Below, piece by piece: positions 1 to 57,936 of a stretch of DNA of 57,936 bases. The notes under the pieces are model-generated. The model was given only the letters and a program-made list of their open reading frames with translations. It was not told where the DNA came from and ran no database searches. The position numbers were made by a program, and so were the translations under genes. Each line of letters starts with the position of its first letter. The first letter of the stretch is position 1. Source of the stretch: a virus. The stretch is taken from IMG/VR virus record IMGVR_UViG_3300021197_001531, positions 1-57,936 of that record; one strand, written 5' to 3'.

Positions 1-41
1 GTACCACGGTCTATAGAGTGGGGCACTGCGGCCCACCCACC

Positions 42-103
42 CCATAGCATGGCCCTATAGCACCCCCTTAGAAGGAGCCATAGCAAGGTGCTATCCCATA
101 GCA
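42..103. repeat. CATAGCA iteron-like repeats with nested palindromes
   Basis: The octamer CCATAGCA occurs at 42-49, 78-85 and 96-103, with the variant CTATAGCA at 55-62. The last copies form perfect inverted repeats: TGCTAT-CCC-ATAGCA at 89-103 and TAGCA-AGG-TGCTA at 81-93. This is seen directly. Short repeats of this sort in an intergenic region can be protein-binding operators or replication iterons; nothing in the sequence decides which. They lie just upstream of the first gene's TATA-like box. Confidence 0.6.
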
Positions 104-107
104 CTTC

Positions 108-134
108 TTTTGGGCACGCATAGCGTTCCCAAAA
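108..134. other. strong hairpin flanked by A/T tracts
   Basis: Bases 108-119 pair with 123-134 (TTTTGGGCACGC against GCGTTCCCAAAA) with one mismatch (115/127) and a three-base ATA loop. The right arm runs into a nine-A tract (131-139). Read on the reverse strand this is a GC stem followed by T residues, so it could end transcription entering from the right. It could also be a cruciform element linked to the repeats beside it. Confidence 0.5.
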
Positions 135-149
135 AAAAATTACAAAAAT

Positions 150-165
150 CAATTTTTTATACTAA
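150..165 (+). promoter_or_regulatory. TATA-like promoter of the first gene
   Basis: The AT-rich box TTTTTTATA at 153-161 is centred about 26 bases upstream of the ATG at 183. This is the spacing of an archaeal TATA box to the transcription start. No ribosome binding site precedes the ATG, so the mRNA is probably leaderless. The same geometry recurs at 3646-3653 and 10524-10532. Confidence 0.45.
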
Positions 166-182
166 AACTCCCTGTGCGTGCT

Positions 183-959
183 ATGACCAGTCCTTTTGAG
201 TCTGCATGGGCACTACTCAAAAACGATGATGAGGATTACATGCACCACGCCTCTGATTACATTGAGAGAATGTTTGGTATTCCTAACCAAAGGGCCATGG
301 AATTAGCGCAAGAATTGATGCAACACCAGTTATCACGAGCAAATATCCCTCAATCAAAAATTGATTTGCATACCGGAGATGCTGGAATGACAAGTGATTT
401 TCTCAATCAAAAGTTTGCTAAGCCCTTGGCTGGTAGCCTTTACAACATGAATAGAAACATAAACGAAGTAGTGGATAATCATCTTGGCGACGAAAATCTT
501 AGCCAGCAAATCGGTCAACGAACCAGCAACGAGGCATTCTCACGGCGTGGCTTAAAGGGTAATCCCCGTGTCCCACAAATGGATGAAGAGGCCAGTTATG
601 CTAACATTTCAATTCCTCGTGAATCGCCTATCCATGGCTTAGAGCCATTTGGCGAGAACGAGCCAATGGGCGCAACCATGGGAATGCCAATGGCTGATGA
701 TGTTCTTGAGCCAATTCGTGAACGCCAACGCATGCGTGAGCAAGAGTCATTCAATCCATTTACCGCAAAACCTTCTCGTCCTCCTGCGCCCCCAATGCAA
801 GAGTCGGATGTGCCGATGAGTAACGAACCCATGTCCCGTGGCCCAATGCGCTCTCGCAAGCGAGGCGACCCTGCTCGCCAACCAAGATTCGTCCGACCGG
901 GTTTCCGTTCTACCGAAAGTATGCCCTTAACGGACAAATCCGCTGAAAGCAGATTGTAG
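183..959 (+). CDS. hypothetical motif-bearing protein
   Basis: The product is 258 residues from the ATG at 183; a GTG at 174 would add three residues but fits the TATA spacing less well. I do not recognise a family. The N-terminus carries SPFESAWALLK (189-221), a divergent copy of the P-M-D-x-A-W-x-L-L-K motif found in several other proteins here. The first 130 residues look helical. The C-terminal half is Met/Pro/Arg-rich and low in complexity, ending in a basic tail, as in the proteins at 11227 and 12501. A role inside the virion or as an assembly accessory is an inference from the shared motif. It is transcribed alone, and a terminator-like hairpin follows its stop. Confidence 0.75.
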   Translation: MTSPFESAWALLKNDDEDYMHHASDYIERMFGIPNQRAMELAQELMQHQLSRANIPQSKIDLHTGDAGMTSDFLNQKFAKPLAGSLYNMNRNINEVVDNHLGDENLSQQIGQRTSNEAFSRRGLKGNPRVPQMDEEASYANISIPRESPIHGLEPFGENEPMGATMGMPMADDVLEPIRERQRMREQESFNPFTAKPSRPPAPPMQESDVPMSNEPMSRGPMRSRKRGDPARQPRFVRPGFRSTESMPLTDKSAESRL

Positions 960-978
960 TAGCCGTTAAGTTTATTTT

Positions 979-1170
979 ATGCACCGGCCTCACCGTGTCA
1001 TGGTCGGTTTTTTCTTCTCTTACTTGCTTGTGGCACTCATTACGGTGTGGTGGGGCACAGCCGTTTGGATGTTCAATGACTTAGGTGAAGGTGTTGAGAT
1101 TTTCAAAGAAGGTGATGAGGCTGAGTTTCATCAAGCCTGCTTCAACGGTATGCGGAGAGGGATTCAGTGA
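979..1170 (+). CDS. small single-pass membrane protein
   Basis: The reading frame gives 63 residues with one strong hydrophobic segment near the N-terminus (GFFFSYLLVALITVWWG, about residues 10-26) and a short acidic tail. The start is uncertain. ATG 979 gives 63 residues. ATG 1000 gives 56 residues and lies about 25 bases after the AT-rich stretch TTTATTTTAT (971-980), which fits a leaderless transcript. The stop overlaps the GTG start of the HMG-CoA lyase-like gene (GTGA), so the two are probably translated together. No family recognised; a small membrane protein of unknown role. Confidence 0.55.
   Translation: MHRPHRVMVGFFFSYLLVALITVWWGTAVWMFNDLGEGVEIFKEGDEAEFHQACFNGMRRGIQ
983..1021 (+). 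terminator. hairpin plus T-run after the first gene
   Basis: ACCGGCC (983-989) can pair with GGTCGGT (1002-1008) with one mismatch, and a T/C-rich run follows (TTTTTTCTTCTCTT). This looks like an intrinsic terminator for the gene ending at 959. It overlaps the 5' end of the next small gene, which argues for the later start of that gene (1000), or for coincidence. Confidence 0.3.
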
Positions 1171-2006
1171 ATATCACCGTGTACGAGGTCGGCCCTCGTG
1201 ACGGTCTTCAATCTATAGAACATTTTATTCAAACGCCGATAAAACAAAATCTGATTGCCGCTTTGTACAATGCTGGTTTAGAGCATGTGGAAGAGGTGAG
1301 TTTTGCTCACCCGAAACTTGTGCCGCAAATGGCTGACGCAGAAGAAGTGTATGACAGGGGTGCCGCTTTAATCATGAACAAGCGTGGGTATGACCGTGCA
1401 GTGGCGGCTGGAGTTGACAAGTTCAACATCGTTTTTAGTCCGTGTGAAACTTTCAACATCAACAACATGGGCAAGACTCGCAGTGAAATTGTGTTGATGT
1501 ACAAGACATTCATGAAAGAAATACCCAAAGACAAGGTGCGAGTGTACATCAGCATGGCATTTGGTTCACCCCATAGCGGCACACCTCGCCTCAACACTCT
1601 CATTTCGTGCATTCGTGATGCCAAGATGTTTGGTAATACTGTGGTGTTTGCTGACACTGTAGGTGTAGCGACTCGTCGGGACATGGAATATGTGGGTGAA
1701 TTGGCGAAAAACGAAGGTGTGCGACCAGCACTCCACCTGCATCACAATGGCAACGAAGGGCGAGCCATGGAATTAGTGCGTCACGCCATCTTCCATGGCA
1801 TTCACGAGATTGATTCCAGTATTGGTGGTCTTGGTGGGTGTCCGTTTGCTACCAACAGTGGGGCAAATTTGTCCACTGAGTCATTGGTTGTTAATTTACA
1901 CGCTTGGGGTTTTGAAACTGGTGTAAATGAAAATGTATTGAAAGAAGCATCACTCATAGCGAGCAAAATAAAATTCAATGATGAGGGCCGTAAAATAGTG
2001 GCATGA
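1167..2006 (+). CDS. HMG-CoA lyase-like DRE-TIM metallolyase (auxiliary metabolic gene)
   Basis: This 279-residue protein belongs to the hydroxymethylglutaryl-CoA lyase family, which cleaves HMG-CoA to acetyl-CoA and acetoacetate in a TIM barrel with a divalent metal. EVGPRDGLQ at residues 7-15 holds the metal-binding Asp12 and catalytic Arg11. HLH at 190-192 supplies metal ligands. GLGGCPFA (221-228) carries the signature active-site Cys225, and N234 lies in the last metal-ligand motif. The family's HCHDT sequence is HLHHN here, so substrate use may differ. Length is close to the bacterial family. The GTG start overlaps the upstream membrane-protein stop. The 3' end overlaps the convergent gene on the other strand by 32 bases. 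Archaea make HMG-CoA for isoprenoid lipids, so a viral lyase could redirect that pool; that is inference. Confidence 0.85.
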   Translation: MNITVYEVGPRDGLQSIEHFIQTPIKQNLIAALYNAGLEHVEEVSFAHPKLVPQMADAEEVYDRGAALIMNKRGYDRAVAAGVDKFNIVFSPCETFNINNMGKTRSEIVLMYKTFMKEIPKDKVRVYISMAFGSPHSGTPRLNTLISCIRDAKMFGNTVVFADTVGVATRRDMEYVGELAKNEGVRPALHLHHNGNEGRAMELVRHAIFHGIHEIDSSIGGLGGCPFATNSGANLSTESLVVNLHAWGFETGVNENVLKEASLIASKIKFNDEGRKIVA

Positions 2007-3621
2007 TTGGGCGTTGTTTTGTTGGTGTCAAATTACCCATGTGTTTCTCAGCCAGCAGTTTTACAACCTGCTCCATGTCGGGATGAATACCCTCAATGAG
2101 TGTGCCTTCGTTAGTGTCGGTCATTTTATGCGCCCGGTCAAGGGTGGTGAGGTCACCTCGCAGTGCCTCGGTGATTTGATGCGGCAACTGCAACTCGCCT
2201 TTGAGCATACGCCAAGCCATGTCCATTGGTGATGATTTGAGAATGCCTCGTGCAACCAACTGGTTGAATACCGCTTGTTCCATAATTGGTAATGTGCGGA
2301 TTCGTTGTGGTGAAATCTGTTTATTATTGTAAGTGTACATATTCGGGTAACCCATAAGGTTGTCAAACTTGCCTGCTATTTCCTTTCCTTCATCGGTATC
2401 AAGGAACTTATCTTTCACAATCGTTTCTTCGGCGGTGGCAAGTTCATCTTTCATTCTTACCGCATCCTCTTTAGCCTGCCTGTTAGCGGCCAATGTATCT
2501 GCACGCTTTCTTTTTGTTTCATCTCTCATGCTTTGTTCTGCTTGACTCTTTTTTTCTTCAACTTCCCTTTTCCTTTCGGCCTCTTCTTCCTCTTCCTTCT
2601 TTCGCCTTTGCTCAAGCATTTCGGCGTATCGCCTTTCTCTTTCTTCACGAGTGTTCTCGTTGTGTTGACGATTAGCGGCAAGTAAACTTTCTTTGGAATC
2701 AAGGTTAGGGCGCATAACATTCTTTGGACGAACCATTTGCTCGTAGTCAACATCATGGTCTTGCTCTAACACTGTGGTCAAGCCCGGTGAAGCCATTTCT
2801 TGGAGAAGTGGCTGATATTGCTGAGTTGTTTTACTTCCAACGCCACTTCTTTTACTCTCAAAGAGATTTTTTACAGCACCTCTCATTCGGTCGGAGCCAC
2901 CCTTTTCTTCGTTGAACTTTGGAAGAGCAGTAAAATCAATGTGTTGTTCAAGAGCGTTCATCAGTTGGTGGGATGGGATATTGTACATTCCGGGGAAACT
3001 TTTGGGGTCACTGTGCTCTTGGTCGTACATGTAATCGGGATTAAATCGTGTTGAGGTCCAATCATCAGCAGTGTCCCTGTATTCTGTTTTCCCCTGCATA
3101 TCTCTTATGTTTGATTTGCCTTGGGTATCAAATTTAGGAATGTCTTCAACGAAACCTGCTCGCACTTTACCGTGCTGGTTGGGTTGGAAAAGATTGGGAT
3201 TTTGCATATTTTCAATGCTCGTGTCAATGATTCGTTGGCGAGATTGAGCGTATTCGGGTGTTCGGAAAGGTGAAGTAAAATACATGTCCTTCAGCATTCG
3301 CCACGACATATCCATAGGCTCTCCCGTGGTGATTTGCGAGCCAGCCTTGGCTTTGTCGGCCATTTGCTGGCCACGCTGTTCCATGTTCTGTTGGCTTTGT
3401 TTTGTTTGCTCAGCAATTTTATTTCCAACATCTTGTGGGGCACCCGCTATGCGTTCAGCGGCGGCGTCCTTTATTTTGTCAGTAAAAGTCTGTTTTGCTG
3501 TTTCCTTTGCGACTTTTTTAGCCGCTTGTCCTGCTACAACATTCGTCACAACATTAGCGGCGGCAACAGCACCAGCGGCGGCAACAGGCGGTGCTTTGCG
3601 AATAGCGACACGCCTGCTCAT
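1975..3621 (-). CDS. large motif-bearing coiled-coil protein, probably virion-associated
   Basis: The product is 548 residues; family not recognised. The N-terminus MSRRVAIRKAPP matches the V-L-I-x-K-A start shared by five other proteins here. An Ala/Val-rich segment (about 12-35) may be a hydrophobic helix. Residues about 325-400 form a long E/K/R-rich coiled coil. Two copies of the recurrent motif occur: GEPMDMSWRMLK (nt 3289-3324) and SSPMDMAWRMLK (nt 2200-2235). It is the only large reverse-strand gene and shares a 51-base divergent promoter region with the gene at 3673. Its 3' end overlaps the lyase gene convergently, so the transcripts would be antisense there. A structural or internal head protein is an inference from the motifs. 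Confidence 0.8.
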   Translation of the reverse strand: MSRRVAIRKAPPVAAAGAVAAANVVTNVVAGQAAKKVAKETAKQTFTDKIKDAAAERIAGAPQDVGNKIAEQTKQSQQNMEQRGQQMADKAKAGSQITTGEPMDMSWRMLKDMYFTSPFRTPEYAQSRQRIIDTSIENMQNPNLFQPNQHGKVRAGFVEDIPKFDTQGKSNIRDMQGKTEYRDTADDWTSTRFNPDYMYDQEHSDPKSFPGMYNIPSHQLMNALEQHIDFTALPKFNEEKGGSDRMRGAVKNLFESKRSGVGSKTTQQYQPLLQEMASPGLTTVLEQDHDVDYEQMVRPKNVMRPNLDSKESLLAANRQHNENTREERERRYAEMLEQRRKKEEEEEAERKREVEEKKSQAEQSMRDETKRKRADTLAANRQAKEDAVRMKDELATAEETIVKDKFLDTDEGKEIAGKFDNLMGYPNMYTYNNKQISPQRIRTLPIMEQAVFNQLVARGILKSSPMDMAWRMLKGELQLPHQITEALRGDLTTLDRAHKMTDTNEGTLIEGIHPDMEQVVKLLAEKHMGNLTPTKQRPIMPLFYGPHH

Positions 3622-3672
3622 GCCTTACGCATGAGGGGATATATCTTTAAATTATTCACTCATAAGAAAATC
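3622..3672. promoter_or_regulatory. compact divergent promoter with central TATA-like box
   Basis: Fifty-one bases separate the start codons of the reverse gene (3621) and the forward gene (3673). The AT-rich core ATATATCTTTAAATTATT sits in the middle, with TTTAAATTA at 3646-3653. It lies about 24-26 bases from both ATGs, and neither ATG has a ribosome binding site. This suggests two leaderless transcripts fired from one shared box, as also seen at 10503-10552. Confidence 0.5.
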
Positions 3673-4950
3673 ATGGCGAGGGTGCTGATAAGCAAGGCTA
3701 CTCTTGCTGATTTCGGTGTACCTCGCCAAGAAGTGGCAGTTCGCCCACCTATGCCCACCGAACAACAAATTCGTGAAGCGGTGTTGGGGGATGAAAACTT
3801 GGGGTTAATGTCACCCGAACAGTACGGTATGCGAATGCCCCTTATTGAGCGTGAGCGAGATTCGTCTGTGGAAGAAAGACAAAGAGAAAAACACAATCCG
3901 GGTGAAACAGGAAGGAAATTTTTAGAGGGTATGAGGCTTGAAGGTGCGTTAGCAAGTGGTGTCGCTATGCGTGAGTTTCCTGCCATCGGGATGCACGATA
4001 ATCACGAAGTAATGCCATTTTTGCGTGATTACTATAGTCGGCAAACTACGATACCCGAACATGACTGGCAGTATCACACTGAAGGGCCGTATTATGATGA
4101 AGAAGGGAACATCTTGCCCGGACAGGTACCCCCTGTAGATGCTGTTAAGTTAATGGGAGAAGCCGACATCAAGCATGTGGGACAGGGGAGTGGATTTGGA
4201 TTAAAACCACTCCCTTTTTCACATGTAAACGAAAGGTGGGAAATAGACGATATAGAACCCGGAAAGCAATTTCCTGCTGAAAACATAGGTTTTGTCGGCC
4301 CAACTATGGAACAAGCCATAACACGAAATGCAGCCGCTAATGTTTCACGACAAACTCCAAGGGGGTATGTTGGAGTAAGAGGATTCGGTAGGCCAAGCGA
4401 TAAGGCGTTTGCAAGAAGAACATTTGAAGGTGGAGAAGGTGGTTTTACAGCACCCATACCACCGGAACGCTTAGTAGGTGCTATGCCTGCATCAAGAGCC
4501 AATTTAGGAAAAGATTCTTCAAGAGTATTACCTGTAATGAAGCCGACAATTGTTGAACCAAAAACCGATAAGGAAAAAATAATGGAAGCAGTGAGAGATG
4601 GTATCATATCCCCATTAGATGTGCCATTACTATTGGCCCGTAAAAAATATATGAGTCACGAATTTCCTTACGACGCAGAATGGTATGAAGGTGTTATACC
4701 AACATTTTCAAATAAAATGCGGCGGGAAAGCCAACCAGCGGTAAATGCCATTAAAAATGCTTTTAAAAACGCTATACCTAAGTCGTGGGAAGAAGGGCAT
4801 TTCGGGCTGGAGAATGCAATTTTAACCGACGCTGAAAAAGCGAATTACATCCGTCAACTGGAAGAGCAACAGGAAAAACTACCCTTTTCATATGTAGATG
4901 AAGATAACACGGTACTTTATCCAAAGAAAACAGGGGTGCGTTTCACATGA
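3673..4950 (+). CDS. hypothetical protein with shared N-terminal motif
   Basis: The product is 425 residues. The frame is open much further upstream (to 3334), but that part is antisense to the reverse gene, and the ATG at 3673 gives MARVLISKATL, the shared V-L-I-x-K-A start. No known domain recognised. It is rich in Pro, Gly and charged residues with few long helices. The C-terminal 120 residues are more helical (SQPAVNAIKNAFKNAIP region). ISPLDVPLLLARKK near residue 315 weakly resembles the recurrent motif. The stop overlaps the next start by four bases (ATGA), so translation is coupled to the gene at 4947. Together they probably form one unit driven from the divergent promoter. Confidence 0.75.
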   Translation: MARVLISKATLADFGVPRQEVAVRPPMPTEQQIREAVLGDENLGLMSPEQYGMRMPLIERERDSSVEERQREKHNPGETGRKFLEGMRLEGALASGVAMREFPAIGMHDNHEVMPFLRDYYSRQTTIPEHDWQYHTEGPYYDEEGNILPGQVPPVDAVKLMGEADIKHVGQGSGFGLKPLPFSHVNERWEIDDIEPGKQFPAENIGFVGPTMEQAITRNAAANVSRQTPRGYVGVRGFGRPSDKAFARRTFEGGEGGFTAPIPPERLVGAMPASRANLGKDSSRVLPVMKPTIVEPKTDKEKIMEAVRDGIISPLDVPLLLARKKYMSHEFPYDAEWYEGVIPTFSNKMRRESQPAVNAIKNAFKNAIPKSWEEGHFGLENAILTDAEKANYIRQLEEQQEKLPFSYVDEDNTVLYPKKTGVRFT

Positions 4951-6518
4951 AGCCCGTGCTGGTCAAGAAGGCTTTGCCTCGGCATTGGTCAAAGGATTTT
5001 GATACCACTGAGGATTTACGCAGTGTGTTAAGACAGGCTCGTTTGATGTCTCTTGAGGATGCAAAAAACATTGAAAACATACCGCTAAGACCCGAAATAA
5101 GAGATTGGGAATTAGAACAAACCGCTGAAGGAATGAAAAGTATTGTTCCGGGTATTCAAGGTGGAAAAATCACAGACCAAGGATATGTGGATGAAGGTGG
5201 GGCGTTTACTTATCCCCCTCAATTACAATCATTTCTACCCTTGATACACCCCGAAGCAAGAATGAGCGGCGTTACTATGCCCGACATACCCGGCTCAATG
5301 GGTAAACCGGGTGGAAGACCGAGTGTTTTAGTTGGTTCCTTTGAAAAGCCGGAGTTTCACGCCACTCAAAAAGAAGGGCGTGTACAAACAGAAGGGTTCA
5401 TGCCGGGTGGTTTTGACCCTTCTCAAGCGGTTCTTCTCACAGAACCCTCTCGTGCCTTCGCAAGACAAGAAGTGCCAATGGCTATACACAATCTTGTAGG
5501 AGGAAAAATGAAGGATTATGCTCCCGGCACCTTTGGTTATAATGAACCCGCAGGAAGGGCCATGGAATCATTCAACATTTTACCACATGGTGCAGAAAGT
5601 CCATTGTCGCAGTATTCGGGGTGGGGGAAACCCCGAACTGTTGATGATGAATTTCGCCTTAGCGAACCAATGGACATCGCTTTCCAACTGCTCAAAGCGT
5701 ATGATGTTGAAGAAGTCAAAAGAAAACTTATGGACAAGGGTTCTTATGAAGACTATGTTGACTATCAAATCACTGATGCACAACCCGGTATGGACAGGAC
5801 ATTACCCCGTCCTTACGGTTTAATGAGCCACCAAGCGTTGAATGCTTTACATAACGGGTGGTTTGAAGGGGATATTCGGGACATGCTTGATGACCCCAAT
5901 TTTTCCTTTGAAAGAGATAACGAGGGAAATGCGATTTGGAGTGCTCACAATTTAGGATGGGGAAACCCCGAACACGCCGACCCCGAACATATGGGTTTTA
6001 TGATTGAAAATCAATTAGAAGGAACCCCTGTGGACTTTGAAGGAATAGGTAGAGAGAGTAATTTAAGGACATTGGAAAATGTACCCTTTGAACTCAATGA
6101 GCCACAATCGTCATCCTTTTTGGGAATGAAAATGAACCCCACATCCACTACCAGTTTTTCCACTCATTCAGCACACGGTCCAACAAACACCTTAGAGGAA
6201 GTTGAGGGAATGAAAGGGCGAGGTTTTCAAGACATTTACACAGGCGAACCAATGAACATCGCTTTCCAACTGCTCAAAGAGCGTGTAAGCCCCGAAGCCA
6301 AGCGGCACAAGTTGGAGTACGACAAGAAGTACGAGTCCAGCCCGGAACGGGTGAAGTATCGGGAGGACTTGAACCGTGAACGCCGCCGCCGTGGTATCTA
6401 TGGTAGTCATAATCACCAAGATGTAAGTCACACTGAGGGCGGCAAATTAACCCTTGAAAGCGAGCATGAAAACAGGGCACGGCACTTCAAAGACAAGGGA
6501 ACCCTTCGGGAATTGTGA
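4947..6518 (+). CDS. motif-bearing protein with basic C-terminal domain
   Basis: The product is 523 residues starting MKPVLVKKALP, another shared N-terminal motif. Two copies of the recurrent motif, SEPMDIAFQLLK (nt 5661-5696) and GEPMNIAFQLLK (nt 6243-6278), are also near-identical in DNA. The last 75 residues form a distinct basic module containing ERRRRGIYG, then DVSHTEGGKL, then NRARHFKDKGTL. I have the impression of similar tails in other marine virus proteins but cannot confirm it. The D-x-S-H ... N-R-A-R pattern is loosely reminiscent of HNH nucleases, without the full set of residues. The rest is unrecognised. It starts within the stop of the preceding gene and ends the operon before the non-coding region at 6519. 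Confidence 0.75.
   Translation: MKPVLVKKALPRHWSKDFDTTEDLRSVLRQARLMSLEDAKNIENIPLRPEIRDWELEQTAEGMKSIVPGIQGGKITDQGYVDEGGAFTYPPQLQSFLPLIHPEARMSGVTMPDIPGSMGKPGGRPSVLVGSFEKPEFHATQKEGRVQTEGFMPGGFDPSQAVLLTEPSRAFARQEVPMAIHNLVGGKMKDYAPGTFGYNEPAGRAMESFNILPHGAESPLSQYSGWGKPRTVDDEFRLSEPMDIAFQLLKAYDVEEVKRKLMDKGSYEDYVDYQITDAQPGMDRTLPRPYGLMSHQALNALHNGWFEGDIRDMLDDPNFSFERDNEGNAIWSAHNLGWGNPEHADPEHMGFMIENQLEGTPVDFEGIGRESNLRTLENVPFELNEPQSSSFLGMKMNPTSTTSFSTHSAHGPTNTLEEVEGMKGRGFQDIYTGEPMNIAFQLLKERVSPEAKRHKLEYDKKYESSPERVKYREDLNRERRRRGIYGSHNHQDVSHTEGGKLTLESEHENRARHFKDKGTLREL
5662..5697 (+). repeat. 36-bp direct repeat, copy 1 (encodes PMDIAFQLLK)
   Basis: These 36 bases match 6244-6279 with a single difference (GGACATC against GAACATC). 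The match stops sharply at the ends of the encoded motif. Near-identity at third codon positions points to recent duplication or gene conversion of the motif itself. Confidence 0.8.
6244..6279 (+). repeat. 36-bp direct repeat, copy 2 (encodes PMNIAFQLLK)
   Basis: Second copy of the repeat at 5662-5697, in the same reading frame of the same gene, with one base changed (Asp to Asn in the motif). Confidence 0.8.
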
Positions 6519-6739
6519 GTATTCACTTACCTCACTTTACTCAAACTTCACTTCACCTAAAATGAGGTAACTGGAATAGTCACTTTACTCATAGGTACTA
6601 CTCTTAATATAATATAATTATAGAATATAGTGAATAAATGAAGTAAACTGGGGGGTCAAAAATGGTGAGTGAAGTTTTGACTAAAGTGACGAAAGCGAAA
6701 CGCTTATATTGACCACTATTTTGACCATGGGTGAGGACA
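6519..6739 (+). promoter_or_regulatory. repeat-rich control region of the GTPase operon
   Basis: This 221-base gap holds no gene. The 12-mer TCACTTTACTCA occurs at 6532-6543 and 6580-6591. GTCACTTTA (6579-6587) and TAAAGTGAC (6682-6690) form a perfect 9-bp inverted repeat. TCAAACTTCACTTCACC (6541-6557) is nearly the complement of GGTGAGTGAAGTTTTGA (6664-6680). TTGACCA is repeated at 6709-6715 and 6721-6727. Between the inverted arms lies the AT-rich TTAATATAATATAATTATAG (6604-6623), a good archaeal TATA candidate. The arrangement suggests an operator around a promoter, possibly bound by the AbrB-like protein of the operon, or a replication-related site. Confidence 0.6.
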
Positions 6740-7306
6740 ATGCAACCGAATGGTAACACTTCCGAAGCCGAAATCCGTTTGATGGGTTTGATTTTAGCGC
6801 AATCCGCACTGGTTGGTTTGGCCATCGGTTTGTTTGATGCTGACATGTGGTTGAACACTGAAGACCCAATGGTAAACGGTTTTACTTATGCCATGGCCGC
6901 TTTCTTTGTACAGGGTATTGCCTACTATTTCTTCAAAATGTTCTTTGAACAAAACATGCAAGAGCGTGTGAGAGTGCAAAACATGGAGCGACAGCGGCAA
7001 GGCCGGTACCGCAGTATGCAATACAATTTTGATAACCGGAGAGCCGAAATGGAATTGCGTATGCAAGAGGCGCAGTTGGAAACTGAGTTGAGTTGGATGG
7101 AGAAAAACCCCGGTAAGATGCCCCCTTCTTGGGGCGTTCCCGGTGGTGCCCCTTCGTTGGTTGAGCAACAAGAAAACAAACTTATCACCAATCCACCGAA
7201 ACATTCAGCGGAAATTAAAACCCCAGTAAATCTTGGTATCAAGCAAGATGAGGATGTACCCGTCAAAAAAGACGGTACGCCCGATAAGCGTTACAAGAGC
7301 GATTGA
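6740..7306 (+). CDS. two-pass membrane protein with coiled-coil tail (GTPase operon)
   Basis: I chose ATG 6740 because GGTGA at 6730-6734 is spaced five bases before it; a GTG at 6731 would add three residues. The 188-residue product has two hydrophobic segments (about residues 12-32 and 50-68). A long charged helix follows (QERVRVQNMERQRQG onward, about 75-130), and then a Pro/Lys-rich tail. That layout suggests a membrane anchor with a cytoplasmic coiled coil. It is the first gene of the operon behind the repeat-rich region and precedes a second membrane protein and the Arf-like GTPase. It may recruit that GTPase to the membrane; this is inference. No family recognised. Confidence 0.7.
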   Translation: MQPNGNTSEAEIRLMGLILAQSALVGLAIGLFDADMWLNTEDPMVNGFTYAMAAFFVQGIAYYFFKMFFEQNMQERVRVQNMERQRQGRYRSMQYNFDNRRAEMELRMQEAQLETELSWMEKNPGKMPPSWGVPGGAPSLVEQQENKLITNPPKHSAEIKTPVNLGIKQDEDVPVKKDGTPDKRYKSD

Positions 7307-7578
7307 GTGGTGATGATGTGGGTCGTATTTTCAAAACACCTACGGATGACTCTACTGAAGCCACGCTTCGTGCAATGCACACACAAAACACACTGGACAA
7401 TTATTACGAAAAGGGCGTTGGATGGCTACGCACTTTTCTTTTTGTTTTGGTTGCCATACTTGGTACCAGTTATTGGGAAATTTATACAGGTGAATCAGCA
7501 TGGGAAAACACAGTGGAATGGATGTGGCAAAAAGTTCAAGATGTCGCAGACTGGCTTTGGGGGCTTGTAAATGGTTGA
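7303..7578 (+). CDS. small single-pass membrane protein (GTPase operon)
   Basis: The product is 91 residues from a TTG at 7303 that overlaps the preceding stop. A GTG at 7318 (86 residues) is an equal alternative with GTGGTGA just upstream. One hydrophobic segment (LRTFLFVLVAILGTSYW, about 43-59) is followed by a Trp-rich amphipathic tail (W-x3-V-x-W-M-W-x4-V-x3-A-x-W-L-W). The 3' end overlaps the GTPase start by eight bases, so the two are translationally coupled. It is probably a partner or membrane tether of the GTPase. No family recognised. Confidence 0.65.
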   Translation: MSGDDVGRIFKTPTDDSTEATLRAMHTQNTLDNYYEKGVGWLRTFLFVLVAILGTSYWEIYTGESAWENTVEWMWQKVQDVADWLWGLVNG

Positions 7579-8287
7579 ACCTGCTGGTACGGCGATGGTC
7601 GGAGCGATGGTGTGGGGAAAAGCCATATTCAACGCATGGAGGCCACGCAAGGTCGGTATTTACGGTGCTGGACTAACAGGTAAAACCACACTTGACCGTT
7701 ATATGACAACACCGGGAGAAATGGAAGAAATTCCCGAAGAAGAACGGACAACACATTTCAAAATGTTAGGTCGTTACAACTTACCCAAACCAACCCGTAA
7801 GCGAGTGTCTTGGAAGGGTGAAAAACGAGTTGTATTTTCTGCTGATGTAGGCGGTCAAGAGCGATTTTGGAACTTGTGGATTGATGACATGGTGAATCGT
7901 AATGTGGAATGTGTTGTTTACATGTTTGATGACCGTGCTATCAAAGGTGGGGAAGAAGCACTTCAGCAAATTGCCGGATTCAAATATCTCGTTGATGCAG
8001 TAGTAAACAGGCAATATCGTTATCGCAACATTCGGAGCAGATGGCGGGGAAAAAAATACACCCCTAAACTCATTATGTTGGTCGCAAATAAAGCAGACCG
8101 CTTTTTTGATGATACAGCGGTTATGCTTTGGCAACAAGAGCGTATCGGTGAGCACAAAATTTTTGATGCGTTTCGTGATGATTTAGTTCGCTTACAAAAA
8201 GCAGGGGTGCCTACACGCCGCTCCTTTATGGCTACACGAATTGGTTGGAATGTTGATACAACCATGATTTCTCTTTTGACGACTTAG
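7571..8287 (+). CDS. Arf/SRβ-like small GTPase
   Basis: This 238-residue protein has the full set of small-GTPase motifs. The P-loop is GAGLTGKT (residues 32-39) and Thr60/61 lies in a switch I-like stretch. DVGGQE (92-97) is the switch II signature of the Arf/Arl/SR-beta branch, followed by a Trp pair as in Arf proteins. NKAD (173-176) sets guanine specificity, and an A-T-R stretch near 211 is a plausible G5. The short N-terminal extension (1-26) is partly hydrophobic and could touch the membrane. It lacks the Gly2 used for myristoylation in Arf. It sits between membrane-protein genes and an AbrB-like gene, all overlapping or nearly so. Prokaryotic Arf-like proteins often act as membrane-linked switches (MglA, for example). 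The role in a virus is unknown; changing the host membrane or egress is a hypothesis. Confidence 0.85.
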   Translation: MVEPAGTAMVGAMVWGKAIFNAWRPRKVGIYGAGLTGKTTLDRYMTTPGEMEEIPEEERTTHFKMLGRYNLPKPTRKRVSWKGEKRVVFSADVGGQERFWNLWIDDMVNRNVECVVYMFDDRAIKGGEEALQQIAGFKYLVDAVVNRQYRYRNIRSRWRGKKYTPKLIMLVANKADRFFDDTAVMLWQQERIGEHKIFDAFRDDLVRLQKAGVPTRRSFMATRIGWNVDTTMISLLTT

Positions 8288-8295
8288 GTGATAAA

Positions 8296-8466
8296 ATGAC
8301 GAAAACTACAGTGGCTTCAGTGGGACAATCCAGCAACAGTGTGCGAACAGTAATCCCAATGTGGATTGCTGAAATGATGAAACTTGAAAAGGGAGCAAAG
8401 ATTGAATGGGAATTGATTCGTACCGAAAAAGGGTACGCCGCCCAGTTCAAAGGTGATGTTTCATGA
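8296..8466 (+). CDS. AbrB/SpoVT-type swapped-hairpin mini-protein
   Basis: A 56-residue product, very short but clearly coding: it has its own ATG nine bases after the GTPase stop, GGTGA upstream at 8287-8291, and an ATGA overlap with the next gene. The sequence (V-A-S-V-G ... S-V-R-T-V-I-P ... MKLEKGAKIEWELI) matches the AbrB/MazE swapped-hairpin fold in pattern and length. Such proteins bind DNA as dimers and often control their own operon. The inverted repeats at 6519-6739 are a natural candidate target. Family call from pattern only. Confidence 0.7.
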   Translation: MTKTTVASVGQSSNSVRTVIPMWIAEMMKLEKGAKIEWELIRTEKGYAAQFKGDVS

Positions 8467-9395
8467 TGAATTTTACACGACAACAACCACAACAGCGTCT
8501 TGGGGATGCTAATGAAGCACACTTGTATGCACTCGCACAGCAAGGTAACGGTGGGTTATCCCATGCCGCACTCATGGAGCAGGCCACAGCGCAACAACAA
8601 ATGCAAAATGTAGCAGAACAAAACAATTTACAAGTTCCTAAAGTCAATTTTTATCCTTCTCGTCACCCCGACCCCCACAAGGCTCGTCGTAAAGACATCA
8701 AACAGGCTTATTCTTTGTTGATGCCTTCTAAACGCAGTATTTTCAATCCAGTGAGAACATTCCTTGGTCGTAAATACAGGTACGACAAGCAAACACATGT
8801 ATGTGTGGTAGATGGTTGCGACTGTGCTACACTCATTCAGTATGACAATCTGTACGCCAAGATAACAGATGAAGATACAGGAAAGAGTCTTTGGGAATTG
8901 TATTGGCGAAATCCAGTAACAGGTGAAGCAGAAGCGTTTATTGCAAGAGATAAAGTGACCAATGGGCGAAAAATGAGGGGTACTTATTGCCCCGAACATC
9001 TTCATCTCTATCATCTGCTATGCAAATGGGAAGCAGAAGAAGAAAAAGTACGAGAAAACAACCCTCGCCGTCTTCGTGACCAAGTAAAGCGTGGTGTCAG
9101 TGTTGTCACTGTACCCGTTGCCTCTATTGCAAAGAAGGATAGAACACCTCCTATGTTGGAAAAATATGAACCATTCTTTGATGAGTTGATGCGAGACTCA
9201 AAGAAAACCGAAGGTATCAACATCATACACTACAAAAATCCAGTTACTAAACAGAACGATGTGACCATGGTGGTGTTTGATTTGCGAATTTTTGAGCATG
9301 AACTGGCTATGATGAATCAACCTACTCCGTCATTTCAAAACATGATGAATCAACAAAACAATCTTGAACATGAAGGTACTGGGTTAGGTGAGTGA
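8463..9395 (+). CDS. Cys/His-rich putative zinc-binding protein (GTPase operon)
   Basis: The product is 310 residues. The first 60 residues are Gln-rich and helical. The middle has Cys114, Cys119, Cys121, Cys176, His179, His181 and Cys187, enough for one or two zinc sites around a beta-rich core. The C-terminus is again Met/Gln/Asn-rich. No family recognised. The start lies inside the stop of the AbrB-like gene (ATGA), and the next gene's ribosome binding site lies at its end, so it is a core member of the operon. The order and overlap with the GTPase suggest a joint function, but nothing shows an enzyme. Confidence 0.7.
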   Translation: MMNFTRQQPQQRLGDANEAHLYALAQQGNGGLSHAALMEQATAQQQMQNVAEQNNLQVPKVNFYPSRHPDPHKARRKDIKQAYSLLMPSKRSIFNPVRTFLGRKYRYDKQTHVCVVDGCDCATLIQYDNLYAKITDEDTGKSLWELYWRNPVTGEAEAFIARDKVTNGRKMRGTYCPEHLHLYHLLCKWEAEEEKVRENNPRRLRDQVKRGVSVVTVPVASIAKKDRTPPMLEKYEPFFDELMRDSKKTEGINIIHYKNPVTKQNDVTMVVFDLRIFEHELAMMNQPTPSFQNMMNQQNNLEHEGTGLGE

Positions 9396-9396
9396 C

Positions 9397-10023
9397 ATGT
9401 TGGGACTGGGCGGAAACAATCAACCACCGATGAATAATGGAACGCTGAATTTAGGAGTTTCGGGGCATCAACAACCGTGGCCAGCCCAGCAACCCCAGCA
9501 AAATCCGTTTGCACAAACACCGCAATCTCCTTTTGTTGGTGGTATGGCTAACGGTGCGGCTGGCCAGTGGGGTCAACAACCAGTTGCCCCACCAAGTGAT
9601 ATTGAAATTCAAATTATGCTTCTTCGTGGTATTGTACCTATGGACAGATTTGTGGCAAGTCAACAAATGGCGACTCTCGTACAAATGCTCAACAACCTTG
9701 TAAGTTTCAGTGTTCTTGAAGTGATGAAAAACGCAGTATTCGCTGAAGATGGTGAAGGAAATCTCAAAATGGACATTACGAAATTGCCCTCCCATCTTCA
9801 AACCATGAGTGCTGAAAACATCAAGGCGGAGTTCAATACACTACAAAGTAATGCACAACAAAACATCACATTGGCTGAGCAAGGACAAAGCCAAATTGCC
9901 GCTTACTCTCAGCAGAATATGATGAGTGGTGCGCTTTCAGCGGCTTTGGCTGATGAAGGTATGATGGAAAAAGTCGGCGGTGGTGTTGGTAGCGTTGCAA
10001 GGGGAATGTTGGGGCTGAGATGA
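9397..10023 (+). CDS. Gln/Pro-rich hypothetical protein (GTPase operon)
   Basis: The start is taken as ATG 9397 because AGGTGA (9386-9391) is five bases upstream; GTG 9388 would add three residues. The 208-residue product begins with about 65 residues rich in Gln, Pro, Asn and Gly, probably disordered. A helical stretch with regular hydrophobic spacing follows (about 70-115), then a Gln-rich helix and a Gly/Ala-rich end. No known domain. Its stop overlaps the next gene's ATG. Confidence 0.65.
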   Translation: MLGLGGNNQPPMNNGTLNLGVSGHQQPWPAQQPQQNPFAQTPQSPFVGGMANGAAGQWGQQPVAPPSDIEIQIMLLRGIVPMDRFVASQQMATLVQMLNNLVSFSVLEVMKNAVFAEDGEGNLKMDITKLPSHLQTMSAENIKAEFNTLQSNAQQNITLAEQGQSQIAAYSQQNMMSGALSAALADEGMMEKVGGGVGSVARGMLGLR

Positions 10024-10262
10024 TGGAAAAGCAATTCATTGGTAATTCGTTTGCCGCAACTTCATTAAATGTCCTTAATCCTCATCGTAGTGTCATTGTT
10101 GACATGATTATGGTACAGATTTTGGCCGCTATCATCACGCTTTCACTTCTTTTGCTTCTCAAAGGAAACGAAATCGGCTCAACCAATGCTTCTTACTTGA
10201 TGGTGGCCCTATTCGGTACTGTTGTTTTCTTGAGTGCTGTTTATTCTCGCATCACTCGCTGA
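10020..10262 (+). CDS. two-pass small membrane protein (GTPase operon)
   Basis: The 80-residue product has two strong hydrophobic segments (about residues 25-47 and 57-76) and almost no loops, a small helical-hairpin protein. Small size and two helices would fit a holin-like or membrane-shaping role, but there is no endolysin next to it, and archaeal viruses rarely use the bacterial lysis pair. It is the last gene of the operon. The final 54 bases overlap the convergent reverse gene. Confidence 0.6.
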   Translation: MMEKQFIGNSFAATSLNVLNPHRSVIVDMIMVQILAAIITLSLLLLLKGNEIGSTNASYLMVALFGTVVFLSAVYSRITR

Positions 10263-10502
10263 AGGCCATTTTCCGATTGGACACTCCGAAGATAGCAGTG
10301 CGGTTTTTATTTTAATAAAACAGCCGCATTGTCGGCATCTCGTATCTTCTTTAAATGGACATGTGTAACAAATCCGTAATCGCTCTTCCCGTAAAATCTC
10401 CGGTGCTTCACGCCCCAACACTTTATCCTTAACTGCGTTGGTGAGACTACGCATGGTTTCGTATGAAAGAGGAACTTTACCCACACGAGGTACCCTTCTC
10501 AT
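10209..10502 (-). CDS. small zinc-ribbon protein of a common virus family
   Basis: The product is 97 residues. The core has Cys45-x2-Cys48, Cys56-x2-Cys59-x-Cys61 and Cys74, with K-T-A-L-L between them and CPIGKW closing the domain. The pattern C-x2-C ... C-x2-C-G-C ... K-T ... C-P-x-G-K-W is familiar from small zinc-finger proteins scattered through phage genomes, whose function is not established. It reads back from the divergent region shared with the candidate small terminase and overlaps the 3' end of the membrane-protein gene. The start is the ATG at 10502, about 25 bases from the central TATA-like box. Confidence 0.7.
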   Translation of the reverse strand: MRRVPRVGKVPLSYETMRSLTNAVKDKVLGREAPEILREERLRICYTCPFKEDTRCRQCGCFIKIKTALLSSECPIGKWPSASDARINSTQENNSTE

Positions 10503-10552
10503 GAAGATTTTTAATTCGGAATCGTTTTTAACTCCTCCCTCTTAACACCGCT
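10503..10552. promoter_or_regulatory. compact divergent promoter starting the virion cluster
   Basis: Fifty bases separate the two start codons. GTTTTTAACT at 10524-10532 sits in the centre, about 25 bases from the forward ATG (10553) and the reverse ATG (10502). There is no ribosome binding site at the usual distance from the forward ATG; CTCCTCCCT is its complement. This has the same architecture as 3622-3672 and probably drives the whole late cluster to the right. Confidence 0.45.
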
Positions 10553-11230
10553 ATGGCGGGGGAGCGAGTGATAAAGCGTTCTTGTGCTTTTTGCGTCTGT
10601 GAAGACCGAGATTCATTTGAAGAACAGATGCTTCAAGGCTTCATATCTGCTCGTCAATTGGATAAAGACATGGGTTGGCGAGCCAATACAGCAGACCGAC
10701 ATTACCGGAATCACATGGGAGATTACCACATGGCGGCAAATACAGAATGTGCTTTGTGCACTACGCCGATGCGTGGCGAATACGAGCGTGTCTTTTACGA
10801 AGACGGTAGTACAAGTGAGCAAATCGCTCAAGACTTGGGTATATCAGTGGATAATGTGTTCCATCACATGAAGCATCACTTCCAACCACTTGTGCAAAAG
10901 TCTGCGGCCATTGAGGTTGCACTAACCGCTGGAAATGAAATTTCTTTACTACGCTCAAATGCTGAAAAATTAAATTACAAACTCAGCGAGTTGCTTAACG
11001 AGGGCACCGTACACGAAGATGGGTTTGTGCGAGATGCCGTGGCTTTGCACAAGGAAGTTCGTGAAACCGTCAAAGACTTGTTGCGCTTTCAAGACCAATG
11101 GGGACCAAAAGGTGACGGCCAACAAGTCAATCAAACATTCAACATTTTGCAAGTGGAGTTGGGTAAAGAAAGCCCCGACACATGGATGCGAATTAAAAAA
11201 CAGTTACAAGAAAACATGGGGGCTGAATGA
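10553..11230 (+). CDS. candidate small terminase subunit with duplicated zinc-HTH unit
   Basis: The product is 225 residues. Two similar units follow each other: Cys11-x2-Cys14 with His50/His54, and Cys66-x2-Cys69 with His104/His108. Between each pair lies a helix-turn-helix-like stretch (ISARQLDKDMGW and TSEQIAQDLGIS). The second half is helical (SAAIEVALTAGNEI to RETVKDLL) and could form an oligomer. DNA binding plus a helical oligomerisation region, at the head of the packaging genes and upstream of the large terminase, fits a small terminase. This is inference, because no family was recognised directly. A transcription regulator of the late genes is the main alternative. Confidence 0.55.
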   Translation: MAGERVIKRSCAFCVCEDRDSFEEQMLQGFISARQLDKDMGWRANTADRHYRNHMGDYHMAANTECALCTTPMRGEYERVFYEDGSTSEQIAQDLGISVDNVFHHMKHHFQPLVQKSAAIEVALTAGNEISLLRSNAEKLNYKLSELLNEGTVHEDGFVRDAVALHKEVRETVKDLLRFQDQWGPKGDGQQVNQTFNILQVELGKESPDTWMRIKKQLQENMGAE

Positions 11231-12501
11231 TGTCAATGGGTCGTGGTTCGGACACTCGCATGTATGCGCCTCGTAGTGAGTCGGATAAGATGTACTCTTC
11301 AGCCAATGAGGATGAAGATAAATACAGTCCTGCTGACCCGGACTATAATGAGAAAAAGCGTGAAGAAAAAAAGCGCAGGGTTGAAGAAAAGAAGGCTCAG
11401 CGTGACAAAATTAAACATATTAAAATTCGTGCTACACAGGGTTTGAGTGGGGAAGAATCTTCTAATCCGCTTGATGATGGCAACAAGCGTGATGATGAGC
11501 GTGAAATGGGACTACAGGGTGGCCCTGCTGGTAGTCGGGGTACGCTTCTTGACCTCGCTACTGGGGCAAAAAGCGGAACAGGCTCAGCCATGAGTCCCGG
11601 CCTTCCAATCGCTATGAGCGAACCGATGGAGGATGCTTGGAGTACATTGCTCAAGCGAGAAACACCACGCACCATCGCAGGACGACGCAAGCGTGAGGCT
11701 CGCCAGCAATTCCGTCCCTCTACGGGCCAGTTCAAGACACCCCCCGGAGGAATGGCTGGTGGTGCCGGTGCTACGATGCGCCGCTTCAAAGCACAGATGC
11801 GTGGTATCAAAAGTGGAAAAAAGACTGGATTGATGAAACCGCATCTGTCGGTTGAGATGAGCCACCGTGGTATTCAAACTAAACAACCGTTGTCTAAAGA
11901 CCCGCAAAAATACACGGCCTACAAAGGACAATCCGAGGCTCGTAAAATTTTAGGTGGAGCGAGGACCACTTTCTCACCCCACGCAAGGTATGGTGTACGC
12001 TCTAACAGGGCAGGACCAACTGGTGCTGGGCGACTGGGTGGGTTAATGCCCGGACAACGAGGCCAGTTGGCCCGTCCTGCTCTTCGTCGTATGCGTCAAC
12101 CTCGTATGCCTCGTATGCCTCGTATGAGCGCACCTATGCCTCCTACCCCACCTATGATGCCACAGATGCAATCCAGCGTTCCCGCTATGCCTTCCCCATC
12201 CTCAAGCATCATGATGAGTGAAGAGCGATACCGAAGTGAAATTCTCAAAGCACGAAACAGCCTTCATCGTATTGAATTGCTCAACCTTATGCGACGGCTT
12301 ATCCAAGCCAAAGAGCGAGAGGCAAAGATTAAGAAAAATTTGACAGCGACAGATGCCGCTGATTTACCCGGTCACCCTGCTGGTGTCAAACCGACCGATG
12401 ACGAAGACCCCCAAGGGCCGACTGAAAATCTTGAAACTGACCCCAAAACATTTGGGTTGGACCCTGTGGGTATAATTAACAGCAGACGGGGTGGAATGTG
12501 A
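11227..12501 (+). CDS. charged, motif-bearing virion-cluster protein
   Basis: The product is 424 residues, starting inside the previous stop (ATGA). Residues about 20-65 are a Lys/Glu coiled coil. SEPMEDAWSTLLK (nt 11617-11655) is a copy of the recurrent motif with one extra residue. The middle is basic and Gly/Arg-rich. A run of M-P-R repeats (RMRQPRMPRMPRMSAP) is followed by Pro/Met-rich sequence and a helical segment (SEILKARNSLHRIELLNLMR). No domain recognised. Strong basicity would suit a DNA-contacting internal head protein. Confidence 0.7.
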   Translation: MMSMGRGSDTRMYAPRSESDKMYSSANEDEDKYSPADPDYNEKKREEKKRRVEEKKAQRDKIKHIKIRATQGLSGEESSNPLDDGNKRDDEREMGLQGGPAGSRGTLLDLATGAKSGTGSAMSPGLPIAMSEPMEDAWSTLLKRETPRTIAGRRKREARQQFRPSTGQFKTPPGGMAGGAGATMRRFKAQMRGIKSGKKTGLMKPHLSVEMSHRGIQTKQPLSKDPQKYTAYKGQSEARKILGGARTTFSPHARYGVRSNRAGPTGAGRLGGLMPGQRGQLARPALRRMRQPRMPRMPRMSAPMPPTPPMMPQMQSSVPAMPSPSSSIMMSEERYRSEILKARNSLHRIELLNLMRRLIQAKEREAKIKKNLTATDAADLPGHPAGVKPTDDEDPQGPTENLETDPKTFGLDPVGIINSRRGGM

Positions 12502-14462
12502 TGATTCGTGTGGGTCGGCCAATTAAGAAGGCATGGAGCCTTGTTGGACACGGCCCAGCGGGAGCACAAATTTTTCGCAACCCACCACCACAGGCTTTCC
12601 GCCCCGAAGGAGAGGATGACCTTCCTGCACACGCTCACGATGGTGTAGGAAATCATTTACCGGGCGAGTGGGCACTTGGGGAACATGGTCAAAAATCCTA
12701 CAAAACACAATTTGGGGATTTTCACCACCCAATTGATGCAGTAGCACGCAAACTTGGTGATTTCCTTCGTGCAAGGGGATTCAACATTCCAGCATCCGAG
12801 GTTATTAACAACGCAATAAACGAGTTTAATGACACACATACTCATGGTGACGCACATGCGCTGGCTGATTTTGACTCCCCCGAATGGCGTAAAATTAGGG
12901 CTTCGGATATGCCCGAAGGGGATGTAACACGAGAGCGAAACACTATGCCTACTCGTACTCAAGGTGGTACCAAAATCACCATGCTTACCAATAAAAATCA
13001 GATGGACACCCCAATAGGTAAATTCGTTGAGGGTGGCTACATTCCATTTCACCGTAATATAATTCACCAATTAGAGGATATGGGTATTCCAACACAAGAA
13101 ATACGACAAGGGCTTAAGATTCTTGACTACCCTTGGCTACAACCCTACTTTCTTACACCTAAAAAATTCCTCGTTTCAAATAAGGGGCAACATGGTGCTG
13201 ATGTTGACGAAGCGATGATGAGTCGTGGCCCGGAAGGGTATTTTGGGGAAACCGAGGGTGTACGCACTTGGGAAGTCATGCACCACCTTCCCGATGCTTT
13301 CTTTTATCCTGCTTTAAACAAGCAAGGTACACAAAAATCGGGAAAAGCCGGTTCTTGGGAACATAAAAATGGGTTATATCAAGCGGCATCAAAAATGATT
13401 CAAAGTGCCTTACAACAAGGTATGGAACACATTCCCAATGTGGATGTCACTGTCAATACTGGTTCGTTTGGTGCCCCTAACATGATTCAACGACCACTTC
13501 ACGAAATCCTTCAAACACCCGATTTGCGAAATAAACTGATAGAGGACATGGCTCATGTACCTGCTATGATGTTTCTGTTTGGTCGTAGCGGGCAAGGCAA
13601 TTTCAAAAAGTTGTACGACCACATGATGGAAAAGTACGGTGCGTCCGATGACATGCTTTCAGCAGGTGAACAGGCCAAGTACCTTTCAGCAGGTAACAAG
13701 GGTGGTAAAGGAATGCACGAGTCGGCTAAGCGTATGTTTGCTCTTGCTCGTGCATCGGGTGAAGGAAGTGAAGAGGGCCGTAGCCGATTTGGTGAGCATC
13801 CTATTTCTGCTGACGAGTTGCAAGCAATGGGTATGCACCACAGTGATAATCTCATGAACCAAGTGGATAGATTTCGTGGTGTTCTTGAAGCATTGGCCGA
13901 CCACCAAGCCAGCGCACAAGGCCACGAAGTCAAGCGTGGACTTGGTGATATTCCTACCACAGCCCGTCCGGGGATGTCCATTGGTGGTTATCCCGAACTC
14001 AACGCTGAAACGGGGGAATACTCCATGCCTCCTCTTGACCCACACATGGATGCCTACTTTCACGAAGTCCATGACTTCGCTCCAACGGAGTCCTTTGACC
14101 CGTCCCTTACACAGTCGCCCGACCCGCAGGGAATTTCCTCTCCTGTTCAGCCCGCTTTATCTCCAGCGGTTCCGGCTCCGGTTCGGGCGACACCTTCTTC
14201 CTATCCTCATACACCACGAGAGCAGTATCAACAACTGCGACCACAAATCGGACAACTTGAACCCATGCAATTCCGACAATTGCTTGAGCAATCCGGTCGT
14301 CGCAGGCCCATGCCGATGAGCGATGCACCTCTTTCTCCCATGGATGCGGCGGCTCAACGCCTTATGGCAGACCCTCAACAGAATCTTCTCAGTGAATACT
14401 ACAAATCTATGGACCGCACCATGGATGATGTCATGCGAATTGTAAAAGGTGGGCGACGATGA
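12501..14462 (+). CDS. hypothetical virion-cluster protein with motif near the C-terminus
   Basis: ATG 12501 overlaps the previous stop by one base and gives MIRVGRPIKKAW, a loose version of the shared N-terminal motif. GTG 12498 would add one residue. The product is 653 residues. The first 530 look globular, with many His and Trp residues, and the next 80 are Pro-rich. Near the end LSPMDAAAQRLM (nt 14334-14366) resembles the recurrent motif. No family recognised. It overlaps the next gene by four bases. Placement between the candidate small terminase and the large terminase suggests a packaging or head protein. Confidence 0.7.
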   Translation: MIRVGRPIKKAWSLVGHGPAGAQIFRNPPPQAFRPEGEDDLPAHAHDGVGNHLPGEWALGEHGQKSYKTQFGDFHHPIDAVARKLGDFLRARGFNIPASEVINNAINEFNDTHTHGDAHALADFDSPEWRKIRASDMPEGDVTRERNTMPTRTQGGTKITMLTNKNQMDTPIGKFVEGGYIPFHRNIIHQLEDMGIPTQEIRQGLKILDYPWLQPYFLTPKKFLVSNKGQHGADVDEAMMSRGPEGYFGETEGVRTWEVMHHLPDAFFYPALNKQGTQKSGKAGSWEHKNGLYQAASKMIQSALQQGMEHIPNVDVTVNTGSFGAPNMIQRPLHEILQTPDLRNKLIEDMAHVPAMMFLFGRSGQGNFKKLYDHMMEKYGASDDMLSAGEQAKYLSAGNKGGKGMHESAKRMFALARASGEGSEEGRSRFGEHPISADELQAMGMHHSDNLMNQVDRFRGVLEALADHQASAQGHEVKRGLGDIPTTARPGMSIGGYPELNAETGEYSMPPLDPHMDAYFHEVHDFAPTESFDPSLTQSPDPQGISSPVQPALSPAVPAPVRATPSSYPHTPREQYQQLRPQIGQLEPMQFRQLLEQSGRRRPMPMSDAPLSPMDAAAQRLMADPQQNLLSEYYKSMDRTMDDVMRIVKGGRR

Positions 14463-15550
14463 GTAAGAAAGTTTTGATTCGTAAGCAAGCAGATGGCATC
14501 GTCAATTATCGCGATATTTCTCATGGACGACCTTCTGCTGGGGCTTTAGCGAGAAGGTTGTTTGCTGACCCCACTGCCGGTAAATGGCAAAAAATCAACG
14601 CCGGTTTGAATCTTGCAGGGAAGGGTGCGGCGGCTGTTTTAGCGGCCAATGATGCGGCCCAACGACTCCATGGAGGTAACATTACTGCGCCACTTACTAT
14701 TGGTCAAACTTATGCCTCGCTGGACCCTTCAAGCATGAGTGGCCAAACTGCTCAAGAGCAACAACAAATGGAGATTGAAAAAAGGAAAAATGCACAAAGA
14801 GCGAAGAAGATAAACGCTCTCACGGACTTGAGAATCAATGTTGGGGACACTATCACAAATCCACAGGGTGTTCAAAATCAACTTCAAACACACGCACTAT
14901 CCGTTCAGCAACCCCCTGCTGGACTACCAGTACCAGCAAGTGGGCCTCGTGCTGGTGCTACTCCCCCCGGAATGGGTGGTACTAATTTTGCTCATCCGTA
15001 CCAAGCGCAGTGGGAGGCTACGGGGGCAACAGGAAGGGCACCCCCTACCTTTACAGGAGCGAGAGGGCCAACAGGTCCACCTCCTGTGACTCAGCCACCG
15101 GCGGCAACGGCAACTCAGCCAACTCAGCCAGCGGCACCACTTGACCCCAGTTTGGTAGAGGCGACAGCAAATACAGGCGTTCCAACTGCCGCACCTGCCG
15201 CACCTGCCGTACCTCCCCAAGCAACAACACAGAATCCCGGTGGCTATGGGGTGGACGGGGTAACACACCAAGAGCAAGGCACACTTTCTTTCCCAACCTA
15301 CGCTCCGAATACTGGACCAAATCCTCCACCCCTTCCCCCCAATCCTGCGCCGGTATATGTATCTCCTCAAGGAAATACACATAAATTAGGCACTCCCGAA
15401 AGCCGGGAATGGGCAGATAGAAACCAATGGAATAGGTCTTTTGCTACATATGTGCTTGACCAGTTTGGCGACATGCTTCACAAAGCCGACCCCCATGTAG
15501 CAGGTTTGCTCGCCTTCCGAGTGTACATGGACAAAGTGTTGAAGGAGTGA
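14459..15550 (+). CDS. Pro/Ala/Thr-rich protein with shared N-terminal motif
   Basis: The product is 363 residues, beginning MSKKVLIRKQ, a clear copy of the shared N-terminal motif. Residues about 40-65 are Ala-rich and helical. Residues about 145-300 are a long Pro/Ala/Thr/Gly low-complexity linker. The last 45 residues form a compact helical end (NRSFATYVLDQFGDMLHKAD). No family recognised. It starts within the previous stop and ends four bases before the large terminase gene. The layout, two small folded ends on a flexible linker, is typical of a tether or scaffold. Confidence 0.65.
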   Translation: MSKKVLIRKQADGIVNYRDISHGRPSAGALARRLFADPTAGKWQKINAGLNLAGKGAAAVLAANDAAQRLHGGNITAPLTIGQTYASLDPSSMSGQTAQEQQQMEIEKRKNAQRAKKINALTDLRINVGDTITNPQGVQNQLQTHALSVQQPPAGLPVPASGPRAGATPPGMGGTNFAHPYQAQWEATGATGRAPPTFTGARGPTGPPPVTQPPAATATQPTQPAAPLDPSLVEATANTGVPTAAPAAPAVPPQATTQNPGGYGVDGVTHQEQGTLSFPTYAPNTGPNPPPLPPNPAPVYVSPQGNTHKLGTPESREWADRNQWNRSFATYVLDQFGDMLHKADPHVAGLLAFRVYMDKVLKE

Positions 15551-15554
15551 TTCT

Positions 15555-17045
15555 ATGAGCGACATGGAAGATTTTATTCACGACATGGACAGGAAGATGT
15601 CTGCTAAGTCGTTTGAATACTTCTTCACTCAAATTTTAGGATTTGACTACTCCGCTCATCACGCATCGTGGGACGAGGGTTTGGCTGAACATCGTTATTA
15701 CTGTGTAAAAGCATCTCGTGACCACGGTAAGTCCGTATTTTTTATGTCTTATGCCCTATGGATTGCCGCCTTTCAACCGGGAACACATGTCATGATTTTT
15801 TCACATTCTCTTGAGCAGACGCTTGAACACATGCGATTCATACGCAACAACATAGAAGGTACACCTTGCTTACGATTCCTCATTCCCGAAGGTCGCCCTT
15901 GGCGAAAGACCTACTTTGAGTTCAATAACGGTAGCCGTATGATGGCAAAGTCAACAGGTGGTGGTACCCGTGGTTTCCACCCGAATGTTGTGGTCTGTGA
16001 CGACATCTTGTGGGGAACAACGGGAACTGAACTTCAGCGTGCCGCAGATTGGTTTTACGGTGTCCTTCTCCCTGTTCTTCACCACACAGGTCGCCTTATG
16101 ATGGTGGGTACTCCGTTTTCATACAACGATTTGTATTCTCAGTTGGAACAAACTGAAACTTTCCAAGTTGAAACATACCCTGCTATCAACAAAGAAGGTG
16201 AGGCGTTGTGGCCCGAACGCTGGGATTTAGAGTCACTTGACCAGCGGCGTTTGACTATGCCAGCCATTCAATTTTCTCGTGAGTACCTGTGTGAACCAAT
16301 CCACGATGTTGCAAGTATGTTCCCTCATGATATATTGGAAAAAGCCCGTAACAAGGATTTAGTGTTGCTTGACCGAGCAGATACAGAATACGATGCTGAC
16401 GGTGAACCTGCTGGAATTTTCGGGCAACATTTCATTGGATGGGACACAGCCATTGCTTCGGATAAGAATGCTGACTTTACAGCCATGACTGTTCTGCGTA
16501 TGTTACCCGAAGAAGATGTAAAACAGGTTGTTGGGATTGTGCATGAAAGAGGTATGACTGGGCTGGCACAAAAGAATCAAATCATGATGCTCAACAATCG
16601 CTTTCAGCCCGACTTGATTGAGTTGGAAGGTAACAACTTCCAACGCATGTTTCAAGCCGAGTTGCTTGAGATGAGGCAAGACATCCCCATCAAGACTTTC
16701 ATCACGACCCGTACACGCAAGGAGAGTCTGTTTATGTCCCTCTTGATGGCGTTTGAGCAGGGTAAGATACAAACACCATATGGAGACAAGCGTAGCCGTG
16801 AATTTACTCATAAATTAGAAACTGAACTCAATCGTTTCGGTATGCAAAAGAGCGGGAAGTTGGAAAGTGTTGGTACACATGACGACTTGGCTATGTCTCT
16901 CGCATTGGCCAATTGGGGTACAAAAGAGTTCAAAGGCTCAGTTGTTCTTCTTGATGATGTACTACCGGGCTTTGATGAGTGGATTCGTGGTAAACCACAC
17001 CGTTCACAAAACGACAATCCGGCTGATGGGTGGATGATACCATAA
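15555..17045 (+). CDS. terL: large terminase subunit
   Basis: The 496-residue protein is the ATPase-nuclease motor that packages DNA through the portal. Walker A is ASRDHGKS (residues 53-60, catalytic Lys59). Walker B is VVVCDD (145-150), with Asp in place of the usual final Glu. VGTP (184-187) is the coupling motif. The C-terminal RNase H-like nuclease has Asp297 (GWDTA), acidic residues 356/358 (LIELEG) and Asp443/Asp444 (THDDLAMSLALA). Length is normal and there is no intein. The gene follows the Pro-rich protein and precedes three Cys-rich mini-proteins, not the portal directly as in most phages. Confidence 0.95.
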   Translation: MSDMEDFIHDMDRKMSAKSFEYFFTQILGFDYSAHHASWDEGLAEHRYYCVKASRDHGKSVFFMSYALWIAAFQPGTHVMIFSHSLEQTLEHMRFIRNNIEGTPCLRFLIPEGRPWRKTYFEFNNGSRMMAKSTGGGTRGFHPNVVVCDDILWGTTGTELQRAADWFYGVLLPVLHHTGRLMMVGTPFSYNDLYSQLEQTETFQVETYPAINKEGEALWPERWDLESLDQRRLTMPAIQFSREYLCEPIHDVASMFPHDILEKARNKDLVLLDRADTEYDADGEPAGIFGQHFIGWDTAIASDKNADFTAMTVLRMLPEEDVKQVVGIVHERGMTGLAQKNQIMMLNNRFQPDLIELEGNNFQRMFQAELLEMRQDIPIKTFITTRTRKESLFMSLLMAFEQGKIQTPYGDKRSREFTHKLETELNRFGMQKSGKLESVGTHDDLAMSLALANWGTKEFKGSVVLLDDVLPGFDEWIRGKPHRSQNDNPADGWMIP

Positions 17046-17074
17046 TGTTTCCATTTGATGACTGGGGGTTTTGA

Positions 17075-17263
17075 ATGAGTTGCGATTGCGGTCACTGTGT
17101 TGGAATGGGTACCGCTTGGGACGCTCTTGAAAAGAAACTTTGTCCCGAAGGTAAAGCGGCGGCGAAGCGTAAGTTCAAAGTTTATCCCTCAGCGTATGCT
17201 AACGGATGGGCTGTACAATACTGCCGTGGTAAATTTAAGGGTAAAAAGGGGAAGAAGAAATGA
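17075..17263 (+). CDS. small Cys/Lys-rich protein (DUF5872-like)
   Basis: The product is 62 residues. FKVYPSAYANGWAVQYCRGK (residues about 34-53) is the hallmark of a small domain found in many viral proteins and named, as I recall, DUF5872. The front has CDCGHC, a possible metal site. MGTAWDALEKKL (about 12-23) faintly resembles the recurrent motif. The tail is a Lys/Gly run. Function unknown; basic charge suggests nucleic-acid contact. It is the first of three tightly packed mini-genes after the large terminase. Confidence 0.65.
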   Translation: MSCDCGHCVGMGTAWDALEKKLCPEGKAAAKRKFKVYPSAYANGWAVQYCRGKFKGKKGKKK

Positions 17264-17478
17264 TTGAAATAGATTATGTCATGGCTTTTCTTAAATCAAA
17301 GGAAGGGAGTGAGGTAAAACTCAAAAAAGACAAGTGTTGCTGTGGTGGTAACAAAAAGACTCCTTGTGTATGTATGATACAGGGAAATCAATGTTCGGCC
17401 ACATCCCCTAAATGTCCTTGTTATTCTTTACTTGATAAACAAAAGAAGTCGTTGAAAAAAATGGTCGGTGTATATTGA
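17260..17478 (+). CDS. small Cys-rich protein
   Basis: The product is 72 residues starting inside the previous stop (ATGA). Cys clusters KCCCGG, CVCM, C-S-A and KCPCY at about residues 26-55 give eight cysteines in about 30 residues, suggesting one or two metal sites or a disulfide knot. A short helix precedes them and a Lys-rich helix follows. No family recognised. The stop directly abuts the next start. Confidence 0.6.
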   Translation: MIEIDYVMAFLKSKEGSEVKLKKDKCCCGGNKKTPCVCMIQGNQCSATSPKCPCYSLLDKQKKSLKKMVGVY

Positions 17479-17871
17479 ATGTCCGACCGATGCACCTGTC
17501 ATGATGTACTCATTGTGAAAAACTTGAATCGTTGGTTCAAGGAAAAGTGGGTGGATGTATCTCGTAAAGACAAAGATGGTAAGCACCCTCCTTGTGGACG
17601 AAGTAAAGCCAGCAAATCTTCCAAAGGTTACCCTAAGTGTCGTCCCAGCATTAAAGTGTCAAATAAAACTCCCAACACCAGTGGCTCCATGAGCGAAGGG
17701 CAAAAGCGTGCGGCAACAAAACGCAAGCGAGCCAAGAAGCAGGGTGTGGGTGGCAAACCAACAGTGGTGAAAGCAATGAAAGATGAAAAGAAAGGCAAGA
17801 AAGGTATGGTCATGGTGATTGCGGTTACCGCTAAGCCAAAGAAAGTCGGCGTCAAAAAGAAAAAGGATTAA
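17479..17871 (+). CDS. Lys-rich small protein (DUF5872-like)
   Basis: The product is 130 residues. The segment from LNRWFKEKWVDVSRKDKDGK through PCGRS to SKGYPKCRP and then GQKRAATKRKRAKKQG is a conserved block in many virus-encoded small basic proteins; I recall it being grouped with DUF5872. Charge is extreme in the C-terminal half (repeated Lys/Arg), so it probably binds nucleic acid. It is last in the run of three mini-genes. Function unknown. Confidence 0.65.
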   Translation: MSDRCTCHDVLIVKNLNRWFKEKWVDVSRKDKDGKHPPCGRSKASKSSKGYPKCRPSIKVSNKTPNTSGSMSEGQKRAATKRKRAKKQGVGGKPTVVKAMKDEKKGKKGMVMVIAVTAKPKKVGVKKKKD

Positions 17872-17897
17872 AGTCAAAGGTCAATTGAGTGGTCATT

Positions 17898-19193
17898 ATG
17901 TGGGGGAGTATGTTCATAGGTGACGAGTACGATGTACCGTTGCAAATGAATGACGATTTCTCCAACACGGTGTTGAAGAGTTTATCTCAACACCCTAATT
18001 TTCAACCCGAAAATGTGCCTTTGAGGGTGATTGACAGTGTTGTAAAACAAGATGACATCAAGCCACAATTTGCCATGAATGGCGACGGATGGTTTGAAAG
18101 TAAGTATGGAAAGGACGCTAACACAATCATTCGCATGTGTCGTAAAATGAGGCGACATGATAAATCATTTAAAGAAGAATATGATGGTATTATCAAAGAT
18201 ATTCGTCGTGTTAAAGCGATGGAAGTTGATGCTACCATTAAATCGCTGGATTGGGCAGATGGATTGGAAGATGTCATTCGTAACATTGGTCTTAACGACC
18301 GCTCACTCAAAGCATTACGAAAATTCGGTAGTTCAAGAAGTACCAGCCTACAGAAAGCCTGTCAGCAATACCTCAAAGCCATGACCGTTCTTCAGCATCT
18401 CAATGGATTAGAAGACTGGGAAGCGGAGGACCAGCAGAATTGGGTCAAAGCAAATGAATTGAAAAAGGATGCACAAAAAATGTGGAGGAACACCCTTCAC
18501 CAAATGGATAACCTCAAAAAAACAGAAGTATCTGCTATTGAGTTTGCTTCCGACCTTCTTGAAAAAGAAGGGGCACTCGGTAGTCGTGAAATTATACGAC
18601 GGGGGTACGGTATTATCAATAAATCTATGACACCGGGGCGTATGAGTGCTTTGCTGAAGATGTATGGAGAAGAGGTGGATGTTTACAAAGGAAGCACACG
18701 GCAAACTTTTGTGAAGAAGGGCACTGAGGGTTTCATCGTTAAAGATATGTGGGCATACACCGCCGGATTTGTAGATGCTGACGGTAGCATTTTCATCTCC
18801 GAGCGAGGTGACCCCCGTGTTACTATTGTAGCCAGTGGTAGTAACGGAAAAACTCACTGTGAGGAATTGCAAAAGATGATTGGTTGCGGTAGGCTCGTTT
18901 CCGACCAAAAATTGGCTAAAAACACCATCAAACCAGTTCATCGGCTTATTTTTTCTTCCAAGAACGATATTCGTGAAATTCTTAAAGGGGTATTACCCCA
19001 TTTGAAACTTAAATCGCTACAGGCAAAGGCTGTTTTAGATTACATTGGACAAAAAGACTCCATGCGAAAGACAGAACTGTACCAACTGGTAACTTACAAC
19101 AATTGGAAAGAGCATAAAAACAAAGCCACTTCTCTTCTTAACAAGTGGGGCTTGAGTGCTGACACTATTGGTGGATATGCTGAGGGGTTGTAA
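17898..19193 (+). CDS. virion-cluster protein fused to a LAGLIDADG homing endonuclease
   Basis: The start is uncertain: ATG 17898 (431 residues) is used, and GTG 17889 or ATG 17910 are possible. Residues 1 to about 275 are helical, Lys/Glu/Asp-rich and unrecognised. From about 285 comes a single-motif LAGLIDADG endonuclease domain, with YTAGFVDADGSI as the helix and acidic active-site motif. VTIVAS, the G-C-G-R turn and LPHLKLKSLQAKAVLDYIG complete the usual pattern. One motif implies the enzyme works as a dimer. There is no intein splice block (no Cys/Ser start, no H-N-C end), so it is a fusion or a free-standing endonuclease joined to a host gene. It sits between the terminase and the portal and overlaps the portal start by one base. 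Confidence 0.75.
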   Translation: MWGSMFIGDEYDVPLQMNDDFSNTVLKSLSQHPNFQPENVPLRVIDSVVKQDDIKPQFAMNGDGWFESKYGKDANTIIRMCRKMRRHDKSFKEEYDGIIKDIRRVKAMEVDATIKSLDWADGLEDVIRNIGLNDRSLKALRKFGSSRSTSLQKACQQYLKAMTVLQHLNGLEDWEAEDQQNWVKANELKKDAQKMWRNTLHQMDNLKKTEVSAIEFASDLLEKEGALGSREIIRRGYGIINKSMTPGRMSALLKMYGEEVDVYKGSTRQTFVKKGTEGFIVKDMWAYTAGFVDADGSIFISERGDPRVTIVASGSNGKTHCEELQKMIGCGRLVSDQKLAKNTIKPVHRLIFSSKNDIREILKGVLPHLKLKSLQAKAVLDYIGQKDSMRKTELYQLVTYNNWKEHKNKATSLLNKWGLSADTIGGYAEGL

Positions 19194-20965
19194 TGGCAGA
19201 AGAACAAGGAAGAATTACTCGCTTTCTTTCGGCGTTGGGTACACCCTTCCGTCGTAAGGAATCACCAACACCAACTATGCCGTTGTGGACAAGTGGTATT
19301 CAAGAACCCGTCATGGCGCAAGGTATCACCATACCCGCCCTTTATGCTGTAAGCAATGAATCGTTGATTCTTCGTACAGTTCTCGCTAAACTTCGTCAAG
19401 AAATGTTTCGCCGGGGTTATTACTGGGAAAAGAAATTTGCACGCATTTGCACTGTATGTAGCGAGGAATTTCAAAGTGAAGTTGAAACATGTAGCGAATG
19501 TGGTGGTTCAGTTCGTAAACCCGACATTGATGAGTTGACATACGCAAAATGGTTACTCAAGCAAGAAAACTCAATGGAGCAATCTTTCATACATGTACTC
19601 AACGAGATAGAGGCTGACCTCAACATTGTTGACGACGCCTTTTTGATTTTAGTCAAAGAGTATTTCATTGACCCTAAATCCAAAGAAGTTGCCTTTTTCC
19701 GTGTTAAAGAGATAATGCGTGGTGACCCAATCTTCATGCGTATTGTCGCTGACAAGCGTGGTGTTCGTGGTGGTCGTTACAAGACATGTTTGATACACCG
19801 TGACCAAATTAAAACTCACGCTGAACAAGATACCTGTGAAGAATGCGGCGCAGACCTACACGATGTACACTATGTGAACATGGCCGGTAGCGGTAAAACT
19901 CAATACTTTGTTGAAGGAGAAGTTCTTCATGTCAGTAAGTACAAACCTGCTAAATTGTATGGGCGTTCTCCGGTCAACACCATGTGGCGGCAAGCCATGA
20001 CCTTGACAGCGATGGACAATTACATTTACACCGCTTATCAAAAGCGTCGGATGCCCAAAGGAATCGTTTCGGTCACAACAGACAATTTGGAGTCAATGAA
20101 GTCTTTTTGGAAGGCTGTTGATGAGAAAATGGAGCGTGACCCTCATTACATTCCTAAAGTGGGAATTGAATCTTCCAGTGGTCGTGGGGGTGTAAATTGG
20201 ATTAAATTCATGGACACTCTTGAAGAAATGCAATACATGTCTGTGCGTGATGAAATTCGTAACAGAATAGCCGCTTTTTACGGTGTATCATCTGTTTTTA
20301 TGATTGACAGTGGTAAGTCGGGCGGTCTTAACAATGAAGGTATGCAAATTCTTGTGACCAATCGTGCTGTTGAGTTTGGGCAAAAAGTGTACACCGAAGT
20401 TCTTTTCCCTCGCTTGTTAAAGCAGATGAATATAAGTGACTGGAAACTAACACTGTACCCCAATGAGGAAGAAGATGAGATTACTCGCCTGCGCCGTGAT
20501 TCGGAAGAACTCAATGTTGCACAGCGTATGGCACAACTTGGTTTCATGCCCGAATTGATTGAAGACACGGCAAATCGTGATATTCGCTTTACTTACAAGC
20601 GACCCGAACCTCAACCACCGCAACAAGGTGCACCTCCGGGCGGTGCACCACCACCGGGTATGCCACCCGGTATGCCACCGGGTATGCCACCGGGTATGCC
20701 ACCGGGTATGCCACCGGGTATGCCACCGATGGGCGGTGCTGGACCACAAATGCCACCTCAACTCGCAAGACAAGTTATGCCTCCACCTCAACCCGGCGGG
20801 CAGGGTGTTGGTCTGCGTAACAGGGGTCCAGCGACCCCGGAACGCCGTGGGAGTATGGGGAGCGGCGCACCATTCACCAATGTGCAACAAAGAGGCCCGG
20901 AGCCTTCTATGCAACAGAATTTGAGTAACGCTTTACTAAACGCAAGACGCCCTCGTGGTCAGTAA
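19193..20965 (+). CDS. portal protein with two zinc-ribbon-like insertions
   Basis: The 590-residue product fits a portal in position (after terminase, before protease and capsid) and in pattern. It has a long helical wing, a crown-proximal helix near RDEIRNRIAAFYGVSSVFM, and the GGLNNEGMQI loop typical of portals. Portals form the dodecameric ring at one capsid vertex through which DNA passes. Unusual for the family are Cys86-x2-Cys89 with Cys100-x2-Cys103, and Cys199-x2-His202 with Cys215-x2-Cys218, probably two zinc sites in the wing. The C-terminal 120 residues are low complexity, including six P-P-G-M repeats, and probably disordered. Confidence 0.85.
   Translation: MAEEQGRITRFLSALGTPFRRKESPTPTMPLWTSGIQEPVMAQGITIPALYAVSNESLILRTVLAKLRQEMFRRGYYWEKKFARICTVCSEEFQSEVETCSECGGSVRKPDIDELTYAKWLLKQENSMEQSFIHVLNEIEADLNIVDDAFLILVKEYFIDPKSKEVAFFRVKEIMRGDPIFMRIVADKRGVRGGRYKTCLIHRDQIKTHAEQDTCEECGADLHDVHYVNMAGSGKTQYFVEGEVLHVSKYKPAKLYGRSPVNTMWRQAMTLTAMDNYIYTAYQKRRMPKGIVSVTTDNLESMKSFWKAVDEKMERDPHYIPKVGIESSSGRGGVNWIKFMDTLEEMQYMSVRDEIRNRIAAFYGVSSVFMIDSGKSGGLNNEGMQILVTNRAVEFGQKVYTEVLFPRLLKQMNISDWKLTLYPNEEEDEITRLRRDSEELNVAQRMAQLGFMPELIEDTANRDIRFTYKRPEPQPPQQGAPPGGAPPPGMPPGMPPGMPPGMPPGMPPGMPPMGGAGPQMPPQLARQVMPPPQPGGQGVGLRNRGPATPERRGSMGSGAPFTNVQQRGPEPSMQQNLSNALLNARRPRGQ
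20651..20722 (+). repeat. six tandem 12-bp units encoding PPGM
   Basis: CCACCGGGTATG is repeated six times head to tail with a single base change in the second unit, inside the portal's disordered tail. The units are nearly identical, so copy number probably changes by slippage. Confidence 0.9.
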
Positions 20966-21011
20966 GCGTTTTAAAGACGAATAGCATGAGAAACACATAG
21001 CAGGGATTAAC

Positions 21012-21362
21012 ATGGACTTATTGAAGATGCACCCGATGGCTCGTAAAATGGAACAAGCGAACAAGGCATTTCTTGATGCTCTTGAAAGTGGGGATGGCCG
21101 AATGGCCAAGCAACACCTCACTGAAGTTCAAAAACTCAGTGACTTTCTCGCTGATGATTTGCAAGGAGAAATTACCAAGTCGGATGTTGTAACACCACAA
21201 GGTCCACGGGACATTTTCGCTGGTGGTGTACCAGTTTTGAAAATGGATTCTCAACAAGCCGCTCAACCTGCTTTGAAGGGAGAACGGATTGGTTTTATGT
21301 CATCCACTGCTCACAAGCGACAGTACAAGCGAAGTGCCGGTAGTTACGGTCGTCGTCTTTGA
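21012..21362 (+). CDS. small hypothetical head-cluster protein
   Basis: The product is 116 residues. The first 50 are helical (MARKMEQANKAFLDALESGD) and the rest is polar with a basic end (HKRQYKRSAGSYGRRL). The 46-base gap before it contains GTTTTAAAG (about 20969-20977), a possible internal promoter; no clear ribosome binding site. No family recognised. Its place between portal and protease is typical of small head proteins. Confidence 0.6.
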   Translation: MDLLKMHPMARKMEQANKAFLDALESGDGRMAKQHLTEVQKLSDFLADDLQGEITKSDVVTPQGPRDIFAGGVPVLKMDSQQAAQPALKGERIGFMSSTAHKRQYKRSAGSYGRRL

Positions 21363-21371
21363 GGTGATTTA

Positions 21372-21713
21372 ATGAGTGATTCCACTAACGCCGAGCAATT
21401 GATTGGTGTCCTCATCAACAAAATGGAAACTATGGATTCCGACCTTTCGCTTATCAAGGCTGAAAATGTGGCTCTAAGAAATATCATCAATAATCCTCAA
21501 CAACTTCTTCGTAAAATGGGACTTGTGAGTGTTGCTACACCCTTGACCGATGATTTGCAAGTTGACCCATTTCGGGGAGACATGTCGCTTGAAGGGGGTT
21601 CTTTGTTGAAAAGTACACCCCAAGTTGGGACAATGAGTAACGAGGACATTCACGCTATGTCATGGGAACAAATCCATGAAATGGCCGTAGGAGCAAAGGG
21701 GGCAGTACAATGA
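21372..21713 (+). CDS. small coiled-coil protein sharing a C-terminal motif with the protease-scaffold
   Basis: The product is 113 residues, with a good ribosome binding site (GAGGTGAT at 21361-21368) before the ATG. Residues about 8-45 are a coiled coil. The C-terminus D92-I-H-A-M-S-W-E-Q-I-H-E-M-A105 aligns with D438-M-A-N-M-G-W-D-E-V-H-A-L-A451 at the end of the prohead protease fusion. Scaffold proteins often bind the capsid protein through a short C-terminal helix, so a scaffold-related role is plausible. The stop overlaps the next gene. Confidence 0.6.
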   Translation: MSDSTNAEQLIGVLINKMETMDSDLSLIKAENVALRNIINNPQQLLRKMGLVSVATPLTDDLQVDPFRGDMSLEGGSLLKSTPQVGTMSNEDIHAMSWEQIHEMAVGAKGAVQ

Positions 21714-22306
21714 AACCACGAGCAGTTAGTAACGAATACATTTCAAAGGCTATTGAACTTAAACAGCGGCTTGATGCTTTGGAAATCTCCAAAGCAAAGT
21801 GTGACTGTAAAGAAGGAGAGTGTGACTGTAAAGACTGTCCTAAGTGCGGTTCTAAAATGAACAAAATGGGTGGCTGTATGAAGATGGGTTGCGGAGGCAA
21901 AATGGAAAAAGCCGAACCGGGATTCAAGACTGAGAAAATCACCGATGTCAATCCTTCCTTCCACGCTGAGTCGGGTGGACAAACCAAGAGTGGTTACTTT
22001 ACCACCAATGGACGCACCATTGAAACTGAGGACGCACCTAAGAAAAAGAAGGCTAAAGAAACAAGTGACATGCAAAGCCTTGGTTCTCGTATGAACCCTC
22101 ACGAGGGTGGCGGTGTAGAGCGAGAGGATTCGGCTGGCGACTCCAAACCCTTGAAGAAGGCTAATCCAAAAACAGCCATGCGTGAAGGAGCGGCACCGGT
22201 AATTTGCGGTCTTTGTGGAGGCACTGAGCGTACAGGTTGCCAACTCCCGCAACACGGCGGTATGGATTTGCTTGCTTGTCCATCATTCCAACCGCTTCAT
22301 CGTTGA
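21710..22306 (+). CDS. Cys-rich putative zinc protein
   Basis: The product is 198 residues. Residues about 30-65 hold nine cysteines in repeats like C-D-C-K and C-P-K-C-G, followed by a Met/Gly-rich stretch. The middle is Lys/Glu-rich and disordered. The end has CGLCGGTERTGC followed by LLACPSF, another possible ribbon. No family recognised. It starts within the previous stop and is followed after 12 bases by the 1895-residue gene. Confidence 0.6.
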   Translation: MKPRAVSNEYISKAIELKQRLDALEISKAKCDCKEGECDCKDCPKCGSKMNKMGGCMKMGCGGKMEKAEPGFKTEKITDVNPSFHAESGGQTKSGYFTTNGRTIETEDAPKKKKAKETSDMQSLGSRMNPHEGGGVEREDSAGDSKPLKKANPKTAMREGAAPVICGLCGGTERTGCQLPQHGGMDLLACPSFQPLHR

Positions 22307-22318
22307 GGCGGTGAAAGC

Positions 22319-25300
22319 GTGGACGACCATTTCTATGTTTGCGGCAACGAGTTGCTAAAATCGTTAGAAGATGGATTTGACCTTCGTTATTCTGCGGCTG
22401 AGTATATCCTCGCATATGAGGCTCTTGACACGCCTCCAAAAGAACCGCTGTACAAATCACTCAAAGCCACGGCTGAGATGATTTACAAAGAAGAAGAAGA
22501 AAAAACAAAGGTGGAACAAGATTATCATTTCCCCGAAGGTCTTGGTTACCTTTTTGCTCATCACCATACACATGGAGAGCCTACAGACCATGTTTGGAAA
22601 AACGGTCTTCAAACCCCTATAGATTCAAAAGTTCGTCATGCTGTATGGCCCTATTACCAACCTAAAGATGGCAAGCAACCATACCAAAGTCACCATTTCC
22701 CATTCCACGAAATCAATCATCCACTTTTGCGTACACATGCTGTAAATGGTACACCTCATTATGTTGAAATGCTACGCTCATGGGCGTTGGGTGGGCATGG
22801 TGAAAAAGAAAAAGAAATGGAAAAAGATTTCTTTGACCATGTTGGTAAAAAACACCCAATCGTTGATGGTTTCAAGGCCAATGAAAAACATGTGAAGATT
22901 ATTGGTGATACCCGACCAAACGGGACACTGTTGCATCATCAACACGATTTGTATGAGAGAGATTACTTTCGCTGGTTGAAGAAAAATAAAAATCGTGAAG
23001 AAGAACTACTGAGCGAAGGTATGTCAAACGCTGAACTGAAAGAGCAACTCCGTAAGGAACATTTTGCTGACCGTGCGGCCATGTGGGAGGCTGATGATGA
23101 TAAGAATATGGTCTTGAGTGACAAATACGAAGAGCACCCAACTCGTCTTGGACATCTTGGTTATATGTTAGGACTTGAATGGTTAGACCCCGAAGAGCGT
23201 ACAGCCGTTATGAATCATATTGATGAAAAAGGACTTGATGACCATGATTTAATTTCTCTCCCTAACGGGCAAAAAATACCTTCTGCTCGCCTCAAGTATA
23301 ACGCTCTCATGCGTATGACGCCCGAAATGAATTGGGCAGTAAGACCGATGACACACATGGGGCGTAATACACATTATCACCAAGAAGACAATGATAAGGA
23401 CTACACAAAGGGAGAACAGGGGATGTTTCTTCAACAAGGATTAGGTGCACTTTCTCACGAACCTTTAGAAGAATTTGATAACCGTTCTATCGCCAGTCAT
23501 ATTCTTGAGCGCATTCGTGAAAATTACAATCTACCAAACAGCCGAAGAATGCTCCCTCGTTTAAATATTCACAAAGAGCCGATGAAAAATCTCACTCAAG
23601 ATGACATCACTGATGCGATGGACCTGCATCATAATACCAAAGGAAAAGGGCTTGAAAAAGTAAGGATGACAAAAGACGACTTGCTTTATTTGGCAGGATA
23701 TGACCCAAAAACACGAGAGTTGTTGACTGACCACCCTCTACATGGTAAATTGACAGAACCCGTTGTTGATGCAGGGATGATAGATTACATTGAGGCAATT
23801 GCTAAATCAAGAGCATCCCTTCATGCTGGGATAAAAGATATTCGTAATCTTCGGGCATTTTTTACTTCACCTCATGGGCCTCACCCCGAAGAAGAAAAGC
23901 CAAAGTTTTGGCGGGAGAGTAATGATGGTTTTACATATGGACCGGGGAGATTTTGGGCGCAACCGTTCGCTCGTACTGGTGGGGCGGGCATGACCACTGC
24001 CACATATCATGAAATTCTTGAAGGTACACACGGCGGAGGGGATGATACTCCTTCTCCTTTTGTTGAGCATATAGACGATGCAGGCGAAAATTTCTTTCAG
24101 CCTAATTCGTTAAATACCACTTTAGCGAATCACTTTATGCCGTTGAGAACTCGCATGATTGGTGAGGCAACGGGTAAAAAAATCGGTAAGAAGTTCAATT
24201 ACTTCAATGATTATGAAATACTACAGAACATGCTTTCACCGTTTGGTACCTCAAAAGCACATTTAGGTCGTGAGGGAGTAACCAACAAAAATAATTTTAC
24301 GGAACACAAAACAACTCTTAACCCAGCCTACGAATATGATATTCGCCATACAAGTAGGAATCAACGCAAGGATAAAATAGGCACGCATTTGCCTCCAAAC
24401 TCTTTTCCTCACACTGTAATCCCAATGCAACATGTAGGTGGAATTACAAGTTATGGTTCAAACCCATCGGATAGTAACTTGCATCGCAATGCCCAACTTT
24501 CACATTATCTTGAAACCCTTGGAGGGCGAATGAATCACCCATACACTCCTGCAAAAAAGATGATGATGAAAGTAAAAGACTTCCTTCGTGGTGATGAAGC
24601 CTTTAGTGGCGGAGCGAGTAAAGATGAGTTTACAGATTTCATGCGCTGGGGGACGGGTGGTGGTTTCTCATTCAAGGCTTTGAAAAATCAAGTGTTGGAC
24701 AATCCAAGCCTCAATCACGCAATGACCGCTATTTCACAAGCATCAAAGATATTGGGTACCGAGAGTCCTAAAGCGATTCTTAATTACCTAATGAACGATG
24801 AAAATAATGATAAATTAAATCAAGCAATGCTTGATAGGAACTTAGGAGAACTTGACAAAGAGAAACTAAGGGTGGGTATTCAAACTGTTATGGGGAACAT
24901 CACCAACGAAATTGAAGAGGCAAAGAAGAATCAAAAGACGAAGACAACAATACATGCTGATGAAAAGGATGCTGTGTCAAGATTGTTGCAATTTGGTGGT
25001 ATGTTACCATCTTCCCAAAAAGAAGAAGAAATCAACGAGCGGCTTGAAAATTTAAATGAGAGTTTAATGGAGGCACAAGCCACAAACGCCCCAATTGAGG
25101 AGATTCAATCTTACGGAGAGCAAATAAAATCGGCCACCGAAGAATTGGATAAAATACAGCGCAGTGCTCAAAAGTTCAAAATATCAAATCATTGGAAGAA
25201 AGATGCGGGGCGTATGGAAACGCTCATGGGTTCTCATCGCCAAACGGTAGCCGAAGTTGCACGAGATGTATTGTTACCTAAATTTCTTGAGCACGACCCG

Positions 25301-28006
25301 GATGCGTTTGACCCTAACAACCCAAAGAAATTCATTGACAACACACAACGCTTGGTTCGTGACGCTCAACGCTACATTGTGTCGGTACCTCACAGTGTAC
25401 ACGGTATTACAGCCAATAATTACGCCATTCAAGAATCAATTAAAGCCACAAAACCTTCTCAAAATCCTTTCCATGCCACTTTGGGTAAACACTTGTCAAC
25501 AGATGGTAAAATGATTGATGCTAACATGAGTGTTGACGAAGTGCTAAACATACTCAATGTGGAAAAAAGTGGCGTGGCTAAAGAAAAGGCACGAGAACTC
25601 ATTCAAGCCTCCGCTAAAGCCAACACTCCATTGTTTGCATCAACCGTCAAAGACATCTTGCTTAGCGGTAAAATCCCCAACATTGACGCTATCAACCTCA
25701 ATCATTTCAGTGATGAAGAATTGATGAACAAGCCCGAAGAAGAACTGAGTGACGAAGAGCGTTTCTTCCGTTACGCACGAGAAAACGGGTATCACAACGC
25801 CATGAATCATTTCCAGCAACAAACTGACATCAAACAATGGATGGGGCACCATGCACACGCCATTCCTCGCTATATGTCCATGATGCTGAGTCCTAAGCAG
25901 TTTGAAATGTCCATGCTTTCAGCGGGTATTGGGAGCATTGGTGGGGATATTCACAACGCTATGGGTACCGGTAGCAAAACAAAGGCTCGTAAAACAAATA
26001 CAACCAAAAACAACCTTGACACCATTGTACACTTTGACCCTCGTGCTTTAGAAGATGATGTGGGTATTGAAACTCCGGGTGAAGATATATCTCGCTCGGC
26101 TGGCTTTTCTCAAATTCCAGTGGGTAACCCTGCGCCAAACCATGGTGGTATATTGGATAATTTTGACAGTGGGGGGTGGCATCACGGCTACGAAGCAGAA
26201 CCAACCTTGGGTGCTGAGTTTGATGAGGATGGAAACATCCATGTTGGACAACACGCCGGTCCGGGTCTTTTCCAATCAGTACCCATGGAGATGGCCACGA
26301 TGATTCACGGAGATATGGCTCAACAAGCCTATGCTAATGTCCCACCACCTGTTTATCCCGACAACGCACATCAAAGCATGGACATGGAAACAGGTGAAAC
26401 TGCCAGTGAGGTACCGTACAAAATTTCAGCAAGTGAAATGACTGAGTTGATTACCGCTTTACTTGACCCCGATGTGTTGTTGGAAAAAAGTGATGATGCC
26501 AAATGGATTCCACCAGTTCGCCCCATGCACCGAATTTTTGATTTGAGTGACCTTCAGCATCTTCGTGGGTTTAGCGGCTCATGGGTAGTCAGTAAATGGT
26601 ATGATGGTAAGCGGATTGTGATTGTGCGTAACGATGGTGAAATTACAGCCTATGATGAAAACGGTCGTAAGAAAGGACTTCGTAAAGCAACTAAAGAAGC
26701 ACTTGAAAAGATGAATGACAAGAATTACACACTTGATGCCATCCTTGGGGAAGATGAGTTAAACATCATTGACATCATCAATTACGATGACAACAATGTG
26801 GGCGAAATGCAAATGTTTGAGCGGTTGAAAATTCTTCGCTCACAGTTTGACAGCCAAGAGCATGTTATTGTTCCCGGTCCACACGATACTCGTATGACGG
26901 ATGATGAGGGGCTATCCGATGCCGTCAAGAACCTCAAAGACGAGCATGACAACATATTGCTGAGAGATAACAAGTCAACCTATATGCGTGGTGAGCGGCG
27001 ACATCCAAAGTGGATTGTGTATAGGGACAGCCGTGATTTTAACTTCCTCATTCTTGACCGTAGAGGAAAAGGTCCGTACACTTACCAGTTAGGTGCCGGG
27101 CCTATTCTTGAAATTGAAGGCTTAGGTAATCGTGCAATTGAGCACAAAGGAGAACACTACATGGATGTGGGAACAGCCCACAATCAAAGTAAAGTATTCA
27201 AGGTTGGTGACATTGTTCGTGCTTCTGTTACAGGCATTTCCAAGAAAAACCGTAAAAATCGTCCGGTGTATAATGTACAGGTCAAAGAGTTGGAGGGTGA
27301 AGGTGAGGGTGAAGGTGCGGCCAGTACCGAATCACTTGACCTTATGACAAAATCCTTTGCTCCTATTCTCGTTCCTCATGATATTGAAATCTCAAATTCG
27401 CAGATTCAAATTTTACTAAAGGATATAGACACAGTTTACTATGAAATGGAAGAAATCGGTGACGCTTGGGTTGTTCATTCACCGAAAAGTAGTATAGGGG
27501 ATTTGACAAAAAGTGACTACCCAGTGATATTAGCGGAAAGTCTCATGCCGTTTTGGTCAGCGGTTGCTCCTTTATTGGTGAAAGGAATTTTGTCAAAGAA
27601 GGTGGAGGTTGATATGCCGAAGAAGCCAACTGAAGAAGAGATGGAAGAAGGAAGTGCTGGGATTATTGATGAGGAAGATGAAAACCGTTTACTCAAACCT
27701 AACGACACCAAGAAAGCGTTGGAAATCATTTCACGAGCATTGGACAAAATAAGCAAAGAGCGAATGACTTGGACGGGTCCAAAGGGCTTGGGTATTGATT
27801 TAGGTACACCTCAAGAATCACCTCGTGGCCCAACACAACTCCGAAACGAATCAACACTTCCCGATTTTGACGGTGAAAAGAAAGTTGAGGGTGAAACAAA
27901 AAAGAAGAAAACCGAGAGACTGAACCACATTCAAATAGAAACAGATGAAGGTGAACGGTTCTCTATAGACTACGACAAGGACCAGCCTTTAGCCTCCCGT
28001 ACATGA
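22319..28006 (+). CDS. 1895-residue virion-cluster protein with a degenerate ligase-like domain
   Basis: The start is GTG 22319, with GGTGA (22310-22314) four bases upstream. Residues 1 to about 1390 are unrecognised: His-rich at the front, helical and Glu/Lys-rich around 850-960. Residues about 1405-1690 look like an ATP-dependent ligase/nucleotidyltransferase fold plus OB fold. K1426-W-Y-D-G-K-R1432 resembles motif I (K-x-D-G-x-R) with one extra residue. LDAILGEDELNIIDII near 1471 resembles motif III, NILLRD near 1545 motif IV, KWIVYR near 1565 motif V, and the FLILDRRGKGPYTYQLGAGP stretch the OB entry. Displacement of the nucleophile Lys and loss of the motif IV Lys suggest a dead enzyme or a changed reaction. 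The last 200 residues are charged. It lies between portal and protease; an injected or internal virion protein is inference. Confidence 0.7.
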   Translation: MDDHFYVCGNELLKSLEDGFDLRYSAAEYILAYEALDTPPKEPLYKSLKATAEMIYKEEEEKTKVEQDYHFPEGLGYLFAHHHTHGEPTDHVWKNGLQTPIDSKVRHAVWPYYQPKDGKQPYQSHHFPFHEINHPLLRTHAVNGTPHYVEMLRSWALGGHGEKEKEMEKDFFDHVGKKHPIVDGFKANEKHVKIIGDTRPNGTLLHHQHDLYERDYFRWLKKNKNREEELLSEGMSNAELKEQLRKEHFADRAAMWEADDDKNMVLSDKYEEHPTRLGHLGYMLGLEWLDPEERTAVMNHIDEKGLDDHDLISLPNGQKIPSARLKYNALMRMTPEMNWAVRPMTHMGRNTHYHQEDNDKDYTKGEQGMFLQQGLGALSHEPLEEFDNRSIASHILERIRENYNLPNSRRMLPRLNIHKEPMKNLTQDDITDAMDLHHNTKGKGLEKVRMTKDDLLYLAGYDPKTRELLTDHPLHGKLTEPVVDAGMIDYIEAIAKSRASLHAGIKDIRNLRAFFTSPHGPHPEEEKPKFWRESNDGFTYGPGRFWAQPFARTGGAGMTTATYHEILEGTHGGGDDTPSPFVEHIDDAGENFFQPNSLNTTLANHFMPLRTRMIGEATGKKIGKKFNYFNDYEILQNMLSPFGTSKAHLGREGVTNKNNFTEHKTTLNPAYEYDIRHTSRNQRKDKIGTHLPPNSFPHTVIPMQHVGGITSYGSNPSDSNLHRNAQLSHYLETLGGRMNHPYTPAKKMMMKVKDFLRGDEAFSGGASKDEFTDFMRWGTGGGFSFKALKNQVLDNPSLNHAMTAISQASKILGTESPKAILNYLMNDENNDKLNQAMLDRNLGELDKEKLRVGIQTVMGNITNEIEEAKKNQKTKTTIHADEKDAVSRLLQFGGMLPSSQKEEEINERLENLNESLMEAQATNAPIEEIQSYGEQIKSATEELDKIQRSAQKFKISNHWKKDAGRMETLMGSHRQTVAEVARDVLLPKFLEHDPDAFDPNNPKKFIDNTQRLVRDAQRYIVSVPHSVHGITANNYAIQESIKATKPSQNPFHATLGKHLSTDGKMIDANMSVDEVLNILNVEKSGVAKEKARELIQASAKANTPLFASTVKDILLSGKIPNIDAINLNHFSDEELMNKPEEELSDEERFFRYARENGYHNAMNHFQQQTDIKQWMGHHAHAIPRYMSMMLSPKQFEMSMLSAGIGSIGGDIHNAMGTGSKTKARKTNTTKNNLDTIVHFDPRALEDDVGIETPGEDISRSAGFSQIPVGNPAPNHGGILDNFDSGGWHHGYEAEPTLGAEFDEDGNIHVGQHAGPGLFQSVPMEMATMIHGDMAQQAYANVPPPVYPDNAHQSMDMETGETASEVPYKISASEMTELITALLDPDVLLEKSDDAKWIPPVRPMHRIFDLSDLQHLRGFSGSWVVSKWYDGKRIVIVRNDGEITAYDENGRKKGLRKATKEALEKMNDKNYTLDAILGEDELNIIDIINYDDNNVGEMQMFERLKILRSQFDSQEHVIVPGPHDTRMTDDEGLSDAVKNLKDEHDNILLRDNKSTYMRGERRHPKWIVYRDSRDFNFLILDRRGKGPYTYQLGAGPILEIEGLGNRAIEHKGEHYMDVGTAHNQSKVFKVGDIVRASVTGISKKNRKNRPVYNVQVKELEGEGEGEGAASTESLDLMTKSFAPILVPHDIEISNSQIQILLKDIDTVYYEMEEIGDAWVVHSPKSSIGDLTKSDYPVILAESLMPFWSAVAPLLVKGILSKKVEVDMPKKPTEEEMEEGSAGIIDEEDENRLLKPNDTKKALEIISRALDKISKERMTWTGPKGLGIDLGTPQESPRGPTQLRNESTLPDFDGEKKVEGETKKKKTERLNHIQIETDEGERFSIDYDKDQPLASRT

Positions 28007-28045
28007 CGAACCCTTCTTATACGATAACAGGGAGTCGGAAGGTTA

Positions 28046-29422
28046 ATGCTTGCTATTCAGCGACCCACAGACGGTATCACTCTTCTCAAGAGTGGTAACG
28101 ACTTGGTAGTTGCTGGCTACGCATCGGTTGAACTTGTTGACAAACAAGGTGACCTCATCACTCGTGGTGCTTTGAAGAATGCCTTTGATGGCTTCATGAA
28201 AGGCGAAAAGTACCGAAATGTGCAATTGGCTCACTCCAACATTCAAGTTGGGGAAGTTATTGATTCGTACATTGATTCCAACGGACGCATGTGGAAATCC
28301 GAAACGGATGACACAGGTTTGTTTGTTGTAGTAAAACTCCGCAATGACATTGAGAAGGCTCGTGAAGTAGCCGCTGAAATCCGCAAGGGCAACCTTCGTG
28401 GATTTTCCATTGGAGGGCAAGCATTCAAGCGAGTGCGAAAGTCCGACATGGAAAAAGGCGACTACCAAGAGATTTCAAAAATGGAGTTGCATGAGGTGAC
28501 GATTTGTGAAAAGGGGATTAACCCCGAAGCACAGTTTCGCATTTTGAAGGAGGACACAAACATGAGTGAAGAAAACGATTTGACAGGAATTATGTCACGA
28601 CTTGAAGCCCGACTGGATGCCATGGAAAAGGGAGAATTGCCTCCCCAACTTCGTGAACACATGAAGGGTAAGGGTAGTGATGAAGAAAAGAAACCCGAAA
28701 AAGAAGAAGAAGGTGAAGAAATGAATGAAGAAAAGAAAGAGAACCCCTTTGCAAAGGGAGAATACAGCGATGTTATCTCATCTGAATACTTGAGTTGGAT
28801 GGAAAACACCCTCAAGTCTGCTGGAGTGGACACTGATGGTGCTCGTCACCACTTTGACGCTCTTGAAAAGGCACAACTTGGTGGCTTTGATAACCCCGAT
28901 GCCGTGGACGGTGCTGACTACTTTGCTGGTCAAGTTCGTGGCCGAGGACAAGAAAACGGCACTCCTTCCACCAACGCTATCAGCGCACTCACCTCCAGCG
29001 GCGGTAAAACTCCTGCTGGAGCCATGGGACCGGCTTCGCTTTCCAAGAGTTACATCAACTCCGAAAATGTGAGCGAGTCCGACCTTGAGGCCGCTTACGA
29101 AGTGTACAAAGCCGCCGCACTTGAGCAACATTTCCGCAATGACCTTGAAGGTAACTTTGCTACTCGTTTCAATAGCGAGATGGAAATTGCCAAGGCCGCT
29201 GAAGAAAAGCAACAGTTTGATGCACGAGCACCACTCAGTGAAATCGTGAAATCTATTGAGGCACTTTCGGAGCGCATTGACAACATCGGTACAGGTGAAG
29301 GTATGACCCTCCAAAAGTCAGCCTCTCCTTCCAATATCACTATCCCCTCAACGCAAGACATGGCAAACATGGGCTGGGACGAAGTTCACGCCCTTGCACA
29401 ACGCACAATGCGTGGGGAATGA
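28046..29422 (+). CDS. HK97-type prohead protease fused to a scaffold-like domain
   Basis: The 458-residue product has an N-terminal prohead protease of the HK97/U35 type (about 1-170). It carries His63 (LAHSN), Ser121 in RGFSIGG, and the strand KMELHEVTICEKGINP, where the family has L-x-E-V-S/T. Residues about 175-250 are a Glu/Lys-rich coiled coil. The C-terminal half is helical and fits a scaffolding domain, ending in the 14-residue motif also found in the protein at 21372. Protease-scaffold fusions are known in tailed viruses: the protease cuts the scaffold and the capsid N-terminus at maturation. GGAAGG (28035-28040) serves as ribosome binding site. The major capsid gene follows after 25 bases. 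Confidence 0.85.
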   Translation: MLAIQRPTDGITLLKSGNDLVVAGYASVELVDKQGDLITRGALKNAFDGFMKGEKYRNVQLAHSNIQVGEVIDSYIDSNGRMWKSETDDTGLFVVVKLRNDIEKAREVAAEIRKGNLRGFSIGGQAFKRVRKSDMEKGDYQEISKMELHEVTICEKGINPEAQFRILKEDTNMSEENDLTGIMSRLEARLDAMEKGELPPQLREHMKGKGSDEEKKPEKEEEGEEMNEEKKENPFAKGEYSDVISSEYLSWMENTLKSAGVDTDGARHHFDALEKAQLGGFDNPDAVDGADYFAGQVRGRGQENGTPSTNAISALTSSGGKTPAGAMGPASLSKSYINSENVSESDLEAAYEVYKAAALEQHFRNDLEGNFATRFNSEMEIAKAAEEKQQFDARAPLSEIVKSIEALSERIDNIGTGEGMTLQKSASPSNITIPSTQDMANMGWDEVHALAQRTMRGE

Positions 29423-29447
29423 AACACAATAATTGAGGTGAAGAAAA

Positions 29448-30548
29448 ATGGCAAGAGATTACATTAGAAACATTACTGACATGGAACGATACTACTACGG
29501 TGCGGGTAACTCTATGGGTTACTCCTACTCCGGTAGCGAATTGCTCAAGGCTGACGCACCAATGCTGTCCACGACGGCTGGTACTTACCAAGCCATCTAT
29601 GGGCGCAAAGTTTGGAGCCAGTTGAACCAAGAGTTCAACGCCTTCTCTATCCTACCAAAGCGACCTTGGGAGCGAAGTGGATGGCGAGTCATCACTGAGC
29701 GTCCTTCGTTCAGCGTTGGTGGCGGTGTTGCAGAAAACGCAACCCTCCCCGACACCACCAAGCCCACCTTCCAGCACATTGCCGCCAAGCCAAAGACTGT
29801 GGTTCACACCTTTGACATGAGCGAAACCGCAATGTTCTTGTCCGACAAGGACGATGGATTGGGTGACATCCGTGCAATCCTCAAAGAAGAAATGGGTAAG
29901 CACCACGCAGAACATGTGAACAAGATGCTCACAACCGACAAAGGCACTGTTGCAGGGAACGACTTTGAATCCCTTGACCGTGTGACTGTTGGAGCCTCCG
30001 CTTCTTCCAACGAAGACATGTACTCCATTGACCGCAGTGCTAACTCGTGGTCATTGTCCGAGCACAATGAAAACAGTGGTACCGACCGTAACTTGTCCCT
30101 TGACCAACTGGACGACCTGTTCCAAAAGATTTGGACTCGTGGTGGCAACCCCAAGGTCATCTTGACAGGCTACGACACGCTCATGCGCCTTCAGCAACTT
30201 CTCCAGTCGCAACAGCGATTCATGGAAGAGAAGCGTGTTACGCCTACCTACAACGGTGTGAAAGGTGTCCCCGGTATTGAGGCTGGATTCATTGTGGCTA
30301 CCTACAACGGTGTCCCTATCATCCCTTCCAAGGATGTGCAAACCGACACCTTGAGTCGTATGTATTTCCTTGATACAGATTACCTGTACTTCAGCACTGC
30401 AATTCCAACCCAATACTTTGAGAGCGGTATTGAAACTGGTGACCCGTTTGCCATCAACCGCCTCGGACAAGAAGGAATGTACCGTACCATGGGAGAACTA
30501 TGGACGACTTTCTTCGGTGGCCACGGCTCAGTCCGTGACCTCAAGTGA
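29448..30548 (+). CDS. major capsid protein, HK97 fold
   Basis: The product is 366 residues with an optimal ribosome binding site (GAGGTGA at 29434-29440). The pattern fits an HK97-fold capsid protein. There is a short N-terminal arm, then an E-loop with SGWRVITERPSFSVGGG and a helix-rich P-domain (GDIRAILKEEMGKHHAEHVNKML). The A-domain has the strand NPKVILTGYDTLMRLQQLL, and the strand GVPIIPSKDV comes near the end. Location right after the protease-scaffold and before small head proteins and connectors is the standard order. Codon use is strongly biased towards C-ending codons compared with the upstream giant gene, as expected for the most abundant protein. Absence of a long delta domain agrees with a separate scaffold. 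Confidence 0.9.
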   Translation: MARDYIRNITDMERYYYGAGNSMGYSYSGSELLKADAPMLSTTAGTYQAIYGRKVWSQLNQEFNAFSILPKRPWERSGWRVITERPSFSVGGGVAENATLPDTTKPTFQHIAAKPKTVVHTFDMSETAMFLSDKDDGLGDIRAILKEEMGKHHAEHVNKMLTTDKGTVAGNDFESLDRVTVGASASSNEDMYSIDRSANSWSLSEHNENSGTDRNLSLDQLDDLFQKIWTRGGNPKVILTGYDTLMRLQQLLQSQQRFMEEKRVTPTYNGVKGVPGIEAGFIVATYNGVPIIPSKDVQTDTLSRMYFLDTDYLYFSTAIPTQYFESGIETGDPFAINRLGQEGMYRTMGELWTTFFGGHGSVRDLK

Positions 30549-30583
30549 GGGTTGCAAAACAAAAAAAATAGGATGTGTAAATT

Positions 30584-31051
30584 ATGGCAACAGAAACAAA
30601 AACGCAAAAAGGCTTGACGATTTCATTTGATGATGCAGATTTCTCCACTGGAACCGTGTCGGTTCTTTTGGACTTGGATATGCGAACAGGAACACCAATT
30701 GACGAAACTGCTTGGTTGGACGGTAACGCTGGTGGGTCATACCCCGGCTCTCTTACCGGTTTCACCGCACAGAACGCTGACGGTAACGCCGCTGGAAGTA
30801 TGCGAATGGTGACCATCGGGTTTACCTTGGCTGACGCCGCTGAGCAAGTGCTGGTTCTTACCGCAGGTGCATCAAAGATTGTCGGTGTGCTTGGTACTAC
30901 TTTTGCGGTGGCTGACAAGGTTCTATCGGCTTCCTTCACCAACACTGGGTTGGCTCCTGCGGCAAAGACTGGTGGCTCAGACCCATCAATCGTTCTTCAC
31001 AGCGAAACTGCTGGCGGTGCCGGAACGGTCACCGTCATATTGCTTAACTGA
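30584..31051 (+). CDS. probable capsid decoration or head fibre protein
   Basis: The product is 155 residues, Gly/Ala/Thr-rich, with alternating hydrophobic positions that suggest an all-beta fold (TGTVSVLLDLDMRTG, VLVLTAGASKIVGVLG, GGAGTVTVILLN). No family recognised. Immediate position after the capsid gene and the beta-rich composition are typical of decoration proteins that stabilise the shell; that role is inferred from context. Confidence 0.6.
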   Translation: MATETKTQKGLTISFDDADFSTGTVSVLLDLDMRTGTPIDETAWLDGNAGGSYPGSLTGFTAQNADGNAAGSMRMVTIGFTLADAAEQVLVLTAGASKIVGVLGTTFAVADKVLSASFTNTGLAPAAKTGGSDPSIVLHSETAGGAGTVTVILLN

Positions 31052-31061
31052 GTGTGATTAG

Positions 31062-31376
31062 ATGCCAACAGTGACCTTCAAAGGCCCATTCTATGAGCGA
31101 AGGCGACGGGATTCCCCAAAGTCTTGGCTCCGTGAAGAGGTTGTTGAAGTCTCACAAGAGTGGTTGAATGAGTGGCGACATACGCTACCAATCAAACATT
31201 TCCGTATTGAAGGCGATGAAGGAGCCACCGTTGATGGTGGTAATGACGGCATCCCCGACGAAGGCTGGTCACGAAAGGACATCCTTAAGTGGTTGAGCGA
31301 TAACGGAGTTAGCAGGGGTAGTGGGTATCTTACAAAGACCGCCGCCCTTACACTCGTGGAAGAGCATCTAAATTAA
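31062..31376 (+). CDS. small head protein with a HeH/SAP-like helical end
   Basis: The product is 104 residues. The front is basic and beta-like (VTFKGPFYERRRRDSPKSW). The last 40 residues, with W-S-R-K-D-I-L-K-W-L ... G-V-S-R-G-S ... T-K-T-A-A-L, look like a HeH/LEM or SAP-type helix-extension-helix motif. Such motifs close many small phage head proteins and are thought to touch DNA or other proteins. Family assignment is by pattern only. Confidence 0.6.
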   Translation: MPTVTFKGPFYERRRRDSPKSWLREEVVEVSQEWLNEWRHTLPIKHFRIEGDEGATVDGGNDGIPDEGWSRKDILKWLSDNGVSRGSGYLTKTAALTLVEEHLN

Positions 31377-31396
31377 ACAGAATAAGGTGATTATTT

Positions 31397-31624
31397 ATGG
31401 CAGTAACAATTGACAATAGACCAACCGTTTTCGGTGACCGCATGATTATAACTGGGAGTACCGATGGTGCAGAAACCATTGACCTCGCTTCTTTCCTTTC
31501 GGAAATTGACGGGGCTATGGTGAACGCCATTACTACCGCCGCAACCGTGACTCACGCTATTGATGGAACGGACCTCAAAGTTGGCGGGGCTTGCACTTTC
31601 GTAGCCATGGGTCGCCGTTCTTGA
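31397..31624 (+). CDS. small beta-rich hypothetical head protein
   Basis: The product is 75 residues with AAGGTGAT (31384-31391) upstream. The sequence (VTIDNRPTVFGDRMIITGS, ATVTHAIDGTDLKVGGACTF) looks all-beta, without a family match that I recognise. The gene is packed between other head-cluster genes, 20 bases after the previous one and 11 before the next. Confidence 0.55.
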   Translation: MAVTIDNRPTVFGDRMIITGSTDGAETIDLASFLSEIDGAMVNAITTAATVTHAIDGTDLKVGGACTFVAMGRRS

Positions 31625-31635
31625 GGTGATTCCTC

Positions 31636-31818
31636 GTGGCGGTAAGTCCAGTTGTGACGATTCTCGGTCCTTACTCCCCAAAGGAGTTTAGCGACATTAG
31701 TACACTTAGCACATTGGTTTCAACTGAGGCTATATCACTTGTAGGCACCACGCTGATTTCGGCTGAACCGATTACCGTTCTCGGTAATGTGTTCATCGTT
31801 TTTACCACCGTGCCTTGA
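31636..31818 (+). CDS. very small hydrophobic beta-type protein
   Basis: The product is 60 residues from a GTG with an excellent ribosome binding site (GAGGTGAT at 31623-31630, five-base spacing). It is rich in Val, Thr, Ile, Leu and Ser with almost no charge (AISLVGTTLISAEPITVLGN). It could be a short beta-strand protein or hold a membrane-prone stretch. No family recognised. Coding is supported by the ribosome binding site and tight packing. Confidence 0.5.
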   Translation: MAVSPVVTILGPYSPKEFSDISTLSTLVSTEAISLVGTTLISAEPITVLGNVFIVFTTVP

Positions 31819-31827
31819 GGTGGTTAA

Positions 31828-32127
31828 GTGGCTTTTGATGTGCGAAATATAGACTTGAGCGACATTACTCGTGCTGGTAAGCAGGACCGTAAGGCAGACT
31901 TCCAATACGGTAGCGATGTGGTTACGAATACAGAAGGCCCACTTGAGGGCATTACGCAATCGCAACGCAAGCGCAATCAAGAAATAGGTGATGTGCTTAA
32001 CATCGGAGCAGGTACACGCTGTATTCATTGCGGGTTTCTCCACTTTCTGTGGAGGGCCACTTGTGGGGCTTGCGAGAAACCAATGGAATACAATATGGGA
32101 CATCGTGACGAAAAGAAGAGGTTGTGA
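31828..32127 (+). CDS. small zinc-ribbon protein
   Basis: The product is 99 residues from GTG 31828, with GAGGTGG just upstream. The C-terminal part has C-I-H-C-G and C-G-A-C, a typical four-Cys ribbon (C-x2-C ... C-x2-C). The first 60 residues are polar and probably flexible. The frame overlaps the start region of the next gene. No further assignment possible. Confidence 0.6.
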   Translation: MAFDVRNIDLSDITRAGKQDRKADFQYGSDVVTNTEGPLEGITQSQRKRNQEIGDVLNIGAGTRCIHCGFLHFLWRATCGACEKPMEYNMGHRDEKKRL

Positions 32128-32129
32128 AT

Positions 32130-33074
32130 ATGAAAGTTCTAATTAAGGCAATGAGGCCACACCGACAAAAGGTTCTCACAGAAGATGGCGAAGAAATGCG
32201 CCTTCAACAGTGGGCTAACAAAGCGGCCAGTTCTGCACTTCGTCGTGCAGGTGGGGATGCAAACGGTGAGCAATTTACTCAAGCCCGTGAAGCCCTCATG
32301 CGTGAGGCTGTAGCCAACCCCGACGAGCATGGACTCAAGTTCATGGGCGAGCGTATGCCCTTTGATGGGCAAGAATTGGAAGAGTCGCTGAGCGAACCCG
32401 ATGTTGAGGGCGAGCAAGGCCCGGAGTCCGGCCCCGATGAATGGATGGGAGATGAATCTCCCGAACATTTTGAAAACTTAAGAGAACAAAAAGGCGTTAA
32501 ACAATTTGAACAATTGAGGGGCGGAAATCTCTTTGACGAGCAGGGCAAACTTCGCCAAACGCTTCCGCAAGGTGAAGAAAAGGAAGAGGAGTTTGACCCC
32601 GATGCCGAGGCTGAACACCTCCGCCGTATCATGACCTCTCGTGATGTTGCTATGCGTGATGCTTGGTCCGTGTTGAAGAATGTACCTTCGTGTCAAGTTT
32701 GCCAAGGAGAGTTGAACAGTGCGCCCGATGGAGAAGGTATGGTGTGTCAAAACGCAAATTGTCCAGCAGTTATGATGAGGCAAGATGCAAAACAACCACC
32801 AAAACTCCGTTTCCCCGCACAAATGTTCCCGACTGGTGGCTTTAAAAATCTTGAAGAAATGACTCAAAACGCTCGTAACAATCGTGATTATTCAAGGGAT
32901 ATGTACTCAAAGAGCGTGTTGAAAAATGATTTCTTTAATCCACAGAAAGTACCGTGTGCTAAATGCGGAAGGCCGACTGAACCAATGATGTATTATGGCT
33001 CTAATGAAATGGGGCCACAGCACAACACTCTTTGCGAAGAATGTGAAGACAACACAATGATGGAAGACCAGTGA
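32130..33074 (+). CDS. motif-bearing protein with two zinc ribbons
   Basis: ATG 32130 is preferred over GTG 32124 because GAGGT (32118-32122) is well spaced and the product then starts MKVLIKAMRP, the shared N-terminal motif. The product is 314 residues. AMRDAWSVLK (nt 32649-32678) is a copy of the recurrent motif. It is followed directly by a ribbon (CQVC ... CQNANC) and, near the end, a second one (CAKC ... CEEC). The middle is acidic. Ribbons and motif together suggest an interaction adaptor; no enzyme signature. Confidence 0.7.
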   Translation: MKVLIKAMRPHRQKVLTEDGEEMRLQQWANKAASSALRRAGGDANGEQFTQAREALMREAVANPDEHGLKFMGERMPFDGQELEESLSEPDVEGEQGPESGPDEWMGDESPEHFENLREQKGVKQFEQLRGGNLFDEQGKLRQTLPQGEEKEEEFDPDAEAEHLRRIMTSRDVAMRDAWSVLKNVPSCQVCQGELNSAPDGEGMVCQNANCPAVMMRQDAKQPPKLRFPAQMFPTGGFKNLEEMTQNARNNRDYSRDMYSKSVLKNDFFNPQKVPCAKCGRPTEPMMYYGSNEMGPQHNTLCEECEDNTMMEDQ

Positions 33075-33087
33075 GGGAGGGTAATGT

Positions 33088-34692
33088 ATGCCAGTAGTGT
33101 TCAGTCCCGGTGAGCCGGAAACCCGGCCTCTTGACCCATCTGCTGTTGTATATTGCACCGCTCAACAAGTCGCTGACCTACTGGACATCGGCCCACAAGA
33201 CGCTATCCTCATGAGTGCTGACGCTGACACGGATGCTGTGTATGTCACAGGCAACGAGTACCGTCAAGTAGGCTTTAGCAAAGGCGACAAAATCCGTGTG
33301 TACAGCGATGCTGACCCACTGGGTGAAGAGGAGTTGACTATCACCGCCATTGGTAAAGGAACTGGTGACAAATCCGGGCATGTCAAAATCTCATTTAGTG
33401 GAGCCTCATTGACCGCTACAGACTACGAGGTGGCCGATAACGGGTATGTGCAGAACAAGGCATCGTTCACCAACGGTCGTGTTCGTGGTGTGACCAAAGA
33501 TAAGGTGGAGCATGTTATCCTCAAGATGCAAGACCGCATTGACAACATGACTCGTAACGCTTGGCGACCTTACTTGGTGGCCGCTGAATACATCAATTTT
33601 GACACTTACAAGCCATACCGAAGGCGATACTACACCGATTATGTTGGTACCAGCCCACTCCTTTTCCGCAACATTCAGCAAGTTCTTCGTCTTGAACTAT
33701 GGCAAGGTGATGATTACCGTGAAATCGGTGCCGCTGAATGCCGCATCAAATTCAACGATGTAACTTCCCTTTCATCAGCAAGTATTTACATGTCTCCGGG
33801 CAACGGTAGTGTAGCAACGCTCGCACAAGGCACAGGTACAGGGCAATGGCGTGATGATTTTGACGCTACTACTGTCGCTCAAAACCTCGCTGACCTCATC
33901 AACAAGGAAAATAGGGTGGACAAGACGGCTGTGAACTTTCTCTTTACTCCAACTGATGCAACCACCACATTTACCTTGGAGGGTAGCACAAACGCCGTAG
34001 CGGTTCACAACGAGTTCTTGGCTTCAGCCAACAGTGACCTTGGTACTGGTGTAGTGAAAGTTACTTCTATGCGTCCTGTCAAGGCCGGTGAGGTGTGTAG
34101 CATTGTCAGCACTTCAAGCGATATTGAACTTGACCAAATGCAAAACAACAGCACGACATTTTCAAGCCTTGACGGTACTACAATCAATGTAGCATCAACA
34201 GAAGGCTTCGTAAACGCTGGTGTAGCGATAGATGCAAGCGGTGATGTATTCCGATACACAGGAAAGACCGCTACCTCCTTTACAGGGTGTGTGGCTGTTA
34301 CTGGTGATGATTTAACAGGTATCACTGGTGCGATTACGCAGAAGTCTTTCCTCGTTGACTTGCAGGGTGGTAGTGGTAGCGGCGATGTGGGTCGTTTGCG
34401 AGACTGGTGGATTGACCATGAAATGGGAATCATTTACTTCAACAACTCTTATCCATTCTTTGAGTGGAATGCTATCAAAGTGGCTTACATTTACGGTGAG
34501 CGATATGTGGAGAAAGCCATTGAAGACATTTGCACGAAGATGGTAGCCATTGAGTTGTTGATGGCTGACGACCGTAGTGTGTTGATTCCCGAAGGCACAC
34601 AGAACATTGACCTCGCCAGTAAGGTGCAACTGTACCAAGCCGAGATTGAGCGAACACTACCAAAATACATTGAGATGGTGGTGTTTGAGTGA
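33088..34692 (+). CDS. head-tail connector (adaptor) protein with beta insertion
   Basis: The product is 534 residues. Residues about 130-165 (VEHVILKMQDRIDNMTRNAW) and the end (VEKAIEDICTKMVAIELLM) are the helices expected of a gp6-like adaptor that sits under the portal. The middle carries extra beta domains. One, near 365-415 (TTINVASTEGF then FRYTGKTATSFTGC), is a small module recurring in tail proteins of many phages and also in the tail-tube gene here. The family is normally 100-200 residues, so this is a large version. It starts 13 bases after the previous gene and overlaps the next by four. Confidence 0.6.
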   Translation: MPVVFSPGEPETRPLDPSAVVYCTAQQVADLLDIGPQDAILMSADADTDAVYVTGNEYRQVGFSKGDKIRVYSDADPLGEEELTITAIGKGTGDKSGHVKISFSGASLTATDYEVADNGYVQNKASFTNGRVRGVTKDKVEHVILKMQDRIDNMTRNAWRPYLVAAEYINFDTYKPYRRRYYTDYVGTSPLLFRNIQQVLRLELWQGDDYREIGAAECRIKFNDVTSLSSASIYMSPGNGSVATLAQGTGTGQWRDDFDATTVAQNLADLINKENRVDKTAVNFLFTPTDATTTFTLEGSTNAVAVHNEFLASANSDLGTGVVKVTSMRPVKAGEVCSIVSTSSDIELDQMQNNSTTFSSLDGTTINVASTEGFVNAGVAIDASGDVFRYTGKTATSFTGCVAVTGDDLTGITGAITQKSFLVDLQGGSGSGDVGRLRDWWIDHEMGIIYFNNSYPFFEWNAIKVAYIYGERYVEKAIEDICTKMVAIELLMADDRSVLIPEGTQNIDLASKVQLYQAEIERTLPKYIEMVVFE

Positions 34693-35057
34693 ATCAGCGT
34701 GACTTCAACAAGCAGGGTGAAACAATTCATCAGCGTATGATTGAAGAGATATTCAAGAAAGACAAGAACATGCAGGCGCAGTTTCGTGAGCAATTCACAA
34801 CTCAGCCTGCCGCTTTTCGTGAACAAATGGAGCGTATTGAGGCTGGTGCTAAGGGCTTCGCCATGCAAGACGGTGTAGCCATCAGCAACAAGACTGGCGA
34901 GCCAGCCAGTGAAGTAGAGAACAAACTCATTCAAGATGCTACGGACAAGGCCATGATGCGTCAAAATCCCAACCTTGAGCGGTACAACATGCGTTATGAC
35001 AACGGCTTCTTTATCCCCATTGACTTCAAGAAAATCATTGAGAAAGAGGGGCTATAA
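34689..35057 (+). CDS. small head-tail joining protein candidate
   Basis: The product is 122 residues from GTG 34689 overlapping the previous stop (GTGA). It is mostly helical and charged (IHQRMIEEIFKKDKNMQAQF; RIEAGAKGFAMQDG), with IPIDFKKIIEKEG at the end. Not recognised by family. Order and size fit a stopper or minor joining protein between the adaptor and the tail terminator. Confidence 0.55.
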   Translation: MNQRDFNKQGETIHQRMIEEIFKKDKNMQAQFREQFTTQPAAFREQMERIEAGAKGFAMQDGVAISNKTGEPASEVENKLIQDATDKAMMRQNPNLERYNMRYDNGFFIPIDFKKIIEKEGL

Positions 35058-35506
35058 TGACCGCTACATGGACAGAAGGGCTTGACGCTCTTATCAACCT
35101 CTTTCAGTCCGATTGGAACCGTGGTAACACCAGTAATTACCGCCCCGTTGTACTTGATATTGCTGATACTTCAGCCGAGAAAGGAAAGCGTCTTGACTTG
35201 GACAAACACGATTATGTCCTGCTGTACGAGACAGCCCACAACGAGGAAGCACCCGAACTTTTTTACGACTTTGTGACGACACGCATAAATATAACAGTTG
35301 ATGTGAGAACAGTTAAGGGGCGCAAGCATTTACAAGCCCTTGAGAATGAAATTCGGAGGGTGGTACATACGAAAAGAAAAGGAGATGGTACTAACTTTGA
35401 CCGTCTTGTATTCAAAACTCGCACTGACCTCAGTGACCGAAGCAAATTCCTTTTCCGTATGACATTCCAAATTGAAGTCGTAATTTTAGCGGAACTGATA
35501 CCATAG
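35057..35506 (+). CDS. tail terminator-like protein
   Basis: The product is 149 residues sharing one base with the previous stop. It has an alpha/beta pattern with a central basic strand-helix (TTRINITVDVRTVKGRKHLQ) and a closing strand pair (FKTRTDLSDRS, FRMTFQIEVVIL). That layout resembles tail-completion (terminator) proteins that cap the tail tube at the head side. Position just before the tube gene supports this. Assigned by pattern and order only. Confidence 0.55.
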   Translation: MTATWTEGLDALINLFQSDWNRGNTSNYRPVVLDIADTSAEKGKRLDLDKHDYVLLYETAHNEEAPELFYDFVTTRINITVDVRTVKGRKHLQALENEIRRVVHTKRKGDGTNFDRLVFKTRTDLSDRSKFLFRMTFQIEVVILAELIP

Positions 35507-35516
35507 GTGAATTAAG

Positions 35517-37397
35517 ATGCCATCAACAGTGTACAAGGGCGATTTGGCGGAGGTCTCCTTCGCTCCCGAAGTTGGAATAAGTATCGTATGCGCTTCGGGC
35601 AGTGATGGAACATTTGTCCTTTCACACCCCGCCGCTGGCGACCACTCAAAATTGGTGTTCACAGGTGCAAACTCCGTGTTGTTTGACACCAATGATTTGC
35701 GATACCCCGATGGAATGCTGGTTGGCTCTCAAGCAAAGTTCACCCGAAGTTCGGGGTCTGCTATTGCAAATGGCGACTTAGACCGTGTGTTCACCATCGT
35801 GGGTAATGACGGGCCAAACTTGTACTTGTCTCCTAAAATGCTCACAGGAGCGGCTACAATCAACGATGCGAATGTCACTCTTCACATCCTACCCTACAAA
35901 ACCGCCCCTCTTGATGTATCAATGACTCAAGGTGCTAACAGCGAGTCTGTTTTGACTGACCAATTCCTCGGTATCGCTAACGCTCTTACCCTCCCCGAAA
36001 CCAAAATGGACTTGAAGCGATTCCATGTTGTTGGTCTTGGCCGAGATACCAGCGTGCAAGTGCCGGGTAAGTTCATCACCGAAGGTGGCTCGTTTGAGGT
36101 TGCTATGCACAGTGCCCGATGGCTCAAATACTGTCTCGGCGGTGAAGTGGTGACCAACGGTAGTGCTTCCGATGTCAATACCACTACTGCCGCAGATACG
36201 GAAGAAGGGCAAAGTTTCATCACCGTTGCATCAGCAAGTGGATTTGCAAAGGATGAGTATGTCATCATTCAAGACACAACCTATGTCCCGGTGACAACCA
36301 CTCATGATGCTGACATTAGTGATGCCAATTTGCAGTGGGATGGTACTTTCACTGATACACGATTTGACACGGCTCTTCGCAGTGAGGCTCGCCGCATTAT
36401 CGGTGTTGATGGAACCAAGATTTACTTGGATGAACCTCTTCAATACCCTCACGCTTCCGGCTCAACCGTACAATTGAGGGAATACGGCACAAACGCCGCC
36501 GACCGAAACGCTCCACTTGTTACCGTGTCGGGTAGTACAGCAACAATTACTGATGCACAAACTCACCTTCTCTTTACCAACACCTATCAGCCATCATTCA
36601 GCCTTGAGGTGTCGCAACGCCGCCGAAATGTGGACTCCAATGAAGGAGCCGTTGACGGTGGCCCTACTGACTCTAAGGAATTGACTCGTGTATTCCGTGG
36701 ATGCAAAGTCACTGACTTTACCATGACCACTGACAACGATGCCGCCCTTCGTTTGGCTGTAAATTTTAACTCAGCCTTGTGCTACACAGACACGGCTCGT
36801 TTGAATGGTAACCCTTCAAAATACGCCGCACATCGCATGTTTGACGACACTGCTAACACGGACACCAACAGGTACATTTCGGGTATCGCACCCTGTACTC
36901 AAAAGCCATTCATGTTTTACAACGGTACAATTAACATCGCAGGTGTACAAGCGGCACAAGTATTGAACTTTTCACTAAGTGGACAAACAGGCATGCAAGC
37001 ATTCCACACCATCGGAGGCCAAAGTAGTATCAACACGGCTACCGAGCAAGTTCCATTCGGCGGCTCTCGCAACACGAACATCATGGTTGAAGGACAGACT
37101 TCCTACGAGATGACCATGGAAATTGGTGTGGATGACCCCTTGTTTTATCACAAAATGCGCTCAGCCACCGAGTTCAACAGTAGCAAGGAAGGAGATGCTG
37201 ACAATCAAATTCGTATTGACTTTGAAAAGACGACCACCGAGGGTGAAACAGAACGCATGATGCTCATTATTGATGACTACTACATCGTTGAGGCACCACT
37301 GCAAATCCCCGAAGATAAGGGTATGGTGAAGTCAACACTCAAAATCATGCCAAAAGCCATCAAGGTCATCGCACGAGATACCATCATCAAATACTGA
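35517..37397 (+). CDS. major tail tube protein (large form)
   Basis: The product is 626 residues and beta-rich throughout. MDLKRFHVVGLGRDTSVQVP near 165, the segment KVTDFTMTTDNDAALRLAVN and the last block (IRIDFEKTTTEGETERMMLI; YYIVEAPLQIPEDKG) fit the tube fold that stacks into the tail channel. One inserted module (about 235-330, SFITVASASGF) is a small beta domain also seen in the connector protein. A contractile sheath would be of similar length, but there is no second tube gene beside it and no sheath end motif. A siphovirus-like tail is therefore more likely. Confidence 0.65.
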   Translation: MPSTVYKGDLAEVSFAPEVGISIVCASGSDGTFVLSHPAAGDHSKLVFTGANSVLFDTNDLRYPDGMLVGSQAKFTRSSGSAIANGDLDRVFTIVGNDGPNLYLSPKMLTGAATINDANVTLHILPYKTAPLDVSMTQGANSESVLTDQFLGIANALTLPETKMDLKRFHVVGLGRDTSVQVPGKFITEGGSFEVAMHSARWLKYCLGGEVVTNGSASDVNTTTAADTEEGQSFITVASASGFAKDEYVIIQDTTYVPVTTTHDADISDANLQWDGTFTDTRFDTALRSEARRIIGVDGTKIYLDEPLQYPHASGSTVQLREYGTNAADRNAPLVTVSGSTATITDAQTHLLFTNTYQPSFSLEVSQRRRNVDSNEGAVDGGPTDSKELTRVFRGCKVTDFTMTTDNDAALRLAVNFNSALCYTDTARLNGNPSKYAAHRMFDDTANTDTNRYISGIAPCTQKPFMFYNGTINIAGVQAAQVLNFSLSGQTGMQAFHTIGGQSSINTATEQVPFGGSRNTNIMVEGQTSYEMTMEIGVDDPLFYHKMRSATEFNSSKEGDADNQIRIDFEKTTTEGETERMMLIIDDYYIVEAPLQIPEDKGMVKSTLKIMPKAIKVIARDTIIKY

Positions 37398-37406
37398 GGG
37401 TTTGAA

Positions 37407-37886
37407 ATGAAAACTTCACTTCAACAATACCGTCGCATGGGACCAGCCGCCTACGCTCGTTGGTTGTGTGAAATTAACGATGTGGAGTTCAGCGAAGACA
37501 TGTTGGAACTTATGAATAACCACGCCCTTCACGCTCGTGTTGAAGGTATGCTGGTGCCTGTTCAAGAAGAGCCAGCATCGCTGGTAGAAGAAGAGGTCGT
37601 CAATCCCTTCCCTGCTGACCTACAAGAATACGATTCACTAACCGTCGCTGAACTGCGTGCGCTATGCAAAGAGCGTGGCCTGCCTGTGTACGGTACCAAG
37701 GCCGAAATCATCCTGCGACTTAAGCAGAATGAAGAAGTTACAATCCCCGAAGAGGAACCCGAAAGCCCCGCAGAAGCGGCCCTTGAAGGTGACTCGGAAG
37801 CCCCTACCGAAGAGGTAGCCGCATCCAATGGAGTGGAAACAAATGAAAACAGTGATAACCAACAAAAGCCTGCTACTGAAGAATGA
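37407..37886 (+). CDS. small tail-cluster protein with SAP domain
   Basis: The product is 159 residues. YDSLTVAELRALCKERGLPV followed by G-T-K-A-E-I-I-L-R-L is a clear SAP motif (about residues 75-108), a helix-extension-helix that usually contacts DNA. The front is helical and the last 50 residues are acidic and disordered (repeated Glu/Pro/Ala). The 3' end overlaps the next gene's start region by 44 bases. SAP domains in tail genes are unusual, so it may have a different partner. Confidence 0.7.
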   Translation: MKTSLQQYRRMGPAAYARWLCEINDVEFSEDMLELMNNHALHARVEGMLVPVQEEPASLVEEEVVNPFPADLQEYDSLTVAELRALCKERGLPVYGTKAEIILRLKQNEEVTIPEEEPESPAEAALEGDSEAPTEEVAASNGVETNENSDNQQKPATEE

Positions 37887-38211
37887 CGATACAACCAAAC
37901 ATGTGATAGGGATAAGTCCCGAAGATGAATCACAGGTCATTGAGGTATGGGTACGAGACATCTCATTCCTTGACATTCAAGCCGCCGCACAACACATGCT
38001 TCGTGTTGAAAAAGGTGATGTAACACTTGACTTGGCGGGCTACTGGACATTTGCCTTCTCCAATTGGATTACCAAAACGAACCCCAGTTTAACGACTGAC
38101 GAATTACTTTCCCTCAAAGGCCACATCGGAGAACAGGTCTGCAAGGTGCTCCCACAGCCACAAGAGTTAGCGGAGGCACTGCAAGGGGGGTTTACCAATC
38201 CGACCGAGTGA
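37843..38211 (+). CDS. tail assembly chaperone (G-like)
   Basis: The start is uncertain: ATG 37843 (122 residues) has GGAGTGG upstream; ATG 37828 would add five residues. It is an alpha/beta protein (VITNKSLLLK, IEVWVRDISFLDIQAAAQHML, EELLSLKGHIGEQV-like end). Position between the tail tube and tape measure, with a following overlapping frame, matches lambda G and its relatives, which hold the tape measure during tail assembly. No sequence family recognised with certainty. Confidence 0.6.
   Translation: MKTVITNKSLLLKNDDTTKHVIGISPEDESQVIEVWVRDISFLDIQAAAQHMLRVEKGDVTLDLAGYWTFAFSNWITKTNPSLTTDELLSLKGHIGEQVCKVLPQPQELAEALQGGFTNPTE
38184..38192 (+). other. possible -1 frameshift site (GGGGGG)
   Basis: Codons CAA-GGG-GGG-TTT precede the stop of the chaperone gene by eight codons. 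The downstream frame (38208-38483) is in the -1 phase and is open back past this site. A slip on the G run would join both products, as in the G/GT tail chaperones. The heptamer is not a perfect slippery site, so support is moderate. Confidence 0.35.
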
Positions 38212-38483
38212 GGGTGGAGCGTTTCCTCAAGAAAGACAAGTATGATTCGGTAGAGGACATAAGCACACAGATTGAACTGTGGGCTTACATCATCGCTAAA
38301 CATTTTGGTATTTCACTGATGGAAGTGTACTCAATGCCCCCTCACTTGTTCAAGCAATCGCTTGTTTGGGCTATGGTATCAACCGAAGAGAACAATAAGG
38401 AGATTGAGCGTAAGAAGCAACAGGCCAAAGCGGGAGATAGGGAAGTCGTACCATTGGATTATTCGTTTTTAGATTGGGAGTGA
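38208..38483 (+). CDS. tail assembly chaperone extension (T-like)
   Basis: The 91-residue frame starts with a GTG that overlaps the previous stop (GTGA). It is helical with a conserved-looking core (QIELWAYIIAKHFGISLMEV, PPHLFKQSLVWAMVSTE), ending DYSFLDWE. Such short proteins before the tape measure are typical of the T part of tail chaperones, made either by re-initiation or by -1 frameshift. Both routes are possible here. Confidence 0.6.
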   Translation: MRVERFLKKDKYDSVEDISTQIELWAYIIAKHFGISLMEVYSMPPHLFKQSLVWAMVSTEENNKEIERKKQQAKAGDREVVPLDYSFLDWE

Positions 38484-38487
38484 AGAT

Positions 38488-39708
38488 ATGTCGTTAATTT
38501 CAATGATTTCTTCCATGTCCAGCATGGTTTCGCAAATTGGGCCGGGTTTCAAAGCCGCTGGTAAGATGGCAGTGCAGGCTTTCAAAGACTTAGCAAAGTG
38601 GTTCAACGACAAAGTGGTTCAACCGATTAAGGATAAGATTGATGAGTTGTCGTGGGAAAGCATTAAGGAAAGTGCAAATGAGGCTTGGGATTCAATTAAA
38701 ACAAAAATTGGTGAACTTTGGGATAGCCTACCCGACCTCCCCGATGCGCTCACTTACGACTACTGGTTTGGTGAGGGTGGGGTATTCAATTGGAATTTGG
38801 ATTGGGACAGTTGGTTTGATTTTGACCTACCCGACGAATTGACTTACGACCATTGGTTTGGTGAAGGAGGAGTCTTTGACTGGGACTTTGATTGGGATGG
38901 GTGGTTTGACTTTGACCTGCCGGATGAACTAACCTATGACCACTACTTTGGTGAAGGTGGTGTCTTTGACTGGGACATTGATTGGGGGTCAATCTTTTCC
39001 TTTACACTGCCCGATTGGATGACGCTGGACTACTATTTCGGTGAAGGTGGTGTCTTTGACTGGGACATCTCGTGGAGTGACCTGTTTTCATTTACACTTC
39101 CCGACTGGCTCACCCTTGACTACTACTTCGGTGAAGGTGGTATTTTTGACTGGGACATCAACTGGGGTAGTCTCTTTTCTTTCACGCTTCCCGATTGGCT
39201 CACCCTTGACTACTACTTCGGTGAAGGAGGCATCTTTGACTGGGACTTTTCGGGCATTACTACCAAAATGAGCACTGCGTTCAGCAGTGTTGCCAGTACC
39301 ATTGGTGATACACTCAAAGCCCCCATTAACGGACTCATTGAGAGTATCAACAGTCTATTTGCTGGCATCAACTTTACGAAGACCATCCCGAATCCATTCG
39401 GTGATGACTACAAGGTTGGTTTGGATTTGTCCAATTGGAATATCCCAGCACTGGCAAAGGGTGGTATCGTAAACAAGCCTACACTCGCTATGATTGGTGA
39501 GGACGGGGCGGAGGCTGTCGTACCGCTTACTCAGCGCAACAATCCAAGTGGTGCAGGTATGGGCGGGGGCACGGTCAATGTTACCGTCAATGCCAGCGGC
39601 ATCACAGACCGCACGGACAAGCGCACGCTGGCTCGTGAGATTGGCAACATGATTCAGCAAGAAATGGCCCGCAACATCGGCGGCACCACCATGAGAGGGC
39701 GATACTGA
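38488..39708 (+). CDS. short tape measure protein with six 30-residue repeats
   Basis: The product is 406 residues. The front (1-83) is helical. Residues 84-256 are six tandem 30-residue repeats (the last cut at 23) of the form L-P-D-x-L-T-x-D-Y-x-F-G-E-G-G-V-F-D-W-D. The end holds the tape measure hallmark A-L-A-K-G-G-I-V ... M-I-G-E-D-G-A-E-A-V-V-P-L (321 onwards), then Gly-rich and helical sequence. Tape measures set tail length by their own length and usually exceed 600 residues, so the tail may be short or the repeats may not be helical. It overlaps the next gene by one base. Confidence 0.75.
   Translation: MSLISMISSMSSMVSQIGPGFKAAGKMAVQAFKDLAKWFNDKVVQPIKDKIDELSWESIKESANEAWDSIKTKIGELWDSLPDLPDALTYDYWFGEGGVFNWNLDWDSWFDFDLPDELTYDHWFGEGGVFDWDFDWDGWFDFDLPDELTYDHYFGEGGVFDWDIDWGSIFSFTLPDWMTLDYYFGEGGVFDWDISWSDLFSFTLPDWLTLDYYFGEGGIFDWDINWGSLFSFTLPDWLTLDYYFGEGGIFDWDFSGITTKMSTAFSSVASTIGDTLKAPINGLIESINSLFAGINFTKTIPNPFGDDYKVGLDLSNWNIPALAKGGIVNKPTLAMIGEDGAEAVVPLTQRNNPSGAGMGGGTVNVTVNASGITDRTDKRTLAREIGNMIQQEMARNIGGTTMRGRY
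38737..39255 (+). repeat. six tandem 90-bp repeats in the tape measure gene
   Basis: Units begin at 38737, 38827, 38917, 39007, 39097 and 39187 (the last partial). Units 5 and 6 are the most alike at DNA level (GACTACTACTTCGGTGAAGG shared), while unit 1 differs most. This suggests growth by duplication at the 3' side. The copy number could change tail length in steps of 30 residues. Confidence 0.9.
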
Positions 39709-40856
39709 TGGGTACGCCAATTCGCCTTGTACGCAACGATGGCGGCATCATTGAGTTGATGGCCACCACCCTCACCATGAATGTGGACAGGGGTGTTTCC
39801 CCACTTTCTATACCATTCGGTGGGGGAAACAGGTATGCTTTTGACCTTAACTTACCCAAATCTCTCATCACAGTTGAGGGTGTGATGACGGACGACGACA
39901 TCCTCAACATGAACTCTATCGGTCAAGATGCAACGGGCATCATTGACTTTTCAAGAAGAAGTGACAGGATTGACACTGGTATTTTCGCTCAAGAGGCCGT
40001 AATTGACCCATTAGTTGAGAACACAACTCTCAATTCACCCGCTACCACCGATAACTACATTCAATTCAATCCATACGGCAAAGTGTACTTGGCTAAGCAA
40101 AACTCATCATTTGAAGGTAAAACCGCTGGTGGTCTTCATTATATTGCTATTCATGACGGCACATCGCCCCGTACTGCGGTTCAAATGGCGGCAAGCCTAC
40201 ACGCTTTGATTACCTCTTACAGTGCTGATTTGCAGTTATCCTCCACCATTATCAATTCCCCAATCAACGGTGAAATCAATACCGCAGTGGAGTTGACGAA
40301 CATCAATCAAGCCGCCGCTGGGAACGGCGTGATGTCGTTCCCATACCCCGGTTATCTTGCGCTACCCTACCATGTGCAATTTAAGGGTGGGCGAAACACC
40401 TCTCAAGTCACAAACAAATCCGCAGGTGATAAGGTGGCTGAGTTGTTTGCAGTGTTAAACAACAGTAACAATGGCGGTGGTGGCTACAATTCAACCTTTG
40501 GGGCCGGAAACTCTGTGCTTAAAATAGCGACACTGGGGGCGGGTGGTGCTTCTGCTTCGGATGTGAGTGGACATAAGAGTAGGCAATACGGGGATTACAT
40601 TATCGCCATACAAATCCCCTTCACATCCAATGTTAGAAGCAACGAATCACTGTTTTACATGCCTACCGGCCCTACAAACAAAATCACTGATAAAACAGTG
40701 AATAACGCACTTGCGGCTGGTACTGAATTTAAAGAAAGCAATAGCAAATACACCGGCATTAAAGGTGCTGTTGCAAACGCTACTTTTGTACAACTTGGTG
40801 GTGAACCAATTTATTCCTACACCATCAACTTTACACCCGTTGATTTCATATTTTGA
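39708..40856 (+). CDS. tail-tip (distal tail-like) protein
   Basis: The product is 382 residues, beta-rich. The front (PIRLVRNDGGIIELMATTLT, SLITVEGVMTDDD) looks like a distal tail or tip protein N-terminal barrel. The middle has repeated Asn/Gly/Ser loops (NNSNNGGGGYNSTFGAGNS), and the end returns to the barrel (PIYSYTINFTPVDFIF). Position right after the tape measure is the usual place for such a hub protein. Overlaps the tape measure stop by one base. Family match by pattern and order only. Confidence 0.6.
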   Translation: MGTPIRLVRNDGGIIELMATTLTMNVDRGVSPLSIPFGGGNRYAFDLNLPKSLITVEGVMTDDDILNMNSIGQDATGIIDFSRRSDRIDTGIFAQEAVIDPLVENTTLNSPATTDNYIQFNPYGKVYLAKQNSSFEGKTAGGLHYIAIHDGTSPRTAVQMAASLHALITSYSADLQLSSTIINSPINGEINTAVELTNINQAAAGNGVMSFPYPGYLALPYHVQFKGGRNTSQVTNKSAGDKVAELFAVLNNSNNGGGGYNSTFGAGNSVLKIATLGAGGASASDVSGHKSRQYGDYIIAIQIPFTSNVRSNESLFYMPTGPTNKITDKTVNNALAAGTEFKESNSKYTGIKGAVANATFVQLGGEPIYSYTINFTPVDFIF

Positions 40857-40865
40857 GGTGGTAGA

Positions 40866-43800
40866 ATGGTTGCAATCGGTCGCAGTAGTCACGCCTTCTT
40901 CTTTGATGGCGTGAGCGATTCGGTGATTATCCCTCAAGGTCGCTTTACCAAGACTGGTGTTAAGGATGCTGATGGCAACAAACTCATGACCAAAACCCTA
41001 CAGGGTAGCGGCGACATTGTTTCAATTAACGGTAAAACAATTGCAGATTTCGTAATTGAGGCATGGGTCGTTCCCGACTGTGGTGGTATCATTGCTCACC
41101 GAGAAGGGCAATTTACGCTTGAAATGGGCACAGTGGACACTCCCGGCCCTGCTGTGTTCACCGTTCAAGTTGAGTCACTGCAAGGCCCGTCTTATTTCCG
41201 TTTAGCAACCGCCTATGACGCGTCCACCCGTTGGGATGGTATCGTGTACCCTCAACAGGAGCACGGTGGTATTCACGATTCGTACAACCGTTATGACACA
41301 AGCAACTACGGTGATGCTACAAATCTCAACTTCAACAACCGACCGTTGTATCATGTCGTGGCTGGTATCAACCAAGACCGTGTGTTTTTGGCTGTCAACG
41401 GTGAGGTTGTTGCTGAGCAGGACATCCCGCCCGAAACTCGTCTTGCACGCTCTACTGAACATGTGTATCTTGGTGGTAAAGGTGGTGAGTTCCGTGGAGC
41501 AATTGAGGCTATTCATTTCTCTAACGAGTTTGACGAGAATATGATTCAACCTTCTATGGCGGTTAAAAGTTTGACTACTTCGGCCTTGTTCCGCTTTGAA
41601 GAACCCATTGATGTTGTGCAAGGAACCTACGATTTCAATGCCTATACTGTGACTGATGCGAGCACCAAGACCCTTACGATGAGTACCACTAACGCACAGG
41701 CTCTCATCGCTCGTTTGACGGGTAAAGCGTATGATTCATCCACCCCCACGACCACCTTCACGGCCAACCCGTATAGCATGGGTAACTACAAAGTTGTTGA
41801 CTACTACACAAATACCGGAACACCGACCACGCTGGCGGTTCCTCACACGCCCTACAACCTACTCATCAACCCCGGTGCTATCAACCGCAACACGCAGAAG
41901 CCCAATCAGTCCCCACCCGAACGGGTCCGATTGGAAAGCATCAACGGGAGCACAGGTGTTGTCACCTTCTCCAGTATTCACATTGACTTCGTGAACGGCA
42001 CAAGCGGCATCCGTGGTGCCCTGCACAGTCGTACCGCTGATGTTGACAATTACTTCGTGGTCGTTGGTGCTGACTTGCTCATTGACAATGGCACAGGTAA
42101 GCCCTATCAGCCTCCTCATTACGGCACTCAAATCTTTGACAAGACTGGGCAAATGGTTCTTGATGAGAGCAACACGGAAAACCACGGGTTGGTGTACTCC
42201 AATCGGATGGCCACCACCGACACGGACACGAACAATCCCTTTGCGGTCACTTGGCCTGCTGGTCTTGACACTCTTTTCCAAATCGGTCACAGTGGACGAC
42301 ACGCCTTTTCTCACATCACAGGTCATGAATACATGCGCCGTTTCCCAAAGCCTGCTGACCTCGTTGTTGACCAGCAAGCAGACGGTTCGGCTGACATTGT
42401 ACAAATGGCGTATGACTCCAACACTCGCAACATTGACGAAATGTTTGTGATGAACTCACTGGTTGATTTCTATTCCGAAACTTTGGAGGCACCTATCGCT
42501 CGTATTGAAAACTCGTCCAGCGTGGCCACCATCACGCACAACGGCCTTCCAGCCAGCAAGCGTGAACTTATCGCCATTGGTGGTAGCGGTTTCAAGTACG
42601 CCGCTTTCATGCTTAAAGGACCAGTTCCCGAAACAGGAGCGATTGACGAGAACAATCGCTTGCATCATCTTGTTCCCGAAACTGAAAGCCGTGTCGCTCT
42701 CTTGCATGTTCCCGCCCTCAAAACGAGCCATGACCTTGCTCCTTATGTTGAGATACACTACAACGCTGTTGACCTCACGGGTGCCAGCATGGGTGAAAGC
42801 GCACCAATGTTGATGGTGGAAAAGACCGTACCAGCGGGTTCGTTTGATTTGGGAAGCGGTACACGGGTGCTGGATGTCATTACCTCCGACCTCGCTAACT
42901 GCACACTTTATTCACCCGGCGGTGTGATTTACCTGTCAAACGCTATCAGCGGTTACGGTTCACTCATGCAGGAGTCGCATACACTGATTGGTGACAACAC
43001 GGGTGGTCAAGAGAGCGATACTGAACTGGATTACTCTCGCACGCCCGAACTGTACACGCCCGTGAGCGATGTCAACGCTGAACCAGCCAGTCCACCCAAG
43101 GCCATTGCCCGCTCCCACAACTCCAGTACACACGAATCAGTGTATCATAGATTGGCCATTGAGAGCATGTCGTCAAGTGCTACGGACACAATCGTTGACG
43201 AAGGTGCAGGTAAGCGTACACGCCAGCCAACTACGGACAAGACAGGCACGGGCGTGTTTGACCTCGGCCCCACCACCCATTCAAGTCGTGTCTTTGAGAT
43301 GTTTAACATCATTGACAATGTTTTGATTACTGATGAAGCAGGTTTGCTGGCAAAGATTTTCGTCCAGCCATCTGTTAAATCACGAGTAAATCAATTGTCT
43401 TTGGTGCGTTCCCTTGGTGCAGGAGACACACCCAACATCGCCAGCATCATGTTCCTCATGAGTCGCTGTCGGGTGCGTGGGGTGTCTAAGCAAGAAAGCC
43501 CCGAAGGGAACATGTCCACCGTGGTTGTTACAGCAACAGGCATCGCTGATTCATTCGTCAACGAGAATGTGTCCGTGATTGGTAGCGGCTCACCCGATTC
43601 ACATGTGGTGAAGGAGATTGAACCCAATGCGCCTGTCGTGACTGTCACGCTGGGTGGGCCGGGACAAGGTGGTGTAAACACCAAGCCTACCTTTGACCCC
43701 AGCCCGTTGATGCGCTTACCGGGTTCAACTCGTCGTAACTGCGTGGTGCAGGCAAAGGTGGTTCACACTGCTACTGTGAGTGCACTTCCCTTTTCAATGA

Positions 43801-46800
43801 GTATCACTCCGATTAACAACGGGTCGCCCGATATAGCCTCATGGGGAACGATTTGTTTCCCCAAGAAAGGGCGTGTTTACCTGCAAGACGGTGCCAGTGC
43901 CGAGTACAATAGTAAAAGCGGAAGCGGATTCTATTTTGACCAAACCACTACTGCTATTAAAGACAGGAAGTATTTGGATGCGGCAGGTACCGCATATGCT
44001 AATTTCCACGACTGGTGCAACGCTACAGGCATCATCAACCAAGCCAGCACTGGAACACATCTCACTTCGGTGTACATTTCAAATGACGGTGATTTTGATA
44101 GTGATTCACTGGCACAAGACGGTAGCACCGTCAACGACCGTTTGTTCCAATCTCTTGACACGGTGACCCACGACTACCAGTTGGGTACGCAATTTGCCAG
44201 TACCCGTGCTATGGTGGAGATTCCCGTCTTCCCTCAGCAGTTCTTTGACCATACCGAACTCGGTATATTCCCCGGCCCCGACAACAGTATGAAACTCCAT
44301 GTTGATGCGACCTACACGGCCCACACATGGAACCCTACTCCTGTGGGTAGGCGTGCGAATGACATTGAAGCGGCTGACAAAACAAAGTTTTCAGCATACA
44401 GTTACACAATGAATAGCCAAGAACATGTAGGTTCTGCCATGATTACAAAGTTTGAGGTTGTAGGGAACTTTTACTATCTGTATGTATCTCACCCTCAATT
44501 GTTCCCCGATGCTTCCACTACTGGTACTTTTGGTGGAATAAAGGATGTAAGACGAGTTAGAAGAGTTTTTGTCAATGATGAAGATTGGGCGTTTTATGTC
44601 AACGACCCTTCAACAGATGGTTACTTGAAAATACCATATAACTCAAATGGTGGTTTTCACGAAGGGGTTTCCGACACATTTGCCTTTAATGCGATTGTAG
44701 GTTCAAGGATTTATATTGTGGATTCCCGAAATGAATCTCTCATACCGTTAAGTTCGGATAGTGATACCCCTTCCTCGGATTATGAGGGTCGCTCTCCGTT
44801 TTATCACGATATGGCGAATGTGATGACACAAGGTGGTAATCTTGACTACGGTTTGCGCCAGTATGTATCGGCTGTAGAGTTTAAGGCCGGACCGTTGGCT
44901 AACCCACACGCTCCCCGAACAGTGAGTAAGCGTGCATCGTCAAAAATCTTGCAAGTGACACAAGAAAGTGCGATAGGTGGTGGGACACAACTTGAGTTGA
45001 TTCTTGAAGACGCATCCCTATTCCCCGATGCACCTTTTACTAAAGATTCATCAAACGCAATTTCGTTTGAGCAAGGTGACCTTTTGTTTATTAGTGAAAT
45101 TATGCTTGACACTCCAATTGAAGGTTTTTACTATGGGCGTGTTACTAACACTGCTGGTACCAATTCGGTTATCATGGTGATACCCGATGGTGTTTCATTT
45201 ACTGCTGGTGATTTTGTTGGTGTTAATTTGCGACTTAAGAAATATGGTCGTGCGTTGAGTGGTTTGAGTGACCCTGCAAATGCAATCCTAAGTGAAAGGG
45301 CGATAACTACATTTTACCCTACCACTGCCGACGAACGGTGGGAATTTCCAACGGCCTATTCAGCAGGCACCACCACTGTACTCAACATTACCAACGGTAG
45401 CAAACGGTTTGCACACGCCAATACTGTAGGTGTAAACATCCGAAAGGGCGACAAGTTGTACAAACAAACCGGAACAGGTACATTGAACATTAAATATGTT
45501 GGTGAGGTGAGTGCGGTTGAATCCAACGAAGTTACTGGTGTTTACACTCAAATTACTCTCACAGCGAACAACGCCGTTGGTATTTCTGCTAATGACCGTG
45601 TACGCATTGGTGCTAACTCGGTGATTACTGAAGACTTTGATGCTATTCTTAACCGTAGTTGGTTGTACCCATACGCACAAGGAGGTCTGCGTAATGGTGA
45701 TACCGTATGGATGAACATGACCCTTAACAATCCCCACGCTGTTGAGGGTTTGTTCGCAAAGAGTCGTGGTGTATTCAACGAGGCGGCTGTATGGAAGGGG
45801 TTCAACGGTGGGCAGGGAACACTGGCTGACCGCCCACGAGATTCAATCCCTCTTGAAAACTTCTTGATTGGTGATTCATGTCTTGAAACGGCACAAAACT
45901 TCGCTCAGCATGTGAACAAGACAATGGAGATGAATTACGAGGCCATGGGGTTGGATGCAAGCCAAGCACCTACGGTGGCCTATATTGACCCATATTTGTC
46001 CACTGACGGTAATGCCCGTGTGCTATTGTTTGATGTAGCCCACGACCGTGAGTTCATCGCATTCCATGATTTGCACATGCAGGTACAATCCAGTGCCGCA
46101 ACACCCACACTGGGATATACTCGTGACATTGCCCACTCCACAGGTACCATCAAGTTGGACAAGCACCTCGTGAGTATTAACGGGGGCGCACCGCACTACT
46201 TCACGACTCAGTTGGATGTAGCCAACGGTTTTCCTTCGGAAAACAAATACCTACGCTCAACACAACAGTCCAAGTTCATTGAGAGTGCTTATGCCCATAA
46301 CACCCCGAACATGGGGGGCGGGGCATATACACTTACCGACCCGTCTTCACGAGGTGCAAACCCATTCGTGCGTGGTAAAGGACACGGGCACTTTGTACAC
46401 ACTGGCTACTTTCATGAGGAAACTTCCAACACACACACTGTTGGTGACAGTACGCTTCCAAGAGTACAACCAGCCGTAGCCTCAGTTTATTACGCCAATC
46501 AAGCGCATAAAACTGTACGAATTGAAAGGGCTGGTGATTCTCTTATTAGCACCTTACGAAGTCATAGATTGTCCAAAGACCCAAATACACATTCTTTCAA
46601 AGACAGTAGTACCTTATTTGATACGCCCGATGGCACTCGTGTTATTTCGGCTTTCCTTTGTTTGAAGGGTAAGAGAAGTAACCATCTTGATTTAGTCAAC
46701 CATGAAGAGTCTCGCCTGCAACATCTCAAACATTGGTCACAGATGGATTTCGTTCGTCGCATGACCCTTGATTTGGGTGAGGTTGGTGTGAAGGAAGGAG

Positions 46801-49800
46801 TCACTGACATTGAAGCGGCGGCTCGTGAATTAGTGCGAATTATCAATCAAGGAGGTGCACCTAAAGGACGCACCCATGCTCGTCGGCCTTCTCAGCAATA
46901 CCCCGGTGAGAGTGAAAGGCTTGACCTTACACGCATTGGTGTACGACAAGACATAGGTGACGAAAATAAAGACCCCACTTCAGCACACATCAATGCTGAC
47001 TTCGCCGCCACTGGTTCCACATATGACCCATCACCGTTTTGGTACGGTGATATAGCCTTTGATACCCACGACCGTGGTTCTCACATGGGGTATGTACGAG
47101 CACATTTGGGGCGTGTTGTTGAAGACATCAATGGTAACGAAGGTTACAGCATTGTCATTCACTCCACTATTCCGGGTGCTTCGGGTCGTAATTTCTGCGT
47201 ATGGCTTGACAACAGCAAGGGTCAATCCTCGTATCAACCCCAGTTCCTTATTGGTCATGGTGGCCGATTCCGTAACTTTTGGGCGCAACCCGACGAAATC
47301 TTGGGCGAAAATATGCACCCTGCTCCAATGCCTCTCAACAAAGACGGGCGACCCTTTGCACCCGTTACCACTCTACGGGAGTTTGTTCCACAAGAAAAAC
47401 CCAATGAAGCATTCACGAGTAATCATGATGTTTCTTCAAGAGGGGACAAAACAACCAACCCAAACGGTCGTAACATTTCTGCCCATCTTGGGGGCATTTC
47501 TCACAACAGTGTAAACGATGAGTCGTTTGAAGCACAAAGCCCTTCAACTACGCTTGTGAAAGGTTTGAGGACTGGAAAACAGGCCACTGCACGAATTAAC
47601 TTTGGTGGTTTGGTAGAAACTGGTGTACCGGGTTTTTCACCTATCGCTGGTAAATATGGCCTTGGGCGAAAAGGAGATTTGTCGTTTAACAAGCGATACA
47701 ACGAGACAATTTTGACCGGCGGAACTTCACCTGTTGCAAATGGTTCCTACACGAATCATATTCTTAGCACTGAACTACTTGATGAAAAGATTGGCGATGC
47801 CCCGTTGTATGGCTTCCGTTTTACTGACCATCGTGGTATTGGATATGGTATTCGTTTAATTTATCGTGAAATGAACTCTCCCTTTGCTAACGAATTAACA
47901 ACAATTCCTTCAACAATTGACGAAGAAATTTGTGTATATTTTGATGATAGAGATGTCGCTCAAGGTGGATTTACCATTGGTCAAAACATGCTCGGTGCTG
48001 GTGATGGTACGGGTCGCCTCACAGTAGAAAGTGGAATGACAGAAGCACTGTGGAGGGGAAACCAATGGCGAGGAATGTACGCACCCTCTATTGGTGTTGA
48101 TTCGCAAATTAAGTGGGATAGCACAGATAGCACTATTGAGATTCGTCTTGAGGCTCCTTTTGATACCGCAACAAGCGATTTTGATGCAATAAATGACATT
48201 CTCGGTTATCTTGGCTTCCCAAGGGAAAATGGAGTTTTGCAAATTACAGACCCAATTTACGACTCAGATTTGACATACATAGGGTCATTGGGTAATACTG
48301 TTTCATATGAAAGCAGAACACAAAACGATGCTACAGGTACTCATATCTTTTATGGAGTGCGAGGTTCTTCTTTCACTATTTCTCACTATTTGAGTACATT
48401 TGGTGGTGCGGCTACTGAGGGAACTGGTGCTGAACAATTACCTGCCACCTCTAACAACATCATTCGTGGACTTATTTCACCACGACTTAACATGACGACA
48501 CTGGTTACCGATGAATTGTTGGCCGCTGTCACCGCCGCCGCCGTCAACTTGGAAAACCCTAACATACAGGAGGGATTTTCATTTAATTGCCGAGAAATGT
48601 ATGCACCCGATGGGCGTACTTTTGGTGAGTGGGGAGTTGCGGCTGACGCAATTAAAATCCGTGCTCACAACCCACAACAGGGTGCTCGTTCACTTTCTAA
48701 AATGTTCACAGCCAGTGTACACAAAGACTTGGGAATCGCCGCTCCACATTTAGAGTTTGGAGAATATCAATCTTTAATCCAATCGGGTTCTTCGTGGACT
48801 GTAACAGATGGTAGTACAGCAGTGAACGAGCCATATTCGGATGATGATATAGAAACCCACCATAAGAAAATTGATTGCGGTTACATTCCTCACACGGTAT
48901 TACAAATTACTTCAAAGGCCCGTGGGTTCCATACAAACACACCTACACCCATACTGGTTGATTCTTACAATGACCCTGTACCTGTTTCTCGCTGGCGAAA
49001 TAATCTCAAGGGTATTCGTTTTACAAGGAAGAGTGGTGACCACATCACTCCTGCTCTTGACAACACCGCTGTGATATATGATTCTTTTAACGGCTCAACA
49101 GGCGTTTTTACCTTACTTAATTCAATAGCGGCGATTTTAATTCCAGCGGGTTTTGAAAGTGATGCGCTCAGTATCAGTGGTAGCAACAGGGACAGGCTTG
49201 TTTCATATGGTGATAAGACAGTCATTTATCACGGTACACTAAAGAAAGCACTTGGAACATCATTACAAGATTCATCTGCAAGTGGCCTTGACAAACTGTT
49301 AGTGGATATTTCGGAAAGTAATGAGGCTTGGAAAGGCGAGTATGAAGGTGTAAGCACTATAACCGACGACGGATTACTTGCCGTACAAAATCAAAATGTT
49401 TTCACGGGTATTCGCCTATACGGTAGTGTTGAAAGTGAGCCAATCACATACTTCAAGGGAGGACAGGACAGCAAAGACCACAGTGTACCTTTGTACTTCG
49501 GTGGTGGATTTAGTGGGGTCGTGCTGGATGTCAATGACGGCTCAAAAAACGATTACTCGTCATTCTATACCCATCCCTATTCCACTGGTCCTACTGGCAC
49601 CGCAGGCATCCAAAACGCCAACGAAATCAGCACGGCATATGCACTGGTAGATTGCAACGCACTTCTCGCCTTCTTCCCCGGTACGCCTTTCCTTGACCAA
49701 CACCGTGGTAGCATCAACCCACCGGCTTACAATCAAGACAGTTTGCTGTCACCCGACATTGATGTGGGTACACTTGCAACCCTTACGGCCCTCCCCGGCC

Positions 49801-52800
49801 ATGTAAAGAGCCGCTATTTGGCAGGTATTGTACGCCAGCGTCCTGTACCCCTCGTTATGCGTATGCCGCATCAAACGGCACGCTATACGGACCACAAAAA
49901 CAACACGCAATACTTCACTACTTACCTCATTTACGGCCCCGGTCAAGCCTTCCCCTTCAACGAAACCAGCACTGGTACGCTGGGGGCAAAGGAGCCTCAC
50001 CCCGGTTATGTTGTTACGACAGGTAATACTTGGAGTAAGGTACCTCACAGTCAAAACTTACCCAATGAAATCACCAACAGCGACGGTGACTACGGCCCAC
50101 CCAGCACCACTTATCAATCCAACCGTCACCGATTCAATTACCATACAACGCTTAACTGGTCACCGGCCCAAGGTATTCCAAACATAGGAGCCGATACTTC
50201 TTCTTCTTTCGGATTGGGTCAGCGTCTTGAACATGGTTATCACTACGGTGAACACTTCGGTAACATCAACATCACCGTCAACAGCAACAACGAGTCAGCC
50301 TTTGGTAAAGCGCATCCATACCAACATTGCGCTATTGGTTACTACGGTATTGCGATGAGTGCCGACATGACTTTCCACATGGATGGTGGTTACCACCCCG
50401 GCGGCTCGTGGCTTGATAATCAAATGGCATTTAATCCACCCATGGAAAAGGGCGACTTCCAACTGGATAAAATTAGCGGAAATCTTGTTCACCCTACTGC
50501 ATTCCGGGTTTCCGGTGTTATGGCTGAGAAGGTGCTGGCAGGCGCACTGGCTGAGGTTGCTACAGACTTTGACCGTGAAATCATTGTAGTGGACGGCACA
50601 CGATGTCAAAACGGTGAAGAGATGGCGACTATCATAGGACAAGCCATTAACGAAAATCCCGGTAAAGGTACTCTCAAGGCTATGGGTGGCACCTTCATGC
50701 CCAGCATGGGTAACGCCCAACGGCAAGACCGTTACGGTTGGACAGAACTCACCTTCAGTTCATACAGTTACGGTGGTTCCTACACGGATTTGGGTACTAC
50801 ACCCACCAGTGTGGCATATGTGGAAGCCACAATCGGTAGTGGTGATAAGCAAGATGAGTTAGAGCAAATACCAGCATCGGGTTGGATTCGTACCGATGAC
50901 GGACGGCTAAGCGGTGGTGCTTTTGGTGCATATCATTCTCGTGAAGTGTATGACAACAGCGGTACATGGACCGTGCGATTTTGGTTAGCACCTAACAAAA
51001 TTAGTGGTCAAGGGGCAATGGAAGATACTCAAACTTGGAAAGACAAAACTACCTCCGCTACACTCACTGGGCCGCAATTAAGTTCAGCATCTAAGGTCTT
51101 TGTATGGAGCAAGTCGGGTGTTCACTACTACAACAACGAGAATGCCAGCACTCGTGACCACATGACCCGTGTTCACTTTAGTGGGCTGGTGGATGCTCTT
51201 GACCGCACTCGCCCCGTGGGTGCCGTAGGGTGGGCTGGTGAGCGATACTCGTACCTCAACTCCCTCAAGGTAGGCACGGAGGGCTATGGTGCAGGTTTGG
51301 GTGCATGGCACCCGATGTTAGGCTTCTCACCCTACGGCAAAGCATCCAGTGTGATGAGCACTTTCAGTCATTTACCTCACTTTAATCCATTCAAGCACGG
51401 ACCCGAAGCCAGTGGACCCATCAACGGGTATGGTACAACGAATACCATATTGACCACACCATACACTTGGCAGTACGATGATTACAAACCATCGGGTTAT
51501 ACTTTCCAAGAGTCCGATGGTTCCTCCTATGGAGTCAAACCCTTGCACATCACTGATGCTAACGAAGTACCCCGTGCCCTCCACAGCACGCAGGGGTTGT
51601 TCAGCAAAGCATCCCTTGTGATTTCGTATGAAGGTGAGTTGTCTCTTGTTGCTAAGCATGACCGTGACGGTATCACGGCAACAGGTGACTGGCTTGCGGT
51701 GGTCAACAAGACCGCTGGCGGTACTGCCGCCGCTGACGCTATCAAGTTCGCAGGTACCACTCAGTGGGACGAGCGTGTGCACGGTGTTGACCGATTTGTG
51801 GCCCCTGCTCACGGCGGGCCTAACATTGAAGCCCTCATGATGGACTTAACTCTACCAATAAGCAACATCATAGCAGGTGCTTATGATTTTCACACCGCCA
51901 TTGGTAGCGATGATAACAGCGTGTACAACGCTGAACCCTGCTTCGCAAAGACTGGTGATTTGTTCTTTGACCTTGACAAAAGCCCCGGTAGTTTCTTCTT
52001 GGAAAATGCAAACGCTGTTGAACGCAATCGTATTACTGATTATTTCACACTCGGTAATGCGGCTTTAGACCGCTATACTGAGGACGATGATTTTTGGTTG
52101 GGCAACACCAACGCATTCAAGATGAATCAACGCTCTCCAGCCAAAAATTTCTCCGTAGAACATGTCGTATGGAAGCGTATGGATGGTGGTAACCTCTCCC
52201 TCCCTGCGGTCAACGCCCGTGGTCTTGGTGCCGTACCTTTCGTGACACGGGTTGACAGCGGTACACCGTACACCATGGGTGAGAAACTGTACGGTATCAA
52301 CCGATTTTCGTTTGAAACGACGAACAGTGCCATGTTCCCCATCATTCAAGCGCAAGAATTGGCTCACCCGCAAATTGCCGCCAGTCACCCCGATGAGTTG
52401 CGAAATGTGTTGGCCATTCCCAACGAGGAAGCACAATTTGAGGAAATGCAGGTGGAAGATGACACCGGCCAAGTACATATCGTTGAGGGTGGTTCACCCT
52501 TTGGGACGATTATCCGCACTTTCAACCCCATTTCCGACCGTAGTGCTGAAGGTCTTGCACCTGCTACTGCTGGAAGCGGTGTGGAGCCTAATCTCAAAGT
52601 ACGCCTCCCCAACCCCGATAGCATACCCGGTAATCTGCTGGTGCGTGCAGGGTTTGACCGCTTGCAAGCCTATCAAAACGAAACGATGGGTACTGGCGGA
52701 ATGATGCGCCCGCTATCAAGCGACAGTACAAAACATTTATTCACTGATGAAACGAAAGGTCCACGCCGTGGTGGTACCTTCAGCGACCACAATTGGGAAC

Positions 52801-55800
52801 ACATCAGTCAGTCCAGTTTCCCCGACCCTACTTATTCGGGTTGGGAAACAGCAACGGGTAACGCCCCGTTGGAAACCTCATACGAACTGCACGACCGCAC
52901 CCTGTTCTTCCACATCACCAAGAATGGTAACACTCACAGCCACCGTTACCCAACTTACTACACTCATGCTAACGGTATCACCAATAACGATTTGACCGCT
53001 GTTTCGTTTAGCAGTGGCACGCTGACTGTGAACGCTACAGTGGACCAATCGTTGTTTAATGAAACAATTCGTGACGGGCGCAGATTCCTGCGACTGTATG
53101 ACCCAGTGACCGACCGTGGTGGTGTTGCATCGTGTACGGGCATCAGCGGTGCTACATTTACAGGTTGCGTAGGCGATGCTGACTTTGCTGAGTTGGTCAA
53201 GTCATCCATTACCTCGCTCAAGGTTGTACCGTCATACTACATTCCCGCCGGTAGCACTCGTTTCTTCGCCGCTCGTCGTCTGCGTGACCATGCTGAAGTG
53301 AGCGGTAACAGCCCCGACATGCTTCACACCCTTTACGGTACGAATTTCGTTGACACTGACACGCTTTGCCACACCGTGTATGCTCAACCTAAGATGAGTC
53401 CACTCGCCTTACCTCGCATGGGTCACCACTTCGTAAATCCAACCATGGCGATGTTACCCGGTCACTTGGCTCATCCCGCATACCAAGGTGTGTACGACAA
53501 ACACCGAGCAATCCGTTCAGCCACCGTTAAGGCTCACGAAACTTCTCTCATGGAAGAACAGGGACTTAATGACCTCAAGAGTGATATTTCAACTACCCTT
53601 AACGATAAGTTGTACGGCTACGACACCTTGCATACTTTCAGCAGTTTAACAGCCACACCAAGCGGCCCCAGTGATATTCACGGCGGTGCGTTTACACTGA
53701 TGTTTGAGTCCAAAATTCGTAGCGATGGTTACGGTGTACTGGCATCTAAAGGACAGGCTGGGGTCATCAATGCCGCTGGTGGGCACTCCATCGTATTGGA
53801 AGCCGCCGCATCGTACACCCTGCGCCATCACTTCCCCGACCCATCCGAAGTCGGTGCTTACCAAATTGTCATTCAACCCAATATGCACAAGTCGCAGTTT
53901 ATCGGTTTCCATCAAAACAGTACGACTGGGTTCCCCGATGGTTCGGTTAAGGAATTGACCAGTCAACAGGTAGCACTTGTTGTTGGTTTGCGTGAAGCCG
54001 ATAGCGCAACAGGGGCGGTGGCTTTGGTATTGGCGGAGGCTACAGTGGCCGATGTGCGTGGTTGTGAAGTCTTCATCAACGAACTCATCATTGACCAAGA
54101 CCCCGACCACGGAAGCCAATTCACGAACATTCCACCACTGATGTTGTACAACTCCTTGGGTGTACAGGGTACGGAAAGTCCAGCATTCGTTAAGCGGTCA
54201 TTGCCTTACCAACCACAAATGTTTGCTCGTGCTACACCCGGTATGACCACCAACATTCCATGGTGGAGTATTGTACACAAGGATGGACCCGACCACGCTG
54301 ATGCCACTGGCTTCCGTCATCTCAGCCACCACCGCCTTGACAACTACTACGAGTTCTTGCGAGCCAGTGCTGGTAGCATCGCCTGTCAAATCACGCTTGC
54401 GGGCTACCCAAGCCTGTACCCCGACCTGTACCACGAGGTGCTTGAGAACATCAGCCTCAACCCAGTGTGCACCGTGGTAAGCGTTACATCAACCACCATT
54501 ACGGTTGACGATGCTCGTGGCTTCCCACAATTGCCTTATTACGGTAACAAGTTGGAGTACACCGATGCAAACGGTGTACGACGCACACACACTTACACTG
54601 AGCGCAGTGGGTATGACGCCACGAACATGAATGAACCAAAGCAATTTACTATCGTTGCAAACAATGATTTCACGAGCAATCTAAACACCGGAACGAAACT
54701 ACGCCTTACCCGCCCATACGACTTCCAACCCGCTGGTGCTATTTTGACAGACTCCAAGACCAGCATGGTAACCCGTATCTTACCGCAGATGCTACAGGGT
54801 AGCCGTGACACGAACAGTTTGCACATGGCTGATGCTTTCCTGTGCCTGTGGCACCCCAATCTCGGTCGCCCTCATACTTACTATTCGGACTCCGCTTCTC
54901 GTACTTGGTTGAACCCAACCAGTGACCGTGCTGGTGACAAGAAGCCACTCAATAGTATGCCCGAACACTTTGAAACGGTACACTATCACGATGCGTCATA
55001 CTACGCCAGCCTTGGGCCATTTGCCTTCCATCGCAAGACACCCCGCCCCCCGTATGAGATAATAGACACTTATGGTGAGCCTGCAATAGTTACAGCGTTT
55101 AACGCAACTGCCAAGACAATCACAACGGAATTAAGAGGTTACGCCCTTGCAGTGGGTTCCAAAATTATTGTTGATGGAGTCGCTTATACTGTGGCGAGTG
55201 ACAGTGTTCCTACAGCGGTGATAACGGTTAGTGAGGCAATAAATGGGGAAATCCGCATTGGCTCAACTATTCTCATTGACGGTGATGGTACAATGGAAAC
55301 TGCTGATGTTTTGGACACCACATACGGGACAACTGGTGTTATCGCTAATCGCTTTGACCCACAGGGTGGACAGTGGGATTCAACTGACGACAGCACCAAG
55401 GTCAACCTCAACCACTACTGGCCTTGTGGAAGCCGCGGTGGGCCGCTGGTGAGTCGTCTTGACGGGTACGGTTATGTTTCAGCCGCATGGAACTTCCCAC
55501 GAGAATACACCTTTGATGGTCCTGTTTGGGTTGACGGTGATGATGATGGAACATACAACATTCAAAACGGCGTGAGCAAGACCTCTTACGATGGTATCAG
55601 CAACCCAACACGCACCCGACCTTTCGGTTACCGCATTGGCCTACGCCAACCCTACAACAAGCCTCAGTGGGCATTGTATGGTATGCGTTCTTTCCGTGAA
55701 GCCGCCATCACCACCCCAGCAGTTGACAAACTCAGCATCGGCTACCCCCATGGCCCATTGGTACAAGACGAAACCGAAACTTGGACCTACGCTGGTGGCG

Positions 55801-57608
55801 ACGGATTGAGCAACGGTACTTACCCCAACACACAAATCGGTATCATGGAACGGCAAACCAACTTCAGTGGTATGCTTGGGGTGGACAAGACTGAATGGCA
55901 AGTGCGCTACAGTGACGGTATGCGTGTCGCTCGTCCATTCGGTTGCCCTGTTCGCACGCTACGCAACAAATCCACCGTCCTTCGTGACTGGTGGGGTGAC
56001 GCTGAAGGTAAGGACATCGCCAATCTTGACGAGGCTATCAATTACTATCTTGTTGATTGGTGGGGCAACACCCGTGGCGAGGATGTTCGCCGCCACCCAG
56101 TTCGTGGTTTTGGTATTCGTCCAGCGTGGGATGCAGGTGACGCATACGAATACGACCGCACCAACAATAAATCACCCTTTGAACGCTTAGTCAATACTGA
56201 TGACCCGATTGTAAACCTAAAGGGTGTAATCAATTTCACGAGTAAAGATGTGAGTGTAGCGTCGGGTGTAACACTTCCACGCTTTGGTGGTCGCCTTAAC
56301 GATACCAACAACAACGACGCCACTGAACTGGTGGATGTGTACATGCCTACCAATGCTCACCGTGTAGGTGACGATGGACACGGGCGTGGTTTGCGTTATC
56401 CAACCGCTTTCAATGAAGATGTACTCACCGCACTTGACGAACCTTATCATGCCACGGGGCTGGTGCTTTCGCATCACACCGCTGAGCCGAACATGAACGA
56501 TGGTTACATCCGTGCACGCAACGATGTACTTCAACCCGATGAGGTACCTCGTGGTATCAGTGCACGCCTTGACATCGCTGAGGATGGTCTGCTTAAGCCC
56601 GAAGCAGTGGTGAGCGACCGTGTTGAAACGGTGAGCGGTGACTCGCCTCACAAGGATGCCGTAAGCCGCAGTGCCCCTCGTATCGGTCTTGACACCGAGA
56701 ATGTAGAGGGCGTTGATGACAATCTCATCGCCATCAACACCGAGGCTCACAGTTTGCACACCGACCGTGGTGTAGGCCAGCGTGTTATCGTGCAGGGCGG
56801 GCATGAAGGTGGCTCTCAAACACTACTCAATTATGACCTCAATGCTGTGGACTTCACCGGACAGCCACAGGGTGGCGTCATGCGCCTTTCACACACTTCT
56901 AATTTCAATCCACTGGGTGGTACATATCTCGCTGAAACCCGCAATTTCGTGCAACCAATTGACGATAGTGGTTGGGGTGGCATTGATGGTAGTAACAAGA
57001 CCGCCAACCCCTACGAAACCAGCATATTTGATGCTTCCAGCGACCAAACCAACTTCACGGACAAGCGCATCACCTACATGTTGCGCCCTGTCCGTTTGTT
57101 GGACAAGCAACACATTGAGATGTTCCGACCCAACAACAACTTGAATGCCCTATCACCTCAATTCGGGAGCAATTATTTCTCCACTACAGCAGGCGGTAAG
57201 TACGGTGCATATGCTTACGAGATTACAGGTGGTCGTGCAACCAGTGGTAACTACATCCGGTCCACCAATCCCGATGGTAACCCTCCTTACGCTCCATTGT
57301 ATGTCATGGACATCTCTTCCAACGACAGCACACCTGTCAGTACCGGACCAAACATCCTTGGTACCGCCAAGTCAACATTTGATTCGTCCAAGTTGGACAA
57401 CGAAGTTACCCGTGTTATCATCAGCGAGAATACCCTGCAACACTACCGTGCTGACGCATCACGCCGACGCACGCACCAAGAGGGTGAAAGCAAGGAGGAA
57501 CGCATGGATTATACCGTCCAGCCTCGCTTCTCTCAATCTCTACATCCAAAAGGACATAAAGGGGATGTAACCTACAATTCAAATGACCACAGTGGTGATG
57601 CTTCGTGA
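40866..57608 (+). CDS. 5580-residue giant tail protein, probable adhesin/hub
   Basis: The product starts at ATG 40866 (GAGGTGG at 40855-40861) and runs 16.7 kb without a stop. Residues about 25-240 look like a LamG/concanavalin-type jelly roll (FVIEAWVVPDCGGIIAHREG; VFLAVNGEVVAEQD; EAIHFSNEFDE). A similar segment seems to recur near 4270-4400. Several small beta modules (TTVLNITNGSKRF around 1500; CTVVSVTSTTITVDDARGF around 4535; about 4735-4825) resemble linker domains of phage tail tips. There are no membrane segments or signal peptide. Parts (nt 44371-45300, 47690-49460, 55050-55340) are clearly more AT-rich with AGA codons, suggesting inserted or replaced domains. Host binding at the tail tip is inferred from position and LamG. 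The stop overlaps the next start. Confidence 0.8.
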   Translation: MVAIGRSSHAFFFDGVSDSVIIPQGRFTKTGVKDADGNKLMTKTLQGSGDIVSINGKTIADFVIEAWVVPDCGGIIAHREGQFTLEMGTVDTPGPAVFTVQVESLQGPSYFRLATAYDASTRWDGIVYPQQEHGGIHDSYNRYDTSNYGDATNLNFNNRPLYHVVAGINQDRVFLAVNGEVVAEQDIPPETRLARSTEHVYLGGKGGEFRGAIEAIHFSNEFDENMIQPSMAVKSLTTSALFRFEEPIDVVQGTYDFNAYTVTDASTKTLTMSTTNAQALIARLTGKAYDSSTPTTTFTANPYSMGNYKVVDYYTNTGTPTTLAVPHTPYNLLINPGAINRNTQKPNQSPPERVRLESINGSTGVVTFSSIHIDFVNGTSGIRGALHSRTADVDNYFVVVGADLLIDNGTGKPYQPPHYGTQIFDKTGQMVLDESNTENHGLVYSNRMATTDTDTNNPFAVTWPAGLDTLFQIGHSGRHAFSHITGHEYMRRFPKPADLVVDQQADGSADIVQMAYDSNTRNIDEMFVMNSLVDFYSETLEAPIARIENSSSVATITHNGLPASKRELIAIGGSGFKYAAFMLKGPVPETGAIDENNRLHHLVPETESRVALLHVPALKTSHDLAPYVEIHYNAVDLTGASMGESAPMLMVEKTVPAGSFDLGSGTRVLDVITSDLANCTLYSPGGVIYLSNAISGYGSLMQESHTLIGDNTGGQESDTELDYSRTPELYTPVSDVNAEPASPPKAIARSHNSSTHESVYHRLAIESMSSSATDTIVDEGAGKRTRQPTTDKTGTGVFDLGPTTHSSRVFEMFNIIDNVLITDEAGLLAKIFVQPSVKSRVNQLSLVRSLGAGDTPNIASIMFLMSRCRVRGVSKQESPEGNMSTVVVTATGIADSFVNENVSVIGSGSPDSHVVKEIEPNAPVVTVTLGGPGQGGVNTKPTFDPSPLMRLPGSTRRNCVVQAKVVHTATVSALPFSMSITPINNGSPDIASWGTICFPKKGRVYLQDGASAEYNSKSGSGFYFDQTTTAIKDRKYLDAAGTAYANFHDWCNATGIINQASTGTHLTSVYISNDGDFDSDSLAQDGSTVNDRLFQSLDTVTHDYQLGTQFASTRAMVEIPVFPQQFFDHTELGIFPGPDNSMKLHVDATYTAHTWNPTPVGRRANDIEAADKTKFSAYSYTMNSQEHVGSAMITKFEVVGNFYYLYVSHPQLFPDASTTGTFGGIKDVRRVRRVFVNDEDWAFYVNDPSTDGYLKIPYNSNGGFHEGVSDTFAFNAIVGSRIYIVDSRNESLIPLSSDSDTPSSDYEGRSPFYHDMANVMTQGGNLDYGLRQYVSAVEFKAGPLANPHAPRTVSKRASSKILQVTQESAIGGGTQLELILEDASLFPDAPFTKDSSNAISFEQGDLLFISEIMLDTPIEGFYYGRVTNTAGTNSVIMVIPDGVSFTAGDFVGVNLRLKKYGRALSGLSDPANAILSERAITTFYPTTADERWEFPTAYSAGTTTVLNITNGSKRFAHANTVGVNIRKGDKLYKQTGTGTLNIKYVGEVSAVESNEVTGVYTQITLTANNAVGISANDRVRIGANSVITEDFDAILNRSWLYPYAQGGLRNGDTVWMNMTLNNPHAVEGLFAKSRGVFNEAAVWKGFNGGQGTLADRPRDSIPLENFLIGDSCLETAQNFAQHVNKTMEMNYEAMGLDASQAPTVAYIDPYLSTDGNARVLLFDVAHDREFIAFHDLHMQVQSSAATPTLGYTRDIAHSTGTIKLDKHLVSINGGAPHYFTTQLDVANGFPSENKYLRSTQQSKFIESAYAHNTPNMGGGAYTLTDPSSRGANPFVRGKGHGHFVHTGYFHEETSNTHTVGDSTLPRVQPAVASVYYANQAHKTVRIERAGDSLISTLRSHRLSKDPNTHSFKDSSTLFDTPDGTRVISAFLCLKGKRSNHLDLVNHEESRLQHLKHWSQMDFVRRMTLDLGEVGVKEGVTDIEAAARELVRIINQGGAPKGRTHARRPSQQYPGESERLDLTRIGVRQDIGDENKDPTSAHINADFAATGSTYDPSPFWYGDIAFDTHDRGSHMGYVRAHLGRVVEDINGNEGYSIVIHSTIPGASGRNFCVWLDNSKGQSSYQPQFLIGHGGRFRNFWAQPDEILGENMHPAPMPLNKDGRPFAPVTTLREFVPQEKPNEAFTSNHDVSSRGDKTTNPNGRNISAHLGGISHNSVNDESFEAQSPSTTLVKGLRTGKQATARINFGGLVETGVPGFSPIAGKYGLGRKGDLSFNKRYNETILTGGTSPVANGSYTNHILSTELLDEKIGDAPLYGFRFTDHRGIGYGIRLIYREMNSPFANELTTIPSTIDEEICVYFDDRDVAQGGFTIGQNMLGAGDGTGRLTVESGMTEALWRGNQWRGMYAPSIGVDSQIKWDSTDSTIEIRLEAPFDTATSDFDAINDILGYLGFPRENGVLQITDPIYDSDLTYIGSLGNTVSYESRTQNDATGTHIFYGVRGSSFTISHYLSTFGGAATEGTGAEQLPATSNNIIRGLISPRLNMTTLVTDELLAAVTAAAVNLENPNIQEGFSFNCREMYAPDGRTFGEWGVAADAIKIRAHNPQQGARSLSKMFTASVHKDLGIAAPHLEFGEYQSLIQSGSSWTVTDGSTAVNEPYSDDDIETHHKKIDCGYIPHTVLQITSKARGFHTNTPTPILVDSYNDPVPVSRWRNNLKGIRFTRKSGDHITPALDNTAVIYDSFNGSTGVFTLLNSIAAILIPAGFESDALSISGSNRDRLVSYGDKTVIYHGTLKKALGTSLQDSSASGLDKLLVDISESNEAWKGEYEGVSTITDDGLLAVQNQNVFTGIRLYGSVESEPITYFKGGQDSKDHSVPLYFGGGFSGVVLDVNDGSKNDYSSFYTHPYSTGPTGTAGIQNANEISTAYALVDCNALLAFFPGTPFLDQHRGSINPPAYNQDSLLSPDIDVGTLATLTALPGHVKSRYLAGIVRQRPVPLVMRMPHQTARYTDHKNNTQYFTTYLIYGPGQAFPFNETSTGTLGAKEPHPGYVVTTGNTWSKVPHSQNLPNEITNSDGDYGPPSTTYQSNRHRFNYHTTLNWSPAQGIPNIGADTSSSFGLGQRLEHGYHYGEHFGNINITVNSNNESAFGKAHPYQHCAIGYYGIAMSADMTFHMDGGYHPGGSWLDNQMAFNPPMEKGDFQLDKISGNLVHPTAFRVSGVMAEKVLAGALAEVATDFDREIIVVDGTRCQNGEEMATIIGQAINENPGKGTLKAMGGTFMPSMGNAQRQDRYGWTELTFSSYSYGGSYTDLGTTPTSVAYVEATIGSGDKQDELEQIPASGWIRTDDGRLSGGAFGAYHSREVYDNSGTWTVRFWLAPNKISGQGAMEDTQTWKDKTTSATLTGPQLSSASKVFVWSKSGVHYYNNENASTRDHMTRVHFSGLVDALDRTRPVGAVGWAGERYSYLNSLKVGTEGYGAGLGAWHPMLGFSPYGKASSVMSTFSHLPHFNPFKHGPEASGPINGYGTTNTILTTPYTWQYDDYKPSGYTFQESDGSSYGVKPLHITDANEVPRALHSTQGLFSKASLVISYEGELSLVAKHDRDGITATGDWLAVVNKTAGGTAAADAIKFAGTTQWDERVHGVDRFVAPAHGGPNIEALMMDLTLPISNIIAGAYDFHTAIGSDDNSVYNAEPCFAKTGDLFFDLDKSPGSFFLENANAVERNRITDYFTLGNAALDRYTEDDDFWLGNTNAFKMNQRSPAKNFSVEHVVWKRMDGGNLSLPAVNARGLGAVPFVTRVDSGTPYTMGEKLYGINRFSFETTNSAMFPIIQAQELAHPQIAASHPDELRNVLAIPNEEAQFEEMQVEDDTGQVHIVEGGSPFGTIIRTFNPISDRSAEGLAPATAGSGVEPNLKVRLPNPDSIPGNLLVRAGFDRLQAYQNETMGTGGMMRPLSSDSTKHLFTDETKGPRRGGTFSDHNWEHISQSSFPDPTYSGWETATGNAPLETSYELHDRTLFFHITKNGNTHSHRYPTYYTHANGITNNDLTAVSFSSGTLTVNATVDQSLFNETIRDGRRFLRLYDPVTDRGGVASCTGISGATFTGCVGDADFAELVKSSITSLKVVPSYYIPAGSTRFFAARRLRDHAEVSGNSPDMLHTLYGTNFVDTDTLCHTVYAQPKMSPLALPRMGHHFVNPTMAMLPGHLAHPAYQGVYDKHRAIRSATVKAHETSLMEEQGLNDLKSDISTTLNDKLYGYDTLHTFSSLTATPSGPSDIHGGAFTLMFESKIRSDGYGVLASKGQAGVINAAGGHSIVLEAAASYTLRHHFPDPSEVGAYQIVIQPNMHKSQFIGFHQNSTTGFPDGSVKELTSQQVALVVGLREADSATGAVALVLAEATVADVRGCEVFINELIIDQDPDHGSQFTNIPPLMLYNSLGVQGTESPAFVKRSLPYQPQMFARATPGMTTNIPWWSIVHKDGPDHADATGFRHLSHHRLDNYYEFLRASAGSIACQITLAGYPSLYPDLYHEVLENISLNPVCTVVSVTSTTITVDDARGFPQLPYYGNKLEYTDANGVRRTHTYTERSGYDATNMNEPKQFTIVANNDFTSNLNTGTKLRLTRPYDFQPAGAILTDSKTSMVTRILPQMLQGSRDTNSLHMADAFLCLWHPNLGRPHTYYSDSASRTWLNPTSDRAGDKKPLNSMPEHFETVHYHDASYYASLGPFAFHRKTPRPPYEIIDTYGEPAIVTAFNATAKTITTELRGYALAVGSKIIVDGVAYTVASDSVPTAVITVSEAINGEIRIGSTILIDGDGTMETADVLDTTYGTTGVIANRFDPQGGQWDSTDDSTKVNLNHYWPCGSRGGPLVSRLDGYGYVSAAWNFPREYTFDGPVWVDGDDDGTYNIQNGVSKTSYDGISNPTRTRPFGYRIGLRQPYNKPQWALYGMRSFREAAITTPAVDKLSIGYPHGPLVQDETETWTYAGGDGLSNGTYPNTQIGIMERQTNFSGMLGVDKTEWQVRYSDGMRVARPFGCPVRTLRNKSTVLRDWWGDAEGKDIANLDEAINYYLVDWWGNTRGEDVRRHPVRGFGIRPAWDAGDAYEYDRTNNKSPFERLVNTDDPIVNLKGVINFTSKDVSVASGVTLPRFGGRLNDTNNNDATELVDVYMPTNAHRVGDDGHGRGLRYPTAFNEDVLTALDEPYHATGLVLSHHTAEPNMNDGYIRARNDVLQPDEVPRGISARLDIAEDGLLKPEAVVSDRVETVSGDSPHKDAVSRSAPRIGLDTENVEGVDDNLIAINTEAHSLHTDRGVGQRVIVQGGHEGGSQTLLNYDLNAVDFTGQPQGGVMRLSHTSNFNPLGGTYLAETRNFVQPIDDSGWGGIDGSNKTANPYETSIFDASSDQTNFTDKRITYMLRPVRLLDKQHIEMFRPNNNLNALSPQFGSNYFSTTAGGKYGAYAYEITGGRATSGNYIRSTNPDGNPPYAPLYVMDISSNDSTPVSTGPNILGTAKSTFDSSKLDNEVTRVIISENTLQHYRADASRRRTHQEGESKEERMDYTVQPRFSQSLHPKGHKGDVTYNSNDHSGDAS

Positions 57609-57936
57609 TGGATTATGATTTTTGTGATTGTTGTTCTCCCGCTGAATTGGCCTTTGCGGTGATGAAAGCCAAGAAGGAAAAACCGTTTCATGGTTACAAC
57701 CCAAACAAGCACAGCAAAAAGGGTGGACTGAACGCTAAGGGTCGTGCCGCCGCCAAGCGCAAGAGTGGCGCAAACCTCAAACCTCCTGTGACAACCAAGC
57801 CAAGCAAACTCAAGCCCGGCTCAAAGAAAGCAAAGCGTCGTAAGTCGTTTTGCGCTCGTATGAGCGGTGTCAAAGGCCCGACCAGCAAAGGTGGTAAATT
57901 GACACCAAAGGGAGCATCCTTGAAGCGATGGAACTG
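57608..57936 (+). CDS. small basic DUF6321-like protein (cut by window end)
   Basis: At least 109 residues; no stop before the window ends. The front has SPAELAFAVMK (nt 57635-57667), a copy of the recurrent motif. After it comes GGLNAKGRAAAKRKSGANLK, then PPVT, and later KSFCARMSGVKGP, the pattern of a small viral domain that I recall as DUF6321. It is strongly basic, so it probably binds nucleic acid. The start overlaps the giant gene's stop (ATGA-type), so it is part of the same transcript. Confidence 0.75.
   Translation, partial: MDYDFCDCCSPAELAFAVMKAKKEKPFHGYNPNKHSKKGGLNAKGRAAAKRKSGANLKPPVTTKPSKLKPGSKKAKRRKSFCARMSGVKGPTSKGGKLTPKGASLKRWN

Follow-up and report, generated by a model that had tools for sequence, protein, structure and literature searches.

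Short, often helical peptides load diverse enzymes into protein shells in encapsulins (cargo-loading peptides) and microcompartments (encapsulation peptides), and the encapsulin shell has the same HK97 fold as phage capsids. In phage T4 a peptide of ∼10 residues, the capsid-targeting sequence (CTS), directs several internal proteins, and also foreign proteins fused to it, into the prohead; it is associated with cutting by the prohead protease (PMC9958956, citing Mullaney and Black 1996). PMC9024508 and PMC12810830 deal with the Dar proteins of phage P1 (DarA, Hdf, DarB and others), which are head-packaged, co-injected takeover proteins; DarA and the major capsid protein (MCP) are cut by one protease, and the DarB signal can send a foreign protein to the capsid. 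In viruses of the SPN3US/phiKZ type many head proteins are thought to be injected, and several are processed by the prohead protease at AXE (PMC10052503).

We analysed a stretch of viral DNA of 57,936 nucleotides (IMG/VR record IMGVR_UViG_3300021197_001531, positions 1-57,936; hereafter the window), in which a short peptide with a PMDxAW half and a closing LLK recurs. This peptide (hereafter the tag) resembles the T4 CTS in that one virus carries it on several proteins that have no other relationship. Unlike the CTS, which occupies the N-terminus and whose conservation extends to a couple of internal proteins, it stands at the start, middle or end of its carriers, as a first-pass annotation of the window had claimed: 253 of the 517 tags collected across relatives are N-terminal, 229 internal and 35 C-terminal. 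Furthermore, it can occur several times per protein, has another sequence, ending in K, and belongs to another viral lineage. In function the tag would be related to the T4 CTS and to P1 DarB targeting. As it is not bound to the N-terminus and its own prohead targeting is putative, it is not a member of either. For the Dar proteins, no short peptide repeated in all of them is described in the parts of the sources cited above, and their sequences there are unrelated to the tag. The SPN3US/phiKZ system differs in that cuts fall after E and remove mostly N-terminal propeptides, most head proteins are uncut and no shared docking helix is described. Encapsulin and microcompartment peptides are cellular, mostly terminal, of unrelated sequence and work without a maturation protease. 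A literature search with the tag peptide strings returned no match, and a position-independent packaging tag would be previously undescribed.

All nine copies listed by the first-pass annotation lie where it had placed them, inside real ORFs (sequence and ORF check). Using a position matrix built from relatives, seven of them scored ≥ 6 bits, a level at which shuffled window proteins gave ∼0.14 matches per shuffle. The recurrent peptide is real and eight of the nine copies stand, on coordinates, ORFs and orthologues. The ninth, LSPMDAAAQRLM at 14334-14366 (+ strand) in ORF 12498-14462, is a chance resemblance, as relatives read LSPQEQRYQQMM and similar and do not retain a tag. ORF 174-959 (+) carries an N-terminal tag, M-TSPFESAWALLK, at 186-221, and in its orthologues the tag is found at shifted places, internally in L108 (SSPFDLAWTILK) and N-terminally in L119 (MVRPFDAAWSIIK). 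Two tags are present in ORF 1975-3621 (−), GEPMDMSWRMLK at 3289-3324 (33.6 bits; retained in six distinct orthologous copies) and SSPMDMAWRMLK at 2200-2235 (37.8 bits), and two more in ORF 4947-6518 (+), SEPMDIAFQLLK at 5661-5696 (30.7 bits) and GEPMNIAFQLLK at 6243-6278 (22.6 bits), the latter immediately 5′ of an 'xSPEAxRHKxEYDxxYES' cargo unit. In ORF 11227-12501 (+) the tag SEPMEDAWSTLLK (11617-11655) has a W-to-LLK spacing one residue longer; in a nine-member alignment of this family the tag residues E, P, M, A, W and L form invariant columns with a variable region around them. The two remaining copies are degenerate. AMRDAWSVLK (32649-32678, +) in ORF 32124-33074 is followed by a zinc-ribbon-like stretch, and two of five orthologues have SFDDAWSILK near the C-terminus, the other three having no tag. 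SPAELAFAVMK (57635-57667, +) precedes a DUF6321 domain in an ORF that starts at 57605 and is truncated by the window end; orthologues of 57605-57934 read TPMENAFALMK, SPMDNAFALMK or MNPMDEAWAVLK at the N-terminus, and by its sequence this copy is a drifted tag. Taken over all carriers, the comparison with homologues that the first-pass annotation had called for found the tag retained for ORFs 1975-3621 (−), 4947-6518, 11227-12501 and 57605-57934, shifted in 174-959, kept in some orthologues of 32124-33074, and not retained for 12498-14462.

A strict PMDxAWxx[L]K DNA pattern was run against IMG/VR and matched at least 119 stretches, nearly all in protein-like frames, compared with one stretch, in a meaningless short frame, for a control pattern with reversed codon order. 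Among 84,980 cellular genomes scanned, five strict-pattern matches were found, all in meaningless short frames; there was no credible strict-form tag in this set, and we rejected the idea that the tag mimics a strict-form cellular motif. The number of tags per record ranged from 1 to 20 in 17 clade records, against 0.0-0.2 in shuffles. With a matrix built from 279 distinct tags, the collection came to 517 tags on 410 distinct proteins. As many as eight tags occur in one protein, a 1,205-residue chain, and nine tagged genes with 11 tags lie within 15 kb in L275. The tag is confined to one clade of tailed viruses.

The window holds a halovirus-like MCP, terminase, portal and S78 protease. Terminase identity to the window is 51-93 % in tagged records with late genes and 44 % in two deeper records, whilst MCP identity is 74-98 % in most tagged relatives and 61 % in the deeper record G086; the S78 protease is present in the tagged records that hold late genes. 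Four records without terminase, MCP or protease (G003, G018, G029 and G033) were considered as other virus types, which was not supported: they are fragments with homologous giant tail-type proteins. By MCP, the nearest named relatives are haloarchaeal Druskaviridae such as HVTV-1 (36 %), which we discarded as a tag carrier, as a scan of its 41-kb late region found zero tags. Two HVTV-1 proteins encoded by neighbouring genes beside the head genes, gp115 and gp116 (L239, 12473-16934), share a VY[VI]xSPxEAPE...G..GG motif, which is possibly the halovirus counterpart of the tag. The relative G022 includes a replication half, absent from the window, with PolB, an SNF2 helicase and a TCP-1 chaperonin. 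Magroviruses of Poseidoniales have a halovirus-like capsid protein, DNA polymerase B and a prohead serine protease (PMC10160649; related family PMC13108676). By analogy, the clade probably consists of magroviruses, and the genes shared with the published ones make Poseidoniales archaea the probable host.

Several other genes of the window have features of their own. ORF 22319-28006 (1,895 residues), between portal and protease, contains an ATP-dependent DNA ligase-like stretch (residues 1439-1566, E = 9e-5), and ORF 1167-2006 encodes an HMGL-like enzyme (HMG-CoA lyase/homocitrate synthase type) that many relatives retain, though at varying places. ORF 7571-8287 encodes a conserved protein in which a GTPase-like P-loop (GxxxxGKT) was recognized by eye and for which there was no Pfam match; with 70-73 % in two near-complete relatives, it ranks with the most conserved of the late proteins. 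A single protein of 5,580 residues (ORF 40866-57608) takes up 29 % of the record; it appears LamG-like by eye at its start, and a Pfam search with its first 1,711 residues returned no match.

The tag comes in two flavours, N-terminal (M-x-P-[MFIL]-[DE]-x-A-W-x-[LIV]-L-K) and internal ([GS]-E-P-[MI]-[DN]-x-A-[WFMY]-[RQS]-L-L-K). S, T, N or E ahead of P-x-D makes a classical N-cap for a helix. The amphipathic helix supposed in the first-pass annotation is plausible rather than proved: the hydrophobic moment exceeded the shuffled mean in all four tag forms tested, but only two of them reached about p = 0.05. In a structure model of a cargo the tag forms a helix of its own, modelled with low confidence and standing apart from the folded domain, and the model of ORF 11227 is poor (pLDDT 53), with just a weak helix at 137-144. 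Within one genome, tags are 55 % alike, compared with 7-9 % for their flanks, and different codons are used at 53 % of shared tag residues, indicating that selection acts on the peptide. N-terminal tags are equally similar between and within genomes, and internal tags differ slightly (p = 0.006); the likeness of N-terminal tags between genomes suggests a conserved common receptor. Of 504 tags scored for the closing K, 435 have it at W+4, 40 at W+5 with an intact LLK block and three further away, whilst 26 have no closing hydrophobic pair plus K. The residues after the K are unrestricted (M, R, A, E, H and others). Another recurrent N-terminal pattern, M-x(1-4)-[VI]-L-[VI]-[KR], was seen mostly in late proteins (15 versus 0.6 in shuffles, 17 records), including window ORFs 4947, 14459 and 32124 and relatives near the terminase; like the tag, it has hydrophobic residues and K/R at its end, and it may be a further processing site.

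With respect to what the tag is attached to, nine clusters contain the same cargo both as a stand-alone N-tagged protein and as a between-tag segment of a longer chain. For example, the 'SPEAxRHKxEYDxxYES' unit of ORF 4947-6518 is elsewhere a stand-alone N-tagged protein. Some relatives of ORF 11227 have extra tag-bounded segments inserted, one of them zinc-ribbon-like, and multi-tag chains have one tag every 48-446 residues. By these sequence comparisons, the segment behind a tag behaves as a unit. Few of 102 representative carriers match known families. Those recognized include an HD alarmone hydrolase, whose best solved match is a (p)ppApp hydrolase (E = 4.8e-12), as well as a DnaJ-type zinc finger, DUF5872 and DUF6321. 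For a large 'YHGT' family, the structure model matches the tRNA 2′-phosphotransferase Tpt1/KptA (E = 3.9e-5, TM 0.50), and these proteins are thus predicted to have an ADP-ribosyltransferase-type fold with Tpt1/KptA as nearest relative. T4 likewise injects an ADP-ribosyltransferase, Alt, from its head. For one cargo segment there is only a hint of a SAM-lyase-like identity (Pfam E = 0.037), which is unproven, and a sequence search found no solved relative of it; a search of an anti-defence database with the cargos gave no matches. The recognizable cargos, namely the alarmone hydrolase and the ADP-ribosyltransferase-fold protein, look like takeover enzymes by sequence, an impression formed on a few, as most match no known family.

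In order to locate the tagged genes, we used simple gene calls on 13 large records, assumed circular gene order and excluded coiled-coil matches such as 'MDSDLQVLK' in ORF 21372 relatives as false positives. Within 20 kb upstream of the terminase, whose large subunit is encoded at 15555-17045 (+; PHROG terminase) in the window with the tagged cluster upstream of it, we found 67 of 82 tagged genes, whereas only one of 434 genes was tagged 50-95 kb downstream of it (near versus far, Fisher odds ratio 15, p = 2e-14), in the half that in G022 contains PolB, the SNF2 helicase and the chaperonin. In the tail region, 22-42 kb downstream of the terminase, one of 88 genes was tagged. TerL, portal, MCP and tail core genes carry no tag in the records examined, and in G001, G016, G024 and G026 tagged genes lie directly beside the giant LamG-type gene. 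Tagged genes are located in the late region, and we infer their late expression from gene order and the literature.

The window encodes an S78-type prohead protease with a scaffold-like C-terminal part (28046-29422, +; PF04586, 1.2e-10; PHROG head maturation protease) and an MCP of SU10/HVTV-1 type (29448-30548, +; PF17236, 1.6e-12). Candidate cutting sites were found in both. Shortly after the MCP N-terminus, an LLK precedes ADAP (29541-29549, +), and [LI]LK[AS]D[AS]P is present in 23 of 23 aligned MCPs. The protease domain has an LLK ahead of it (28082-28090, +), with the hydrophobic pair and K conserved in 23 aligned sequences, and an ILK just behind it (28541-28549, +), which reads [RNT]ILK[EQ]D in aligned relatives. 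The conserved sites are thus found where those of S78 substrates are expected, at the MCP N-terminus and at both ends of the protease domain. A further LLK (21603-21611, +) is located in the linker of ORF 21372-21713, ahead of a W-containing C-terminal helix, and in this otherwise variable linker a K follows hydrophobic residues in 13 of 13 relatives. By their sequence and location these [ILV][LI]K sites look like maturation sites. What they have in common with the tag is the closing [ILV][LI]K and not PMDxAW and, together with the LLK block that stays intact at W+5, this suggests a bipartite tag, with one part that docks as a helix and another at which it is cut. After the K, however, most of the MCP, protease and ORF 21372 candidate sites have S, A, G or N, unlike the tags. 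As a separate observation, the protease/scaffold ORF 28046-29422 and ORF 21372-21713 have the same type of helix at their ends, M[GSN]W[DE][DE][VI]H.[LM]A and near variants, which in aligned relatives follows the candidate K site; both helices probably form the ends of scaffolds and bind to one and the same surface of the capsid.

The reading that we consider probable is that the peptide is a position-independent capsid-loading tag, by which cargo enters the virus head and from there the next cell; packaging, docking partner, cleavage, injection and host are points that we infer. The PMDxAW half would fold as a short amphipathic helix N-capped by S/T/N/E-P-x-D and would dock on a conserved part of the inside of the prohead, for which the capsid protein or a scaffold is the likeliest choice. 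The high conservation of the MCP among the late proteins makes it the leading candidate for the docking partner. A late protein with a tag at its start, middle or end would then be packaged and injected together with the DNA. As the LLK at the end of the tag is similar to the candidate site of the S78 prohead protease that the virus itself encodes, tags that open a protein or separate two units would be cut at head maturation, freeing the cargo. The loading half of this proposal is the probable one, and we put the cutting half at slightly less than an even chance, given that the residues after K differ from those of the candidate sites, C-terminal tags release nothing and a minority of tags lack the K; indeed, for the 35 C-terminal tags there is no gain from a cut after K. 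More tentatively still, the tag could be a universal, position-independent cargo address made of a shell-docking helix and a built-in protease site, by which 12 residues turn a protein into injectable cargo and cargos strung as a polyprotein are loaded whole and cut inside the head.

A docking tag on unrelated carriers, as the first-pass annotation had put it, is strongly supported by free placement, varied codons, restriction to one clade and late-region carriers. Of the functions it had offered, virion targeting with a candidate prohead-protease site is favoured and a host-factor site is less likely. Binding to one host archaeal protein, e.g. the chaperonin, polymerase or proteasome, would agree with a short helix that has W/F/M on one face and is freely placed, as is typical of host-binding linear motifs, and with takeover-type enzymes among the cargos. 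Nevertheless, the replication-half genes, which would be the obvious users, are almost never tagged, a tag that hardly varies among viruses whose MCP identity falls to 61 % would require an invariant host surface, and the scan of 84,980 cellular genomes speaks against the tag being copied from a widespread host motif of the strict form, such that we regard this explanation as rather unlikely. The [ILV][LI]K sites conserved in three proteins (MCP, protease and ORF 21372), the multi-tag chains and the LLK block that stays intact despite changed W spacing would also be accounted for if the peptide were a prohead-protease cleavage site only, without a separate docking role. However, the MCP and protease candidate sites do without PMDxAW, and that half is hence needless for the protease; moreover, C-terminal tags leave few residues to remove and N-terminal tags at residue 1-4 would remove just themselves. 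Cleavage by itself is an unlikely function on these grounds.

A virion tag for the tail, baseplate or giant LamG-type protein instead of the head interior is suggested by the tagged genes that adjoin the LamG-type gene in four records, but the densest tagged cluster adjoins the terminase and the tail region is nearly devoid of tagged genes, making this quite improbable. Lastly, the tag might be a DNA module at recombination seams that promotes cassette swaps and has no protein function. Cargo units do change context around tags, and codons within a genome are somewhat more alike than random (53 % different, 66 % expected); over half of the shared positions nonetheless use different codons, tags are far more alike than their flanks, and both reading frame and residues are kept, which would be needless for a DNA-level seam. 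We consider this explanation very improbable.

If the capsid-loading reading is correct, the tag would expose from sequence the injected arsenal of abundant uncultured ocean viruses, comprising 410 proteins, most of them without a known family. It would also serve as a compact genetic label with which proteins could be brought into the shells of archaeal viruses, and the combination of tag and cassette would constitute an evolutionary route for recruiting any protein as cargo.

Follow-up and report, generated by a model that had tools for sequence, protein, structure and literature searches.

What does a tailed virus of archaea do with a small GTPase that it encodes beside a set of membrane proteins? 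The question is raised by a locus in the window, the whole 57,936-nt stretch of virus DNA analysed here, which covers 58 kb of the genome of a magrovirus. Magroviruses are tailed viruses of Poseidoniales with a wide distribution in the surface ocean. Together with its related records, the window shows the traits of Magrovirales, namely a Druskaviridae-related HK97 major capsid protein (MCP; 36% to HVTV-1), PolB and a genome class of ~90–110 kb, and the likeness to this order (Aoguangviridae, Apasviridae; ICTV) covers genome size, MCP, PolB and HMG-CoA lyase. PolB is present in 32 of 33 related records (none is seen within the 58 kb of the window), and long related records mostly span 82–118 kb. 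The GTPase cassette is mentioned neither in the ICTV profiles of Magrovirales nor in the magrovirus paper searched.

Organization of the cassette

Seven tightly packed genes, A to G, lie on the + strand at positions 6731–10262 of the window, with gaps of -8 to +8 nt between them (Table 1). This confirms an earlier note, made from the DNA letters alone, that had described seven packed genes combining a GTPase with membrane proteins. The AT-rich leader in front of A is probably a promoter/operator region. Gene A may instead start at ATG 6740, with a conserved GAGG just upstream, and the probable start of B is GTG 7318 (86 aa), where its relatives begin and where the usual 11-nt gap between A and B is restored. 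Purifying selection acts on each of the seven, with dN/dS of 0.03–0.15 where computable. E carries an invariant C...G...TYCPxH, and G is holin-like in topology only.

Table 1. Features of the cassette and of the late genes around it (window positions).
Feature	Coordinates	Strand	Description	Basis or remark
Leader	6519..6730	+	AT-rich; repeated TTCACTT/AGTGAA-type motifs; TATA-like stretch	conserved in aligned close relatives
A	6731..7306	+	two-TM protein with long charged cytoplasmic-type tail; core gene	found in all relatives with enough DNA
B	7303..7578	+	one-TM protein; core gene	TM prediction; kept in relatives
C	7571..8287	+	small Ras/Arf-like GTPase, 238 aa, hydrophobic N-terminal helix; core gene	motifs, profiles
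D	8296..8466	+	AbrB/MazE-like small protein; lineage 1 only	in about half of lineage-1 loci
E	8463..9395	+	probable zinc protein; core gene	hhalign 94.8% to lineage-2 E
F	9388..10023	+	Gln/Pro-rich N-terminus and conserved C-terminal part; core gene	
G	10020..10262	+	two-TM protein, 80 aa; lineage 1 only	
H	10553..11230	+	TerS-like Cys/His and HTH protein; outside core	fixed neighbour, first packaging gene
TerL	15555..17045	+	terminase large subunit	phrog_38 E 8e-59
MCP	29448..30548	+	HK97-type major capsid protein	phrog_24667 E 4e-61; 36% to HVTV-1 MCP

Conservation in two lineages

Retention of the gene order in relatives had been set beforehand as a test, and every relative whose DNA extends far enough shows the same order, so it is not due to chance. 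In lineage 1, the genes A-B-C-(D)-E-F-G always stand upstream of the TerS-like gene and TerL in related contigs. A and B are constant beside the GTPase, as the proposal of dedicated membrane partners had it. All 15 capsid-seeded contigs that extend far enough upstream carry the GTPase, which occurs once per genome length in every near-complete record whose contig reaches the locus. Two contigs of more than 95 kb that lack it (L201 and L515) were rejected as counter-examples, both ending before the expected GTPase place. The median identity of the GTPase is 70%, much like the 73% of TerL.

A second, much diverged lineage, with a GTPase ~30% identical and a split PolB as in Aoguangviridae, was recovered by profile search. 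Here the core A-B-C-E-F lies between the major capsid and tail genes, just downstream of the MCP homologue, with A in the same place and of the same topology. The unit is thus kept as a block at two positions in the late region. F finds by far its best partner in lineage-2 F (hhalign 48%); homology of A and of B between the lineages is not significant by hhalign. D and G are confined to lineage 1 while A, B, C, E and F are common to both, and the seven-gene system of the earlier note thereby contracts to a five-gene core. Its AbrB-like mini-protein D holds within lineage 1, where 11 of 13 relatives match Pfam MazE_antitoxin (best E 1.1e-5) and the protein is probably a DNA-binding regulator, but has no counterpart in lineage 2. 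The five-gene unit seems to be carried throughout these abundant tailed viruses of ocean archaea. That these genes are a neutral passenger block, neighbours by descent without a joint function, is very improbable and was already disfavoured, given that the block survives divergence to ~30% GTPase identity in two positions and given its dN/dS.

Affiliation of the GTPase

C carries G1 GAGLTGKTT, G3 DVGGQE and G4 NKAD, in agreement with the motifs of Ras superfamily small GTPases (TRAFAC; G1 GxxxxGK[ST], G3 DxxG, G4 NKxD), and a switch-type GTPase with intact G1, G3 and G4 in a head-tailed virus, as first described, is upheld. At the G5 place there is a conserved MATR/K stretch (SAK in lineage 2). 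Among 243 distinct C relatives selected by P-loop, NKxD is present in 242 and DxxG in nearly all, and DxGG is kept in most; the position of the catalytic Gln is Q, E or D, with Glu or Asp replacing Gln in many, and given this variation hydrolysis by C may be weak. The protein compares to Ras/Rho/Rab/Arf/SR-beta and not to an unrelated P-loop family such as packaging ATPases. A role as DNA-packaging ATPase was ruled out, since the G motifs differ and TerL is a separate gene.

Several comparisons place C more closely. Its profile gives weak sequence matches in the PDB to Rab33B (E 0.0012), the Asgard-type GTP-binding protein 8oun (E 0.0018) and SR-beta (E 0.027), and Foldseek with a medium-confidence model (pLDDT 70.5) returns Rac/Rab/Rho small GTPases at the top (E 1e-7), a result that resolves the superfamily only. 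Among four groups compared by hhalign, Asgard Arf-like proteins score 99.07% against 97.8%, 96.3% (a Ras) and 84.2% for the other three. The earlier assignment to the Arf/SR-beta type therefore stands in part: Arf-like proteins are the closest cellular profile match, but C falls short of the curated cut-offs. No match to Pfam Arf (PF00025) at the gathering cut-off was found anywhere in the window genome; a PF00025 search of 16 C members gave matches in four, all below the cut-off (best E 0.021), and the best SR-beta (PF09439) score, from lineage 2, was 17.8 bits (E 0.0022) against a cut-off of 25. Judged by profile, C is a divergent Ras-superfamily GTPase nearest to archaeal Arf-like proteins.

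Its relation to described GTPases is one of shared parts. Asgard Arf-like GTPases (L564, L566–L570), the best profile match (99.1%, 140 columns), have a D[MLV]GGQ-x-x-FW-x-LW switch II and share the FWxLW context with viral C; they differ in an extra N-terminal domain of ~100 aa and in passing Pfam Arf, whereas C fails it and has an N-terminal helix of its own. This hydrophobic helix, at H5-23 in the model (moment 0.20–0.28), is found in both lineages. Eukaryotic Arf, SR-beta and Rab have the same G-domain fold and motifs, but their partners are unrelated, and C lacks the N-myristoyl glycine of Arf, residue 2 not being Gly in the aligned sequences. The bacterial polarity switch MglA/MglB is likewise a prokaryotic Ras-like switch; C differs in being viral and accompanied by membrane proteins, and no MglB/roadblock match was found among the cassette proteins.

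No homologue of C was found in phage records, PHROGs or PADLOC, nor is C mentioned in the papers searched, and tblastn of A, C, E and lineage-2 C against phage records gave nothing. Within the genomes covered, recent acquisition of C from a host was rejected: a scan of the genome collection gave only three mis-binned viral contigs, and profiles run against two groups, one containing the Asgard MAG (196 genomes) and one the Maricaulis MAG (100 genomes), returned only distant GTPases or none.

A proposed membrane switch and its alternatives

The nearest working analogue of the cassette is ArvABC (OapABC), the archaeal vesiculating GTPase operon, of which it is not a member. In Haloferax, vesiculation is driven by the Arf-like GTPase ArvA, which has an amphipathic helix at its N-terminus and shares its operon with a Zn-ribbon protein (PMC10927574). 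Both systems have an archaeal small GTPase, a membrane-binding N-terminal helix, a zinc-type operon partner and a plausible action on membranes; ArvABC differs in being cellular, with DUF2073/DUF2072 partners, where the viral cassette has A and B and a place in the late region. Direct capture of an ArvABC vesiculation operon, releasing virus in vesicles, would account for the pairing of a membrane-binding GTPase with a zinc-type protein and for the resemblance of C to ArvA from P-loop to switch I (84% over 38 columns). It is nevertheless highly unlikely: ArvA-type switch II is D-x-PG (DMPG in those adjoining OapB) against D-x-[GA]-G in viral C, A–G contain no match to OapB/DUF2073 or DUF2072, and Arf-like GTPases match C far better, profile scores pointing to a place outside the ArvA clade. 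An ArvA query run against plasmids matched Era only and was set aside.

The reading that we favour, tentatively and with somewhat less than even confidence, is that A-B-C-E-F form a virus-encoded GTPase switch that acts late, docked on the host membrane, and remodels this membrane so that virions can be assembled or can exit. Docking of C on the cytoplasmic membrane of the host would depend on its hydrophobic N-terminal helix and on A and B. Binding of GTP by C would then switch on the complex, with F and the charged tail of A as scaffold or effector, and E, as a probable zinc protein, might regulate or couple the GTPase cycle, possibly in a GAP-like role. Late in infection, the complex would serve virion assembly and exit by deforming or organising the host membrane. 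Occurrence of the block in two diverged lineages, at sites that are both among virion and packaging genes, argues for such a switch. So do the single GTPase copy per genome length, a conservation close to that of TerL, the retained GTPase motifs, the hydrophobic helix of C in both lineages, the membrane segments of A, B and G, and the ArvA parallel. The weaker points of this reading are the unproven homology of A and B between the lineages and the fold of E, for which no PDB match was found and a Foldseek search gave nothing, so that the GAP-like role is an analogy. The variable catalytic Gln place and the medium-confidence model of C also count against it.

The proposed exit would take place from a host that lacks peptidoglycan and for which no holin/endolysin pathway is known. 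No exit genes of magroviruses are described in the ICTV profiles or the magrovirus literature searched. According to a 2015 review, no holin had been identified in isolated archaeal viruses, lysis by euryarchaeal tailed viruses was unexplained, and the exit of most archaeal tailed viruses from a peptidoglycan-free cell was an open question (PMC4456609).

The same placement is compatible with a module for virion or head assembly, in which A and B tether the assembling procapsid or portal to the membrane, or are virion parts easing DNA entry, and the GTPase times assembly or packaging. The lineage-2 block sits with short gaps between capsid cluster and tail genes, the lineage-1 block directly upstream of the TerS-like gene and TerL, and in HVTV-1, which is related through its MCP, a one-TM gene lies four genes past the MCP, roughly at the lineage-2 site. 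T4 heads likewise begin assembly on the membrane. The lineage-2 site is the usual place of virion proteins, and also fits this role. We consider the module somewhat doubtful: HVTV-1 makes its virions although the 47 kb of it that were searched give no profile match to C, E or F, the cassette proteins that were scanned match none of the PHROG families for heads or tails, and membranes are normally absent from tailed virions.

Host take-over or superinfection exclusion, with a membrane complex that shuts out other viruses or alters the host's surface or signalling through a mimic of its Arf-like GTPases, is unlikely. In its favour, the nearest cellular relatives found are archaeal Arf-like GTPases and D looks regulatory, but arms-race genes vary, whereas no magrovirus sampled far enough lacks the cassette, which is under strong purifying selection, occupies a late-region site and has no PADLOC match. 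Defence or counter-defence, also raised in the earlier note, is the least supported of its options, because the cassette is a fixed core set in the late region and PADLOC finds nothing.

Under the membrane switch, the abundant tailed archaeal viruses of an entire order might possibly shape their host's membrane for assembly or exit with an Arf-like GTPase of their own and membrane proteins dedicated to it, an extension that we offer with corresponding reserve. If true, a small-GTPase-driven membrane-remodelling machine would be a core virus function. Should C work like Arf or ArvA, a core function of tailed viruses would join the processes in which small GTPases control membranes, and this would bear on how archaea and their viruses exchange such GTPases. 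The core cassette provides a concrete five-gene set for the study of magrovirus assembly and release.

A conserved GTPase-membrane protein unit

The late region of the window contains a conserved unit in which a small GTPase with intact motifs is combined with membrane proteins. As the earlier note described, this is a tightly packed set: the seven same-strand ORFs, A to G, are separated by intergenic gaps of -8 to +8 nt. PF04014 is matched by D in 11 of 13 relatives. The AT-rich leader is conserved and carries repeated TTCACTT/AGTGAA motifs, a possible operator, perhaps for D. A DUF6171 ORF overlaps the end of G on the opposite strand, standing between the cassette and the packaging genes, and a similar ORF occupies the same site in lineage-1 relative L085.

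Features of the cassette and of the surrounding genome
Feature	Position	Strand	Description
HMG-CoA lyase-like gene	1167-2006	+	Auxiliary gene
Leader	6519-6730		5' of A
Cassette A-G	6731-10262	+	Seven ORFs
A		+	2 TM
B		+	1 TM
C		+	GTPase
D		+	AbrB/MazE-like
E		+	Cys/His protein
F		+	Gln/Pro-rich protein
G		+	2 TM
DUF6171 ORF	10209-10502	-	Zinc ribbon (PF19668, E 4e-10)
TerL	15555-17045		Clear match
LAGLIDADG/HNH endonuclease-like ORF	17889-19193	+	Between TerL and portal
Portal	19193-20965		Clear match
Head protease	28046-29422		Clear match
HK97 MCP	29448-30548		Clear match
5580-aa ORF	40866-57608	+	Beyond tape-measure region

Relatives of C in IMG/VR form overlapping sets of 118 (first scan), 215 and 208 (two wider scans). 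The earlier note had made conservation of gene order a point to check, and order is kept in both GTPase- and TerL-seeded loci. In lineage 1, to which the window belongs, every GTPase-seeded locus reads A-B-C-(D)-E-F-G-H (H being a TerS-like gene) and then TerL as far as its sequence reaches, with D missing from about half. The cassette is in order in 39/39 TerL-seeded loci with >9.5 kb upstream of TerL, four of them missing just the first cassette genes, which fits the end of the sequence. Among MCP-seeded records, the GTPase is present in 15/15 with ≥22.8 kb upstream of MCP (contig coordinates) and 0/13 with less; the three seeded sets share loci and contigs and are not fully independent. Contigs L201 and L515 (>95 kb, GTPase absent) were rejected as counter-examples, as both stop short of the expected site. 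C is conserved to nearly the same degree as TerL (median identity 70% versus 73%), and dN/dS is 0.03-0.15 across cassette genes where computable. One 184,733-bp record (L431) has two GTPase copies 91.8 kb apart and is probably a genome assembled twice over.

The GTPase and its partners

Within its known superfamily, C forms a branch that is new. G1, G3, G4 and the switch I Thr (RT) are conserved; among 243 distinct sequences, chosen by their P-loop, DxxG is found in nearly all and NKxD in 242, with Q, E or D at the catalytic Gln position. PDB entries matched by the two-lineage profile were Rab33B (E 0.0012), 8oun, a GTP-binding protein (0.0018), and SR-beta (0.027). Structure prediction, proposed earlier as a check, likewise placed C among small GTPases (AlphaFold2, medium quality, pLDDT 70.5; Foldseek). 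The Arf/SR-beta type first suggested holds in part: among the archaeal groups compared by profile, Arf-like proteins rank first (99.1%, E 1.4e-18), ahead of an unnamed group (97.8%), a Ras (96.3%) and ArvA (84%, over 38 columns only), but C falls below the cut-off of every Pfam, NCBIfam and PHROG family.

E retains C...G...TYCPxH in both lineages; its model (pLDDT 78.5) had no PDB match at E 0.001. A, C and E matched none of 50,697 phage records, and no tested profile matched the late half of HVTV-1.

A second lineage and possible function

Profile searches of MAGs that had given viral contigs recovered two further GTPases (E ~1e-31) on contigs with A-B-C-E-F-like genes. This second lineage has 188 relatives in IMG/VR, many on 92-97 kb contigs, with ~35% GC, MCP and protease matching those of the window (E ~1e-75) and PolB split into two genes, as in the ICTV description of Aoguangviridae. 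Between lineages, C is ~30% identical and keeps a hydrophobic N-terminal helix; profiles align for C (99.9%), E (94.8%) and F (48%, by far its best partner). Alignments of A and B were not significant, and their equation rests on position and topology. In the second lineage, gene order is MCP, three small genes, A-B-C-E-F and tail-side genes, with short gaps; the core unit is thus kept while its genome site differs. Because of this position, a virion or assembly module remains a strong alternative. HVTV-1 gene 124 (L082:23406-23738), four genes past MCP and near the corresponding site, encodes a one-TM protein. Contaminated bins, named as Asgard archaeon, Maricaulis and Cytophagaceae MAGs, contain the magrovirus contigs L083, L084, L085 and L398-L401.

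As a membrane-acting system, C would switch by GTP and dock on the membrane, and the unit may act late, in assembly or exit. A tested cellular precedent is Haloferax ArvA, a small GTPase that shapes archaeal membranes with a zinc-type operon partner (PMC10927574). Literature searches found no paper on a GTPase in magroviruses or Poseidoniales viruses, and the magrovirus and ICTV papers covered do not mention one; a table entry may exist in the original magrovirus papers of 2017 and 2025. In agreement with the earlier note, which knew of no such described system, no established system was found to which this module, seen as a core unit of tailed viruses, corresponds; it is therefore new at the system level, with a putative function.

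Virus identity and genome context

Magrovirales are tailed viruses of Poseidoniales (PMC10768690, PMC12999244). The window fits this order: it has clear TerL, portal, head protease and HK97 MCP genes, the MCP being 34-36% identical to its counterparts in HVTV-1 and the haloviruses related to it, and an HMG-CoA lyase-like gene; long related contigs are mostly 82-118 kb, nearly all with PolB. The HMG-CoA lyase-like gene is patchy (13/33 long related records). The 5580-aa ORF, whose first 1667 aa had no PHROG match, probably encodes a giant tail or adhesion protein.
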